Source: Muricea muricata (taxonomy: Eukaryota > Cnidaria > Anthozoa > Malacalcyonacea > Plexauridae). From it: a DNA stretch of 64,000 nt. The notes beneath the pieces were generated by a model. It ran no database searches. It saw only the letters and a program-made list of their open reading frames with translations, and was not told where the DNA came from. Shown here piece by piece: positions 1 to 64,000 of this stretch. The position numbers and the translations under genes were made by a program. Numbering within the stretch: position 1 is the first letter of the stretch; the number at the start of each line of letters is the position of its first letter. The DNA is taken from the NCBI GenBank assembly GCA_963855995.1, contig OY979730.1:9091300-9155299 (forward strand). Direction: 5' to 3'.

Positions 1-263
1 TAATAGTTTCTCGTGACAGGTAAAAGGCATTTTCTTTTGTTCAAAGGTGAAAATATACGATTTCGACCGGTTATTTCCATTTGATTCGTATTTGCTCAAT
101 TTTTCTTCAAATTTCACAAAAATGGTGTCAATCGAAAAAACTAAAAGCCAGGTCTTTCCAACTGCGAAAGAATGATTTCTGTATATCAAATAATGAACGC
201 GATGGAGCCCTCCAAAGCGGTTCGAATACTTTTTTGATACACCCTGTATACTGTATTTACCAG

Positions 264-3200
264 ATAAAATGGGACAACAATGTGGATGTTTGGTGGCATG
301 AGGAGATGAAGACAGCGGATGGGACGTGTGATCCAGAATGGATGAATGCAGAAGACCCCTTGTTCATGCTGTATACAAGGTAGCTAGTTTTAATGTGCAT
401 ACTCGGACACAATTTAGTTGTAATTGTAGTTTATTTTTGATGAAACATGATGCGAATGGAACTGTTCAATTCAACGTTTGAATATGTGTCCGTGAAGCGA
501 AAATACTTTCCTATGCATGGGAGCGAAACTACACTAAATTGACGTCATCGTGACTTTAATGGTTTTACCTCGAGCTAACTTCAGGCTCATCTCATCAGTG
601 ACGTCTCATTGGTACAGTTTTGTTCTCATCCAGTTGTTCTGAAAACGCGGAAAAGTACTGGCACTAGTTGTCGAATAGAAATCCATTTTTCGATCCAAAG
701 ACACCTTTGGGTGATATGAATTTCCTGATTAAATATTATTATTATTAAATTATCAAATTTCTCATGGAATATAATTTAATTGTTATCAAATTTCTGGTAG
801 ACTTATAGTTTTCTTTATTAAAGATACTTACTAAGTTTCAACAAGTTTTGCAAAGGAAAACAAATGATATAAGTGATTAACAACATTCTATTTGGTTGCT
901 AGTACCAGGCTTTTTACTCGCGGTCAGATCAGCTAGATGTATTAGGCAGTTTTTTTGCCATACGGCTACGTTAAAACATTAACCCTTAGCGTCATGTTTT
1001 TCAAAATTAAATTGCGCTGCAGTATTTGCTGGTCTCTGTTATTACCAGAGCTTTCCAGTGATCTCGTTGAATGTTGCCTGAGGATGATATTGTCCATCTC
1101 GTAATTAACATTCCCAACTTGCTTTTTCAGCGGATCAACTGGAAAACCCAAAGGTGTTCTTCATACAACTGCCGGATACATGTTGTACACTGCTGCAACA
1201 TTTAAGTAAGTTGGTCGTATTCAAATGGAAAATTTGCATTATGGACTATAATGGTCGAACTAGGCACAGGTAGAAAGAACGTTTTAAAATTAGTAGAATT
1301 GCAAAGTTTGGTGGCGAAATGTTGTAAAATACCGAAAATATAGCCTTGTAAATTTTGTATATATTTGTCATTATTATTCGGAGCATGTTCTTTCTTGTAT
1401 TTCTTAAAATTGTTTGCCGGTAAAATATGCACTCCTTAGTTTTCTCAATATAGTTTCCTCAATGATTTTTACAAAGTCTTCAAAATTAACCCAAAAGTCC
1501 TTTTTGAGTACCTTTGACAAGCTGGCAGGGATAATTTTATTCAACTTTTTAGGATCATCCTTCTTTCGTTTGTGTTTTAGGTATGACTTTGATTATCACC
1601 CTGGCGAGGTGTACTGGTGCACTGCTGATATTGGTTGGATCACTGGTCACAGTTACATAACCTACGGACCAATGGCCAACGGTGCTACTAGTGTCATGGT
1701 GAGTGCAGCTTTCATTACTTGACAATCTGTGGTAAATGGAAAAAGTGGAAGAGTGCGGGTTGGTATTAGCGGTTAGCGTGTTGTGCGTCTCACCTCGGAA
1801 AACGAATGTGGTTTAATATTTCATGACTTCCCGTAGCAGATCTCTCCTTTGCTTCGTGGGCTGTATCTCCTGGTACTCCGGTTTTCGTCCCTCGTTAAAA
1901 TCAACGTATCCAGGCAATGCGGGCCCAAAATTTTGAAAAAAATCGAAATAGGAAAAAATATTACCACAGCTTGAAAGAGCATCTTAGACTTAGTAAAATT
2001 GCAAAGTTTGGTTGTAAAATGTTGTAAACTGTGGAAAATATAGCCTTGCAAAGTTGGCAAATTTTCTGTAGTTTTGTATTATCCGTGAGAAATAAATACC
2101 GAAGTGTATCAACTGGGTATTTTTTCCACCCATAATACAAATGTACACAAAATTTGCCAAATTCGCAAGGCTATATTTACCATATTTTAGAACATTTCAC
2201 AACCAAACTTTGCAATTTTACCAAGTTTAGGACGATCTTTCAAGATGTAGTGATATTTTGGCGAGTTTCGAATTTTTTCAAAATTTCGTCTAAAAGGTTA
2301 AAGGTCCATTGGCACATGCTGTAGTGTTGTGGTGAGACGCATAGTGGGTGGTTTCCTTTGCATGATACAAATTTATGCAAACTTCGCAGGGCTATATTTT
2401 CCGTTATCTGCAACATTTAGAATTGTACTAATTTTTAAGATGCTCTTTTTAACTGGGTTAAAGACTTTGTTTGTATTGCCTCCATGAAACTTTAGTCTAT
2501 CGTGAAATTTTGGTCCATGATGGGAATTGTCTATAATGCTGTATTTATAAGAAACTGTTTTATTCGTTAGTTTGAAGGAACGCCAACATACCCAGACGCC
2601 GGTAGGATGTGGGCAATATGCGAGAAATACAAAGTGTCCAAGTTCTACACTGCTCCTACGGCGATCAGATCACTCATGAGATTTGGAAAGGAACTCGTAG
2701 AACAGTAAGTCTTGTCATGTGTTTAGGGAGACAGTGAAGGACATGGTTGTTCAATGGTTGGCCTCCATTAACGTACACAACGCCACAGACTGGTTGCAAG
2801 TTGTCAGTTTTGCCTGGATTGTAGCGATGTTCGGTACGAGAAATTTCCGGTATCTGTGTGCTGAAAAAATCACACACTATAAGAGAGGAAATGTAATAAC
2901 TCTTAGAGAGGAAATCTAATTACTATTAGTAGAATCATACTAGTATAGTATTGCAAATGCTGTAATTTGATTGGCTACTCTACTCGCTATATATTCATCA
3001 TTAGATAGCGAGTAGCGAAACGATCATCTTCCTATGGAGATTTCCTTTTCAAAAATTGTTAAAAACTCAATTTTTTTGTTGAATATACCATGTTTAATCT
3101 TATATTCTACTAAAACAATTAGATTACTCGCTCAACTATCACCTCATAGAAATTTCAAGCTCGTGGTCTAATTGTTGATTAGGGAGGAAATTTCCTCAAT

Positions 3201-6200
3201 GTGAATGTGAAGGAGTCCGTTTTGAAAGGTGAAAATACATACAGTCCACGAGAGAGAACTAACCTACAATGATTTATAAGCTCTTTAAAAGGAATTCCAG
3301 TCATATTCAGCCCATTTTAATCTCTTGAAAACCTGCCTTTGTACTGTGATGAAGCATAATCGATGATATGCCCATATTATACCAAAACTTTTCGGTATAT
3401 CGGAAATTTCTGTCTATCAGTATATTTTGAAAAAGTCATACGGATACACCGATATTTAATGGACGATTCCCCTTTTAGAAAAACTTTTGAATTAGGAATA
3501 TTCATTAGCACAGCTGAAACAAGCATCCTAAATTTAATAGAATTGTAAAGTTTGGTTGCAAAACATTGTAAAATATGGAAAATAGAGACTTGTGAAGTTT
3601 GCGAAGTTTCTATTCTTTTCTATTATGTGGGGAAAAGTGTAATCACATTTCGAGATCTTATTACACTTTTCCGTGCATAGCACAAAAGTATACAAAATTT
3701 GCAAACTTCACAGGGCTATATTTTCCACATTTTACAATGTTTTGCGACCAAACTTCACCATCTTACTAAATTTAGGATACTCTTTCCAGCTGTGCTAATG
3801 AATGTTCCTAATTCAAAAGTTTTTCTAAAAGGGGAATGGTCTATTCAGTACCGATATTTCGTTATACCGGTATTTATTCAGTACCGGTATATCGTTATGC
3901 CGAGCATCACTACTGAATTGATGCAACTTGTATGTAATTTGAGACTTTGCATGGTGAATTTATATTATTAATTTATAAACAATTTGTAGAAGCACTATGT
4001 TAATCAAATCTGAGTTTTGGGCTTGTTTGCCTCAGGCCATCATCAGAGATAAGTTTCGAAAACAGTGTAGCTAAGTAAGCTCAAATTTGTAATAAAATGG
4101 GAATAATTAACATTGTGTTTTCACAAAAACGTTTTTCAGGCACAATCGCGATTCATTAAAAGTCCTCGGTACAGTGGGAGAACCGATCAATCCGGAGGCA
4201 TGGCTTTGGTATCGTGATGTCGTTGGCAACAAACAATGCCCTGTCGTTGACACGTATTGGCAAACTGAGACGGTAAGAAAGATGCTGGGCTCTCGTGAAA
4301 ACGTTTTAGACACGGGCGGTATCGTTCTAGGGTTATGGCTAAAAGGGGATGGACGAGAAGTAGGTTTTCAAGATGGCGGCTGTTTTTCAGGATTCTTGAA
4401 ACGAGAACGAATCAACAGCCAAACATTTAAAACATTTCTAAAACCTCACCTTAACCCTCACCCTGAACCTAACCTGAATTTAAGAATGTACAAATGTGTG
4501 GTTGTTCATTCGTTCTCATTTTAAGAATCTTGAAAAACAGCCGCCATTTTGAAAACAGACAATAGTTGATGAAACAAACTTGTTTGTTGATGGTTGTCAC
4601 AACAATGTTGTTCAGTGTTAAACACTGGTTGTTTACTGTGAACAATCGTGAACAATGGTTGTTTACAACAGTTGTTGACAGGATGCAGTTCCTGAGAACA
4701 ATTTGCAACAAGTTAGCAACAACATTGATCAAGTTGTTCATCTTTGTGTGTATGAAATTTTGTTTTATTAATGTTGTTTCTATACTTCATGTAGGGTGGT
4801 CATGTGATCACATCTCTTCCTGGTGCGACTCCTATGAAACCCGGGTCAGCGGTAAGCTATGCTATTTGAGATATAAGTAAACTGCAACGATAAGTCGGGG
4901 GGAGGGGCTTGACGTGAAAAAATTGGACCGTATATCAAATGAAAGCTATTACAAAGTTTTTTTTATAACGATTTTAAGACTTCTATTTAAAACTTTTACC
5001 TATCTAAAGGACTTTAGGTAAAAGAAAAACACCTTAAACGTTGAAGGGAAATTTGTAGTATTTTATAAAATTGCAGTTGTTTTCAAATTTAAGGGCATTT
5101 CTTTTTTGTCAAAAGTCGTGATAGCTAAATAATTAACTTTTTAATAGCTTCTATTTAATATACGGTAATATATTTCAACTGAAAACTCAGAAAAACTAAC
5201 TTGGCTTTACCAATTAAGTGAAGTAGTGAGAGAACCCTTACCTTTCGTGTACTATATATCGAGTACTTAGTCTTAGTCATGTGTGTCACCCGCCATTCAA
5301 AATTCATGCGTAATTTTTGCATGATGAATGCATGATCATACGTCCAAAGAGATATAGAGCGATAATGAAAATATCAAACATGATACTCAGATACTGTACA
5401 TGCAAACGATGCAACAGATAGTGACGATAATTTGGGGCTCTTGTCGCAGTCTGGGTAATGGACAGAAGGGCCACTCTATTGTAGTTTGTGTGTCCACGCA
5501 TATCGCATTAAGCATCTCATTACCATTGTGCCAGCCAATCTATTGCATTTTCTGGCCAATAAGAACGCTGAACTGGCTGGTGGCAGACGGTAAACTGCAT
5601 AATGATAGGGCGCCGTGTTGCACTGCTGAGTTGCCCTACTGTCCATTCTAGGTACTGTACTCTAGTCATAGTGCAGTGTCTAGTAATCAAATTGATGTTC
5701 AATGCATCCCATGTGGCCAGGGGAACGGAGGAGGGTATTGGACCTCGTATTATTAGCACTGATGAAGATCCGAGCTTACGAATCGAAAGCTTTGTGATAG
5801 TAGACTTACATGTTGTTTCCACGGAACTAAACATGTATAGTTTTTCAGCGTGCAAAAGTACTATACAAATCATCGATTTCCGGGACGACATTTCAGTGCA
5901 TCTTACATACCGCTATTTTCTCTAGACTTTCCCCTTCTTTGGTATTGTACCAGCAATTGTTGACAAAGATGGAAAAGAGTTACAAGGGCCTTGCGAAGGA
6001 GTGCTGGTATGTATAACCATTAGGTGTTTTATAAACGCCTTCTGTCTTTGCCTCGAAATACAATTTCACTTCAGAATGACAGTAAAGTGAATTTGACTTC
6101 CATGTTTTTGCATATTATCAGTATCCTTACCGTATCATTACGTTAGCGATAGCAATTTTACGTTACCACCAATAGCAATTCTCAAATTACTCAATTGCTT

Positions 6201-9200
6201 ATGTCACGTACAAAAAGATTTGATTTTATTGCAAAGTTTACTTCAAATGACAATATAATATCTTGTCACTTTCTACCTTGTCGACATATTTAACTGTATT
6301 AGACTATACAAAAACCTGTGACATCAACTGATAATCGTGTCTATATTAAATTACTTATCTTGTGACAGAAAACGACAGAAAAAAAATTGCACTGGTGTGT
6401 GCGTAATCTCTGATTAATCATTATGCTTCCTTGTATACGAGTAACTCATGTTAGACGATTTTAAACAAATGAAATGAAAAATCGTTATGCGATATGATCT
6501 CAAAAGTTGTACTAACTATTTCGTGCAAATTCCTTGTGATAAACACTTTAACTGCGTCTATATTGACAATTATTTGTTTCTGTGGTTCCATTCAGGTGTT
6601 GAAACAACCCTGGCCAGGCATGTTAAGAACTGTGTATGGAAATCATGCTCGTTTTGAGAGCGTTTACTTCAAGAAATTCCCCGGATATTATTACACTGGC
6701 GATGGTACGGTAATTTTTTGCTCTGTGGAGCTGTATTAAGGCTATCATATGTTGTCGCTATTGGCATAGTGTTACTATATGGTGAACGTTTACTAAACTT
6801 TATTGACACGTCCTGGATGACTCTAAGTTTCTAAGCTGTTCTTCCTAAATGTCCAGTAAGGATCATCTCTTATTGATCCAGTGTTACTATAGGAGGAAAC
6901 CTAATTTAAATTAACTTTATGTATACTGGATAGCTCTATCAGTTTTAAACTGTTCTTCATAGAGGTCCAGTAAGGATCATCTCTTATTGATGTAGTGTTA
7001 CTATAGGAGGAAACCTAAACTAAATTAACTTTATGTATACTGGATAGCTCTATCAGTTCTAAACTGTTCTTCATAGAGGTCCAGTAAGGATCATCTCTTA
7101 TTGATCTAGTGTTACTATGGGAGGAAACCTAAACTAAATTAACTTTATGTATACTGGATAGCTCTATCAGTTCTAAACTGTTCTTCATAGAGGTACAGCA
7201 AGGATAATCTCTTATTGTTCTGGGCTTCCCAGAAATCTAGTGGGGATCATCTCTTATATTCTTCAAGTGTTGCTACAGGAGGAAACCTAAACTAAACTAA
7301 CTTCATTTATCCTGGATATAGCTCTGTTAGATTAAAACTGTTCTTGGTGATTCTACTGTCAGCAAATTAACCAGCGTTCATTGTCTTACAGAGTGCAAGC
7401 GTGACGAAGATGGATATTACTGGATAGTTGGTCGTGTAGATGATTGCATGAATGTCTCAGGTCATTTGCTGAGTACGGCGGAGATTGAGAGTGCTCTGGT
7501 GGAACATGGTGCTGTCTGCGAAGCCGCTGTGGTAAATATTACTTCATTCTTTTCGCAGCTGGCCATGTTTGCATGACCAATCACTTTTAACCATTACAAA
7601 AACAAAGAATCTCTCGCTGCCTCAAACGACATAAGCAAACGGAATTCGATGTTGGAAATAAAGTTGGTCGGTATACCGCTATTAATAAGGTTCAGATTTT
7701 ACTTCCTCTGCAACTACCGCTACCTTTTCCCGATTTTTAAACAAATTGATTGGTTAATCGGGTAGGTCCGGCACATCTGATTGGCTGAACGATAGATTAA
7801 GGGATTAGAGGCGGTAGAGGTATTGGAAGCCAAATCTAAACCTCTCTATTCTTAGCTCTCCACGGCATATAGAGGTTTTTTGTGTTAACGTTATACCCAA
7901 ACCGGTATATTGTTATCGACGCTATGCCGTAACGTATACCGGCTACCATTGCTTCATCTTTTCATCTGGGGTCGGTTGTACGAGAGGCGAATAGCGCTCT
8001 CCACCAGATAGTGATTTGTTTGCAACCTCCTAAACATTTTCAGTAACTTGTAAAAGTTATATTAAAGCTCATCTTTTTCAATCTATCTCATCTATCTCTT
8101 GCGGGATAAATATTCTTAGCGTCACAGCTTTTTGTGCCCTTTTGCGGCAGTAGAAAAAAATCCACTATCCGGTGGATAGCACTACCCAGCTTTCGTACAA
8201 CCGACCCCTGAACAACAGTAAAAATTCACAAACGAAAAAAAAAACACAATGTGTGCACTCGTCAAAAAATTGTAACTTGATGGCATGATTTTGATTTCTG
8301 TGCAAAATAACGATGATTTAAGTGCATGATTATTTTGATTTTGCCTTGAATTTTTGGTGTAAATTGCATTCGATGTTAATCGCAGATTTTCTTAAAAGAT
8401 TTTGAAGGCATATCGATATACCCCGATATTCAAAAAATATCACAACCGATGTTTAAATTTCAGTGTCGCCCAAATTTAATTTCGAGTGACCTTCGAATCG
8501 TCGAATTGTGGTTGTCGTTTTAGGTAGCAAAAGATCCTATGTTTTTTTGTGCTTTTCAATGCACTGCTGTCAAAGTCGGTTTGTGTTGAAAAACAGCTCA
8601 TCTTGCAAAGTGTGACGTAATTAGCGGTCAAAACAAAAAGATCAAACTGAAATATCTCAGCAAATACATAACGAAGCACTGCAAGAGAAAAGTATAAAAT
8701 AACGTGTATTATGCCATACATATAGAGATTTACGCGAGGTAAACAGGTGAAATAAAAATCGTATTTTCATTGACATTGTGGTGAAGCGAATAAGCGTTTT
8801 CATTGGTCGTACGATTTTTTTCACTAGTGAAAAATTATCGTATCAGAATTTTGATTGGCTATACGGTTTTTCTCACTAGTGAAGAAAATCGTATTGTTAT
8901 TTTGCTCACAACATGGCCGCCATGTCGAGGAGGGGGCGAAAGGGTATTTGGCTTTTATGTCAAAAAGAAGAAGAGTTTCCCCCCCCCCAATAAAAATCAT
9001 GAAACGAAAAGAAGAACAGCTTTGACTCACTATTTAGGCCAAACAACAGAGGAACAAATGGTATGATTCTGCTTTGAGAGTTCAATATTTTGTTTCGATA
9101 TTGATGTTCGCCTTTGACAGTTTTCCAGTGTTAAAATAATCTTTATATGTTTGGCATGAACAAATTACTGCATGGTTGGCTCGTTTGTACGATTTTTATT

Positions 9201-11339
9201 ATGCACTTGTTGTGAAAGATTCGCAACTCGTGCATAAAAATGGTACGCACTTGCCAACCATGCAGTAATCTCTATTTACAGTTCTAAAGGTTCTCTCAGA
9301 TAATTTTCGTTTCTTGTGCCTTTTAAAAGAGTCCACAATCCCCCAAAAAGTAAATTTTACAGCATACGCCACAACGTCTTAGTTAATTATAAGACGCTGC
9401 AAGCGCTCTCGCTGGCTGTTTAACCAGTGGAGGTTAGAATATTGTTAACGTTAATGGACTTTATTCAGGTTGGTTATCAGCATAATATTAAAGGCGTTGG
9501 GATATTTTGTTATACAACGTTGATGGAGGTAATGTATGTGAAAGTGTTTATGCAACGAAATTTCACCCGGACGTTTTTTGAACTCAGTGTAGAGATAACG
9601 TGAAATGGGTTGGTAACTTCTTTTACAGAAGTTGATTGTCTGGCTTCTTTCGTGAGAAATTTAGCTTTGAATAATATGCAAATATCATACTATGACATCG
9701 CAGTGCATAATGTATTTTAAAACAACGTACATTTTTCGAACAATTTATTTTTGTCGAGGAAAATTCCAAAATTATAACTTACAAATTCCGATTTGCTGTA
9801 TTTTAGTACAACTTTTGGAAATTTATCATGGATACTGTAAGAGAAATTCCTACAGCACTCAAAACTCGTTATGCACTGTGATGTCATAAGTATGATATTT
9901 GTATATTATTCAAAGCCAAATTTCTCACGAAGGAAGCAAAATGATGAACTTCTGTAAAAGAAGTTACCAACCCATTTTACGTTAACTTTACACTGAGGTC
10001 ATAAAACTTTGGGATGAAATTTCATTGCATAAACACTTTAAGGTGAATGGTATTATAGCAGCATGAATAAAGCTGATACTAATTTTAAATTATCCACAGA
10101 TTATTCAAATTATTATTAATTATTTACCTGTTAAATCTTCAGCTGATACTAATTTTAAATTATCACACGGATTATTCAAATTATTATTAATTATTCACAT
10201 ATTAAATCTTCAGCTGATACTAATTTTAAATTATCCCACAGATTATTCAAATTATTATTGATTATTTACCTATTAAATCTTCAGCTGATACTAATTTTAA
10301 ATTAGCCCACAGATTATTCAAATTATTATTAATTATTTACCTATTAAATCTTCAGCTGATACTAATTTTAAATTATCACACAGATTATTCAAATTATTAT
10401 TAATTATTCACCTATTAAATCTTCAGCTGATACTAATTTTAAATTGTCATACGGATTATTCAAATTATTATTGATTATTCACCTATTAAATCTTCAGCTG
10501 ATACTAATTTAAAAATTATCACACAAATTAGTCAAATCAGCTACTATTCGCAAATTACTTTTCAGGTTTAACTGTAGCATAAAAATCCAAAGCGAGTAAT
10601 CTCATTGTTTTAGTACAGTCAGATATTGTTAACTATTAATTGTTATATTAGAATCTATTGCAAATCCTGTCGTTTGATTGGTTCCTCTAACCGCTATCAA
10701 TTCCTCGATAGCTAGCGGGTAGCAATTTACAGTAGTTTTCCTAGTGTGTGAAGGTTTGTAAGAGAATGGTAAAACAATTGTTGAACTCGGTTCTTGCAAA
10801 ATATCGTGATTTGTCGGTGGCTTGCAGATCAATTATTTGTCTCTGCCTTCAGCATCGGTAAATAAGTGATCTTCTCGCCACCGACAAACTAATTGATCTT
10901 CTCGCCGCCGACAAATCACGATTTTTTGCTCAACCTCGTCCAATAATTGATAATTCATACGTAGAACTTGGACGATGTTTAAATTTTTCATTGTTTACTG
11001 CAGGGATTTGAATTTACCGACGAGCTGGTAAAAGAACTCAAAATGAAAGGTATGTTTGGGTTTTGTTATATCGCCTATTTATTCTGTTTGTTGCAAACAG
11101 GTTTATTTATATCCCATATCTATCCCATAGTTCGTGAAAAGATTGGACCGATAGCAACGCCGGATGTGATCCAGTATGCACCAGGCCTTCCTAAGACTCG
11201 CTCGGGTAAGATAATGCGCCGTGTGTTGCGTGAACTGGCGCAAGGTAACTCGTCTAGTGGCGACCAGACCACCCTAGCCGATCCTAGTGTTGTTGACGTT
11301 CTGCTTAAGCTCAGACCTCAGAAGATCCCTGGTATGTAG
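264..11339 (+). CDS. ACSS: Acetyl-CoA synthetase (AMP-forming), 3' part, 12 exons
   Basis: Activates acetate to acetyl-AMP and then acetyl-CoA. The window starts inside the gene. Exons inferred from reading frame and GT-AG sites: 264-379, 1131-1205, 1581-1698, 2571-2704, 4140-4272, 4795-4851, 5926-6006, 6596-6704, 7392-7531, 9469-9528, 11004-11049, 11131-11339. They sum to 1278 nt, 425 codons plus stop, in frame throughout; full-length animal enzymes have about 700 residues, so roughly 60% is here. Visible family motifs: the P-loop [12 protein letters not shown] across the first two exons, [32 protein letters not shown] and, near the C-terminus, RSGKIMRR with the lysine that is acetylated in this family. 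Odd: the hinge motif usually read as NVSGHRLGTAE is [11 protein letters not shown] here, so a conserved arginine is leucine. The C-terminal end resembles the cytosolic ACSS2 type. Enzyme class is certain; the exact paralogue is not. Confidence 0.95.
631..936. repeat. Dispersed repeat, copy 1 (other copy 17264-17533)
   Basis: This stretch in the first ACSS intron matches 17264-17533 in the TRIM gene along most of its length, starting from CCAGTTG and the phrase aaaagtactggcactagttg and ending near cggtcagatca. The copy here has an extra AT-rich segment. It has no coding potential and is probably a non-autonomous transposon. I could not define a clean target duplication. Confidence 0.6.
1927..2287. 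repeat. Foldback MITE (gcaaagtttgg family), copy 1
   Basis: The two halves are imperfect inverted repeats: the block with gcaaagtttggttgtaaaat and aatatagccttgca at 1990-2060 returns in reverse complement at 2160-2230. Related single arms lie at 1270-1400, 2370-2450 and 55265-55315, and a full related copy at 3463-3838. It is intronic and non-coding. Confidence 0.65.
2944..3178. repeat. Dispersed repeat related to 15830-15967
   Basis: The phrase ttctactaaaacaattagat at about 3104 followed by tactcgctc recurs almost unchanged at 15852-15885. An inverted partner (gcgagtagc) lies at about 3006-3016. A shorter related stretch with the same motif style is near 10650-10730. Probably remnants of one MITE family. 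Confidence 0.45.
3463..3838. repeat. Foldback MITE (gcaaagtttgg family), copy 2
   Basis: Inverted arms begin with ggacgattccccttttagaa on the left and end with ttctaaaaggggaatggtc on the right, with the shared gcaaagtttgg / ccaaactt segments inside. The spacer is around 3610-3690. It lies in the ACSS intron between the exons at 2571-2704 and 4140-4272 and has no coding potential. Confidence 0.7.
4363..4556. repeat. Hairpin MITE
   Basis: The left arm aggttttcaagatggcggct and the right arm agccgccattttgaaaac are inverted copies, and the next 30 bases of each arm also pair. The central part holds a short run resembling ccctaacc, which I do not read as telomeric. Non-coding, intronic. Confidence 0.65.
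4567..4745. repeat. CAAC/GTTG-rich repeat block
   Basis: The block is built from short degenerate words such as tgttgttcag, gaacaatggttgttt and gcaacaagttag in both orientations. Similar blocks recur across the window at 16920-17260, 19570-19890, 20700-20840, 21790-21985, 52780-53070, 57240-57350, 57480-57830 and 58440-58775. No ORF here looks real. Confidence 0.55.
5459..5651 (-). mobile_element. MITE, family of the 41790-42013 element
   Basis: Read on the minus strand, this matches the element at 41790-42013: gcaactcagcagtgcaacac, then ccagccagttcagc, then attggccagaaaatgca, ending in gagtggcccttct. Arms are diverged compared with the 41790 copy, so this is the older insertion. It sits in the ACSS intron before the exon at 5926. 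Confidence 0.7.
5759..5788 (+). ncRNA. Hammerhead-ribozyme-like core (candidate)
   Basis: CTGATGA at 5759-5765 is followed by a short imperfect stem (gat...atc and cg...cg around a small loop) and then GAAA at 5785-5788, the order of the conserved hammerhead core. Such cores are known from small retroelements and Penelope-like elements in animals. Stems I and III are not convincing by eye, so activity is doubtful. Confidence 0.3.
6775..7345. repeat. Tandem repeat, 114-bp unit, about 4-5 copies
   Basis: The phrase tgtatactggatagctctat occurs at 6920, 7034 and 7148, exactly 114 bp apart; flanking units are more diverged. Each unit also carries ggtccagtaaggatcatctc and ggaggaaacctaa. It lies in the ACSS intron before the exon at 7392. 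Confidence 0.85.
7688..7843. repeat. Hairpin MITE
   Basis: The left arm aggttcagattttacttcc and the right arm ggaagccaaatctaaacct are inverted copies, with actaccgctacc / ggcggtagagg further in. Non-coding, in the ACSS intron 7532-9468. Confidence 0.6.
7968..8208. mobile_element. MITE, GGGGTCGGTTGTACGA family, copy 1
   Basis: Ends are ggggtcggttgtacgagagg and the inverted tcgtacaaccgacccc. Sub-terminal words gcgaatagcgct and ggtggatagcac are also inverted. Three other copies are in this window: 54780-54960, 57881-58108 and 59682-59905. No coding capacity. Confidence 0.75.
9164..9269. repeat. Short hairpin MITE
   Basis: Begins attactgcatggttggc and ends gccaaccatgcagtaat; the internal tttttattatgcac / gtgcataaaaa pair as well. 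About 106 bp with a short loop. Confidence 0.7.
9541..10039. repeat. Foldback element with about 175-bp arms
   Basis: Left arm aaagtgtttatgcaacgaaa through cgcagtgcataatg returns inverted as cgttatgcactgtgatgtc through cattgcataaacacttt. The central part around 9720-9865 is unique. It starts a few bases after the ACSS exon ending at 9528. Confidence 0.75.
10070..10560. repeat. Tandem repeat, 71-bp unit, about 7 copies
   Basis: The word agctgatactaatttt recurs at about 10070, 10141, 10212, 10283, 10354, 10425 and 10496, a constant spacing of 71 bp. The array is very AT-rich and lies in the ACSS intron before the exon at 11004. Confidence 0.9.
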
Positions 11340-12984
11340 GGGCATCTGGGGATCTTTATGGACACTTAGGAATAGTTGTAGATATTTAGAACGGGTAATA
11401 TATTAATCGTTAGGCAGTTAGGGTTTCGTAAATTTAATGCAGCATTTTCACATTATGGCGTATTGAATATTAAAACATTGGCAGACATGTACGGGAATTG
11501 TTTTGAACTTCGACACAGTGAGTTTGAATGAAACAGTTCTTGAATTTCAATCGTTCGTCCCAGAGAAACATACATTCAAAGATACGGTAGTCGATATTGA
11601 CGTCCAAAATCTATGAAAATTTAGGGCCGTTACTAACGTACATACTAGCAGTCCGTCCAACGGGCACTATATGGGCTAGCTAGGAGCGTAGTCGATAGAT
11701 TAGATGGTTTGGGAACTCACGAGAATTACAATACACAATATCTATCTGAGCTGCATAACATGGCGGACCGCAAGACTGCATGTTAGTCCCAGAACAATTT
11801 TGAGGTTAGCAGAAAAAAGCAGGTAAACCTGAAAATTGTGAAAGGCTCAAAGTAATTGAAAGTAATAAATTGAGAAAATATTTCCCCATATGCAATTGAG
11901 CTTTATGAAAGCGAGTAGTTCATTGACAGGGATAGGTCTTTAAAGATTTATAAAGGCATTCAGAAGAAGATTTTTATAAGTTATCGCTATAACATTTTTT
12001 AAAAAAATAAACGGATTTTTAGTGTTTGCTTGCAGAAACGATTTTTATCGAAAGATTGTATTCTCGCTTAACTAACCTATGCCAAAGTTTTAAATACCAA
12101 TGCCGCGGCAATACGATATGAGCAATGAGTCAATTCAAAAATTGCTACTTGTGGATTTGACAAAAACACACGTGACGATAAAGGACTATATTTTTGCATA
12201 AAGGTTGACCAACATAGATAATTCTTATTTCAATGAGTTTCCAAACCATATCTGCTCTCAACTATGCCAGCCCCTAGTTTGCCCCTACAGAGACTTAAGA
12301 ACTTGATATATTCCCGTCAGTAATATTGACAGATTTCGAGGTTTTGCGCGACTAATGTCTGCCTTTGTTTTGAAGTGCTGTTCTGCCAGAATCATGGGAT
12401 GTAACATCGCATGATAAAATGCACGTTTGTAATCGCATGCAGTTTCCAAACGGACGACATCAGATACGCAGGATAATGAAATTATCAATATTTTAGTCCA
12501 AGCTCGTACTCGTTCTGGCCACAAGAATAAAATAATATGTACGTACAATGAATTAATAAAGTTTGTATTTGAATGTATTATATAGAAAGTGTTATATATG
12601 TATGGTAAGTATGTTGCAATGGTAGGTACATCTATTTTATTGCGTTCGACGAATCAGAATGCTTCCTAGTCGTGACGTCACGGCTGCATGCTGTGGCCTT
12701 TTGAGATTTTTGGATGTGGCATTTGCCTCGTTCTCGCGTTTAGCAAAACAAATCGCACCAGCGACGACAGTACTGCGAAAGAAGTCATGTTATCCACTAC
12801 AAAATGTGCAAATTATTACATTATTGTTTGTTTCAACTTTAGGTCTTGTTACTTGCATAAACTCTACAGAATATTTCAACGGCAAGTCAAGTTCATATAT
12901 ATATAATTTGGGCGGTGTACGTGTTTAACTTTTGTGTGATTGGTGCGATTAAATTGCTGTAAATTTCGCGCAGCTGTGAAGCAT
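11340..12984. other. Intergenic region after ACSS
   Basis: Holds the presumed 3' UTR of ACSS; AATAAA occurs at 11864-11869 and again at 12006-12011, either of which could be the poly(A) signal. The short ORFs at 12285-12548 and 12659-12928 show no recognisable domain and no splice or composition support. I see nothing else in it. Confidence 0.5.
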
Positions 12985-13220
12985 ATATAAGACTAAAGTA
13001 ATTCCGAATAAAGTGTGCATAATTAGACTTTACACAATTAAATACTGTATATTTCGAGTCATTTGACTCATCTTCAGCAGAAATTTTACAAGTACTTAAT
13101 TTTAAGTAGATACTTGTAAAATTTCTGCTGAAGATGAGTCAAATGACTCGAAATATACAGTATTTAATTGTGTAAAGTCTAATTATGCACACTTTATTCG
13201 GAATTACTTTAGTCTTATAT
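12985..13220. repeat. Perfect 236-bp palindrome
   Basis: Two arms of about 110 bp match without any mismatch that I can find, around a 16-base loop (cttaattttaagtaga). Each arm contains ctgaagatgagtcaaatgac followed by tcgaaa, a compact stem between a CTGA..ATGA word and a GAAA word. Perfect arms point to a very recent insertion or to gene conversion. Confidence 0.9.
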
Positions 13221-13618
13221 TTGCTGAAACTATCGGCCGGTAAAGGATTGTGAAGCATATGCTTTCCGATTTATAGCGCCCCGGTGAAAAACAATTCTCA
13301 TAACAATTGAACACTCACTTCGAACGCAATTCACTAATCTATGATTAATTCTAATAAAAATTTTAATAGAATTTTTTTATCAGCCGGGTGTCCCAAACAA
13401 CTGCTCTTGGACTTGGTTTATATAACAGAAAAACTGTAGGATATAGTTATTACAGCCAACTAAATTGCATCTTATTCGGGAACACCTAACTTAAATTTTC
13501 ATATATCACAGTAAGGTTTTAATTGAATAGTTATTGAGATATCAAAACTTGAGCAAGCATTTTTGAGAATGCTATCAATTTGCAAAAAATGACCTGTCGG
13601 GTTTATGCCTTCACACAG

Positions 13619-13698
13619 CCTCGTACCCAGGCTCTTTACCTGCACCCGGCGCTGCGGAAAAGAAGCGCCGGGCGTAGGTAGAGACCCTGGGTACGAGG
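13619..13698. repeat. Short hairpin MITE (CCTCGTACCCAGG ends)
   Basis: Starts cctcgtacccaggctctttacc-like and ends with ccctgggtacgagg; gcacccggcgc and gcgccgggcg pair in the middle. About 80 bp, GC-rich compared with its surroundings. Confidence 0.7.
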
Positions 13699-13903
13699 TT
13701 GGATTTCACTCAGACCGGACGCGATTTGCCAACGGGCCGCGATTTTTCGATTTTTAAAAGCAAATAAAACCATCAACGAAACGAAATTTGGTTAGATATG
13801 TGCACCAAATAGCTTAAATTGCTGAAGTCCTTCCGAAGATCGGAGGACAATAGAAAAGGATTAAAGTTAAAGGACGTTGAAATCGAAAATTCGCGTCGCG
13901 CTG

Positions 13904-14188
13904 TCAAATCTCGTCTGGTCTGTCTCGGTCTTTATTCTCGGTACTTTCGTAATTATCGCCAATTTCATTGATGTTGACACAAAATTCAGAGCAATTTTCT
14001 ATGAATTTCTTCATGTTGTTGGTATTTTCTAACTTTTCAGCATCATTCCCAAATTCTGAACATAAATTTTGACAAACATCCAAAAACGATTTCAACATTT
14101 CAAGGCTTTTATTCACACGCATGCCATGCGTAGCAATAATTAACAACCCGTCGATCAAGGTGTCTTTGACATGTACAGAAGTTTCCAT
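13904..14188 (-). CDS. Hypothetical protein, 94 aa
   Basis: Open from an ATG at 14188 (upstream codons stay open to 14281). The protein starts METSVHVKDTLIDG and is mostly helical in composition with a strongly acidic end (ENKDRDRPDEI). No family is recognised. It lies alone between ACSS and the TRIM gene on the opposite strand. It could be a real small gene, an exon of a longer one, or a chance ORF; the amino-acid mix is more protein-like than other ORFs around it. Confidence 0.3.
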   Translation of the reverse strand: METSVHVKDTLIDGLLIIATHGMRVNKSLEMLKSFLDVCQNLCSEFGNDAEKLENTNNMKKFIENCSEFCVNINEIGDNYESTENKDRDRPDEI

Positions 14189-14961
14189 GTGTAGGTACAA
14201 ACAGCGATATGTGAAACAAAAATGTCGCATTCGGATTTTTAAAACAACTAAGCGATGTGAAAAATTAATGTGTCTACTCAATTAATAGGCTACTGTATAC
14301 AAATTTTTAGTATTCTTGAAAGTGTTCGATCTAAAACCTCAATATGACAATGCCTCAACTGAAGTTTCCTCAAAGTCTTATACGTATAAAAGATGCTATT
14401 TCTAGCTGTAGTAAAAGATTTTTTTTAATTTGCCTGGATCATACTTTATTTTATCACAAGTATTGTCTATTAGCAATATTCTTCAAAATGATCAAACAGG
14501 TCTAGTTACCAAAGCTAGTTAGCATTACTAAAGCAAATTAGCCATGTGAACTAACTTCTGTCAAAAACACATAATAATGCGGTCAAACAGAATATATTTG
14601 CATTGCTTTTAGCGAGACAAAAGATATAGCCAAGTCTATATAGCGTATATTGTAACCTTTTGTCAATCAATAGCTCGCTTCGCAATGAGCATTTCAACTT
14701 GACAAAACTTCGATATTTTATGTTTTTCACATGCCTGTTTACCAGTTATGGCATTGAACTTTTTAGCGGTTTATTAACGGCAACGTTTGTTGACGTTCTT
14801 GAAAGCGAAAATATAGACCACGAGAAGGACGTGTGATAAATATTTAACGAGGCTAATTTGCAGGTGTTCCATGTAGTAACACGACAGAATGATGAATATA
14901 TTCAATATGAATTGGGTGTCGCCTTTGTAACTTTATCGACGAAGCCAGCAACTCGGTTGAG

Positions 14962-17900
14962 ATGGGAGGCGAACTGAACTCAACTAGTGAAATTTGTACA
15001 CTTCAATGTCCTACATGTAACGAGCACTTTAAAGAACCTCGCATCCTCAAATGTCTGCATACATTTTGCCATGGCTGCCTTGAAAAACAAAAACAAGACG
15101 AAGAAAGCTTTGTATGTAAATGCTGCGAGCAAAAAACGAACGTAGAATCCGCCGGCCAAAACAGTTTCTTCGTCAACTGTATGGCTGCTTCGTTCCTTAA
15201 GGAGTTTCGAGAAGGGAATATCACTTGTGGAAATTGCTCGGTCGGGGAGCGACCTTTGAAGTATTGTAAAGAGTGTATGGAGTACTTATGCGAGACGTGC
15301 ATTTACTGCCACGAGAACACGAAACTGACGCGCGAACACCACCTAATCCCGTTAGAAACATTCGAGGAGAATTTGATCGTTCACGGCGAAAACCGGGCCG
15401 TGTTTTGTCCGTCGCATGTGGACAGTTTGGTAGAGCAATACTGCCGGTCGTGCGAGGAGACTATGTGCCGAGGGTGCGAAGTACACGAAGGGCATAATGC
15501 CGTTAGTCTTGGCGAGGGCTGCTCGATAGAAGTTCCGAATTTGGAAGCGGTCATGGAAAAGGCGATAGCAAAGGTTAGGTCGATTACATATTATCTGATC
15601 ATCGCAATTACACTGCATCGTCGCTGGATCCAAATATTAATACTCCTTATATTAATTATAATTTTGCAGCACTTGACTTGATACTGGCTGCATTACGTCT
15701 ACTTAATTACTTATAAGTGCGGCTGATTTTGACAACACTAACCAATCACCATCATAATTTTTCTAGAGTATTTTTTTTTCAATTCAAAGACAATTTGTGA
15801 TAGTTTTTTACTTTTTTTCCACCAAAATGACTTAAAAATCGATTATTTATCCCAGATTCTACTAAAATAATTAGATTACTCGCTCTCAATTTCTATGCGT
15901 TGATAGTTGATTGGGGCTTCGCCCTCAATCACCGCTTAGAAGTCTCGAGCTCGTAATCTAATTGTTAAAGTATAGCTTTTCTTGAAAGTTTAGCGCTTGA
16001 TGCTTTGACATTATACTTATATCGGTAATCTTTTGATGATGTAATGAGTATTTAACGACATAATAAATTGAGATTAAGATTTTCCTAACTATTAAACATC
16101 AGTTTTAACTGTTATAACCTCAAGTGGCACTTCTCTGTATCATCGATAACAGACGACAAGCTTTTTATACAATAATTTATTTGAATCTGTTTCCTTTTGC
16201 CGGTTCGTCGCGTTACTGTCCCACAGCTTAAAATTTTACCTCAAAAGACGGAAAATTTGGCGAGTTTTTTGCTCCGTCCAATTCTCGTCTGTTTTTATCT
16301 AACTGCATCATAAATTTGTCAAACTGTGTCCTGAACATTCTTTTTGTGTGTCCACGCACGAAACCTTGTTCTCTCAGCTTTTCAAAGTATTTTTCCGGAA
16401 TTAGTCGCCTTTTTGAAATCGGCCTTTTTTATAGTATACAATTACTCAAAACAGCAAGTATTTGGTACCAAAAAAGCTAAAATACTAAGCTTTCTTCTCG
16501 TGTGAATGTCTTTCTATAAAATTGAGCATGCTGCGCTTTACAAACTTTTTAAGTATTGGTAAATAGTGGAGGGCAGGATATCACTCCCTCCAGACAACTG
16601 GTGATCCCTATCCTAAGGTCTCTATTCCACCTTAAACTAGGTTGGCAGTCACGAGAAATGCGCCTCACGCTGTTGTAGTCTTGTGGACGAACTTCGCGAT
16701 CGTAAAGGCGAGCTGTGCGATAGAATCAAGGCTTATTTCATCGAGTATAAAGAGAAAGTCCGGGAACGCGAAGAACAATTGTTACATGAAGTTCTCAACT
16801 GGTACAACAGACAGTTTGAGTTAATCAAGCATGCGCAGAAGAAGGAAGAACGGCGAATGGAGAAGGTTTGCCCATGTCTTCCCAGTGTTGTTTCAGAATC
16901 AATCTCGAGGCCGACTCACAATGTACAACTTGGGTACAACTGTTGTACAACATTGTACAACACGCTTAAAACACACACAAGTTGATGCAGACTTGCAAAC
17001 AAGTTGTAACAAGTGTGTTAACTGCTGACACGTTTTTTTCGCACTGCTTGTACCAAGTTGTCGGAACAAGTTTGGAACGAGCTGTTAGACAATTTGTAAT
17101 AAGCGTGTGGGAGCATCAGACTGTAACAAGGTTGACAACACAAGAATGTAAGAACATTGTTATGTCGATGTTGCATCGTGTTGTTAGGTAGTTGTCAACA
17201 GCTTGTTTTAAACTTGTTGTCAACTTGAGACAAGCAGTATGAAGACAACGTGTTGACCGACTTCCAGTTGATCTGAAATCACGGAAAAGTACTGGCACTA
17301 GTTGTCAATTAGAAATCCATTTTTCGATCCAAATTATCAAAATTCTCACGAAATATACTTTAATTTGTTTGCAAATTTCTGGCAGACTTATAATTTTCTT
17401 TATTAAAGATAGTTGCTAAGTTTCAACAAGTTTCGCAAAGGAAAACAAAAGATATTAGTGATTAACAAAAGCAAAATGGATTTCTATTTGGAAGCTAGTT
17501 CTAGGCCTTTTACACACGGTCAGATCATCTAGTTGTTACAAGATGTGCATTTTTAGGTGTGTATGCGATCGTCATGCTAACGTATTGAAACGACTGCTAA
17601 CGCCATTCCTTCTGCATGTTTATCAGTTACAGGCAAAATTTGAAATGTAACATCCAGTGGTGGATCCAGGGTAAGTCAAAATAAATTATAGCAGCTCAAT
17701 TTTACATTCAAAATAACTTTATAACAATGTCATAGGTTATGAATTTCAAAAGAATAAAATCTAACCAATGAAGTTGCTTTGAAGGTATTTTAAAATGTAA
17801 ATATATCCTAGAATGAGCTGTGGTAATTTATTTTGACTTACGCTAGATCCGCCACTGGTAACATCTTCGCACGAGTGTACTCGATTACGTACACCAGAAT

Positions 17901-20900
17901 GAGAATCGCCTGCGATTTGTCACATTGCCGGGCATTAGTGATATGGTTTGCTAGATTCATATTAGTTTTGTTAAAAATATTAAAGCCCAGAGAACAGCTT
18001 TATAGAGCTATAGCATAAGTAAATAGGACATTTTTTTGAAAGTTGTGAGCATGGTTTTGATAGATTAAAATTAATCAGACACTGCAGAGAACAACGAAAA
18101 ATTCGTTGTCTCGAGAGGGATTTGAACTCGCGTCTTCGGGTTTCTAGACTGCCACTCTACCAATTGAGCTGGCGAGCCAACTGGGATTGGTAGCGAGTCT
18201 TAACCAGTTTAAGTGCACGAAATATTTCGTTGCTTAACTTTTCGATTATTCAACATTAATTTACCCTCGTACTGTATTTCCCCCTGCAGATTACAGACGC
18301 AGTGAAGTTCACGCAAGTTCTTCTCCAATACGGCACTTATGCGGAGATCTTGTCACTAAATCGTCTCGTTCGATCACAGCTAAGCCGCGTTGTTCATCAG
18401 AGTACTGGCACTACCTTTATCGCAGCAGTCGAATCCGCAATTCGCAATGCATCATGGGATATGTGGACGGAACGTCAAACCCGAGAGAAACAGCCCAGCG
18501 GTTTGACCTTGCCGGAAGTGCACGAAGGCCTTGAATCTGACGAGGATAGTGGTATGATCATCAAATGGATCACTTTTTGCCGTTGCTTGTTTAGTTTTAC
18601 TATAATTTCTTTAGTAACTAATGTTTTCACTTCCCGCTGTATACAGTTTCGATTCCCAACGTGGTCAGGCATATTTTTCAGCTTGCCCAGTGAGAATATA
18701 AACTCAGAGTAACACCACAAAGACCATTTTCACCCGAATACATAACATCAAGACACATAAAATCATGATCACATTTTAGATTAAATTGATATTGAAGGAA
18801 CTAGACTCAGACCCGAAATATCACATGCACGAACAGACCTTGCCCATTGGCAGAGCATTGGGCTAGCATTCCAAAGGTCGTAGGTTCGATTCCCGCCGTA
18901 GTCAGGCATATTTTTTAGCTTCCCCGGTGTAGATATAAACTCAGAGTAACACGACAAACAACATTTTCACCTGAGTACATACAAGTAACACCAAGATACA
19001 ATAAAATCATAATGATACATCTCTCAAGGAACTGTCATACGCTACAATTTTTCTTCCAACTTACAACGCAATTCTACTTTTGAGAGGGGGAAAATTGCAA
19101 ATAGGCTCCTCTATTACATTTTGCCAATGTCTTCTTCACACATCAAACATTCTTCATTAATTAACATTTTTGATAGTAGAATTTCGTTGCAAGTTGCAAG
19201 AAAAACTGTAGCTTGTAATTGCAGGGCTTTGAATCTCGCTTGAAAAGGGATTTGCCCCCGTTTAAATTGAGATCAACCGTTGTTTTGTTTTCGCAGACGA
19301 CGCTCGCACTGTTGGATCAACAGTCGATGCAAAGAATAAAGAAAACAAGCAAAAAAAGAAGTGGGTCCAGGTGAAAGATCTAATCGTCAAACGGCGTGGA
19401 CATTTTGGCGTCGATGGCAAAGATTTCCAACTCGGTTCGGTGATCTCGCGAGAGAGTAGCAAGATTTGGAATGAAGGTCGGCCGGTCCAACGTGATTATA
19501 GATATGATAAAATATTGAGGAATAGAAGTATTGGAAGAAAAGGGATAGGTATGTGATACAGGGGATGATTGGGGATACTTGTGGTACAAATGTTGTCAAC
19601 AACTTGCCACGAAGTTGTGCTGCACCCTGTCAACAACCATTGTTCACAGTTGTTCACGGTCAACATCGATTGTTCAATCGTTGTTGACAACCATCAATAA
19701 GCTTGTTTCGTCAACTATTGTCGGCTCTTGTTCCAACAACATTTAAACAACTATTGTTCTTTGTCAACATCGAACAACTATTGATCGAACAATACCCATC
19801 AACATTATCAATTCGACAAGTGTTGTTAAACCTTGATAACAATATTGTTCAGGCTTTGTTCAGCGAGCAACGTTGCTTGAGCCTGATCAATTTTTAGCGC
19901 GTGTACTGGTTTAACATTGGTCAGCTCGTGCGCCTTTCATTTTCGCGATGTTGGTTCAAAATAACACACATAACGTTACATTTTTTCCAATATTTCATAC
20001 TAAAGCCAAGTTTCCATTTAGTCGTGAATATCGTGAATATATCAAAGCGACCGATGTGATTGAGTACGTACGTAGATCTACACTTAATATGACTAATTTG
20101 AATGCAGCCCACAAAAGAAAAGGTAGATCTAGACTATATCACATCGTCGAAATGACTTTGCTACGACAGTTATGACCAAATGAAAACTAAGCTTGAGAAT
20201 GCACTTAATGTGACTATAATTTGAATACAGCTCACAAAAGAAAAAGTAGATCTAGACTATGTCACATCGTCGAGAATACTTTGCTACGACAGTTACGACC
20301 AAATGGAAACAAGGCTTGATAAAGACCGAAACAAGAACTAACAGTCAACATCATCACCGAGAACTGCAAGAAGAGTTAAAAAGAATGAGGAAAGCTTGGT
20401 GTTCGCGCCCGCAACCCCAAGCACAAAACACCACGCGAAGACCACTGAGCTAATTAAACAAGCTCAGCAAAATTCAAGCGTTTAAAGACTATTTACAGTG
20501 CTATACGTAATACTCTAGAAAAATACATTTACCAATTGTTATTCTGATGTGAACGAAGTAACATTTTTCGTCCATAGTGTAACTTTTGTTTCATCTATTT
20601 CAGATGGTGGAGAGTTTCAACATCCCTGCGACATTGCTGTTGATTACAAGCGCGATGACCGACTGATTGTGACTGACTTCAACAACAACCGAGTTCAGGT
20701 AAGAGGAGGTATCTACACAGACAAACACCCTCAACTTGTAACATGTCTGTTGACATTTTGCAACAGGCTTGTTATCAACATGCCATAAACTTGTCGTAAG
20801 TTGTTAATTTTATTTGTCAACAAGTTGTAACTGTAACACCAACAAAGCCCAAACGAAACACTACTAGGTAGACAGGTGCGCAGATAAATCAAACACGATA

Positions 20901-23900
20901 GAAGAATTTCTGGCAAGATTTAATATAAATCAACAATACATAGACTCGACGAAACTTGTAGTTGAGTTGATAACAGTTCAATTAGATGAATGTTTGGATG
21001 AATTCAAGTTGTTCAAATCGTTCAAGATCGTGCTAGATCGTACAAGATCGGTTCGAACTAGAATGTAACAATTGAATAAACTAACTATAGTACGAGTATA
21101 CAATAATAGCACAAATATAAAGGAATATGTGACAATTTTAAAACAACAATCAACACGTACTAGATTATAACGCTATCTAATTAGTAACAACATGCAATAG
21201 TTAGCCAGACTGATTTTAGCAACGCGGATTCGAAACAGGAATTGAATTTTAGCATAATTTGGCATTTTAGCTTATATAACGTAACTTAACTAAGCTTGCG
21301 CAACTTAGCTACCACTAAACCATACCCAAACAAATTTAACTTGTCAAACACGAAATCGCGCACATACATTGCTGGCCTTTTAGCCGAAAGGCATAACTTA
21401 GTATGAACAATTCAAATGCTTAGACATGCACTAAAAAGAATAGAGCAAGGAACAGATATTATCTATGGACTTACTTTGGTTTGCAGACGCACCAATTTAA
21501 CTTTAGACTTTAGCGTAGATACAGCTTCTTCTTTTAAGCGTTCGCGTCGATGACTTGTTGCAGAATGAATTTTACGGACTAAGTTAGCTGTTTTTGCGCA
21601 AACACGCACCGGAATTTGACATAATCGAAAAATCAATGGTTTTCGCAACGGACGTAGCGCGGCTAGGCTAAGCAACCGCATTACGCATTTGGCTGGATGA
21701 AACGTGCTTCTAGTCGTGGGAAATTTACTTGTTTACGTGTTTTGCTAGCTAAATTTCGGCATTCGATAGGAACTGTTGGTTAACAGCAAAAAAATAACAA
21801 CTTGCTTGTTTACGTCAAAAATTGTCCAAGAACATCCTACAGTGTTTTGAATAATTTGCGTTTCGAAACCTACAGTAACGAACTTGTCAATTTGATCAAG
21901 TTCTGTCAAAATAAGGCTTGTTGCAACTTGTCATTTGCAAACTTGTTACAACTTGTTGAAACAGCTTACAGGGAGCCTACTATGAAATCTAGAATGCTTC
22001 GTTCTTTGGGTACAAGCTCTGTATAGTTGGTTATATGGTACTCTGACACGACCTCATTTGTATGTAAAGGATTAACTGACGAAATACGGAGCTGATTCCA
22101 TCTCTATTTTATTAATTCAGGTTTTTACCTATTTTGGTGATTTCCTCTTTCACTTCGGTGCACGCGGCTGCGCTCCTGGTCAGTTTAACGGCCCCACTGG
22201 TGTCTCAGTACTTCATGACGGCTCAATTGTTGTGTGCGACTGTTTGAACAATCGTGTTCAACTGTTCACAAGTGAAGGAGTTTTTGTTGCTATGTTTGGT
22301 TCTGAAGGGCGAGGCAATGGCCAGTTCTGGCGACCTATGGGAGTAGCTGTTGATAGCGAGAATAGGATCATCGTTGTTGATCAAGGTAAGTGTCAACAAT
22401 GTTTCCTGGTTTGTCCACCTACAGAAAGTATGGTTGGGAAGCAAAGTTTTATAGTTTGTACACCTTCAGGAAACATGGTTAGAAAACAATGTTTCCTGGT
22501 TTGTTCACCTTTAAGAAACATGGCTGGGAAACAGTGGGGCCATTTATACGAGCGAAAATAAGCCGCGGTTTAAATAAGTCGAGAACACTGCCTTTTATAC
22601 GCCAGTTTTACTAAATTTATTAAAATAGCCCCAAACACTCGTATAAATAGACCATAAGGAGGTCACCGAAGTTTTAAATACCCATTACCATGACAACAAA
22701 CAAAAAATGGCTCGCGTTAGAAAAAAAGCTACACGAAAGGCCTTGCTATTTTACTTTGGACTTGCCTTGGTCGCGAACGAAGCGTTTTTACGAGGTTTTC
22801 CAGCCTAAAATTGGCCGCGGCCAATTTAAGACGAGGTCCGAACCCTGGGCTAAAATTAGCCGCGGCTTATTTTAGCCGCAAAGAAATTGTACTTTTATAC
22901 AGACGTTCTCGATTTATTTTCGCTCGTATAAATGGCCCTAATGTTTCTTAGTTTGTCCACCTTCATCAATCATGGCTAGGAAACAATATATGCTTTCTGG
23001 TTTGCCCACTTCCAGGAAACATGACCAAGAAATAATGTTTCCTGGTTTGTCTTGTGGTACTTTTGAAGATGATTACTGGGGTGCGGTGAGTTTCTTGCAT
23101 AAAAAAACGGTTATCACTCAGACAATCAAGATGCCAAGAAACCTCATTATTGTTCATTTTATGATTAAAAGCACCGTAAGTAGATAATCCTCCCGAATAC
23201 CGGACATTCCCTACCATACATAGTTGTTGAATGTGCCTACAAATGGGGATGATCACCATATGAAGAGATGATTACCATATGAACCAGCTTAGCACGTCGT
23301 ATTACGTCATGTGTGTGCTAACAATCGACCCAAGTAAGGCAATCTTGAATCTGTAATTTGGCCTTTTCTCTGTTTTGAAATCCGTAATGTGAGCAGTGGA
23401 ATCCAGAATCCTGATACTTTGTAATTGTTGATGTCACTTTGTAATTCACGTAAGGTCTCGGGGTTATAACCCCCCCCCCCCCCTCCATAACGATATTGCC
23501 GAGAATCCTAGGAACGATGACGTAGCAACCGGTTAAATCGCGCGTGTGAAATTATTCAACTGCAGCGTCACGAGTACTGAGATCACGAGAAGCAGTGTGC
23601 TGGATACTGAAAGAGAGTTGTTTTACTTAAACTGTACAGAACACGACCAGATCATCTGAGCCAGGTATGAAAACATACTTTTGTTGATCATTGTAGGAAA
23701 GGTTATACTTGATCAACCTAGTCACAGACCTACATCTTGCTGTAAACTATATACAATGCAAAGTTGGCAATTTTTAGACGCAACCACCATTTCGAAATAA
23801 TTTCATTCTGTAATTGCCTTTTTATTGTCATGATCAAAGCGATCAACATACAATATACATGAGTGTCTATACTTATGGTGTACAATAAATATTTATATAT

Positions 23901-26900
23901 GTCCACATTTACGATACCTGTAAAGACTGAGATTTGAACAAATGAAACCATTCAACGTTAACTGAACGACGTGCACCCGCCTCCCCCGCATATTTTTAGA
24001 AATACTCTGATAGAATTCCAGGAGAAACAGTAATTCTAAATTTTATAAATTCAAAGAATTAAAATATCTTTCCATGAAAGTATAAATCTGTAAACGGATG
24101 GTGATTTTCGCAAAATGCAACTAAAATTCCGAGTAAATTCCTCATCAGCAATCTAGTCGTGAAATGTCATTGTGGGCGTTCGATTTTATTCATTTTAACT
24201 GCGACATGCAGGTAGGGTATTGTTGTGACTGTTTAAAGCCACTGAAGTGTCTGATGCGTAGCTCAGTATAACGAGAGTTGTATCGCAAACTGTATGAGGC
24301 ATATAGCTAATTTATATAGTCCTATGGTTTGTAGCGATAGAAAAAATGCATGCGGATTTCGATATGTTTTTGTGTCATTAGTCAATCATGGCCTATGGAG
24401 AAGTTATTGTGTGTGTATGCAAAAAGCATTCAGTTGTTAAAAATATGCGTATCCCGCCAGCAACTATATATGTCTGGTTTGAGGAAATAGTCAACAAACT
24501 GACTGATTTAGCAATAATCTATTTCAATTTGATTTTGTATTTTGCTTTAATCCGCAGTCATGGACGATTTGCAAGCAGGAATGGAAAATCTAAACCTAAC
24601 CACTGATAAGCACGAAATTAAAAAGGGCTTTGCACTGGTCATTATCAACGAAAAGTTCCGATACTATCGGGACTGTAATGGCGCTAGTGCTGACAAAGCA
24701 AATATAAAGAGATTTTGCGAGAAGGCTGGATTTACTGTTAATGAGATAGACAGCCTAAACCTAAACCCAAGTCAAATGAACGACCTAGAATTTAATAAGG
24801 ATGGCCTAAAGACAGACAACCTCACGAAACGACAAATGGAAACTCTTTTCAAAACTATTTCTAAAGGAAATTTTGAGGCTTATGATGCATTTATTTGTTT
24901 CATATCAAGTCATGGAAATAAAGGAGGGATTTTAGGAACTGATGGCGAGGTTATTCCCGTTGAAAAGATCGTTGATCAATTTAAGGCTAGTGAAGAATTT
25001 CCTTCTTTAATAAACAAACCTAAACTTTTCTTCAATCAGAATTGCAGAGGATTTCGGAAAGGAAAGGGAGTTGTTGCCGAGCTTGATGGTGGTAAAGACG
25101 ATGGACCTGAGGACCGTTGTGGAAGTGATGATGATGGAAGTGTTGGCGATGAATTTGATGATGAAAGTGATTATGATGATGAAAGTGACGACGAAGAAGA
25201 ATATGATAATGCGAATGTTCCTATGACTATTCCTACAACAGCTGATGTTTTGGTTGCGTATTCAACCGTTAATGGGTACAAATCTGTTAGAGATAAGAAA
25301 AGCGGGTCTTGGTTTATCACTGTGTTGACGCAGGTTTTTGAGAAGTATGCAGAAAACACGGATTTGACCGCCATGCTTGCTACAGTCAACAAAGTGGTTG
25401 CCACAAAGGAGCGAAAGAAGAAAGAGAAGTCAAAGGAGCCAGAGAAGCAAAACAAGTTTGAAATTGGTGAGAAACAAATGCCATGTTTTACCAGTACTTT
25501 GAGAAATCGTGTATACTTCAAGCTTACCCCAGGTTTAGAAGGATCGATTCTAAAAGAATCAAATGTGCATTCAGAAACTATACAATAAATGAATTATTGC
25601 ACGAAACGATTAACTACGTTGTTGAAATATGCTGGCTTGAGAAATGATGCAAAAATCGATGACATTACTACAGCTTTTTTGGGTCTTGAAAATGTATCTT
25701 TAAAAATTAATGTCAAATCGGATCATATAATTGAGGTTATTATCTGATAGACTGAAGTACAATTAATAGTTGTTTGATAAACGATATATAACTTGAAAAC
25801 ATTGACATTTGGACTTTCAAAAGTTGAAATATTATTGAAATATTGTTACTCAATTACAGTTAATAGTTTTTTTATATATGATAGTTTAAAATCATCGACA
25901 TTGAACTTTCTATAAGTTGAAATATTGTTATTGAATTTTATGCTCATGGTCATTATTTATAGGGATTGAAAATATTAAAACATTTTCTCTGGTTTCCATT
26001 ATGATTATTAGTAACTATCATGGACTTTCTTGTGCATTGTTAGACTGATAAGCAAACATTAAGATTTTCTTGCAAGAACATTGTGATTATATATGGGGGG
26101 GGGGGGGGGGATTGTATAAGGGGGTTCCTGATATTGAAAAATTTAACATCCAGTAAATGGGGGGGGGGGGATCTGTAACAGCTTGAGGATATTAATTAAA
26201 CACATGATGAGTATTCAAGCTAAAAAATCCAGAATGACCCAATAACTAATATCATATAAATAATATTCATGAAATAAACTGATATAGCCAAACATTAAGA
26301 TTTTCTTGCAACAACATTGTGAATATATATGGGGGGAGAGATTCATTATATAAGAGGTTGTCGACATTGAAAAATTTTACAACCAGCAAACGATTGTGAT
26401 TATTCAACTATCATGGACCTATATTTGCATTGTTAGACTGATAATAACCAAACATTAAGATTTTCTTGCAACAACATTGTGATTATATATGAGGGGATTC
26501 ATTATATATGAAGGTTGTCGATACTGAAAAGAATTAAAACCAGCAATATGAGGTGTTCGTCATATAAATTTGTTAAACTGATATAACCAAACTTTAAAGG
26601 TAGGTTACAGTCGCTTCTGCGCATGTGCGATAGGTTTGTTATCAATCTCGTTCCCCGAGCCTGCGATCCCTTGGGAAGGAAACGGAGGCTCTGGGACAAT
26701 CCGTGATCGGCATACAAAAAACTGTATGTCGTCCGTACTGCGCATGCGTTGGAAATAAATAGGTTCAATAAGCCGTAATTGCCAACCACTGAGCTATATT
26801 ACTGGAGAACTTGCCCCTATCTTCCTTCAGTCAAGCAAGTGAAGCCAAGAAAATGGCGGATTTTGGTCCTTGCTGATGCCATCTCCATGACAACTGGTCC

Positions 26901-29900
26901 ACTATTCTCATGCGAATTACCACTGACCAACCGCGATCCTAATGATTTCATAGACGCTTTCCCCTCCCGAAAACAAGTATAAATTTCAAATTTGCAGTTC
27001 AACAAATGGGTCAATTTTGTCTGGTGCATGGATGCCGTCGAAGAAAGACAAGAGAAAACGTTTCTTCTCACTGTGTTATAAAATTTATCTCTACAAAAAT
27101 GCCAAAGTATTGGATACTGGACGGAAATTTATCGTAAATATAAAGCCGCAAAACATGTAAGTTTTACCTCGAGTTTTACTATGTCTTATTTTAAAAATGT
27201 TTTTCCATAGTTTTATGCAGATACTTTAAACCAGTTTTACTATAAGTTAATAGCTGTTGAACTGGGTGAAGTGCAGTTTGTATAGGGAATTGCACGGTAC
27301 TACAAGAAATATTCAAAGTCGCTATAAATCGCTTTCTTTTGCTAACTTCAACACATGGTCCATGGTAGCAAACAAAACATAATGATCCCTGCTTGTCACA
27401 CTGTAAATCATGTATTTACACAACTGTAAACTGCACCCCATTTAATAGTCTGTCTCTTGCTATAATTGAAGATGTCATAATACAAATTCCCCTCATTCTA
27501 TCTAAGTGAATGTCTGCACCAATATCATTATTGATTTCAAAGTGAATAATGGCAAGACAACCAGAAATTGACCACATATCAGAGTTAAACTGGGTTAAAA
27601 TGCAGAGGCTACAATCTTACTATATATTCTCAGCTTTGTGATGAAGAGAAGTTTCATGTATATCTGCCAGCCCTATTTATAAGGGAATATCTGCCATTCT
27701 TGAAGCAAGATGGCCTACACTTCCAAGTTAATGGTTAAATCCTGCTGTAGTTAGATGTATATAAAGATCAAGCAAAATATATAAGGATGCATGCATACAA
27801 TTTAGCATGCATGCATACAATTTTGTACATTGTACACCAAAGTCTGCTAAAACCAATGAATTTCCTTTAGTAAAGTTGTTTGCCTACAAACTGACTGTCT
27901 GTAATTATCAGAATATGTAATACAAAATCTTTAAACCAAAAAAAAGTAACTATAAGGGTGTGCAAAGTTGGGGTGAGGGAAATCTAAAACCAAGTTTCCA
28001 GACTTTTCTATGAGTTATCTTGAAGGGGGGAGGGCCATAATTTTCAATTTCCTAATATAATTTCTTTGAGGAAATATGGAGCTTTTCAGCAAATACCCAA
28101 TGCAGTTTACTGCTAATAGTACACGAAATGTTTGCCTTTATTATTGAATATTTTTATTGCTTTTGGTAGGAAAGAATAAGATTGAGATATTGACAGGGGA
28201 TGAACAAAGTGGCATGTCTCATGGTTCAGTGCAAATAATATTAACAAATCATGTTTGTGGAAGGTTATTAGAGAGACATCTGACAGACAATGGAGAAATG
28301 TTATTTATTTTTTTATTTGTTATGTATATAAATATATACATTCAAGCTTTAGTAGAAATTTGCAATAGTTAATAATTGCTTTTGAATATGAATAATGTAT
28401 ATTTAAAATATATAAATATGAAAGTGTAATAAAATTCATGAACTGTAGTTTGCAACTTCTTTTTCAACCAAATTGGTAATGATCAATGGAACATGGATCT
28501 AAAAAAATACAGAGAACATACAAGAAATTTAAACTCCAAGGGAAAGGTAATTATGCATGCATGCATGTACATGAAACACACAACATTGCCATGCAGGGTT
28601 TTAGCAAGGCCAATGGGAATTGATAAAGCACAATACATAGGGTAATTTAGTAAAGGTATTTTAGGCCTAACTATGAATCATGAAATAAGAAGAAAATGAG
28701 AATGAGATTCTGAAAGCATCCAGTAAAAATTAAACCAGCAATTGCATACACACTCTTACATATTCACTCAATACAAAATATCTGTATGTATAAACTGTGC
28801 CAGTTTGATTGGATGCAACAAGTCAAAGTATATCTAAGAATAGTAAACACCCCAAAGATACAAGTCTTCACAGTCATACTAGTAGCTGGTCCAAATAATT
28901 TAAAACACATACAAATTTATACAGTAAAAAAAGTGATAGTTCATACTGATGCACAAAATACACTGCTTGTTACTACTGTTGCTTTAATTAATTGAGCAAC
29001 TCCTCATATTAAAAGCCTTACACATATTTCGTGAGACTCGGGTCCCGCATTTCAATAGCCATGAATAATAATTGCACATAAAAAATGATGACTTGAAAGA
29101 TATTAGATGAGAAAAAGCATGCAGACATTGGTATAATTAATATACACTATACAGAAAGCCGGCAAAACCCTGTGTTTCAGTATAGTGTCTGTACAAAATT
29201 GGCATTTAGAAAACTTGTGACTGGTTTTTGAATAAGACCTAGGTGTCTATACCATGGTACCAATGTCATAATAGTCTCAGATGTAAAAGAAAATATTAAA
29301 AACATGACAAAACACGCACCTTCAATATGACATGAAAACTTGAAGATGCCAGAAAACAATCTTGCTCCTAAATTTTACTCGCAAACTTCTTGCCGTGTAA
29401 ATGATTTATGGATCTATAACTTGGGTTTTTTTACAGAAATGGTTTATCACTTATAAAATTTTTGAAAAGAACAACGCCAAAGTGCTAAACCAGCTTCGTT
29501 GAAACAAAAACTAGAAATTATAGACAAAACCAGGGGGGTTGAAAATAGTAGCGGGCTCAAGAAACGAGCCTGGTCAGTGGTAATTCGCATGAGAATAGTG
29601 GACCAGTTGTCATGGAGATGACATCAGCAAGGACCAGTGAACTCTAATACAACTGGAACGATAACTTGGCCGCCATCTTTGAAGCCAAATTGAAGGCCGC
29701 CATGTACGTCACGCCGCGAAAATATGACCTATTTTCAAAAGCTCTTTTCGACCCTTTAACTTCGTGTTTTAGAGCCAGTTAGGTGCTAAATATTTTCTAG
29801 ATAGATTGAAATTTCATGTACCTCAACTTTCTAGGACGTCCAGTAAGGTTTTAAAATATTTTTTGGCTGCTAAAAATGAAAAACAGTTCCGGCGAAAACT

Positions 29901-32900
29901 TTGTCACGAAATATCTTTTTTAAAAAAATGTTACCTCTCGAGTTTTAACAGTTAGATGGAAGAGGCTGCCAAGAACTATCCGTAACCGAAGTTTAAAGCT
30001 TTAAAACTAATGCTATCTGACGAAAAATGTAAGTTTTATACATATTTTTGAATTAACCATACAAATACACCACTTCGAAAACCTCAATTTACTCACGTAT
30101 TAGAAGGGCTACAGCAAAGACTAAAAGCTCAAAATAGACAACGATACCTGGACTTTAGCACAAGAGACGTTTTGGAAGTGTTGACATGTTTTAAAGCAAT
30201 ATATTTTCCAATTGAAGAGCGTAGTTTGCCTCGTAGTTTGCTTCGGCACGTTGAAACTTTCGTCATTTTCCAGAGTAAAAAAGTTATAGCCCTCAATTTT
30301 TGCCGTAACAAAGTGTAGAACAGTCAGGACTATCCAGAAAACCAGGGTCGAATCTTTAAAATTGAAGTCTTGTGATGAAAATTCTCATTTTTCAAGCATA
30401 TTTTCGCTCAAAAACAAACTTTCCACTCCTCGTAACTTTCCCCAGTCCTTTCGAACAAGCCATTTTCCCAGCGCGGTTCCCGCCTTTTGCTTCAAATTTG
30501 GCTTCATCCAATCATAGGACGAAAACATAGGAGTTATCGTTCCAGTTGTATTAGAGTTCACTGGCAAGGACCAAAATCCGCCATTTTCTTGGCTTCACTT
30601 TTCATCCACGAGCAGGTTCTCCAGTAATATTACAGCTCAGTGTTGCCAACACCGCGGAAAAACGTCTGCGCATGCGCAAGTACTTAAAAATATTGTGGGG
30701 AATTTAAATCCCGTTTCCTGAAGCAAAATCATTCCTTTTAATTGCTGAAGATAAGTGAAACAAACAAAACAACATTAGGACGAGTAGTTTGGCTATTAAT
30801 AAGTAGTTTTCTAAGGTTAAGAACACAAAATTTAATTTAAAAATTGACGTTTGAGTCCGAGAGGCGTGCGAGTACTTCTTGAAAAATTCTCGAACACCGG
30901 ATTAAAACACAAGAGTTTTGCAAACTATGAAAGAGTTTTGCATTTGCATATGCTTAAGTTGTATAGCAGGTCATTACCTTTAAATACAGTCAACGCAAAA
31001 TTTTTTCATTCTACGCAAAAAAAGTTATTGGCAAAAATGTGGATAAAATTACCCTATGGAAAATTTCCTTGTTCATTCGGTCGAGTAGCTTTCGTAAACA
31101 ATAAATTTTTCATTACTCACCTTTCGCCTGCATCTAAAATAATATTATTTTCTAGGCATGTAAACTACAATTATTTCTTGTTTTTAAGTTCATACGTTCG
31201 TTGGTTAGCTAATAATTTTACTCCAAAGGCACATATGTGAGGTACTTCTTTTCACCGCCATATTGCGAAATAAACAAGCTCGAAACACCCGATTTATAAA
31301 GCCAATCTCAGTAAAATTGACGCATGCGCAGACGTTTTTCCGCGGTGTTGTAATTGCCACAATAGCCTTTTTCGAAAGTTTTTTGGAACAGTATTTTTAC
31401 TGTTTTGTTTGTAATGTCAGTGAAAAATATTAATATATTTCATTCTGTGTTGGACGAAGCGTTAGAGCGCCTGGGTAAGAAGAATCTCAATTTGAAGGAG
31501 AGTCAATATGAACCGGTAAAGGCTGTTGTTGTCGAACGGAAAGACACGATTTGTATCTTGCCTACTGGTTACGGAAAGTCACTTATATACCAGCTTCTTC
31601 CCTTCGTCTTTGACGCTTACTTGGGTTACGAAAATACGAGCTCAAGTATCATTGTAATTTCTCCACTAAACGATCAGATCACAAAGCTAAAAGCAACTCA
31701 TGATGGCAGCATGACGTCGCAGTGGGATCGATATTTGAATAGATTATAGATAGTTCGTCCGAGCCAAATGTTCGCTCATCCTGAAGCATTGTTGGAGGAT
31801 AAGAAAATTTTCCAGAACATTTTGAAATCCAAAGTATACCAAACTTCTGTGAAAGCTATCGTTGTTGATGAAGCTCATCTGGTTGAAGAATGGTGAGAAT
31901 TTTGATACAATATTTCAAAGACATTATAATGTTGCCAGTGGATCTTGCATATGACTCAGAATATCATATAACATATATGGGCATTTACTGTCGTCGATAC
32001 CGTTGATTTAAAGTAGGACCTGACATACTTACAGTAGTAAATAAAAATCAATAATCAATATTTATTACTTAATTGACACCAATTGAAATTGATCAATTTG
32101 TTTGATTACAACATTAAAGTATGTATTAAATCAAATTATGACATTGCCTGTTTCATTGCACATGCATATTAACAGAGGATTTATTTACCAATGAAAATTG
32201 ATAATCAACTGATGAAAGACATGCAGCAACATGGTGTGTTTGTGGCTAATAAACCAGGCACGGATAAATTGTTTAATTTTTTATGTGTATTGGTAATTGT
32301 ACTTTGAGGCACAGAGCCAAGATTTTTTTAATTACACCCAAAATTTAATAGAATATCTTCAAAAAGGTCTTGATGATAACTTCCATTTTTTGTTTACTGT
32401 AGGAAGGAATTCAGACCTTGGTATGAAAAAGTTGGTATGCTGACACTTATCTTTCCAAAAATTCCATTTTTAGCTATGACAGTGACTGCCACATTGAAGA
32501 CGAAGAAGGATATTGCAACCAGCCTTGGATTAATTTATCCAGTGCAAATTGAAGAAAGCCCTGACCACCCTAATATTTTCTTCAGTGCACTGCCAAGGCC
32601 TGACAGAGGGGATGATAAACTTGAACCTATTTTATCCCCACTTATTCAAGAGTTGAAAGCAACACATTTGGATTTTTCTCTCACAATAGTTTATGGCACT
32701 TTGAAAGTCATTAGGGAATGTTTTTTATTGGCGAGTAATGTGATGGGCCATTTACAATATAAACCAGTTGGAACTAGTCATGTTGCTATCAGTAGATTAT
32801 TTTCCCAGTTTCATGCTAATTACTCAGAGCATGAACGGGAGCGGATTGTACAGGATCTTGTGAGTGGTAAATCCAAGTTAAGGTTACTTTTCGTGACTGG

Positions 32901-35900
32901 CTTTCGGTATTGGTGTGGATATCAATAACATCCGAAGAGTCATTCACATTGGTGTTCCTCACACCATTGAAGAATATTTTCAAGAAGCTGGTAGATGTGG
33001 ACGAGATGGACTTCCAGCATCTTCCACAATATATTATAACTCGTATGACTTAGTATCATCAAAAAACATCACAGTCCAGGTGAATGAACTTGTGAAAGCA
33101 GAAAAGTGCAAAAGCAAAATTATATTTCCTTATAGTCAATGTACAGATTATATACAGCAGGGAAGCCAGCCTGACAATTTGGTCATGCTGTGCAAATATT
33201 TCTGTGTTTATATCCCATTGGAACAATCAATTTCTTGAATGATTTAAAATTTGCAGAGCATGACAAATTGTCAGGCTGGCTTTGCCAACAAATAGAAAAG
33301 GGTACAATACTAATAAATATACTATATATACATATGACTAAGTATGTGCTAGTTTTGGTTTGCGAAATACAAAAGAGTGCTCAATGACATATAGACAGAG
33401 CGAAATGTATAATCGTGCAAAATACCTCAAAAACTTACCACTACATTCTGTTTCATCCAGGAGGAATCTTCAGGGGGTAGACAAATTTCGAAAATGTGTG
33501 AGCTTCTTTTATGCTCAAGGCGGAAACGTGGGTGCATGGGTAGTTGAATAGCATGCATTCCTTTCTTTGTTTAGGTTGTTTACCTGAAATCTGCTTTTGT
33601 GTTGGCAGGCCAAAACTATTTCCGATCTTTTATTAAGCAAGCAATTGTTTTTTTCTTTCAAAATAGTATTTTTTTCGTCCAAACATAAATTACAACTTTT
33701 GGATCCTCCCGTGTAAGAAATAGACTTTTTTATCATTTTTTTTTATTATTAGACTTTTTTATTAGTACATGTAGTTTAAGACATGATTCTTTAAAGGTCT
33801 TAACTAACTTAACACTGACACATGAACATGCATACACCATATTAGACAGGGTACAAAGGATTATAATACATAAGTTAAATTTTAATGCTCTTTAAAATTT
33901 CAAAAATTACATAGGCATGGTTATCATCAAACAGTGGCAGTCACTGTCATAGTTAAAAATGGAATTTTCGGAAAGATAAGTGTCAGCATACCAACTTTTT
34001 CATACCAAGGTCTGAATTCCTTCCTACAGTAAACAAAAAATGGAAGTTATCATCAAGACCTTTTTGAAGATATTCTATTAAATTTTGGGTGTAATTAAAA
34101 AAATCTTGGCTCTGTGCCTCAAAGTACAATTACCAATACACATAAAAAATTAAACAATTTATCCGTGCCTGGTTTATTAGCCACAAACACACCATGTTGC
34201 TGCATGTCTTTCATCAGTTGATTATCAATTTTCATTGGTAAATAAATCCTCTGTTAATATGCATGTGCAATGAAACAGGCAATGTCATAATTTGATTTAA
34301 TACATACTTTAATGTTGTAATCAAACAAATTGATCAATTTCAATTGGTGTCAATTAAGTAATAAATGTTGATTATTGATTTTTATTTACTACTGTAAGTA
34401 TGTCAGGTCCTACTTTAAATCAACGGTATCGACGACAGTAAATGCCCATATATGTTATATGATATTCTGAGTCATATGCAAGATCCACTGGCAACATTAT
34501 AATGTCTTTGAAATATTGTATCAAAATTCTCACCATTCTTCAACCAGATGAGCTTCATCAACAACGATAGCTTTCACAGAAGTTTGGTATACTTTGGATT
34601 TCAAAATGTTCTGGAAAATTTTCTTATCCTCCAACAATGCTTCAGGATGAGCGAACATTTGGCTCGGACGAACTATCTATAATCTATTCAAATATCGATC
34701 CCACTGCGACGTCATGCTGCCATCATGAGTTGCTTTTAGCTTTGTGATCTGATCGTTTAGTGGAGAAATTACAATGATACTTGAGCTCGTATTTTCGTAA
34801 CCCAAGTAAGCGTCAAAGACGAAGGGAAGAAGCTGGTATATAAGTGACTTTCCGTAACCAGTAGGCAAGATACAAATCGTGTCTTTCCGTTCGACAACAA
34901 CAGCCTTTACCGCTTCATATTGACTCTCCTTCAAATTGAGATTCTTCTTACCCAGGCGCTCTAACGCTTCGTCCAACACAGAATGAAATATATTAATATT
35001 TTTCACTGACATTACAAACAAAACAGTAAAAATACTGTTCCAAAAAACTTTCGAAAAAGGCTATTGTGGCAATTACGGCTTATTGAACCTATTTATTTCC
35101 AACGCATGCGCAGTACGGACGACATACAGTTTTTTGTATGCCGATCACGGATTGTCCCAGAGCCTCCGTTTCCTTCCCAAGGGATCGCAGGCTCGGGGAA
35201 CGAGATTGGTTTGTTATGAGGAGCCTCTTCATAACAAGTTTCCAGTCCCATGGCGTAAATGAAAACACGCGCGGCCGTCTGAATCATTCTCTGTTGTATT
35301 GCAAGGAGCGATGGCGCATCAAGTCCTGGCATAAAAATTGTTGCTTTGAGAGTTTCAAGATCAAACAATTAATATTGGGTTCTGGAAACGCGGCAAATCG
35401 CGTCGCCTAAAGGTTTTAATTATTCGCGTTCGGTAGCTTTTGCTTCAGATTCTGTGGGTTTCGTTCGAGACTTCGAGTCGCACTACAGAATATTCACGAG
35501 TCACGACATGCTCACAGGCTCTGTCATGCAATGTGGTAAGAAATATATTGTATTACTTTTACATAATAAGGAAATGTTAAGCTAGTTACGCTAGCTGAGT
35601 TCTACTAATAATATTCAGGATGTATTTAGAAGTTGACAAGTATGTTTAAAACATGAAACAGTGCGTAAGAGAGTGTAGAGAGGAATCACAATTTTGGCAG
35701 AGAACCAATTTTATCAAAACAAAATCACGATGCTGTATATCACTCAATGAGTATATTGTGGATATGATCTATAACATAGCTAGAAATACATAGAGGATAT
35801 TACACGGTGCATGGCGCGAAGCCGAAGATATTATTTGCGAGTGGTGAAAACAATATTTTTTTCAACACGTTCAGGTTGGAACAAGCGAACAGAGAACATG

Positions 35901-38900
35901 TAAATCCCAGGGGAAAATGCACGCGTTTTTCAAGCGTTACATATTTTTTCATGTCTTCACTAGTGAAAATATGGGAGATACGAGTGTTTTAGTTTACGGT
36001 GAACCGTGAAACTCCCATAAGGCCATAACCATATAGTTATACATAGATATTGAGTGCAGGCTTCAACCGCTTGTACAAGGTGTGAAATAAATTTTACATC
36101 TTATATGCGCCCTGTACAATATGCAATTAAATTGTCGTATTCTCGATTCCATTGACTCAATACTGTGGTACCTTTTACAATCCGTTTCCCAAACAAATTC
36201 AAAGTAATGAGTGAATTCAAAGCCGCGAAGCGAGATGCGGAAATTGCGAGTTTGAATATCCGGTACTAAAATTGTCGGTTGATGTCTCTGGAAGTGTTAG
36301 TTTGTGTTTCAAGCATAGTAACCTGAAATATATTTCAAACTGTTATACTGTATACAGTTTTTTTACTACATATTATAATCCCAGATTCAATATAATGCAA
36401 TATATGCACAATATGTGCTCTCGTCGTGATATTATATCGTATAAACACGATATAATGCTCTCGTCTAGGTGCACGCCATAGATGTGATTTTGGTTGCTTG
36501 ATCGAGAATTTAGCCTGATGTTTGACGTACAGTAATTGTCGCTCATTTTCTCTTCTGCTGAATCAGAACAAAATACGCGTGTGCGAACCGCCCGATTATG
36601 TAAAAAATCCTGGCAACATTTTCATGTATTTGCACCTGGATAATTTTATTATTTTACTTACATTGAAATATAACACTTTGTCTAATATCATCGTAGACCT
36701 TGTATACATGCTATGAACGTTTATATACACATACACAAGCTACAGTTCTAAATGCTTATTGATTCCATTTTGTGAACTAATTTTGTATAGTAAAATCAAA
36801 TAAATATTGTTTGTGAATTTTTCACATGAGTTTTTGCTTTCATCATTGTTCTTTCAATTTCATTACTGTGTCTGTGTCTTCGCCAACAACACATTCGCTG
36901 CCAGTTAATGTATCCTCATCATGGTATATAAGCCTGGAATCGAGAATACGACAATTTAATTGCATATTCTACATGGCGCATATAAAATGTATAATTTATT
37001 TCACACCTTGTACACTCGTAAATAATATCTTCGCGCCATGCACCGTGTAATATCCTCTATGTATTTCTAGCTATGTTACAGATCATATCCACAACATTGA
37101 GTGATATACAGTATCGTGATTTTGTTTTGATAAAATTAAATTAGTTCTCCGCCAAAATTGTGATTGCATGTAAGGTTCCTCTCTACACTCTCTTACGCAC
37201 TGTTTCATGTTTTAAATATACTTGTCAACTTCTAAATACATCCTGCATACTATTAGTAGAACTCAGCTAGCGTAACTAGCTTAAAATTTCCTTATTATTT
37301 AAAAGTAATACAATATATTTCTTACCACATTGCATGACAGAGCCTGTGAGCATGTCGTGACACGTGAATATTCTGTAGTGCGACTCGAAGTCTCGAACGA
37401 AACCCACAGAATCTGAAGCAAAAGCTACCGAACGCGAATAATTAAACCTTTAGGCGACGCGATTTACCGCGTTTCAAGAATCTAATATTAATTGTTTGAT
37501 CTTGAAACTCTCAAAGCGACAATTTTTATGCCAGGACTTGATGCGCCATCGCTCCTTGCAATACAACAGAGAACGATTCAGACGGCCGCGCGTGTTTCTG
37601 TTTATGCCATGGGACTGGAAACTTGTTATGAGGAGGCTCCTCATAACAAACCTATGGCACATGCGCAGAAGCGACTGTAACCTACCTTTAAGATTTTCTT
37701 GCGACATTGTGATTATATATGGGGGGAATTCATTATATCCCCCTCAAGGGGGACTCATTATGATTTATGAGGGTTGCCAGCAAATGATTGTGGTTTTTTA
37801 ACTATCAGGGACTTCTATTTGCATTGTTAGACTGATAAAATCAAACATTAAGATTTTCTTGTAACAACATGAGGGTTGTCAGTACTGAAAAATTTAACAA
37901 TCAGCAAATAATTGTGATTAACATTGAGATTTCCTTGCAACAACATTGTGATTATACCTGGTAATCTGGGGGGATTAATATGAGGGTTGCCCATATTGGA
38001 AAATTTAACTGTAAAAGCTCGAGGATATTAAACACACGAGTCAGCGGAGTGACACCGCGAGTACTCAAGTGAACAAAAAAATACAGAATGGCCCAATAAC
38101 TAAATAATATTCATCACAAAAATTTGCTACTGCACACAAATATTTTACATGCGGATTACCGCCTCCAAAGTCCAAATGACACATACCATGAACAACTAAA
38201 AACCAGAACTTGAACGATAAAATAATAAAAACCAGAACTTGAACGATAAAATGATACAACATGACTCTTTACAACACCGGATATATGTATAGCATCCATT
38301 TTTTGGTATACATAACCCATAGATATAGTATAGGTCTAGATTGCTGACTCATAGTATAACTACTATTGCGTAGGCGTGACCCATAGACATAGTAGGTCTA
38401 GATTGCTGACTCTCCATCGGAGGCGTGACCTGTATGATAAATCCAAGATGGCGCGGGAACCGGGCAAAAAACTATAAGACTCTACAGGGAAATCCATGTT
38501 TTTCGCGATTTAAAACGTCTCGTTGCTTGGAATCGCTTCGAATCAACATTTTTTGGAAACAACTAATTATTGCGGAAGTTTTGAGCACTATTTGTGTAAT
38601 TTCTGCTGAATTCCTCGTTAAAATCTCGCTCGTGAAATGTGTTGTGAATTGGTCACTTGGTCAGTTCGAGACATTTGTTGTCCAAAATATGTATTTTTGA
38701 CCGGCTTTGGCCTCTTGGGTGTTATTGTAACCTACAGCTATCCTAAATTAAACATTTACAAAACGATGGAGCAAGATCTTCGCGTACAAATCGATTGTTC
38801 GCTTGATTTGTGCGGTGTGTGATACCTGATACGTTAGTAATATTTACTACATAGATACGACTTCAAGCCAACGTACTGTTTTCGAACTTCAAAGACGGAT

Positions 38901-41900
38901 AGGTTATCAAGTAAATATTGTCTGAATTATTTAATATGCATTACCAAAATATAATCGAAAACTGGTGCTACAGCTGCTAGTTTCGTTCGTGTGAATCGTG
39001 TGTGAAATGTGGGTAGAATTAACTGAACAATCCATAGTTTAATGACCGAAATTTTTTTATTTGAATTTAAACTATATGTTTACTTTAAAATTAACATAAA
39101 GGTAAACTTTGGCATACTTTTGCATACACTGTACATAGAATGCAACATGCACCTGCTTGCTAGCTTGTGCAACATTGGAGCAAAGTCTGCAAACATGCGA
39201 GTATGGTAAAGCAATATTCTAATGCCCATTTGCTATATTCCAATGAACAATTAGTCGTGATTATAAAATCATTAATAATTCATGAAGAAATCTGCACAAA
39301 TCATCAGAAAATCTAGGCTAACCTGCCAACTGTGCTCAATATTGATAATGATGAATTGATGATGATAAATTTATTTATTGAGAGTCATCAACCAAACTGA
39401 ACCCAGACCACCTGATCAGTCTGGGTAGTTTGCACACACTCAACACAAATTTAACCTAATTAAGCTTAATTAAGCGTGAAAGACATTGTATGAAGTGAAC
39501 ACAAATACCGTAGAATAATTTTCAAATTGGCAACGTCAAAAAATTTATCATCTTGCTCCACAGATTCATCGACACACTGTGACACTGCATTACAGTATAC
39601 ATGATTCATTGTAAATGAAAATCACACACCACACAAATTAATCAAGCGAATAATCGATTTGCACGCGAACATTTTGCTCCATCGTTTTGTAAATGTTTCA
39701 TTTAGGATAGCTGTAGGTCACAATAACACCCAAGAGGCCAAAGCCGGTCAAAAATACATATTTTGGACAACAAATGTCTCGAACTGACCAAGTGACCAAT
39801 TCACAACACATTTCACGAGCGAGATTTTCACGAGGAATTGTGCTCAAAACTTCTGCAATAATTAGTTGTTTCCAAAAAATGGTGATTCGAAGCGATTCCA
39901 AGCAACGAGACGTTTTAAATCGCGAAAAACATGGATTTCCCTGTAGAGTCTTATAGTTTTTTGCCCGGTTCCCGCGCCATCTTGGATTTATCATACAGGT
40001 CACGCGGGTCGGGATAAAACGCTGAAACTGATTGGCGGAAACGGAAACTGAAAACGGAAACTGAAAGGGGGATAAAACGCTGAAATGGGGATAAAACGCT
40101 GAAATGGGGATAAAACGCTGAAATGGGGATAAAACGCTGAAGTGGCGAGTTCGAAATAGTTTTGTGCTTTTTGAAAACGAGTGTGTTGTTCGCTCCAGAT
40201 TAAGCCGAATTAAATTCGACTACATGCAATATTGTTCAAGCCAAAAATATTTGTAAAATTTACGCTCTACATTTTTATCCATTAAAAACTTTACGACATT
40301 GTGAGCGTGGCATTCACGTGATATTGACGAACACAAAGCTTCATAACTACCGTTACAATAGAATTCAAATAAATGTGAAAAAAATAAATATGCATAAAGA
40401 AGACATGTGGAATAATTTAACAATATCCGTACCGTATTTTTGTTCTAAAAAGTAACAGAGTTACAGTTTGGAATATTATTCAACTTTGATACTTTCTAAG
40501 TAAAACTACAAGGAAATTCCGCACGTCGAAAATCATTACACGTGTTTTGTGCGTGTCCCTTTTAAGGTTAAGTTTTTACGCATGTTTCTTATTGTTTTCG
40601 TTGACATGGAGTCTGGAGTTATCACGTAAAAGAAAATAGACCGTCAAGAGTTTCTTTTCAGATGTCGTTCGAGCAAAAAAAATCAAAGCATGTCCTTTAT
40701 CCGTAAATCAGAACACAGCACTTGAACGTCTTCACAAAGATTTTGCTGGTGGAATTCCGGTTTAGTACAAAGAAAGTTTTAGCAAAAACGCTGTCAACGC
40801 GTGTGCTTTTATATCCGTTTCCACATTTGCTTTTATCCGATACAGGGTCAACAAACATTTAACAGCATGCTATGCAAGACAAAATCATCAAAACCGCAAA
40901 ACTAGTTATTTAATGGATAAAAAAGTAAAGTGTAAATTTTACAAATATTTTTGGCTTGACCAATATTGCATGTAGTCGAATTTAATTCTGCTTAATCTGG
41001 AGCGAACAACAAACTCGTTTTTTAAATAGCACAAAACTCTTTCGAACTTGTCATTTCAGCGTTTTATCCCCATTTCAGCGTTTTATCCCCATTTCAGCGT
41101 TTTATCCCCATTTCAGCGTTTTATCCCCATTTCAGTTTCTGTTTTCAGTTTCCGTTTCCGCCGTTCAGTTTCAGCGTTTTATCCTGACCCCAGGTCACGC
41201 CTACGCAATAGTAACTATACTATGAGTCAGCAATCTAGACCTACTATATCTATGGCGTGACCTGTAGGATAAATCCAAGATGGCGCGGGAACCGGGCAAA
41301 AAACTATAAGACTCTACAGGGAAATCCATGTTTTTCGCGATTTAAAACGTCTCGTTGCTTGGAATCGCTTCGAATCAACATTTTTTGGAAACAACTAATT
41401 ATTGCGGAAGTTTTGAGCACAATTTGTATAATTTCTGTTGAATTCCTCGTGAAAATCTCGCTCGTGAAATGGGTTGTGAATTGGTCACTTGGTCAGTTCG
41501 AGACATTTGTTGTCCAAAATATGTATTTTTGACCGGCTTTGGCCTCTTGGGTGTTATTGTGATCTACAGCTATCCTAAATCAAACATTTACAAAACGATG
41601 GAGCAAGATGTTCGCGTACAAATCGATTGTTCGCTTGATTTGTGTGGTGTGTGATTTTCATTTACAATGAATCATGTATACTGTAATGCAGTGTCACAGT
41701 GTGTCGATGAATCTATGGAGCAAGATGATTCATTTTTTGACGTTGCCAATTTGAAAATTATTCTAACGGTATTTGTGTTCACTTCATACCATAGAATAAG
41801 AAATGAATAGAAGGGCCACTCAGCAGTGCAACATGTCACCCTGTGTTTATGCAGTTTACTGGCTGCCACTAGCCAGTTCAGCATTCCTATTGGCCAGAAA

Positions 41901-44900
41901 ATGCACTTGACTGGCTGAGAAAATGCTAATAACGTGCGTAATGCGACATGCGCGGCTTCAAAAACTTCAAAGGTTCCGACGCGAGTGGCCCTTCTATGTA
42001 TTCTTATTCTATGCTTCATACAATGTCTTTCACCCTTAATTAGGCTTAATTAGGTTAAATTTGTGTTGAGTGTGTGCAAACTACCCAGACTGAAAAGTTC
42101 TATTTTGGGCATAAAAGATCCTTTTCACCAGAGAATTTTGTGCAGAAATGTAGAAAACTTCTAGAGTCTAATCAGGTGGTCTGGGTTCAGTTTGGTTGAT
42201 GACCCTCAGACTCAGTAAATAAATTTATCATTATCAATATTGAGCACAGTTGGCAGGTTAGCCTAGATTTTCTGATGATTTGTGCAGATTTCTTCATGAA
42301 TTATTAATGATTTTATAATCACGACTAATTGTTCATTGGAATATAGCAAATGGGCATTAGAATATTGCTTTACCATACTCGCATGTTTGCAGACTTTGCT
42401 CCAATGTTGCACAAGCTAGCAAGCAGGTGCGCGTTGCATTCTATGTATAGTGTATGCAAAAGTATGGCAAAGTATGCCAAAGTTTACCATTATGTTAATT
42501 TTGAAGTAAACATATAGTTTAAACTTACCAACGTTTTCCAATATTTTCCATTAGTCGTTGAAATATAGTGATTAAAGTTTTCAAAACAAGCTTTACGCTT
42601 TATACTAGTTAGATGGTTGCATCCGTGGTTATATATACCATTTTTCGGAAGTAAAACATACCACAGCACCGGCGTACGCCATATTAAAGAACTGAAGAAT
42701 TCAGTCTCATTGAAAGTCTGACGTTTTGATTGTTCGTGGTTCCTTAAAGATCTCAATATAATCAGGAATGTGATTTTGCGAACATGAAACCGACATACGG
42801 AATTTTACGTGGCTACCCACAAAAACCACAAAACTCTTATACTTTTCTTCGTAGGTTTATATGTAGCCATCACTTAGATTACTGTAATGTAATAAATTAT
42901 GCACGTATTTCTTATATGAAAATAATTAACATGCTCATGGTGCATAATTCACTTTTTAACGTAATTTATGAAGATAACACCACAAACACTAACAATAATG
43001 TGTAACAATATCACAATAATGTGATCACTAATATAATAATGACTTTCACTTACCAGGTCGAGCTTGTGCTCCAGTTAATTTCACAAACAATGTTTTCTGG
43101 TTTGTCCACCTTCAGGAAACATGGCTAGGAAACAGTGTTTCTTGGTTTGTCCACCTTCAGGAAACATGGCTAAGAAACAATGTTTCCAGGTTTGTCCACC
43201 ATCAGGAAACATGGCTAGGAAACAATGTTTCATAGTTTTTCAACCCTCAGGAAATATGGCTAGAAAACAATGTTTCCTGTTTTGTCCACCTGAGGGAAAC
43301 ATAGCTAGAAAAAATGTTTCCTGGTTTGTCTTGTGGTACCATTGAGGATGATTACTTGGGTGTGGTCGGTTTCTTTCACATAAAAACGGTTATCACTAAG
43401 ACGACCAAGATGCCAAGAAACTTCAAAATTGTTCATTTTTTATGACAAAAAGCATCGTAAGTAGAAAATCTTTCCAAATAGCGGACATTCTCTACCATAC
43501 ACATTCGTTAAATGTGCGTACAAGTGGGCCAATGCCGCGAAGAGATGATACCGTGTGAATTAGCTTAGCACGTCGTATTACGTCATGTGTGTGCTAACAA
43601 TCGACCCAAGTAAGGCAATCTGGAATTTGTAATCCGGCCTTTTCTCTGTTCTGAAATCCGTAATCTGAGCAATGGAATCCAGAATCCTAATACTTCGTCA
43701 CTTTTTCACAATTCACGTAAGGTCTTTCATGGTTGTAACTCCCTAACGATATTCCTGAGAATCTCTGGGAACAACGATGACGTAGCAACCGGTTAGAACG
43801 TGCGTGTGAAATTATTCAACTGCAGTGTCACGAGTACTGAGATCACGAGAAGCAGTGTTCTGGATATTGAAAGAGAGTTGTTTTGCTTAAACTGTACAGA
43901 ACACGACCAGATCATCTGGACCAGGTATGAAACATACTCTTGTTGATCATTGTAGGAAAGGTTATCCTTGACCAACATACAGACCTACATCTTGCTGTAA
44001 ATTATATTCAATGCAAAGTTTGCAATTTTTAGACGCAACCACCATTTCGAAATAATTTTAATCCGTAATTGCCTTTTTATCATCATGACCAAAGAGATTA
44101 ACATAGTAATATACATGAGTGTCTACTGTATACTTATGGTATACAACAAATATTTACATATGTCTATATCTACGTACCTATGTAAAGAATGAGATTTCAA
44201 TAAATGAAACCATTCAACGTTCACTGAACAACGTGCACCCGCCTCCCCCGCATATTTTTAGAAGTACTCTGATAAAATTCTGGGAGAAACAGTAATTATT
44301 GAAATTCAAAGAATTAATATATTTTTCCTGGGAAGTATAAATCTGTCAATGAATGGTGATTTTCGCAAAATGTAACTAAAATTCCGAGTTAATTCCTCAT
44401 CAGCAATCCTAGTCGTGAAATGTCAATGTGGGCGTTTAATTTTATTCAATTTAATTGCGACATCCAGGTAGGGTATTGCTGTGACTGTTTAAAGCCACTG
44501 AAGTGTCTGATGCGTAGCTCAGTATAACGAGAGTTCTATGGCAAACTGTATGTGGCACATAGCTAATTTATGTAGTCCTAAGGTTTGTAGCTATAGAAAA
44601 AATTGCGAGGATGCGTGCGGATTTCGATATGCGGCTTTGTCATTAGCCAATCATGGCCTGTGGAGAAGTTATTGTGTGCGTATGCAAAAAGCATTGAGTT
44701 GTTAAAAATATGCGTATCCCGCCAGCAACTATGTATGTCTGGTTTGATGAACTAGCCAACAAACTGACTGATTTAGCAATAATCTATTTCAATTTAATTT
44801 TGTATTTTGCTTTAATCCGCAGTCATGGACGATTTGCAAGCAGGAATGGAAAATCTAAACCTAACCACTGATGAGCACGAAATTAAAAATGGCTTTGCAC

Positions 44901-47900
44901 TGGTCATTGTCAACGAAAAGTTCCGATACCATTCACACCGTAAAGGCGCAGGTGCTGACAGAGCAAATATAAAGAGATTTTGCGAGAAGGCTGGATTTAC
45001 TGTTAATGAGATCGACAGCCTAAACCTAAACCAAAGTCAAATCGACGACCTAGAATTTGATACGAATGGCCTAAAGACAGACAATCTCACGAAACAACAA
45101 ATGGAAACCCTTTTCAAGACCATTTCTAAAGGAAATTTCGAGGATTAATTGTAATCCGGCCTTTTCTCTGTTCTGAAATCCGTAATCTGAGCAATGGAAT
45201 CCAGAATCCTAATACTTCGTCACTTTTTCACAATTCACGTAAGGTCTTTCATGGTTGTAACTCCCTAACGATATTCCTGAGAATCTCTGGGAACAACGAT
45301 GACGTAGCAACCGGTTAAATCGTGCGTGTGAAATTATTCAACTGCAGTGTCACGAGTACTGAGATCACGAGAAGCAGTGTTCTGGATATTGAAAGAGAGT
45401 TGTTTTGCTTAAACTGTACAGAACACGACCAGATCATCTGGACCAGGTATGAAACATACTCTTGTTGATCATTGTAGGAAAGGTTATCCTTGACCAACAT
45501 ACAGACCTACATCTTGCTGTAAATTATATTCAATGCAAAGTTTGCAATTTTTAGACGCAACCACCATTTCGAAATAATTTTAATCCGTAATTGCCTTTTT
45601 ATCATCATGACCAAAGAGATTAACATAGTAATATACATGAGTGTCTACTGTATACTTATGGTATACAACAAATATTTACATATGTCTATATCTACGTACC
45701 TATGTAAAGAATGAGATTTCAATAAATGAAACCATTCAACGTTAACTGAACAACGTGCACCCGCCTCCCCCGCATATTTTTAGAAGTACTCTGATAAAAT
45801 TCTGGGAGAAACAGTAATTATTGAAATTCAAAGAATTAATATATTTTTCCTGGGAAGTATAAATCTGTCAATGAATGGTGATTTTCGCAAAATGTAACTA
45901 AAATTCCGAGTTAATTCCTCATCAGCAATCCTAGTCGTGAAATGTCAATGTGGGCGTTTAATTTTATTCAATTTAATTGCGACATCCAGGTAGGGTATTG
46001 CTGTGACTGTTTAAAGCCACTGAAGTGTCTGATGCGTAGCTCAGTATAACGAGAGTTCTATGGCAAACTGTATGTGGCACATAGCTAATTTATGTAGTCC
46101 TAAGGTTTGTAGCTATAGAAAAAATTGCGAGGATGCGTGCGGATTTCGATATGCGGCTTTGTCATTAGCCAATCATGGCCTGTGGAGAAGTTATTGTGTG
46201 CGTATGCAAAAAGCATTGAGTTGTTAAAAATATGCGTATCCCGCCAGCAACTATGTATGTCTGGTTTGATGAACTAGCCAACAAACTGACTGATTTAGCA
46301 ATAATCTATTTCAATTTAATTTTGTATTTTGCTTTAATCCGCAGTCATGGACGATTTGCAAGCAGGAATGGAAAATCTAAACCTAACCACTGATGAGCAC
46401 GAAATTAAAAATGGCTTTGCACTGGTCATTGTCAACGAAAAGTTCCGATACCATTCACACCGTAAAGGCGCAGGTGCTGACAGAGCAAATATAAAGAGAT
46501 TTTGCGAGAAGGCTGGATTTACTGTTAATGAGATCGACAGCCTAAACCTAAACCAAAGTCAAATCGACGACCTAGAATTTGATACGAATGGCCTAAAGAC
46601 AGACAATCTCACGAAACAACAAATGGAAACCCTTTTCAAGACCATTTCTAAAGGAAATTTCGAGGATTATGATGCATTTATTTGTTTCATATCAAGTCAT
46701 GGAAATAAAGGAGGGATTTTAGGAACTGATGGTCAGCTTATTTCCGTTACAAGCATCGTTAAAAAATTTAAGGCTAGTGAAGAATTTCCCTCTTTAATAA
46801 ACAAACCTAAACTTTTCTTCAATCAGAATTGCAGAGGACTTCGGACAGGAAAGGGAGTTGTTGTCGAGCATGATGGTGGTAAAGACGATGGACCTGAGGA
46901 CCGTTGTGGAAGTGATGATGATGGAAGTGTTGGCGATGAATTTGATGATGAAAGTGATTACGATGATGAAAGTGACGACGAAGAAGAATATGATAATGCG
47001 AATGTTCCTATGACTATTCCTACAACAGCGGATGTTTTGATTGCGTATTCAACCGTTAATGGGTACAAATCTGTTAGAGATAAGAAAAGCGGGTCTTGGT
47101 TTATCACTGTGTTGACGCAGGTTTTTGAGAAGTATGCAAAAAACACGGATTTGACCGACATGCTTGCTACAGTCAACAAAGTGGTTGCCACAAAGGAGCG
47201 AAAGAAGAAAGAGAAGTCAAAGGAGCCAGAGAAGCAAAACAAGTTTGAAATTGGTGAGAAACAAATGCCATGTTTTACCAGTACTTTGAGAAGTCGTGTA
47301 TACTTCAAGTATACCCCAGGTTTAGAAGGATCGATTCTAAAAGAATCAACTGCGCATTCAGAAACTATACAATAAATGAATTATTGTACGAAACGATTAA
47401 CTACGACAGTCCAGTTTTACATTTTGCTGCAATTTTACTTCAAGAATCCTCTTGATGAATTAAAAACCACAAAACTCTTACTTTTTCTTCGTAGGTTTAT
47501 ATGTAACCATCATTTAAATTACTGTAATGTAATAAATTATGCACGTATTTCTCATGGTGCATAATTCACTTTTTAACTTAATTGATGAAGATAACACCAC
47601 AAACACTAACAATAATGTATAACAATATAATAATGTGATCACTGATATAGTAATGACTTTCACTTACCTGGTCGAGCTTTTGCTTCAGATAATTTCACAA
47701 ACAATGTTTCTTGGTTTGTCCACCTTAAGGAAACATGGCTAGAAAACAATATTTCCTGGTTTTTCTACGTTCAGGAAACATGGCTAGAAAACAATGTTTC
47801 CTGGTATGACCACCGTCGTGAAACATGGCTAGGAAACAATGTTTCCTGGTATGTCCACCTTCAGGAAACATGGCTACGAAAAAATGTTTCCTGGTTTGCC

Positions 47901-50900
47901 CACCTTCATCAATCATGTCTAGGAATCAATGTTTTCTAGTTTGTCCACTTCCAGGAAACATGACTAAGAAATGATGTTTCCTGGTTTGTCTTGTGGTACC
48001 ATTGAAGATGATTACTAGGGTGTGGTCGATTTCTTTCATATAAAAACGGTTATCACTAAGACGATCAAGATGCCAAGAAACCTCATTATTGTTTATTTTG
48101 TGATGAAAAGCACATAATCCTCCCAAATAGGGCACATTGTCTACCCTACATATTCGTTGAATCTGCCTACAACGGAGCATTGGCGCGAAGAGATGATTAC
48201 CGTATGAATTAGCTTAGCACGTCGTATTAGGTCATGTGTGTGCTAACGATCGACCCAAGTAAGGCAATCTGGAATTTGTAATCCGGCCTTTACTCTGTTT
48301 TGAAATCCGTAATCTGAGCAATGGAATCCAGAATCCTAATACTTCGTCACTTCGGGTCTCTCATGGTTATAACACACCCCCCCCCCCCCCATAACAATAT
48401 TGCCGAGAAACCCTGGGAACGATAACTTAGCAACCGGTTAAATCGTGCGTGTGAAATTATTCAGCTGCCGCGTCACGAGTACTGAGATCACGAAATGCAG
48501 TGTGCTGGATATTGAAAGAGAGTTGTTTTGCTTAAACTATACAGAACACGACCAGATCATCTGAGTCAGGTATGAAACATACTTTTGTTGACCATTGTAG
48601 GAAAGGTTATACTTGACCAACCTAGTCACAGACCTACAACTTGCTGTAAATTATATTCAATGCAACGTTGGCGATGTTTAGATGCAACCACAATTTCGAA
48701 ATAATTTTAATCCGTAATTGCCTTTTTATTATCATGACCAAAGAGATCAACATAGTAATATACATGAGTGTCTACTGTATACTTATGGTATACAATAAAT
48801 ATTGATATATGTCTATATCTACGATGCTTATGTAAAAACTGAGATTTCAATAAATGAAACCATTCAACGTTAACTGAGCGACGTACACCCGCCTCCCCCG
48901 CATATTTTTAGAAGTATTCTGATAGAATTCTGGAAGAAACAGTAATTATTGAAATTCAAAGAATTAATATATGTTTCCTGGGAAGTATAACTCTGTAAAT
49001 GAATGGTGATTTTCGCAAAATGTAACTAAAATTCCGAGTAGATTCCTCATCAGCAGCATGTGGGCGTTTAATTTTATTCATTTTAACTGCGACATGGAGG
49101 TAGGGTATTGCTGTGACTGTTTAAAGCCACTGAAGTGCATGATGCGTAGCTCACTCGTTAAAATAAAGAGTTGTATCGCAAACTGTATGTAGCGTATAGC
49201 TACTTTATGTAGTCCTATGGTTTGTAGTGATAGAAAAATTTGCCACGATACATGCGGATTTCGATATGTTTTCGTGTCATCAGTCAATCATGGCCTATGG
49301 AGAAGTTATTGTGTGCGTATGCAAAAAGCATTCAGTTGTTAAAAATATGCGTATCCCGCCAGCAACTATATGTGTCTGGTTTGAGGAAATAGTCAACAAA
49401 CTGACTGATTTAGCAATAACCTATTTCAATTTGATTTTGTATTTTACTTTAATCTGCAGTCATGGATGATTTGCAAGCAGGAATGGAAAATCTAAACCTA
49501 ACCACTGATGTGCACGAAATTAAAAATGGCTTTGCACTGGTCGTCGTCAACGAAAAGTTCCGACACCATTCACACCGTAAATGCGCAGGTGCTGACAGAG
49601 CAAATATAAAGAGATTTTGCGAGAAAGCTGGATTTACTGTCAATGAGATCGACAGCCTAAACCTAAACCCAAGTCAAATAAACGACCTAGAATTTAATAA
49701 GGATGGCCTAAAGACCGACAACCTCACGAAACGACAAATGGAAACTCTTTTCAAAACTATTTCTAAAGGAAATTTTGAGGCTTATGATGCATTTATTTGT
49801 TTCATATCAAGTCATGGAAACGAAGGAGGGATTTTAGGAACTGATGGTCAGGTTATTCCCGTTGAAGAGATCGTTGATCAATTTAAGGCCAGTAGAAAAT
49901 TTCCTTACTTAATAAACAAACCTAAACTTTTCTTCACTCAGAATTGCAGAGGACCCCTGAAAGGAGAGGGAATTGTTGCCGAGCTTGATGGTGATAAAGA
50001 CGATGGACGTGAGAACGGTGTTGGAACTGATCATGATGAAACTGTTGGCGATGAATTTGGTGATGAAAGTGATGACGATGATGAAAGTGATGACGAAGAA
50101 GGATATGATGACGCAAATATTCCTAAGACTATTCCTTCAACAGCTGATGTTTTGCTTGCCTATTCAACCGTTAATCGGTACAAATCTGTTAAAGATAGGA
50201 AAAGCGGGTCTTGGTTTATCACTGTGTTGACGCATGTTTTTGAGAAGTATGCAAAAATCATGGACTTGATCGACATGCTTGCTACAGTCAACATAGAGGT
50301 TGCCAAAAAGCAAAAGTTGTCTAAATTTGGTAGGAAAGAAATGTCGTGTTTTAGCAGCTCTTTGAGAAAACGAGTATACTTCAAAATGGCCGAAGGACGT
50401 TCAAGTTTAGAAGAATCGGTTCCAGAAGAATCAACTGCGCATTCAGACAATATACTATAAATGAATTATTGCACGAAAAGATTAACTTCGACAGTTCAGC
50501 AATTTTACATTTTGTTGTAATTTTACTTCAAGAACCCTCTTGATAAATTAAAAACCACAAAACACTTACCTTTTCTTCGCAGGTTTATATGTAACCATAA
50601 TTTATTTTGTAGTGTAATAAATTATGCACGTATTTTTTATGTGAAAATAATTAACATGCTCATGTGCATGATTCACTTTTTAACACCATAAACACTAACA
50701 ATAATGCATAACAATTTGACAATAATGTGATAACTAATATGCTATTTCGAAATACGCCATTTTGTGGACACAAAATCTTTACTGAATTATTATTTCTATA
50801 GTTTTATATTGCAGTTTTCCTGAATAGAAATATATTATTATTGTAAACTTTATATTTTCTTGTTCTTTAAAACATTTATAATTGGTGGAAAACAGGCTTT

Positions 50901-51577
50901 AGGGCAGGGGTGGATTTTCTGAGAGGGGGGGGGGCGCCGACAACAGTGGCAGGAGGTGAACAAAGTCCGTCAGGTACTTGGTAGCGCACCAATGCACCCC
51001 TAACAAAATCTGCACGCCTCTTGTCAGATGAGAGTTAATCCCCCCGTGCTTTAGGGTACAAGGAATATTCACGGTGTAGGTATTTTTTCTTTTCTAATTG
51101 TTCGATTTCTTTTCCCATGCAGGTAACAACAGGGTGCAAGTGTTCAACAGCGAGGGGGAATTCCAGTTTACTTTTGGCAAACTTGGTAAATGGGATGGCG
51201 AAATAAGCTGTCCAAATTTTGTCGCTATCGACAAAGAAGACAATATTTACATTTCAGACGAAGTAAACATGAGAATTCAGATATTTCGCCGCGACGGAAG
51301 TTACCTGAGAAAAATATCAGCCAAGGAAATCCACGGTTTCCAAGGCAACATCGAACATTTGTCCGGTATAGCAGTCGATGCACGAGGCAATGTTATTGTT
51401 GGTATGAAAAGCAGCTGCAGTGCACGAGTTTTTTCACCGGATGGCCGGTTCCTACGTGCTTTTTCCTCTGCACGAGCTTGTCCATCCCGGGTACTGTTCG
51501 CTTCCGGCATTGCACTAACTTCGGCAGGGGAAATTGTCGTTTCTGATTGGTTTAATAATAGGATTCGATTCTTCTGA
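14962..51577 (+). CDS. TRIM-NHL protein: RING, two B-boxes, coiled coil, six NHL repeats
   Basis: Probable E3 ubiquitin ligase with an NHL beta-propeller for RNA or protein binding. Exons inferred: 14962-15573, 16641-16865, 18290-18551, 19297-19476, 20604-20698, 22121-22385, 51123-51577; the sum, 2094 nt, is 697 codons plus stop and all phases agree. RING: C16, C19, C31, H33, C36, C39, C52, C55. B-box 1 about residues 89-131, B-box 2 about 146-186. Exon 2 is charged and helical (coiled coil). Exons 5-7 give six NHL blades, from GEFQHPCDIAV to SDWFNNRIRFF, a complete propeller. No filamin domain is visible between coiled coil and NHL, unlike TRIM2, TRIM3 and TRIM71. The donor at 19477 (gtcggc) is weak, so exon 4's end is less sure. 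Intron 6 is 28.7 kb and hosts the caspase-like genes. Confidence 0.85.
15830..15967. repeat. Dispersed repeat related to 2944-3178
   Basis: Carries ttctactaaaataattagat with tactcgctc and an inverted gagctcgtaatctaattgtt at the other end. Same family as the ACSS-intron copy. It lies in TRIM intron 1; the rest of that intron (15970-16640) shows nothing I can name. Confidence 0.5.
16920..17260. repeat. CAAC/GTTG-rich repeat block
   Basis: Words such as gttgtacaacattgtacaac, caagttgtaacaag and gttgtcaacagcttg repeat in both directions. It follows TRIM exon 2 and is directly followed by the dispersed repeat at 17264. Confidence 0.6.
17264..17533. repeat. Dispersed repeat, copy 2 (other copy 631-936)
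   Basis: Same sequence family and same orientation as 631-936, including aagtttcaacaagtttcgca and the closing cggtcagatcatctag. In TRIM intron 2, non-coding. Confidence 0.6.
17655..17857 (+). mobile_element. hAT-type MITE with GTAACATC target duplication
   Basis: Ends are CAGTGGTGGATCCAG and CTAGATCCGCCACTG, inverted. The 8-bp GTAACATC lies directly on both sides (17647-17654 and 17858-17865), as expected of hAT transposition. Internally aagtcaaaataaatta is mirrored at the other end. A second, inverted copy is at 60932-61134. No transposase. Confidence 0.85.
18098..18181 (-). repeat. tRNA-derived SINE head or tRNA pseudogene
   Basis: Read on the minus strand it starts ggctcgccagctcaattggt with an A-box-like stretch and then agttcaaatccctc as the B box. 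The anticodon stem and acceptor stem do not pair, so it is not a working tRNA gene. In TRIM intron 2. Confidence 0.55.
18637..18760 (+). repeat. SINE, 5'-truncated copy
   Basis: Begins with a B-box-like ttcgattccc and then shares gtcaggcatatttttcagct, aatataaactcagagtaaca and cattttcacc with the fuller copy 190 bp downstream. It starts inside TRIM intron 3, shortly after exon 3. Confidence 0.6.
18829..19010 (+). repeat. tRNA-derived SINE
   Basis: The head cttgcccattggcagagcat with ggtcgtaggttcgattcccg has A- and B-box spacing of a tRNA. The tail gtcaggcatattttttagct and atataaactcagagtaacac is shared with the truncated copy at 18637, which defines it as a repeated family rather than a tRNA gene. 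Confidence 0.7.
19570..19890. repeat. CAAC/GTTG-rich repeat block
   Basis: Dense degenerate words (tgttgtcaacaacttgcc, caacaaccattgttcaca, gaacaactattgatcg) in both directions, following TRIM exon 4. ORFs across it are an artefact of the repeat. Confidence 0.6.
20700..20840. repeat. CAAC/GTTG-rich repeat block
   Basis: Starts right after TRIM exon 5 and contains caacttgtaacatgtctgtt, caacaggcttgttatcaac and caacaagttgtaac. Short member of the same scattered family. Confidence 0.5.
21475..21681 (-). CDS. Possible first coding exon of a minus-strand gene
   Basis: An ATG at 21681 opens 69 codons that end at a strong splice donor, aaa|gtaagt, read on the minus strand. The peptide (MRLLSLAALRPLRKPLIFR then more arginine and lysine, few acids at first) looks like a mitochondrial targeting sequence followed by a basic segment. 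I do not recognise it and could not find a following exon in 20700-21470. It lies in TRIM intron 5, antisense. It may belong to a mobile element or be a chance ORF. Confidence 0.25.
21790..21985. repeat. CAAC/GTTG-rich repeat block
   Basis: Words such as cttgttgcaacttgtc and cttgttacaacttgttg repeat here ahead of TRIM exon 6. Same scattered family as the block at 4567. Confidence 0.5.
22391..23050 (+). repeat. 45-bp minisatellite of caspase module A, split by a MITE
   Basis: Units read roughly caggaaacatggctaggaaa then caatgtttcctggtttgtcc. Copies lie at 22391-22535 and 22939-23050, separated by the MITE at 22537-22938. The array starts six bases after the TRIM exon 6 donor. The same minisatellite precedes the caspase copies at 43088 and 47697. 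Confidence 0.85.
22537..22938. mobile_element. MITE inserted in the minisatellite (GGGCCATTTATACGAG ends)
   Basis: Left end gggccatttatacgagcga and right end tcgctcgtataaatggccc are inverted copies. It breaks the minisatellite between two units, which shows it is younger than the array. About 400 bp; internal aagccgcgg and ccgcggctta words. No transposase. Confidence 0.75.
23290..24557 (+). promoter_or_regulatory. Conserved upstream region of caspase copy A, with probable 5' UTR intron
   Basis: About 1.3-1.5 kb here is shared with the regions before the other caspase copies. It includes attacgtcat at 23301-23310, a CRE-like word. A likely non-coding exon ends at 23664 (ccag|gtatga), and a pyrimidine-led acceptor at 24556-24557 leaves only TC before the caspase ATG, so I infer a 5' UTR intron 23665-24557. 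A short ORF at 24388 within it is broken by TGA in two other copies. Confidence 0.5.
24560..25588 (+). CDS. Caspase-like cysteine protease, copy A, 342 aa
   Basis: Peptidase family C14, single coding exon, no CARD or DED prodomain (only about 20 residues precede the p20 core). p20: GFALVIINEKF at 23-33, catalytic His118 in SSHGNKGGILGTDG, catalytic Cys162 in QNCRG (usually QACRG). A strongly acidic linker follows at about 176-219 (Asp/Glu runs, DDESDYDDESDDEEEYDN). p10: AYSTVNGYKSVRDKKSGSWF at 233-252, then a lysine-rich insert and LRNRVYFK. Odd: at the position of the conserved p20 arginine that binds the substrate aspartate (R-x-G) this copy has Cys39, whereas the others keep Arg39. The stop codon lies within AATAAA. 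It sits in TRIM intron 6, same strand. Start chosen for the shared MDDLQAGMENLNL beginning. Confidence 0.88.
   Translation: MDDLQAGMENLNLTTDKHEIKKGFALVIINEKFRYYRDCNGASADKANIKRFCEKAGFTVNEIDSLNLNPSQMNDLEFNKDGLKTDNLTKRQMETLFKTISKGNFEAYDAFICFISSHGNKGGILGTDGEVIPVEKIVDQFKASEEFPSLINKPKLFFNQNCRGFRKGKGVVAELDGGKDDGPEDRCGSDDDGSVGDEFDDESDYDDESDDEEEYDNANVPMTIPTTADVLVAYSTVNGYKSVRDKKSGSWFITVLTQVFEKYAENTDLTAMLATVNKVVATKERKKKEKSKEPEKQNKFEIGEKQMPCFTSTLRNRVYFKLTPGLEGSILKESNVHSETIQ
25589..25747 (+). CDS. 52-aa ORF directly after caspase copy A
   Basis: ATG follows the caspase stop immediately. The first eight residues (MNYCTKRL) come from sequence shared with the other caspase copies; after about 25612 the DNA diverges and reads LKYAGLRNDAKIDD... 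to a stop at 25747. No domain is recognised and the other copies do not keep it. It may be a fragment of another gene brought by recombination, or chance. Confidence 0.2.
   Translation: MNYCTKRLTTLLKYAGLRNDAKIDDITTAFLGLENVSLKINVKSDHIIEVII
26040..26590 (+). repeat. Degenerate tandem array with G-runs, left part
   Basis: Units carry aaacattaagattttcttgc, caacattgtgattatatatg and a run of G (up to about 16). The same array resumes at 37692-38000, so the intervening 11 kb is an insertion. Unit length varies, roughly 150-190 bp. Confidence 0.75.
27001..27157 (+). pseudogene. Degenerate THAP-like zinc-finger exon
   Basis: An acceptor (tttgcag) precedes ATG at about 27006 and a strong donor, cat|gtaagt, ends the exon. 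The frame starts MGQFCLVHGCRRRK, a C-x4-C start like THAP domains. After about 14 codons the similarity moves to another frame (RFFSLCYKI... LDTGRKF...NIK), which fits the second half of such domains. A frameshift therefore breaks it. THAP domains are found in transposases of Kolobok and P type. Assignment is by pattern only. Confidence 0.3.
29635..30563. mobile_element. hAT-type non-autonomous element, 929 bp
   Basis: Ends are CAGTGAACTCTAATACAACT and its inverted copy, continuing through ggaacgataact. The 8-bp GCAAGGAC flanks both sides (29627-29634, 30564-30571). Excision restores the arm of the surrounding element, which reads ggtccttgctgatg in the other arm at about 26867. No ORF of note. 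Confidence 0.9.
30648..31349. mobile_element. 702-bp element with AACACCGCGG inverted ends
   Basis: Left end aacaccgcggaaaaacgtct and right end agacgtttttccgcggtgtt are exact inverted copies, extending through gcgcatgcg. It follows directly on the right arm of the compound element; the shared flank is only ttgcc. A 129-codon ORF inside (30851-31240) lacks an ATG start and has no recognised domain. Confidence 0.7.
31414..33238 (+). pseudogene. RecQ-family DNA helicase, broken
   Basis: ATG at 31414 (MSVKNINIFHSVLDEALE). Motif I: LPTGYGKSLIYQL; motif Ia: IIVISPLNDQITKL; motif II: VVDEAHLVEEW. A 510-bp intron (31893-32402) separates motif II from EFRPWY and AMTVTATLK (motif III region). After a one-frame jump at about 32899 come DINNIRRVIHIGVP and EAGRCGRDGLPA (motifs V and VI). 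Two lesions: an in-frame TAG at 31747-31749 between motifs Ia and II, and the frameshift before motif V. A small hairpin (gccagcctgacaattt and inverse, 33160-33290) then cuts the C-terminal region. RecQ zinc-binding and HRDC parts are not seen. It is cargo of the TTAA element. Confidence 0.85.
33936..35067 (-). pseudogene. Inverted copy of the RecQ helicase 5' half
   Basis: Mirror image of 31359-32490; paired positions add up to 66426 at every landmark I checked, so there is no net indel between arms. Frame from ATG at 35012 through motif I to the same in-frame stop, then motif II, and the same intron (34533-34024). It ends just after the TVTA motif. The single replacement I noted is SQYEAVKA here against SQYEPVKA in the other arm. 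The shared stop means the lesion predates, or has been copied between, the arms. Confidence 0.85.
35206..37649. mobile_element. 2.4-kb foldback element, arms about 640-730 bp
   Basis: From gtttgttatgaggagcctc the left arm (to about 35850 and again 36065-36150) returns inverted at 36945-37645, ending gaggctcctcataacaaac. The left arm has an extra 200 bp (35855-36065). The unpaired centre is 36150-36945 and shows no transposase. It interrupts the right arm of the RecQ element, since the left arm of that element reads through from gtttgttat to caatctcg. Confidence 0.75.
37692..38060 (+). repeat. Degenerate tandem array with G-runs, right part
   Basis: Continues the array broken at 26590: aagattttcttgcgacattg, gattatatatggggg and further diverged units. 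Ends in a stretch matching 26185-26275 (gaggatattaaacac, gaatggcccaataacta). Confidence 0.7.
38428..38822 (+). repeat. Direct copy of the inner segment of the 39.1-42.5 kb inverted repeat
   Basis: About 395 bp from ataaatccaagatggcgcgg through cttgatttgtgcggtgtgtg. The same segment is inverted at about 39610-39992 and direct again at 41265-41655. Its 91-codon and 61-codon ORFs are kept among copies only because the DNA is nearly identical; no domain is recognised. Confidence 0.7.
40005..41191. mobile_element. Foldback element with 18-bp repeats in its ends, AGGTCACG target duplication
   Basis: Starts cgggtcgggataaaacgctg, ends cagcgttttatcctgacccc; arms reach about 290 bp. Each arm carries four or five copies of an 18-bp unit, gggataaaacgctgaaat. 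The 8-bp AGGTCACG flanks both sides (39997-40004, 41192-41199). Centre 40300-40900 has no convincing gene. Confidence 0.85.
41790..42013 (+). mobile_element. MITE, CATAGAATAAG ends, CTTCATAC target duplication
   Basis: Ends CATAGAATAAG and CTTATTCTATG are inverted, with tagaagggccactc next to them. CTTCATAC flanks both sides (41782-41789, 42014-42021). The other arm of the host foldback, at about 39497-39513, shows the uninterrupted site. An older relative is at 5459-5651. Confidence 0.92.
42525..43087. other. Left block of caspase module B
   Basis: 42822-43087 (from accacaaaactctta to aatttcacaaacaatg) recurs at 47463-47700 and 50551-50740, and so marks the start of each caspase module. 42525-42820 is unique with nothing recognisable. 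Confidence 0.6.
43088..43335 (+). repeat. 45-bp minisatellite of caspase module B, about 5 units
   Basis: The unit caggaaacatggctaggaaa plus caatgtttcctggtttgtcc recurs at 45-bp steps. Because 45 is a multiple of three, the plus strand stays open and would read repeated MARKQCFLVCPPSGN-like peptides; I do not treat that as coding. Confidence 0.88.
43627..46670 (+). repeat. 1522-bp tandem duplication
   Basis: 43627-45148 and 45149-46670 are nearly identical: landmarks such as the caspase ATG (44825 and 46347) lie exactly 1522 bp apart and I noticed only about three base differences. The junction at 45147-45150 joins gaggatta of the caspase frame to attgtaatccgg of the upstream region. Confidence 0.92.
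44825..45148 (+). pseudogene. Truncated caspase-like copy B, 107 aa
   Basis: Identical to copy C over 107 codons (MDDLQAGMENLNL to KGNFED) and then stopped by TAA that is created by the duplication junction. It keeps the p20 beta-strand GFALVIVNEKF and Arg39 but lacks the catalytic His and Cys and all of p10, so it cannot be a protease. Its full upstream region, with minisatellite and CRE-like word (43577-43586), is intact, so it may be transcribed. It could act only as a fragment, if at all. Confidence 0.85.
46347..47375 (+). CDS. Caspase-like cysteine protease, copy C, 342 aa
   Basis: Closest to copy A. Catalytic His118 (SSHGNKGG) and Cys162 (QNCRG) are present. The two arginines expected to bind the substrate aspartate are both there: Arg39 in HRKGAGAD and Arg244 in YKSVRDKKSGSWF. 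It is the only copy in the window with the full set. The same acidic linker (DDESDYDDESDDEEEYDN) joins p20 and p10, and the C-terminal tail is LKESTAHSETIQ. Its upstream region begins inside the 1522-bp duplication, so it lacks its own minisatellite and CRE-like word; these lie before copy B. A pyrimidine-rich acceptor ends two bases before the ATG, as in the other copies. The stop overlaps AATAAA. Confidence 0.9.
   Translation: MDDLQAGMENLNLTTDEHEIKNGFALVIVNEKFRYHSHRKGAGADRANIKRFCEKAGFTVNEIDSLNLNQSQIDDLEFDTNGLKTDNLTKQQMETLFKTISKGNFEDYDAFICFISSHGNKGGILGTDGQLISVTSIVKKFKASEEFPSLINKPKLFFNQNCRGLRTGKGVVVEHDGGKDDGPEDRCGSDDDGSVGDEFDDESDYDDESDDEEEYDNANVPMTIPTTADVLIAYSTVNGYKSVRDKKSGSWFITVLTQVFEKYAKNTDLTDMLATVNKVVATKERKKKEKSKEPEKQNKFEIGEKQMPCFTSTLRSRVYFKYTPGLEGSILKESTAHSETIQ
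47697..47985 (+). repeat. 45-bp minisatellite of caspase module D, about 6 units
   Basis: Same unit as at 43088 and 22391 (ggaaacatggctagaaaaca, tgtttcctggt). Followed by ttgtcttgtggtaccattga, which closes the array in all modules. Confidence 0.88.
49462..50460 (+). CDS. Caspase-like cysteine protease, copy D, 332 aa
   Basis: Most diverged copy. His118 (SSHGNEGG) and Cys162 (TQNCRG) are kept, as is Arg39, but the glycine of the R-x-G motif is Cys41 (HRKCAGAD) and the p10 arginine is Lys244 (YKSVKDRKSGSWF). The acidic linker is present (DDDDESDDEEGYDD). The lysine-rich insert near 285-300 is about ten residues shorter than in A and C, explaining the length. The upstream module is complete, except that the CRE-like word reads attaggtcat at 48225-48234. 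The end is ctataaatg rather than caataaatg, so the AATAAA at the stop is lost. Possibly altered in activity; still open throughout. Confidence 0.88.
   Translation: MDDLQAGMENLNLTTDVHEIKNGFALVVVNEKFRHHSHRKCAGADRANIKRFCEKAGFTVNEIDSLNLNPSQINDLEFNKDGLKTDNLTKRQMETLFKTISKGNFEAYDAFICFISSHGNEGGILGTDGQVIPVEEIVDQFKASRKFPYLINKPKLFFTQNCRGPLKGEGIVAELDGDKDDGRENGVGTDHDETVGDEFGDESDDDDESDDEEGYDDANIPKTIPSTADVLLAYSTVNRYKSVKDRKSGSWFITVLTHVFEKYAKIMDLIDMLATVNIEVAKKQKLSKFGRKEMSCFSSSLRKRVYFKMAEGRSSLEESVPEESTAHSDNIL
50461..51122. other. Remnant of a further caspase module and end of TRIM intron 6
   Basis: 50551-50740 repeats the left block of modules B and D (accacaaaacacttacc, aataaattatgcacgtattt), then similarity stops without a minisatellite or caspase. 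A G-run lies at about 50923-50934. The TRIM acceptor follows at 51121. Confidence 0.6.
51123..51577 (+). CDS. Last exon of the TRIM-NHL gene (rest of NHL blades 3-6)
   Basis: Listed separately because it lies 28.7 kb from the previous exon. Acceptor at 51121-51122. The first bases complete the glycine codon begun at 22385, giving VVDQ joined to GNNRVQVF, a canonical NHL strand split by the intron. Four blades follow: GEISCPNFVAI, LSGIAVDARGNVIV, and a final SGIALTSAGEIVVSDW with stop at 51575-51577. The exact phase match and restored six-blade count are the reason I join it to the 5' exons rather than call a separate gene. Confidence 0.85.
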
Positions 51578-52780
51578 TGTGCGATTGCGCCAAATTAAAA
51601 AGATTAGAGTCATTCACCATAACGAAAAAGATGGCAGTATGCACATTTTACCAGAATGCTTTGCAGGAATCAAGCAAAAACAACTGAAAAAAGATGCCAA
51701 GAAAAACGCAGTATAAGAAAAAACATACTCCGAAGAACAACATCTTGTAAACTCAAGATATGAGCTATTAACAACAAGACAACAGTTTTGCGGTGATATT
51801 TCGACTCTGTTTCAAAGGTTTGACGATGTTATTTGTCGGAGTGTGTTTTTTCTTATATTTCATTAAATTGTCTGCTGGTAAAGGTTTTTAAAACACCTAA
51901 GGACATAAAACTTTAACAAAACAAAGAAAATAACCTCTTCTCTTGTGTTTGTCCTTTAACAGTTGTCAATTTTCGTTGTGAAATGATTTCCAACCGTAAT
52001 GCATTTTGGTAAAATGTACATCCGCCATTTTTTTTGTTACGGTCAACTACGCTCGATGATAATCGTTTTCATGATGAATTAAATACGCTGGTCAGCGGTT
52101 GACTTCGTAATAATTCTCACCACAGTTTATTCAATAACGTAACGGTCGACCGGCAACTTGTCCAAGTGACTGAAATTTGCTCCGAGCAACTCGCTCGTCA
52201 ATATTGCAACATTGCATCGCACTGTTCAATGTAGCCGGGAAGACAACATCCGGTTTGGCTCAGATGGTTTGGCTGTAACATGATATATAGGTTAACCTCA
52301 AACATATTCATACCATTTATACCGTTTTCCACATAATACAATAACAATTTTCGTGTCATATCCACTTTAAAATAAATATCTCGATCAGGAAATTTAATGT
52401 GATGTGGTATTTTAGGTCAGTAAAACAATTGTGATCAGATCTGGTATATTTTTTACCAGATCCAGTTCGATGGGCTTGGGCATTCCCCCTGCTTTAAAGA
52501 GTTGCAACATTTAGAACAGGATGGAGTGGTCCCACCAAATCTAAGCTGCTTTAGTAACAAAAATATCGCATATATGGGTAAAACATAATATATAGACAAA
52601 ATAGACGTGGATCAAATATGAAACATAATGGTTTGATTATTTGGACAAGAAACTATAGCTTGATTTTATATGTAAATAGTTGTAAATGTATTTTAAAACA
52701 AAGAATATCATGGCAGCAAATTTGTATCGTAACACGTTTGAAATCGAAAAGTATGGGTTACATCCAAAACGCTCAAGTTC
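51578..52780. other. Intergenic region after the TRIM gene
   Basis: Presumed TRIM 3' UTR, then unique AT-rich DNA; AATAAA at 52371-52376 is one possible poly(A) signal, though far from the stop. I see no gene or clear repeat here. Confidence 0.4.
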
Positions 52781-53070
52781 CAACAAGTCTGTTGACATCT
52801 TGCAATAATCTGCTATAAAAAGCCGACAAGTCTGTCGAAATTGAAAGTTGCCAACGGGCAACGGACTTGTTGCAAGTTGATTGTCAAAACTTGTTATCCA
52901 GTTATCCTTATCCACAGGCTTGCTGCAAGTTGTTTCAACAAGTTACACTGAACAAGTGTGCAAGTTGTAAATTGCAACAAGCCTGGTGAAAATGTAATTG
53001 ACAAGTTTGTTGACAGGTTGCAAAATAATAAGGCGGTAAAATTGACAACTTGCAACAGGTCGTTCTGTTG
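52780..53070. repeat. CAAC/GTTG-rich repeat block
   Basis: Words such as caagtctgttgacatcttgc, cttgttgcaagttgattgtc and caacaagcctgg repeat in both directions. ORFs on either strand are artefacts of this pattern. Confidence 0.6.
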
Positions 53071-53116
53071 CGTTTTTGCCGAAGGATTTAACATCACACA
53101 ACACTGTGTCGGCACA

Positions 53117-53293
53117 GAGCATACAGAGGTTCAACTTCTCATAGCTTAGCCAGGCGCTAAGAAGAGGCCTTCTCCCCCTGGCCATTTTTTATATCAATCA
53201 TGACTATTTTCAGGGGGCAGAATGCCTCTTTTTAGCGCACCGGCTAAGCAAGGGGTACGCATAATTAATGAGAAGTTGAACCTCTGTATGCTC
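53117..53293. repeat. Hairpin MITE
   Basis: Left arm gagcatacagaggttcaact and right arm agttgaacctctgtatgctc are exact inverted copies; further in, cttagccaggcgctaa pairs with ttagcgcaccggctaag. Followed by extra copies of ggtatgctct. Confidence 0.8.
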
Positions 53294-54779
53294 CAATGGT
53301 ATGCTCTAATGGTATGCTCTGTGGTGTCCAGAACATACAGAGGTTTCGGGAGGGAAATCCCGGTTGACAACAATTCTTGAGACAAAGCTAGGGTTCGCTG
53401 TGTTGTGTGGTTCTTGAGTCGAATAAAGCGGGAGATTTAGAATTTACAAAAGTAGAAAAGAAATTTAAAAACTTTCAGGGTTATTTCCGAAGAAGAGTGA
53501 TGCTCGTTGACAAGCTGCATTGGCAAGGGTTAAATAGGTAAGCAGAACCTTTTAAAATCGCTTTGAAATAGCGCCGTTGAGTGAAATTTATAAAGAATAT
53601 TTACAAGATGTGGTGGACACATGGTTGTTTGTCAAAACGTCTGTAAAACAAACGTTTCTCCTTCATGACTAAAGCAGATTTGCTCATTTTTAATCTACAT
53701 TTGTTTAGATTTATCCTACATATGTGTTGTAAAAATATATACTTGTCTGTAGTTTATGGTTAGTATTGGTTACTGCCATAGACAGATGTGATGGGTGTCT
53801 GAGAAGTATGCTTGTCTCAATTCCAAAATTGTTCATTTGTCTGATAATGTAATGTCGATATTAAGCAAGTCTTTGTACCATGGAAGAGTTTTCCCAACAT
53901 GAAAATGTCAAGATGCAATTCAACCAATCCAGATGTTGTAACCAAATAAAATTAAAATGAATCGTGACCCAAAACTTAACCATAACCCTAACTGTGATAA
54001 TCCCAATAACTTATTGGAAAAGATTATCTGATAATCTTGCTGGGTTATGTTCGGATCGGCTGCTTAGTGGCATTGTGTGCTATTTTAGTATTCTTATTTT
54101 GTTTGGTGCTTAGGGCCAGTTTTTCAAAGGCTGGTCAGCTTAACTCTGTACTGGGTTAATGTAGAATTAAAAAAAAAATTACAGCAGTTTGTTTCGAAGT
54201 ATTTCTTCACTAATCTTGTCTGCATTAATGGTAGTCTTACTCCCGGAGGTTTTGAAACAAATGGAGGTGTAGAAAATGTGGAAACTATAACAGTCCGTTG
54301 AACTTTAACCCCAGGATTAGCCCTGACCTAGCTTTGAACAACTGGACTATGATTTTTCTCCTTCACTTCAAAGAGCTGCACGATGCTGACTGGGTCAATA
54401 GAGCAACTGGTGTATGGGTAATTTATTACATAAATTTAAAATTGAATAACAGCCATGTGATTGAAGACATCAGAAATATATATGTACATACAAGCCAGTT
54501 GTGTTTAAAGACTGTACCATTCCAGAATACACAGAGAAGGTGCTGTGAAGAATTGACAGTCTTGTCATTACACATTATCAATAGTTATAAATATTAAATT
54601 ATCATAATTTCCAACTGATAACTTGTTGTTATAAGTACCCCACACCCAACAAAATGTCTGGGAAGCGTTATTCAGCACTGCTTGTTATATCCCTGGGGTT
54701 TTTTTGTCTAAAAATTACAATTGACCTAAATTCCTACATTATTCAAATAATTTACTACCCTCCCATCCTTAATTGTCCA
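53294..54779. other. Intergenic, nothing recognised
   Basis: Unique AT-rich sequence. Small ORFs such as 54298-54597 lack an ATG start or any domain. I see no RNA gene, no clear repeat and no splice-supported exon. Confidence 0.4.
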
Positions 54780-54960
54780 GGGGTCGGTTCTACAAAAGAT
54801 GGAAAGCGCTATCCACTGGATAGTGAACTGTCTTGAGCATGAAAGGTATAAATAGCAATAACACCAGGAATATTGAAATAATTTTATCAGTTACTGAACA
54901 TGTTTGGAAAGTTTGAGGAAATCACTATCCATTGGATAGCGCTCTGGTACAACCGAACCC
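54780..54960. mobile_element. MITE, GGGGTCGG family, copy 2 (opposite orientation)
   Basis: Starts ggggtcggttctacaaaaga and ends ggtacaaccgaaccc, with ctatccactggatag and ctatccattggatagcgct inside. Compared with the copy at 7968 the core is reversed. Confidence 0.65.
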
Positions 54961-55434
54961 ATTTTGCTGCGATGTTTGTCTCTAATCACATTTTATTTAT
55001 GTTAAATTAAGCTTCCTTGTGAGAGTCATGGTCACTGACTAGCCATAAGTTAAAATATTCCCTTTAAAGTCTGGGTTCAAGGCCATGTTCACAGTTCTGA
55101 CTATTTTGACCAAGATTTCTGGTTAATTAAATAGAGAGCTTCAGATAAATGACATTGAGTATCAACACGAGAATGGGTTCTAAGTAATAGGCGATTCCAA
55201 TGATAGACTAAATTTTGATCCAGGCAATGTAAACAACATCGTTTATCGCAGCTGAAAAGAACATCTTCTGCAAAGTTTGGTGGCGAAATGTTGCAAAATA
55301 GGAAAAATGTGCACTGTAAAAATTTATGTTAAAATAACCATTTTAAAATCGGTCATCGCAGCCGCATTATCTTTTTATACGTGTCTCTAACGTCCATTGT
55401 CATAAAAGTAGTTGCTATCGTTATTATTGCCGCC

Positions 55435-58400
55435 TCATTTTTTAGGCCTCCAGCCTTTCAAAAGTTTCTTTATCTTCAATTTCTGTACCGGGTCTATCAC
55501 ACCCAACGCTCCTAGAGTTTGTTCGTCCAACGACTTGAACATCTCCCCATCGATCTGCTGGTTCCGGAATTTCGCCACGTGCTCGCCCATATTGAGCGAG
55601 CGCAGAACGTCGGAAACTTCGTTCGTGCTAAGCTTGGAAAGATCTTTGGGTATTTTGAAGTTTTTAGGAGCGACTGGGTTGATTTCGTCGTAGAGGTCGT
55701 CATCATCGTAGGGTATTTCGGGCACGGACATCGTGCTGGTTTTTTGGAGGTCTTCCGGAGGAATCTCGGGCAATTCTCGGTCCAGGATCGTTGAAGTCGT
55801 ACATGACCTAGTGAGCTGGTCATCTACTGGTGTTACGTACATGTCTGAAAATGACAAGGTATTTCTCTAATACAGATATTTGTCTAATACCGACCTCTCT
55901 CTAATACCGACCTCTCTCTAACACAGACATTTCTTTAATTGTAATACAGACATTTGGTAAATACAGACATCTATCTCCAATACAGACAACAATCTATCGT
56001 TGTTGCCGGTTTTGAATCTCCAGTGCTAACACTCAACACGATAGCCATCCTAGCTTAAACCTCAATCCTGAAATCTGGTTCATAGAGTTGTATTTTCTCT
56101 CAACACATTATCTGTATGGTTTAATGATGGTTTCTTACCTTGATCATCAATTTCATCATTGTTAGGTGATAGAGGCAGTGAGGATGACGAAGTCTGTGGT
56201 GCCTTTTTCGAGCTATCTTCTTCCTTGTTTTTAAGTTTATGTCGTATTTTTGCGCCTGCTTTTCTTCCTGCCGTGCCAAACAAACCTTTCTTCGTCTCCT
56301 TATCTTTCGCCGGGCTTATTGGTGCTCCTGGAAATTCATTGAATTCTGTGAGTTGTGAGGTTCTACGTGTTTATAACCGGTTACTCTAGTGGTTATGATA
56401 ATCAATACGAAATTATCGATGATGATCATGGTATCCGATGAGTGCTTATTGGTGATGATGATATGATAATGATGACTGGTTATTATAACTTTTTATTCAG
56501 GCTGATGATATTGGTTGCTAATGGTGATAATGATTTATTTGTAATTGTCGACATGCGAAGACGTAATCAGTGGGGGGGGGGGGGGGTGGCAAGGGAGAGG
56601 CGGCTTTCTCCTTTTGTTGATAGTAGGGCTCAGGAAAGACGATGCGACGCCAAAGACGATGTAAGAAGGACGTGGAAATGTCGTGGGCGGCCTCCATAGA
56701 TGGATATCGAAGCCATTTTCAAGTCATTGACACCGATATGGCTATACGGCAATACCCAATTCAGACTCCTCGGCTGTCATATTTATCAGTTTCCACACAC
56801 TTCCCCCCCCCCCCCTCCCCGCCTTTTTTCAAAGTTCTGCCCTGTCGGTATTTGTTTACTATGTCGTTGAGTCTCCAAACCATGCATTTTATTAACTCTG
56901 CTACATCTTACCGTCTGTTTTGTCCGTGCTGGTATCTTTGCTCATTTGATCTGCATCCAAAGTCTTCGATTTGTTCTTCGTATCTGCAGCCGTCTTAACA
57001 TTACTGGTTGCTGGCATCGTAGCACTTCGTTTCTGTGGCTCCTCGCTACCTTCATCCAATATGTCACCGCAGCTTACGGGCCGTTCAGCTTTCTTCCCGT
57101 CCTTTTTACCTTTGACTTTATCCATAAAACGACCTGCGAAGTGAACGTATGCTTATAAGTGGAAACTCGCAGAAAAGATGTAACGGTATAGAAACGCGCG
57201 TACTTCTGCACGTCTGCTGTAGGAATGTTACCTTGCAGTCCTGAGGCCCGTAGGGCCTGTTCAAACGGATGCAACATTGTTGGACCAACAACACGCAACA
57301 ATGTTGAAGCACGTTAATAAAGCGCTTCCTTAGCGTATTGCTTGACATTCCAAGGCAATCTATTGTTGTTGAGAACTTTTACCTTAAAATAACTGAGATT
57401 GATATAGCACAAAGCACTATTTGAAAAGTGTTGGATGATGTTGGTCCAACAATGTTGCATCCGTTTGAGCAGGACCTAACGGTTATCAGGATGTGTTCGC
57501 ATCGCTTGCTCCGGCTTGATGATAACAAGTCTGCTGCAAGTTGTCAACAGGCGTGATGCAAGTTCATTCTCAAGACTTTTTATCCACAAGCTCGACAGAA
57601 GTTGTTTACTGACTTTCATAGACTTGATGCGACTTGATAATAAACTTGCGTGAAACCAGTACATGTTCCCAACTTGCATCAAGTCTCTTGACAACTTGCA
57701 GCAGACTTGTTATCATCAAGCCGGAGCGATCGATGCGAACGCATCCTGATATCGTCTCGATTACTGCACGGTTACACGTTTGCAGCCGACTTGCTATAAC
57801 TTGTGCGTTTTTGGCCGTGTAGTCTGTGCCCTGACCACTTCACTTTAGCCCCTTTTTCAAGGGTATGAAGTATGAAACACGGGTGTGTTGTGCGAGAGGC
57901 GAATAGCGCTATAATCCAGCCGATATGGTGATTTTCTTTCCAAGTAACGGGTAAAACCCATATTAAAGTTCAGCATTTTCGAGTTAAAGTCAATTTTTAT
58001 CCCTTGCGAGTTCAATATTCCTGGTGTCATTGCTTTTTATGACTTTCTGCGGCAGTTCAAAAATCGCTATCCAGTGGATAGCGCTATTCACATCTCGTAT
58101 ACAACCTTGTTTTCTTTATTCATTAGGACTTCGCATTGTGAAGTATAACAACTGGTTGTGTTATATTACATTGCTACATGTACTAGTTTGCGTTAACGGT
58201 GCAACCTACATATATGGATACAAAGCTAGGATCTACTACCGAAATATCTGGATACGAATCAACGGATCGAGAAATACAGCACTATTAATGAGGTACTGTA
58301 CATATAGCATTAATATTTGAAATTCTTAAGCAAACTAGTTTTTCTTGCCTATTTATTTATCATCGCTTTCGTTTCTTGAACATTTTGAACGCTGTTACCG

Positions 58401-61400
58401 AAAACGCATACCATTGAAATAATATTGATCTGTTACATAAACAGGCAGAAACGACCGAAGTTTGATACAAGTATGTTATCAAGCTGCATATTGTTATCAG
58501 CCTGTTTGCTTTATCAAGTTGCATAAAGTTTGTGAAAGAATCAGACTTAATGCAGCTTGGTATTTGTAGACTTGCTGCAAGTTGTTGAAAGAACTTGCAT
58601 TAAGCATGTGAATAAAAAGTCTTGAAAATCAATTTGCATCAAGCTTGTTGACAACTTGCAGCAGACTTGTTATCAAGCCGGAGCAAGCGATGTGAACGCA
58701 TCCTGGTATCAGCTTGATGACTGCAAGGTAACAAGCCTGCAGCAGACATGCTGAAATTCGTGTTTTTCTGGCTGTGTTGTTACCTTGCCAAAACTTAAAG
58801 AGACCGTTGTATCACAAGCCAAACTACCGTCCGAAAAGTTGTTTTATAAGCGCATAATCCTGTTGCATTTTGTAAAAATTCTACAAAAGTGCAATTGAAT
58901 TGCGAATTGAAAAACGCCCGAAGAGTCTGACTTTCGACGATTCGATACCGGTTAAATAATGTCTGAACTACAATGAAGAATTTGCACCGTTGCACAACCA
59001 AGCCCCAAAGCATTCTAAAGCGCAACGTTTAATCCTACCTCCCTCCCTGTTTGGTGATAATACCAAGTGATGTTTGGCAAGATTTTCTTAAAGACGATTA
59101 ATTGAAGTATCAGACAAGCCACCTCAGACAAGATGCTTGTCATCGTTTTAAATATAAGCATGACATTGCATTAACAAATATATAAATGGGATTTAACCGT
59201 TTAGATATATTAATCTTTAGAAGTACTAAACGATAATATAGTTAAGGTATTAGGTGTGATAATCTGCAAATGCCTTGAGGGTTTTAATATCAAGTTTTTG
59301 ACGCAGACCTCATAATCAATGGCCACTAAACACAGGTACAATCGTATAAACGTGTTAAAAGTATGCCCTCGTCACGACAAGCATTGTAGTTTTCATTGGT
59401 TCGTTTGAATTTCTTTTGGCCAATCAACTATGTTTCGTTCCAATACTCCCAGAATCACTTCAAAATAAATCTCTTTACTTGATTTGCACTTAGTTGAAAA
59501 TAGCTACACTTATACTTGTTTTACATTGTGAACATATTCTAGTAAGTGCCAATCCTTAAAATTTTACATTAACTTCTAGCAAAAAACTTGAATGTAGCCT
59601 ATTTAGTGTAAAGGTTGTTATCCAGCTCTGTATCGACTTTACATTAATATATCAAAGTCAGTCGCATTGAGTTGTATACCAGGGGTCGGTTGTACGAGAG
59701 GTGAATAGTAATATCCACCAGATAGTGATTTCTTTCAAATTTTCTAAACATATTCAGTGACTGTTTACCCATATTGAAGTTCAGCACTTTCGAATCAAAG
59801 TCACTTTTTGTCTCTTGCGAGTTCAATATCCCTGGTGTCATAGCTTTTTATGCCTTCCTACGGCAGTTAAAAAATCACGAACCGTTGGATAGCGCTATCA
59901 GAGACCTTAAGATGTAGGACGGGAACACGACGACGACGGCAAATGCAAACTGACTCAAATAAATTGTTGTACAATTTTAAAAGCATATCGTTTGTTATCG
60001 ATTTTACAAAATAGCGTTTGAGATAATAAAATTGATGTTTTACTGTTAAGAAAAGTTCCAGTGTAGTTTTGCTTATACTCTAGCATTCTTGCGGTTTGGA
60101 ATGCCGACGTTGTAGACACGGCTTAAAACTGCGTGTTCTGGCGTTGTAGCTTGAGCAAAGACTACATCTTTATCTCCCCTGGGACTCTCATAATTGATAT
60201 CTTTGGTTAAATAATTTTAAGTTCATTGTATTGCTAGCCGTCGTCGTCGCGTTGCCGTCCTTGCATCTTAAGGGGGACATCATCGTTCGTACGACCGGGC
60301 CAAGGTGTACAAATCTGACAATATCTTTGTGTGATATACGTGATGAAGTGCAATGCGAGGGAAATGAGGCTTTGCATCTGAGAGCGAGACTTGACATAAG
60401 TACAATGACGTTTACAAGCCAATCAAATAGCACTTATGCGGGTTTTCCCTAAAGCTATTGTCCTCACCACCAAGTCTCACTTTCATGTAAAGAGAACGTA
60501 TGCGTCAATACGAGGCTTGGTGGTGAGGACAATAACCTCAGGGAAAACCCGCATAAGTGCTATTGTTTCAATCGGCAATTTTGTTCCTTCGTCCAATACA
60601 TTAATTCTCTATTGTTTCATTATCTCGATGCAATATTGACGTCATGTAAGCTGTATATTGGCATGCGAATTCTGCCGTCACTTACACAGACAATATTTTT
60701 CGTATCCTCTTACGACAACAACATGTCAAACAAACTCCTCTCCCTTTCCGCCGGCCTTATCTTTACACCAATATCCTTCCAGAATAAGATATCACCTTAG
60801 ATTTTACGTGGGTGTTTGATCAACACAAGTCTATCAGTTCTTCACTAAACTCCCTGGAAGTCCACCAGGAACCGGTTGTTCAAATGTCGGTTAGTTAAAC
60901 CTTATATTAGCGTTTTGAATGTGATTTCAGACAGTGGCGGATCTAGCGTAAGTCAAAATAAATTACCACAGCTCATTCTAGGATACATTTACATTTTAAA
61001 ATACCTGCAAAGCAACTTCATTGGTTAGATTTTATTCTTTTGAAATTCATAACCTATGACATTGTTATAAAGTTATTTTGAATTTAAAATTGAGCTGCTA
61101 TAATTTATTTTGACTTACCCTGGATCCGCCTCTGAAATTTTCAGAGCAGCTTGTTTGTAAGTTTCGAAACATTTTTACACAAATCCTGTCTGGATCAATA
61201 GTAGTTTTGGTATCTGCCCCATAGAAATAAAAGATATAGAATGCGCGCTCCTATCTATTTTCAGGTAAACAAATGACGCCACATTAAAATTCAAAATGGC
61301 CGATTTATAAGGGCAAATTAAACTCGCCCCACTGTAATTCGCATAGACCGCTCCTCGGACAAATCCAACATGGCGGATTTATAAGGGCAATTTTTTTTTC

Positions 61401-62978
61401 AATTTGGGTACCGGCTAGGTTACCAAGCACGCATTCTATATCTATTATTTCTATGATCTGCCCCCAGGGCTCGATTGTGCAAAGCTTCATGCATGGTTCA
61501 GCGCTAACCTATGTGAAAATTTTACCCACTGTTGTAGTTCCTCTATTTCTACACATCTGTTTGCTTTAAAGCGAAACAGCGATATATTTATTTATTGACT
61601 TATTGATAAGAACCTCTAAAGTAACCGTAACATGCGTTGTCAATTTTTTGATAATATGCTTAGTTTCTAAAATACTGAAGGACAAAGAAAGACAAAGACA
61701 CTACTCATCCGCCATCTTGGATATTGAAAAACAACATGACGTCACTACCTGGGTAATTGTTTTTTTCTCTTAAAGAAGCGATTAACAAGTATGTTAAATG
61801 TTCAAATCCAACTGAATTTGTATGTGTATACTTCTTACGTAAATTGCGAAGTGTTGAAAAAAATCTCATTGAGATTTAACTAATTCACAGCAAATTTTGT
61901 ACAGTCTACCAGGTTGTGACGTCAGTAAAATAGACATAATTATAAAACAAGATGACGGATGGCTAATGTCATTTGTTTTCAATATTTTAGAAACTAAGTA
62001 TGTTACCAAAAAATTGACAACGGATATTACAATTACTTCAAAGGTTTTTATCAATAATCCGATAAAAAAATATATTGCCATTTTCATTTAAAACCTCAGG
62101 ATCTAAAACTACTATTGTTCCATACAAGATTTCTGAAGAAATATTCTTAAGGTTATGAATACGGCAAGGGAAATTTCCTTTGAATTTTACGTCAACCCAA
62201 AATTAAGAAAACCGGCTTTTGAACTGACAACTCGACGCCTGGCGTTAACCAGAAAAGCAAAGTTCAGTCCATTCATAGATATTAGAAAAAGGGGTGGAAT
62301 GGCAACTCTTTTGTTATCTATATTTTATCTTCAGTTGAGCACACCAGAAGCAAACATTGCCCAACTTGTATGGTAATTATGCTCATGAACTCAATTTCGT
62401 TTATGCGCACAATTACCATAGCGAGTTGTGCAATGTTTGTTTCCGGTTTATTCAAAATAACTGAACCGAAGATCGTGTATAGTATTGAATAGCGTTGCCA
62501 ATCCATTCCCCTTTCTAATATCTATGGTCCATTTTAGATAAATTAGGAAAGTGATGCTGTATAAACGTAGGATTGGGGAGCAGGAGGGCTTGCTGTAACC
62601 TAAAACCTGGAAGAAACATCGCGAGCACAACTTGTCATCAGCTTGGGAACAGACTTATTGCAACTTGTTTCCATGTGGTTTTTTGTGCGTTTCTAGCCCG
62701 TGTAATACATGAGTAACGAAATTTCCATAATGCTTACCTAACGAGATACCAATGGAGCTCCTCTCCTTTGCTTCCCCTCCTTTCTGTTCTTGGGAAACTA
62801 GTTCCTGAGTTCTCAACAACTCAGCCGGGACAAGATAACCTGAGTCGTCTTCGACAGGTTCTTCTGGGTCTTCCTGCTGCGGACTTGGTGGTGCTTTGCT
62901 CTCAGCTTTTGATTTCTCGTTCGATTTTGACTTTTGTGCTTTCGTTTTTTCTACCTTTGGTTCTTTATTTTTTTTATC
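55435..62978 (-). CDS. SAM-domain adaptor protein, 3' part, 4 exons
   Basis: Exons in transcript order: 62978-62738, 57133-56912, 56327-56139, 55844-55435; 1062 nt, 353 codons plus stop, all phases consistent, with GT-AG sites. The gene probably continues 5' beyond the window. The product is a lysine/serine-rich, low-complexity chain (KVEKTKAQKSKSNEKSK) followed by a C-terminal SAM domain from about NEVSDVLRSLNMGEHVAKF to the end, closing in KGWRPKK. A SAM domain that ends the protein in GWRPK is reminiscent of GAREM-type adaptors, but the CABIT domain would lie upstream and cannot be checked. Short tyrosine motifs (GYLVP, MYVTP, DLYDEI) and a proline-rich LPEIPP suggest SH2/SH3 docking, by inference. 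No catalytic motif. Confidence 0.75.
55862..55992. repeat. Degenerate short repeat (ctaataca/gacatt)
   Basis: The words ctctaataccgacctctct, aatacagacatttg and ccaatacagacaac repeat with loose spacing in the SAM gene's last intron. Simple degenerate tandem repeat. Confidence 0.5.
57240..57830. repeat. CAAC/GTTG-rich repeat block, two parts
   Basis: 57240-57350 and 57420-57480 carry tgttggaccaacaa and ttggtccaacaatgttgcat, inverted around a spacer. 57480-57830 carries ggatgtgttcgcatcg, ctccggcttgatgataacaa and their inverse. The latter is also shared with 58640-58740. In the SAM gene's long intron. Confidence 0.6.
57881..58108. mobile_element. MITE, GGGGTCGG family, copy 3
   Basis: Reads gggtgtgttgtgcgagaggc, gaatagcgct and ends in gtggatagcgctattc then cgtatacaacc. 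Internal cttgcgagttcaatattcct matches the copy at 59682. Confidence 0.7.
58440..58775. repeat. CAAC/GTTG-rich repeat block
   Basis: Contains cttgctgcaagttgttgaaa, gttgacaacttgcagcagac and gttatcaagccggagc; the last part matches 57690-57740. Intronic. Confidence 0.55.
58776..59681. other. Intronic, nothing recognised
   Basis: Within the 5.6-kb intron of the SAM gene. AT-rich unique sequence; no repeat, RNA gene or supported exon seen. Confidence 0.4.
59682..59905. mobile_element. MITE, GGGGTCGG family, copy 4
   Basis: Starts ggggtcggttgtacgagagg, with cttgcgagttcaatatccct and ttggatagcgctatc. The right terminal repeat is missing, and another inverted repeat (59906-60272) begins at once, so this copy was cut by it or lost its end. 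Confidence 0.7.
59906..60272. repeat. Foldback element (CTTAAGATG ends)
   Basis: Left cttaagatgtaggacggga and acgacgacgacggcaa; right ttgccgtccttgcatcttaag and gccgtcgtcgtcgcg. Spacer is unique, AT-rich. Confidence 0.65.
60426..60564. repeat. Hairpin MITE (AATAGCACTTATGCGGG ends)
   Basis: Arms of about 50 bp: aatagcacttatgcgggttt through attgtcctcaccaccaag and the exact inverse through aaacccgcataagtgctatt. Small loop of about 40 bases. Confidence 0.75.
60932..61134 (-). mobile_element. hAT-type MITE, inverted copy of 17655-17857
   Basis: Starts CAGTGGCGGATCTAGCG and ends GATCCGCCTCTG; the body is the reverse complement of the TRIM-intron copy with few differences. Flanks gatttcaga and aaattttcaga suggest a target duplication that has since changed slightly. 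Confidence 0.8.
61219..61455 (+). mobile_element. MITE, CATAGAAATA ends, ATCTGCCC target duplication
   Basis: Ends CATAGAAATAAAAGATATAG and CTATATCTATTATTTCTATG are inverted. ATCTGCCC lies on both sides (61211-61218, 61456-61463). Inside, atggccgatttataagggc and atggcggatttataagggc form a direct pair. Ends and 8-bp duplication resemble the element at 41790. Confidence 0.9.
61575..62085. repeat. Foldback element, arms about 150 bp
   Basis: Left arm from gatatatttatttattgact through cgttgtcaattttttgat and tttctaaaatactgaa; the right arm is the inverse, through attttagaaactaagt and aaaaaattgacaacg. Also pairs around tgacgtca. Intronic in the SAM gene. Confidence 0.7.
62274..62526. mobile_element. 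MITE, CATAGATATTAG ends
   Basis: Ends catagatattagaaaaagggg and cccctttctaatatctatg are inverted; ggaatggcaact pairs with cgttgccaatccattc. GTCCATT lies on both sides, a near-perfect target duplication. Third CATAG-ended element in the window. Confidence 0.75.
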
Positions 62979-63439
62979 CTGAAGGAATTTATGAAATATA
63001 CTCAGTTTAAACTGGCAATCATTAGCGAGATCTTTGGGGAAACTTGGTTTTGAACTTCAAAAGAGTTGTTTCATTTGAAAAAGAAAACTTTTTAACGATT
63101 TGGAAAACTACGACTTTACATCTTCTTTAAAATTTGTTTAGTTCTTCACAAATCTAGACTCGGATCATCAAGAACTTGCGAGCTCATTGCCACCGTGGAT
63201 TATTCATTTTTGGAAGTACACCAAACTTGTATCTTAGTTCGTATGTATTGAGCTTCTCACTAATAGCAAGAAGTTCCTTTGTTTTAAGAAGTTTTGTTTT
63301 CACTTTGATTTAAGAAGTAATTTTATAGTGTATGAACTTATGACTTGGTTTTCATTATCTTTTTTTATTTCTTTTAACTTCGCCACAAGGGCAGGGTCAC
63401 CACAACAGCGTGAGCCAATTACTGTGGGCTTGTATTACC

Positions 63440-63630
63440 TATCCCACCCTGTCAACATTCCCTGTGGGAGGAAACCAGAGTACCCGGAGAAAACCCACGA
63501 CTTTCGGCAGAGCGTTGACTATATACTCTTTTTACATAAGGACTGGGTTCGAGTCTACCTTACTGGGGATCGAACTCGAAACCTTAGAGGTGAAATGCGA
63601 GTGGTCTGACCACTACACCGCCGAAGCCCC
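63440..63630 (-). repeat. tRNA-derived SINE with a conserved central core
   Basis: On the minus strand it starts ggggcttcggcggtgtagtg (A box) with gagttcgatcccc as B box, a tRNA-like head. The body carries the core complementary to tgtgggaggaaaccagagta and cccggagaaaaccca at 63462-63496, a stretch known from SINEs in many animal phyla (Nin-DC-like class, from memory). It lies upstream of the first visible SAM-gene exon. Confidence 0.75.
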
Positions 63631-64000
63631 ATTTCGATACAGTCTTTGTGAAAATAAGCGGGTAGGTTGGGAAAATGGCGTTAAAACTGTTTGCGATATT
63701 TATATAGTTGTTGCACCCAAACATGGTATCCGTCCAGTATTTAAAATGCCCAACCATGCTATGTTTTTTTCACTCACCAGACCCCTGCCTCTTAATCACA
63801 TCCGGTCACAATTCGAAACTAGCTTTCTGCGACGCCACGCTGTTCGTTGCGGAGAATTTGATGTATAAGAATTTGAACCCACGTTGTTTTTAATTTAAAA
63901 GTGTCAGCTACTCCAAGTAGGTTGTTTGGTGTTATTCGTTCACCGAAGCTGATTTCCGCAAGGGGCGTGTTCAAAAAATTAAAGTTTACTGGTGCAAGTG

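Follow-up and report, generated by a model that had tools for sequence, protein, structure and literature searches.

This locus raises two questions: how did a group of caspase-like genes come to lie in one intron of a TRIM-NHL gene, and are the host and its guests used as separate genes or as one? Both were addressed in a 64,000-bp stretch of DNA (the window) of the octocoral Muricea muricata, which covers bases 9,091,300-9,155,299 of contig C15 in an assembly of 453 Mb and 74 contigs. The GC content of the window is 37.1%; the assembly of the gorgonian Eunicella cavolini is described as 490 Mb in size with 37.3% GC (PMC12759274). We consider it probable that the caspases form an array that grew locally within the intron, that its copies exchanged sequence by gene conversion, and that they are transcribed independently while the host transcript is spliced around them. 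The features on which this reading is built are listed in Table 1.

Table 1. Features of the TRIM-NHL host gene and of the array in its sixth intron (positions are those of the window).
Feature	Position	Strand	Details
TRIM-NHL host gene, 7 coding exons	14962-51577	+	open 721-aa frame; GT-AG, phase-matched splice sites
TRIM-NHL exon 1	14962-15573	+	encodes RING, B-box
TRIM-NHL exon 2	16641-16865	+	
TRIM-NHL exon 3	18290-18551	+	
TRIM-NHL exon 4	19297-19548	+	
TRIM-NHL exon 5	20604-20698	+	
TRIM-NHL exon 6	22121-22385	+	
TRIM-NHL intron 6	22386-51122	+	28,737 bp
TRIM-NHL exon 7	51123-51577	+	
45-bp minisatellite	22395-22536	+	starts at tenth base of intron 6
Short MITE-like insert	22536-22943		inverted ends GGGCCATTTATACGAGCGAAAATAA; splits unit A minisatellite
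Duplication unit A	22940-25618	+	upstream DNA, 5′ exon, caspase A
Caspase A	24560-25588	+	342 aa; PF00656 E 2.5e-48
Transposable-element pile, several young	25619-42820		between caspase A and its 3′ tail
Duplication unit B	42821-47461		
Tail A	42821-43034		3′ tail of unit A
Same 45-bp minisatellite, before unit B	about 43041-43330		
1,522-bp tandem duplication	43627-46670	+	halves 43627-45148 and 45149-46670
Caspase fragment	44825-45148	+	107 codons, ends at duplication junction; PF00656 E 4.5e-06
Caspase B	46347-47375	+	342 aa; PF00656 E 8.6e-47
Duplication unit C	47462-50740		
Same 45-bp minisatellite, before unit C	about 47655-48021		
Caspase C	49462-50460	+	332 aa; PF00656 E 1.1e-43

The first five introns of the host gene were found to measure 745-1,424 bp, compared with 28,737 bp for the sixth. 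The donor of exon 6 (22385/gtaagt) and the acceptor of exon 7 (cag/51123) join in phase 1 to give ...IIVVDQ-GNNRVQVF..., and the seven-exon model translates into 721 aa without a stop. This protein matched the Pfam profiles of NHL repeats (E 1.8e-32; 110.1 bits, cut-off 20) and RING_UBOX (28.2 bits, cut-off 25.2), in agreement with the proposal of the first-pass annotation that the host is a ubiquitin-ligase-type gene, here a TRIM-NHL of the RING E3 type. The B-box scored 24.9 bits in the exon 1 open reading frame (ORF) against a cut-off of 24.1 and 22.9 bits, slightly below it, in the full protein, while the coiled coil between the B-box and NHL parts was represented by a weak PML_CC match (18.4 bits, under the cut-off of 23). 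Six NHL blades were counted in the translation and the exon 6/7 junction fell inside blade 3; the earlier claim that the codon split at 22385/51123 rejoins VVDQ-GNNRVQ within a six-blade propeller was thus borne out by the phase-1 junction and the open frame. The nearest PDB entry to the NHL part was TRIM71 (E 2.1e-72). The host gene resembles the TRIM71/TRIM2/TRIM3 type in its RING, B-box, and six-blade NHL propeller. A filamin domain is expected between the coiled coil and NHL parts of that type; however, no Pfam match to this domain was detected in the host protein at E 0.01, and a linker encoded by exons 3 and 4 was found there instead. The DNA ahead of the TRIM gene holds plus-strand exons of an AMP-binding enzyme (4111-11336; presumably acetyl-CoA-synthetase-like) and a 122-bp inverted pair at 12980-13225 (97% complementary, 2-bp gap), and downstream of the gene a SAM-domain exon was located on the minus strand (55438-55863).

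We also considered whether a 5′ TRIM gene and a 3′ NHL gene had been joined by the assembly, or the array falsely duplicated, and judge this to be the least probable of the readings weighed. Two repeats inside intron 6 could accompany such an error: a 1,522-bp tandem repeat whose halves are 99.8% identical, and an inverted pair of 1,143 bp with arms more than 99% alike. The inverted pair, however, belongs to a mobile element that is present in many copies, with paired arms at many other loci as well, and the UTR introns of units A, B, and C are 8-9% different from one another, so that haplotype duplicates are unlikely. The window includes no N, and the phase-1 junction completes both blade 3 and the count of six blades; as judged by sequence, the locus is genuine and well assembled. 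Exon 7 lacks a separate start (no in-frame Met was found upstream of its acceptor) and a second partner exon was not detected in the window, such that two separate TRIM genes were rejected. When the window was searched by tblastn with the host protein and the ORFs of three other NHL loci, of which only those of one locus (L011) matched in the window, no further NHL-coding stretch was detected in intron 6. The other NHL places in the genome matched the host protein at no more than 50% identity, and because several of them aligned unbroken across the position of intron 6 (e.g., C2:51431890-51432420, query 5-187), this position is probably not common to the other NHL loci, a comparison to be read with the caution that repeats can align out of register.

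Intron 6 had been described as holding four caspase-like copies; the same-strand nested array stands, and the count was revised to three full genes and a 107-aa fragment. In all three full caspases the PF00656 match runs from profile position 1 or 2 to the last of the 233, and in the fragment, which is dead, it covers positions 2-59. No CARD or DED prodomain was detected by Pfam in the nested caspases, the C14 domain occurring alone, and caspase-3, -9, and -7 were found as PDB neighbours among the best 60 of 158 matches. AlphaFold modelling of caspase B from a 3-row alignment of the nested copies gave a mean pLDDT of 31.9, and the caspase fold was assigned from sequence. The catalytic His (SSHG) and Cys (QNCRG) are kept in caspases A, B, and C. 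At the three positions of the P1-Asp (S1) pocket, whose Arg/Gln/Arg we take to be R64, Q161, and R207 of caspase-3, the residues are C/Q/R in A, R/Q/R in B, and R/Q/K in C; that is, caspase A has a Cys at the first S1-Arg position (TGT compared with CGT in B), caspase C has a Lys at the second, and of the three full copies only B has an intact pocket. The linker from CRG to p10 was 61 residues long in the nested caspases with 24-25 acidic residues, compared with 20-38 residues and 1-7 acidic in 19 of the 21 other aligned rows; in the distant rows L021 and L032 the linkers were of 55 residues (8 acidic) and 53 residues (6 acidic), respectively. From these residues, caspase B, and probably caspase C too, would be an active short-prodomain caspase whose acidic p20-p10 linker is unusually long, and caspase A is probably weakened by the loss of its S1 arginine and the displacement of its 3′ tail.

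The array was next examined for its mode of growth. Units A, B, and C lie head-to-tail, and the same 45-bp minisatellite precedes each of them. The 1,209 bp of upstream DNA of unit A had four matches in the whole genome including itself, all of them in intron 6, with the three others 86-88% identical to it; this agrees with the earlier statement that the copies share upstream DNA, identifies the caspase expansion as a local array, and led us to reject genome-wide wandering of the nested unit. Of the earlier description as a young local expansion, 'local' is thus upheld by four of four matches, while 'young' is relative, given that identity between the UTR introns of units A, B, and C is 91-92%. 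Nesting, gene structure, duplication, mosaicism, frame preservation, and the catalytic and pocket residues can be read directly from the DNA. The proposed history is one of amplification in place, in which a unit headed by the minisatellite would have been duplicated in tandem. More recent changes were superimposed on these units. The halves of the 1,522-bp tandem duplication differ at 4 bases (99.8% identical), the last base being among them, and this duplication is, as read at its junction, what produced the 107-codon fragment. This duplication and several of the intron transposons are much younger than the unit duplications.

Transposons account for the break in unit A, whose alignment stops at 25618 and resumes at about 42821, with 17.2 kb of transposon-rich DNA in between. 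Within this DNA, (i) a 929-bp repeat (29635-30563) was found in at least 33 other copies at 99-100% identity across chromosomes, indicative of an element with very recent movement; (ii) a 2.85-kb stretch (26786-29636) had at least 6 other long copies at 94-99%; and (iii) a 1.04-kb stretch (38381-39422) had at least 36 other copies at 95-99%; in each of these searches, 40 of 2,287-5,199 candidates were scored. The mobile element at 31350-35076 has 1,143-bp inverted arms more than 99% alike and coding pieces that resemble RecQ/DEAD helicases; at least 14 other long matches to it (about 2 kb or more, 92-99%), many with paired arms, were identified among the 40 of 2,584 candidates scored.

The origin of the nested unit was examined by comparison with the caspases elsewhere in the genome. 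Caspase A had at least 113 genomic matches, including the four in the window; outside C15, most of them lay in clusters on C1, C7, and C8. Examination of 24 loci outside the window yielded 25 caspase-like ORFs, of which 21 were used in a tree; L030, a fragment of 187 aa, both pieces of the split gene L033, and L034, an ORF lacking the p10 half, were left out. The nested copies formed one clade (100/99) among single-exon relatives, and a fork with support of 80/84 joined them with C1 and C7 groups, the branching order among which is not resolved. In the C1 relatives, reading by eye placed an acceptor in a similar position just ahead of the main exon, so the 5′ intron is shared by the family. 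This speaks against retroposition as the way in which the nested caspase entered intron 6, and a duplication at the DNA level that carried the 5′ intron along is most likely. A member of an octocoral family of small caspases, with one main coding exon and a 5′ intron, would in this manner have arrived in intron 6 of the TRIM-NHL gene.

Features that favour separate transcription were found with each copy. In all four, a conserved 5′ exon with the donor CAG/gtatga is followed by a UTR intron of 890-898 bp and an acceptor 2 bases before the ATG (in caspase A, the 5′ exon ends at 23664, the UTR intron is 893 bp, and the acceptor is 24557/24558). In the main frame the 5′ exon does not code: a stop in that frame occurs 39 nt ahead of the ATG in four of four copies, and no in-frame ATG was present in any of them within the 150 nt examined upstream of the start; in the last 120 nt, an upstream ATG was found in copy C alone and was out of frame. 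Poly(A)-signal words occur at 47371, 47459, and 47531 for caspase B and at 50547 and 50616 for caspase C, while tail A carries AATAAA at 42891 and other AATAAA/ATTAAA words are at 25584 and from 25974 onward. A 5′ exon and UTR intron in every copy, together with the poly(A) signals close to B and C, favour separate transcription, and the nested caspases are most likely separate transcription units. Their own promoters, which we infer to lie ahead of the conserved 5′ non-coding exon, would probably drive them independently of the host gene, and the host transcript would splice intron 6 out around them.

Chimeric use of the locus, with the exon 6 donor of TRIM spliced to a caspase acceptor or with read-through from the host promoter driving the caspases, appears improbable. 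The caspases are on the strand of their host, the junction ...IIVVDQ-V-MDDLQ... is in frame without an internal stop at four of four caspase acceptors, and human tandem nested genes and L1s are reported to induce host exonization, intron retention, and cryptic polyadenylation (PMC3192792). However, agreement in frame between exon 6 and a caspase has a 1-in-3 chance, and since all four acceptors go back to one by duplication, the four of four counts as a single such event; furthermore, a conserved 5′ exon with its donor accompanies every copy, and a TRIM-caspase fusion would cut the NHL propeller short. We regard as somewhat less probable still that the locus would make in-frame RING-TRIM-caspase fusions beside the separate proteins, providing a caspase recruited by a ubiquitin ligase. 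Such a predicted fusion would join RING, B-box, coiled coil, and partial NHL to a caspase in three versions of 904-914 codons including the stop. Retention of intron 6 would instead add 58 residues, ending at a stop at 22559-22561, with less than half of the propeller left.

Whether the array is maintained was examined through its pattern of substitution. Omega over the whole coding region was 0.87 (A-B), 0.81 (A-C), and 0.77 (B-C), close to neutral, and was 0.96-1.43 from codon 111 on; by these estimates the nested caspase proteins evolve fast. Values near 1 are compatible with relaxed constraint or decay, and it is possible, though rather unlikely, that most of the array is in decay, with the intron serving as a passive landing place for caspases that are relaxed or partly pseudogenised and have no selected function. 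The truncation of one copy would fit such a view, as would the Cys in the S1 pocket of copy A, the movement of its 3′ tail by transposons, and the Lys in copy C; yet the catalytic His and Cys are retained in three of three full copies, and omega for codons 1-110 between B and C was 0.24 (11 non-synonymous and 11 synonymous changes). The three full ORFs also have no stop and no frame-shifting indel (0, 0, and 0 in 1,029-1,038 coding columns for A-B, A-C, and B-C), whereas 11, 10, and 4 such indels, respectively, were found in 1,221-1,234 non-coding columns of the flanks; these three pairwise comparisons overlap and are not independent. The sole coding indels, of 39 and 9 bases, are in frame and both set C apart. 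Along the caspases, the order of site sharing was B-C, then A-C, then A-B: the 134 informative coding sites fell in 43 runs (none of 20,000 shuffles had as few), while the 150 informative non-coding sites fell in 88 runs and were more weakly patchy (330 of 20,000 shuffles had as few). Such a mosaic is what gene conversion would give, and the caspase copies probably exchange sequence in this way.

A nested gene is one whose entire coding sequence lies within the bounds of a larger gene (PMC3786989), a definition that fits the three full caspase ORFs inside intron 6. Nested genes make up about 6% of Drosophila genes, as exemplified by 2mit in tim2 (PMC3786989), and a human example is KTI12 in TXNDC12 (PMC3192792). 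The present locus is like these in having whole coding sequences in an intron of an unrelated host, but differs in that the guests are a same-strand tandem family of three genes and a fragment; known nested genes are frequently in the direction opposite to their host (PMC3786989). The coral Acropora millepora is described as having diverse caspases, including the double-domain caspase-X and some domains without active-site residues (PMC4715348), a diverse anthozoan repertoire comparable to the present one; the octocoral copies, by contrast, are single-domain, have a single main exon, and carry the long acidic linker. The main text of the Acropora study does not use the word 'intron' (PMC4715348), and no description of a caspase array in a TRIM intron was found among the titles and openings of abstracts listed in literature searches. 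The locus is a tidy and unusual example of phenomena, nested genes and anthozoan caspase expansions, that are both already well known. It offers a clean natural case of a protease family growing on the same strand within an intron of an E3-ligase-type gene, on which the tolerance of a host gene for inner transcription units could be tested, and gives a checkable prediction in the form of in-frame TRIM-caspase chimeras.

The locus also points to a large, fast-evolving family of octocoral single-exon caspases, some of which are without the classic aspartate pocket. Eight of the 21 other caspases, all on C1 (L016, L020, L022, L023, L026, L027, L029, and L031), have lost all three P1-Asp pocket residues, which are replaced by Leu, then Asp, Asn, or Ser, and then a residue other than Arg, while the catalytic His and Cys are kept. 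Four of these (L020, L022, L029, and L031) carry DSCRG, in which an Asp lies two residues before the catalytic Cys, as in metacaspases and MALT1. This combination suggests a switch in P1 specificity, perhaps to Arg/Lys, and the pocket-less C1 caspases are possibly of more interest than the nested array. On the same contig, caspase matches of equal score spaced about 8.2 kb apart (C1:96504417-96573556) are probably a tandem array.

In the same assembly, contig C74 (19,292 bp) was identified as the mitochondrial genome by its cox1 and, by Pfam, its cob, cox2, atp6, and cox3 genes, with cox2-atp6-cox3 on the strand opposite cox1. A 986-aa MutS-HNH gene was also detected on it (MutS_V E 2.7e-33 and HNH E 5.6e-06 by Pfam); a mitochondrial mutS is a hallmark of Octocorallia, which places the source of the assembly in this group. 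A search for the GFP family yielded one degenerate match. A second cox1 match, interrupted by one TAA, was found on a nuclear chromosome (C1:38414782-38416095) and is probably a NUMT.
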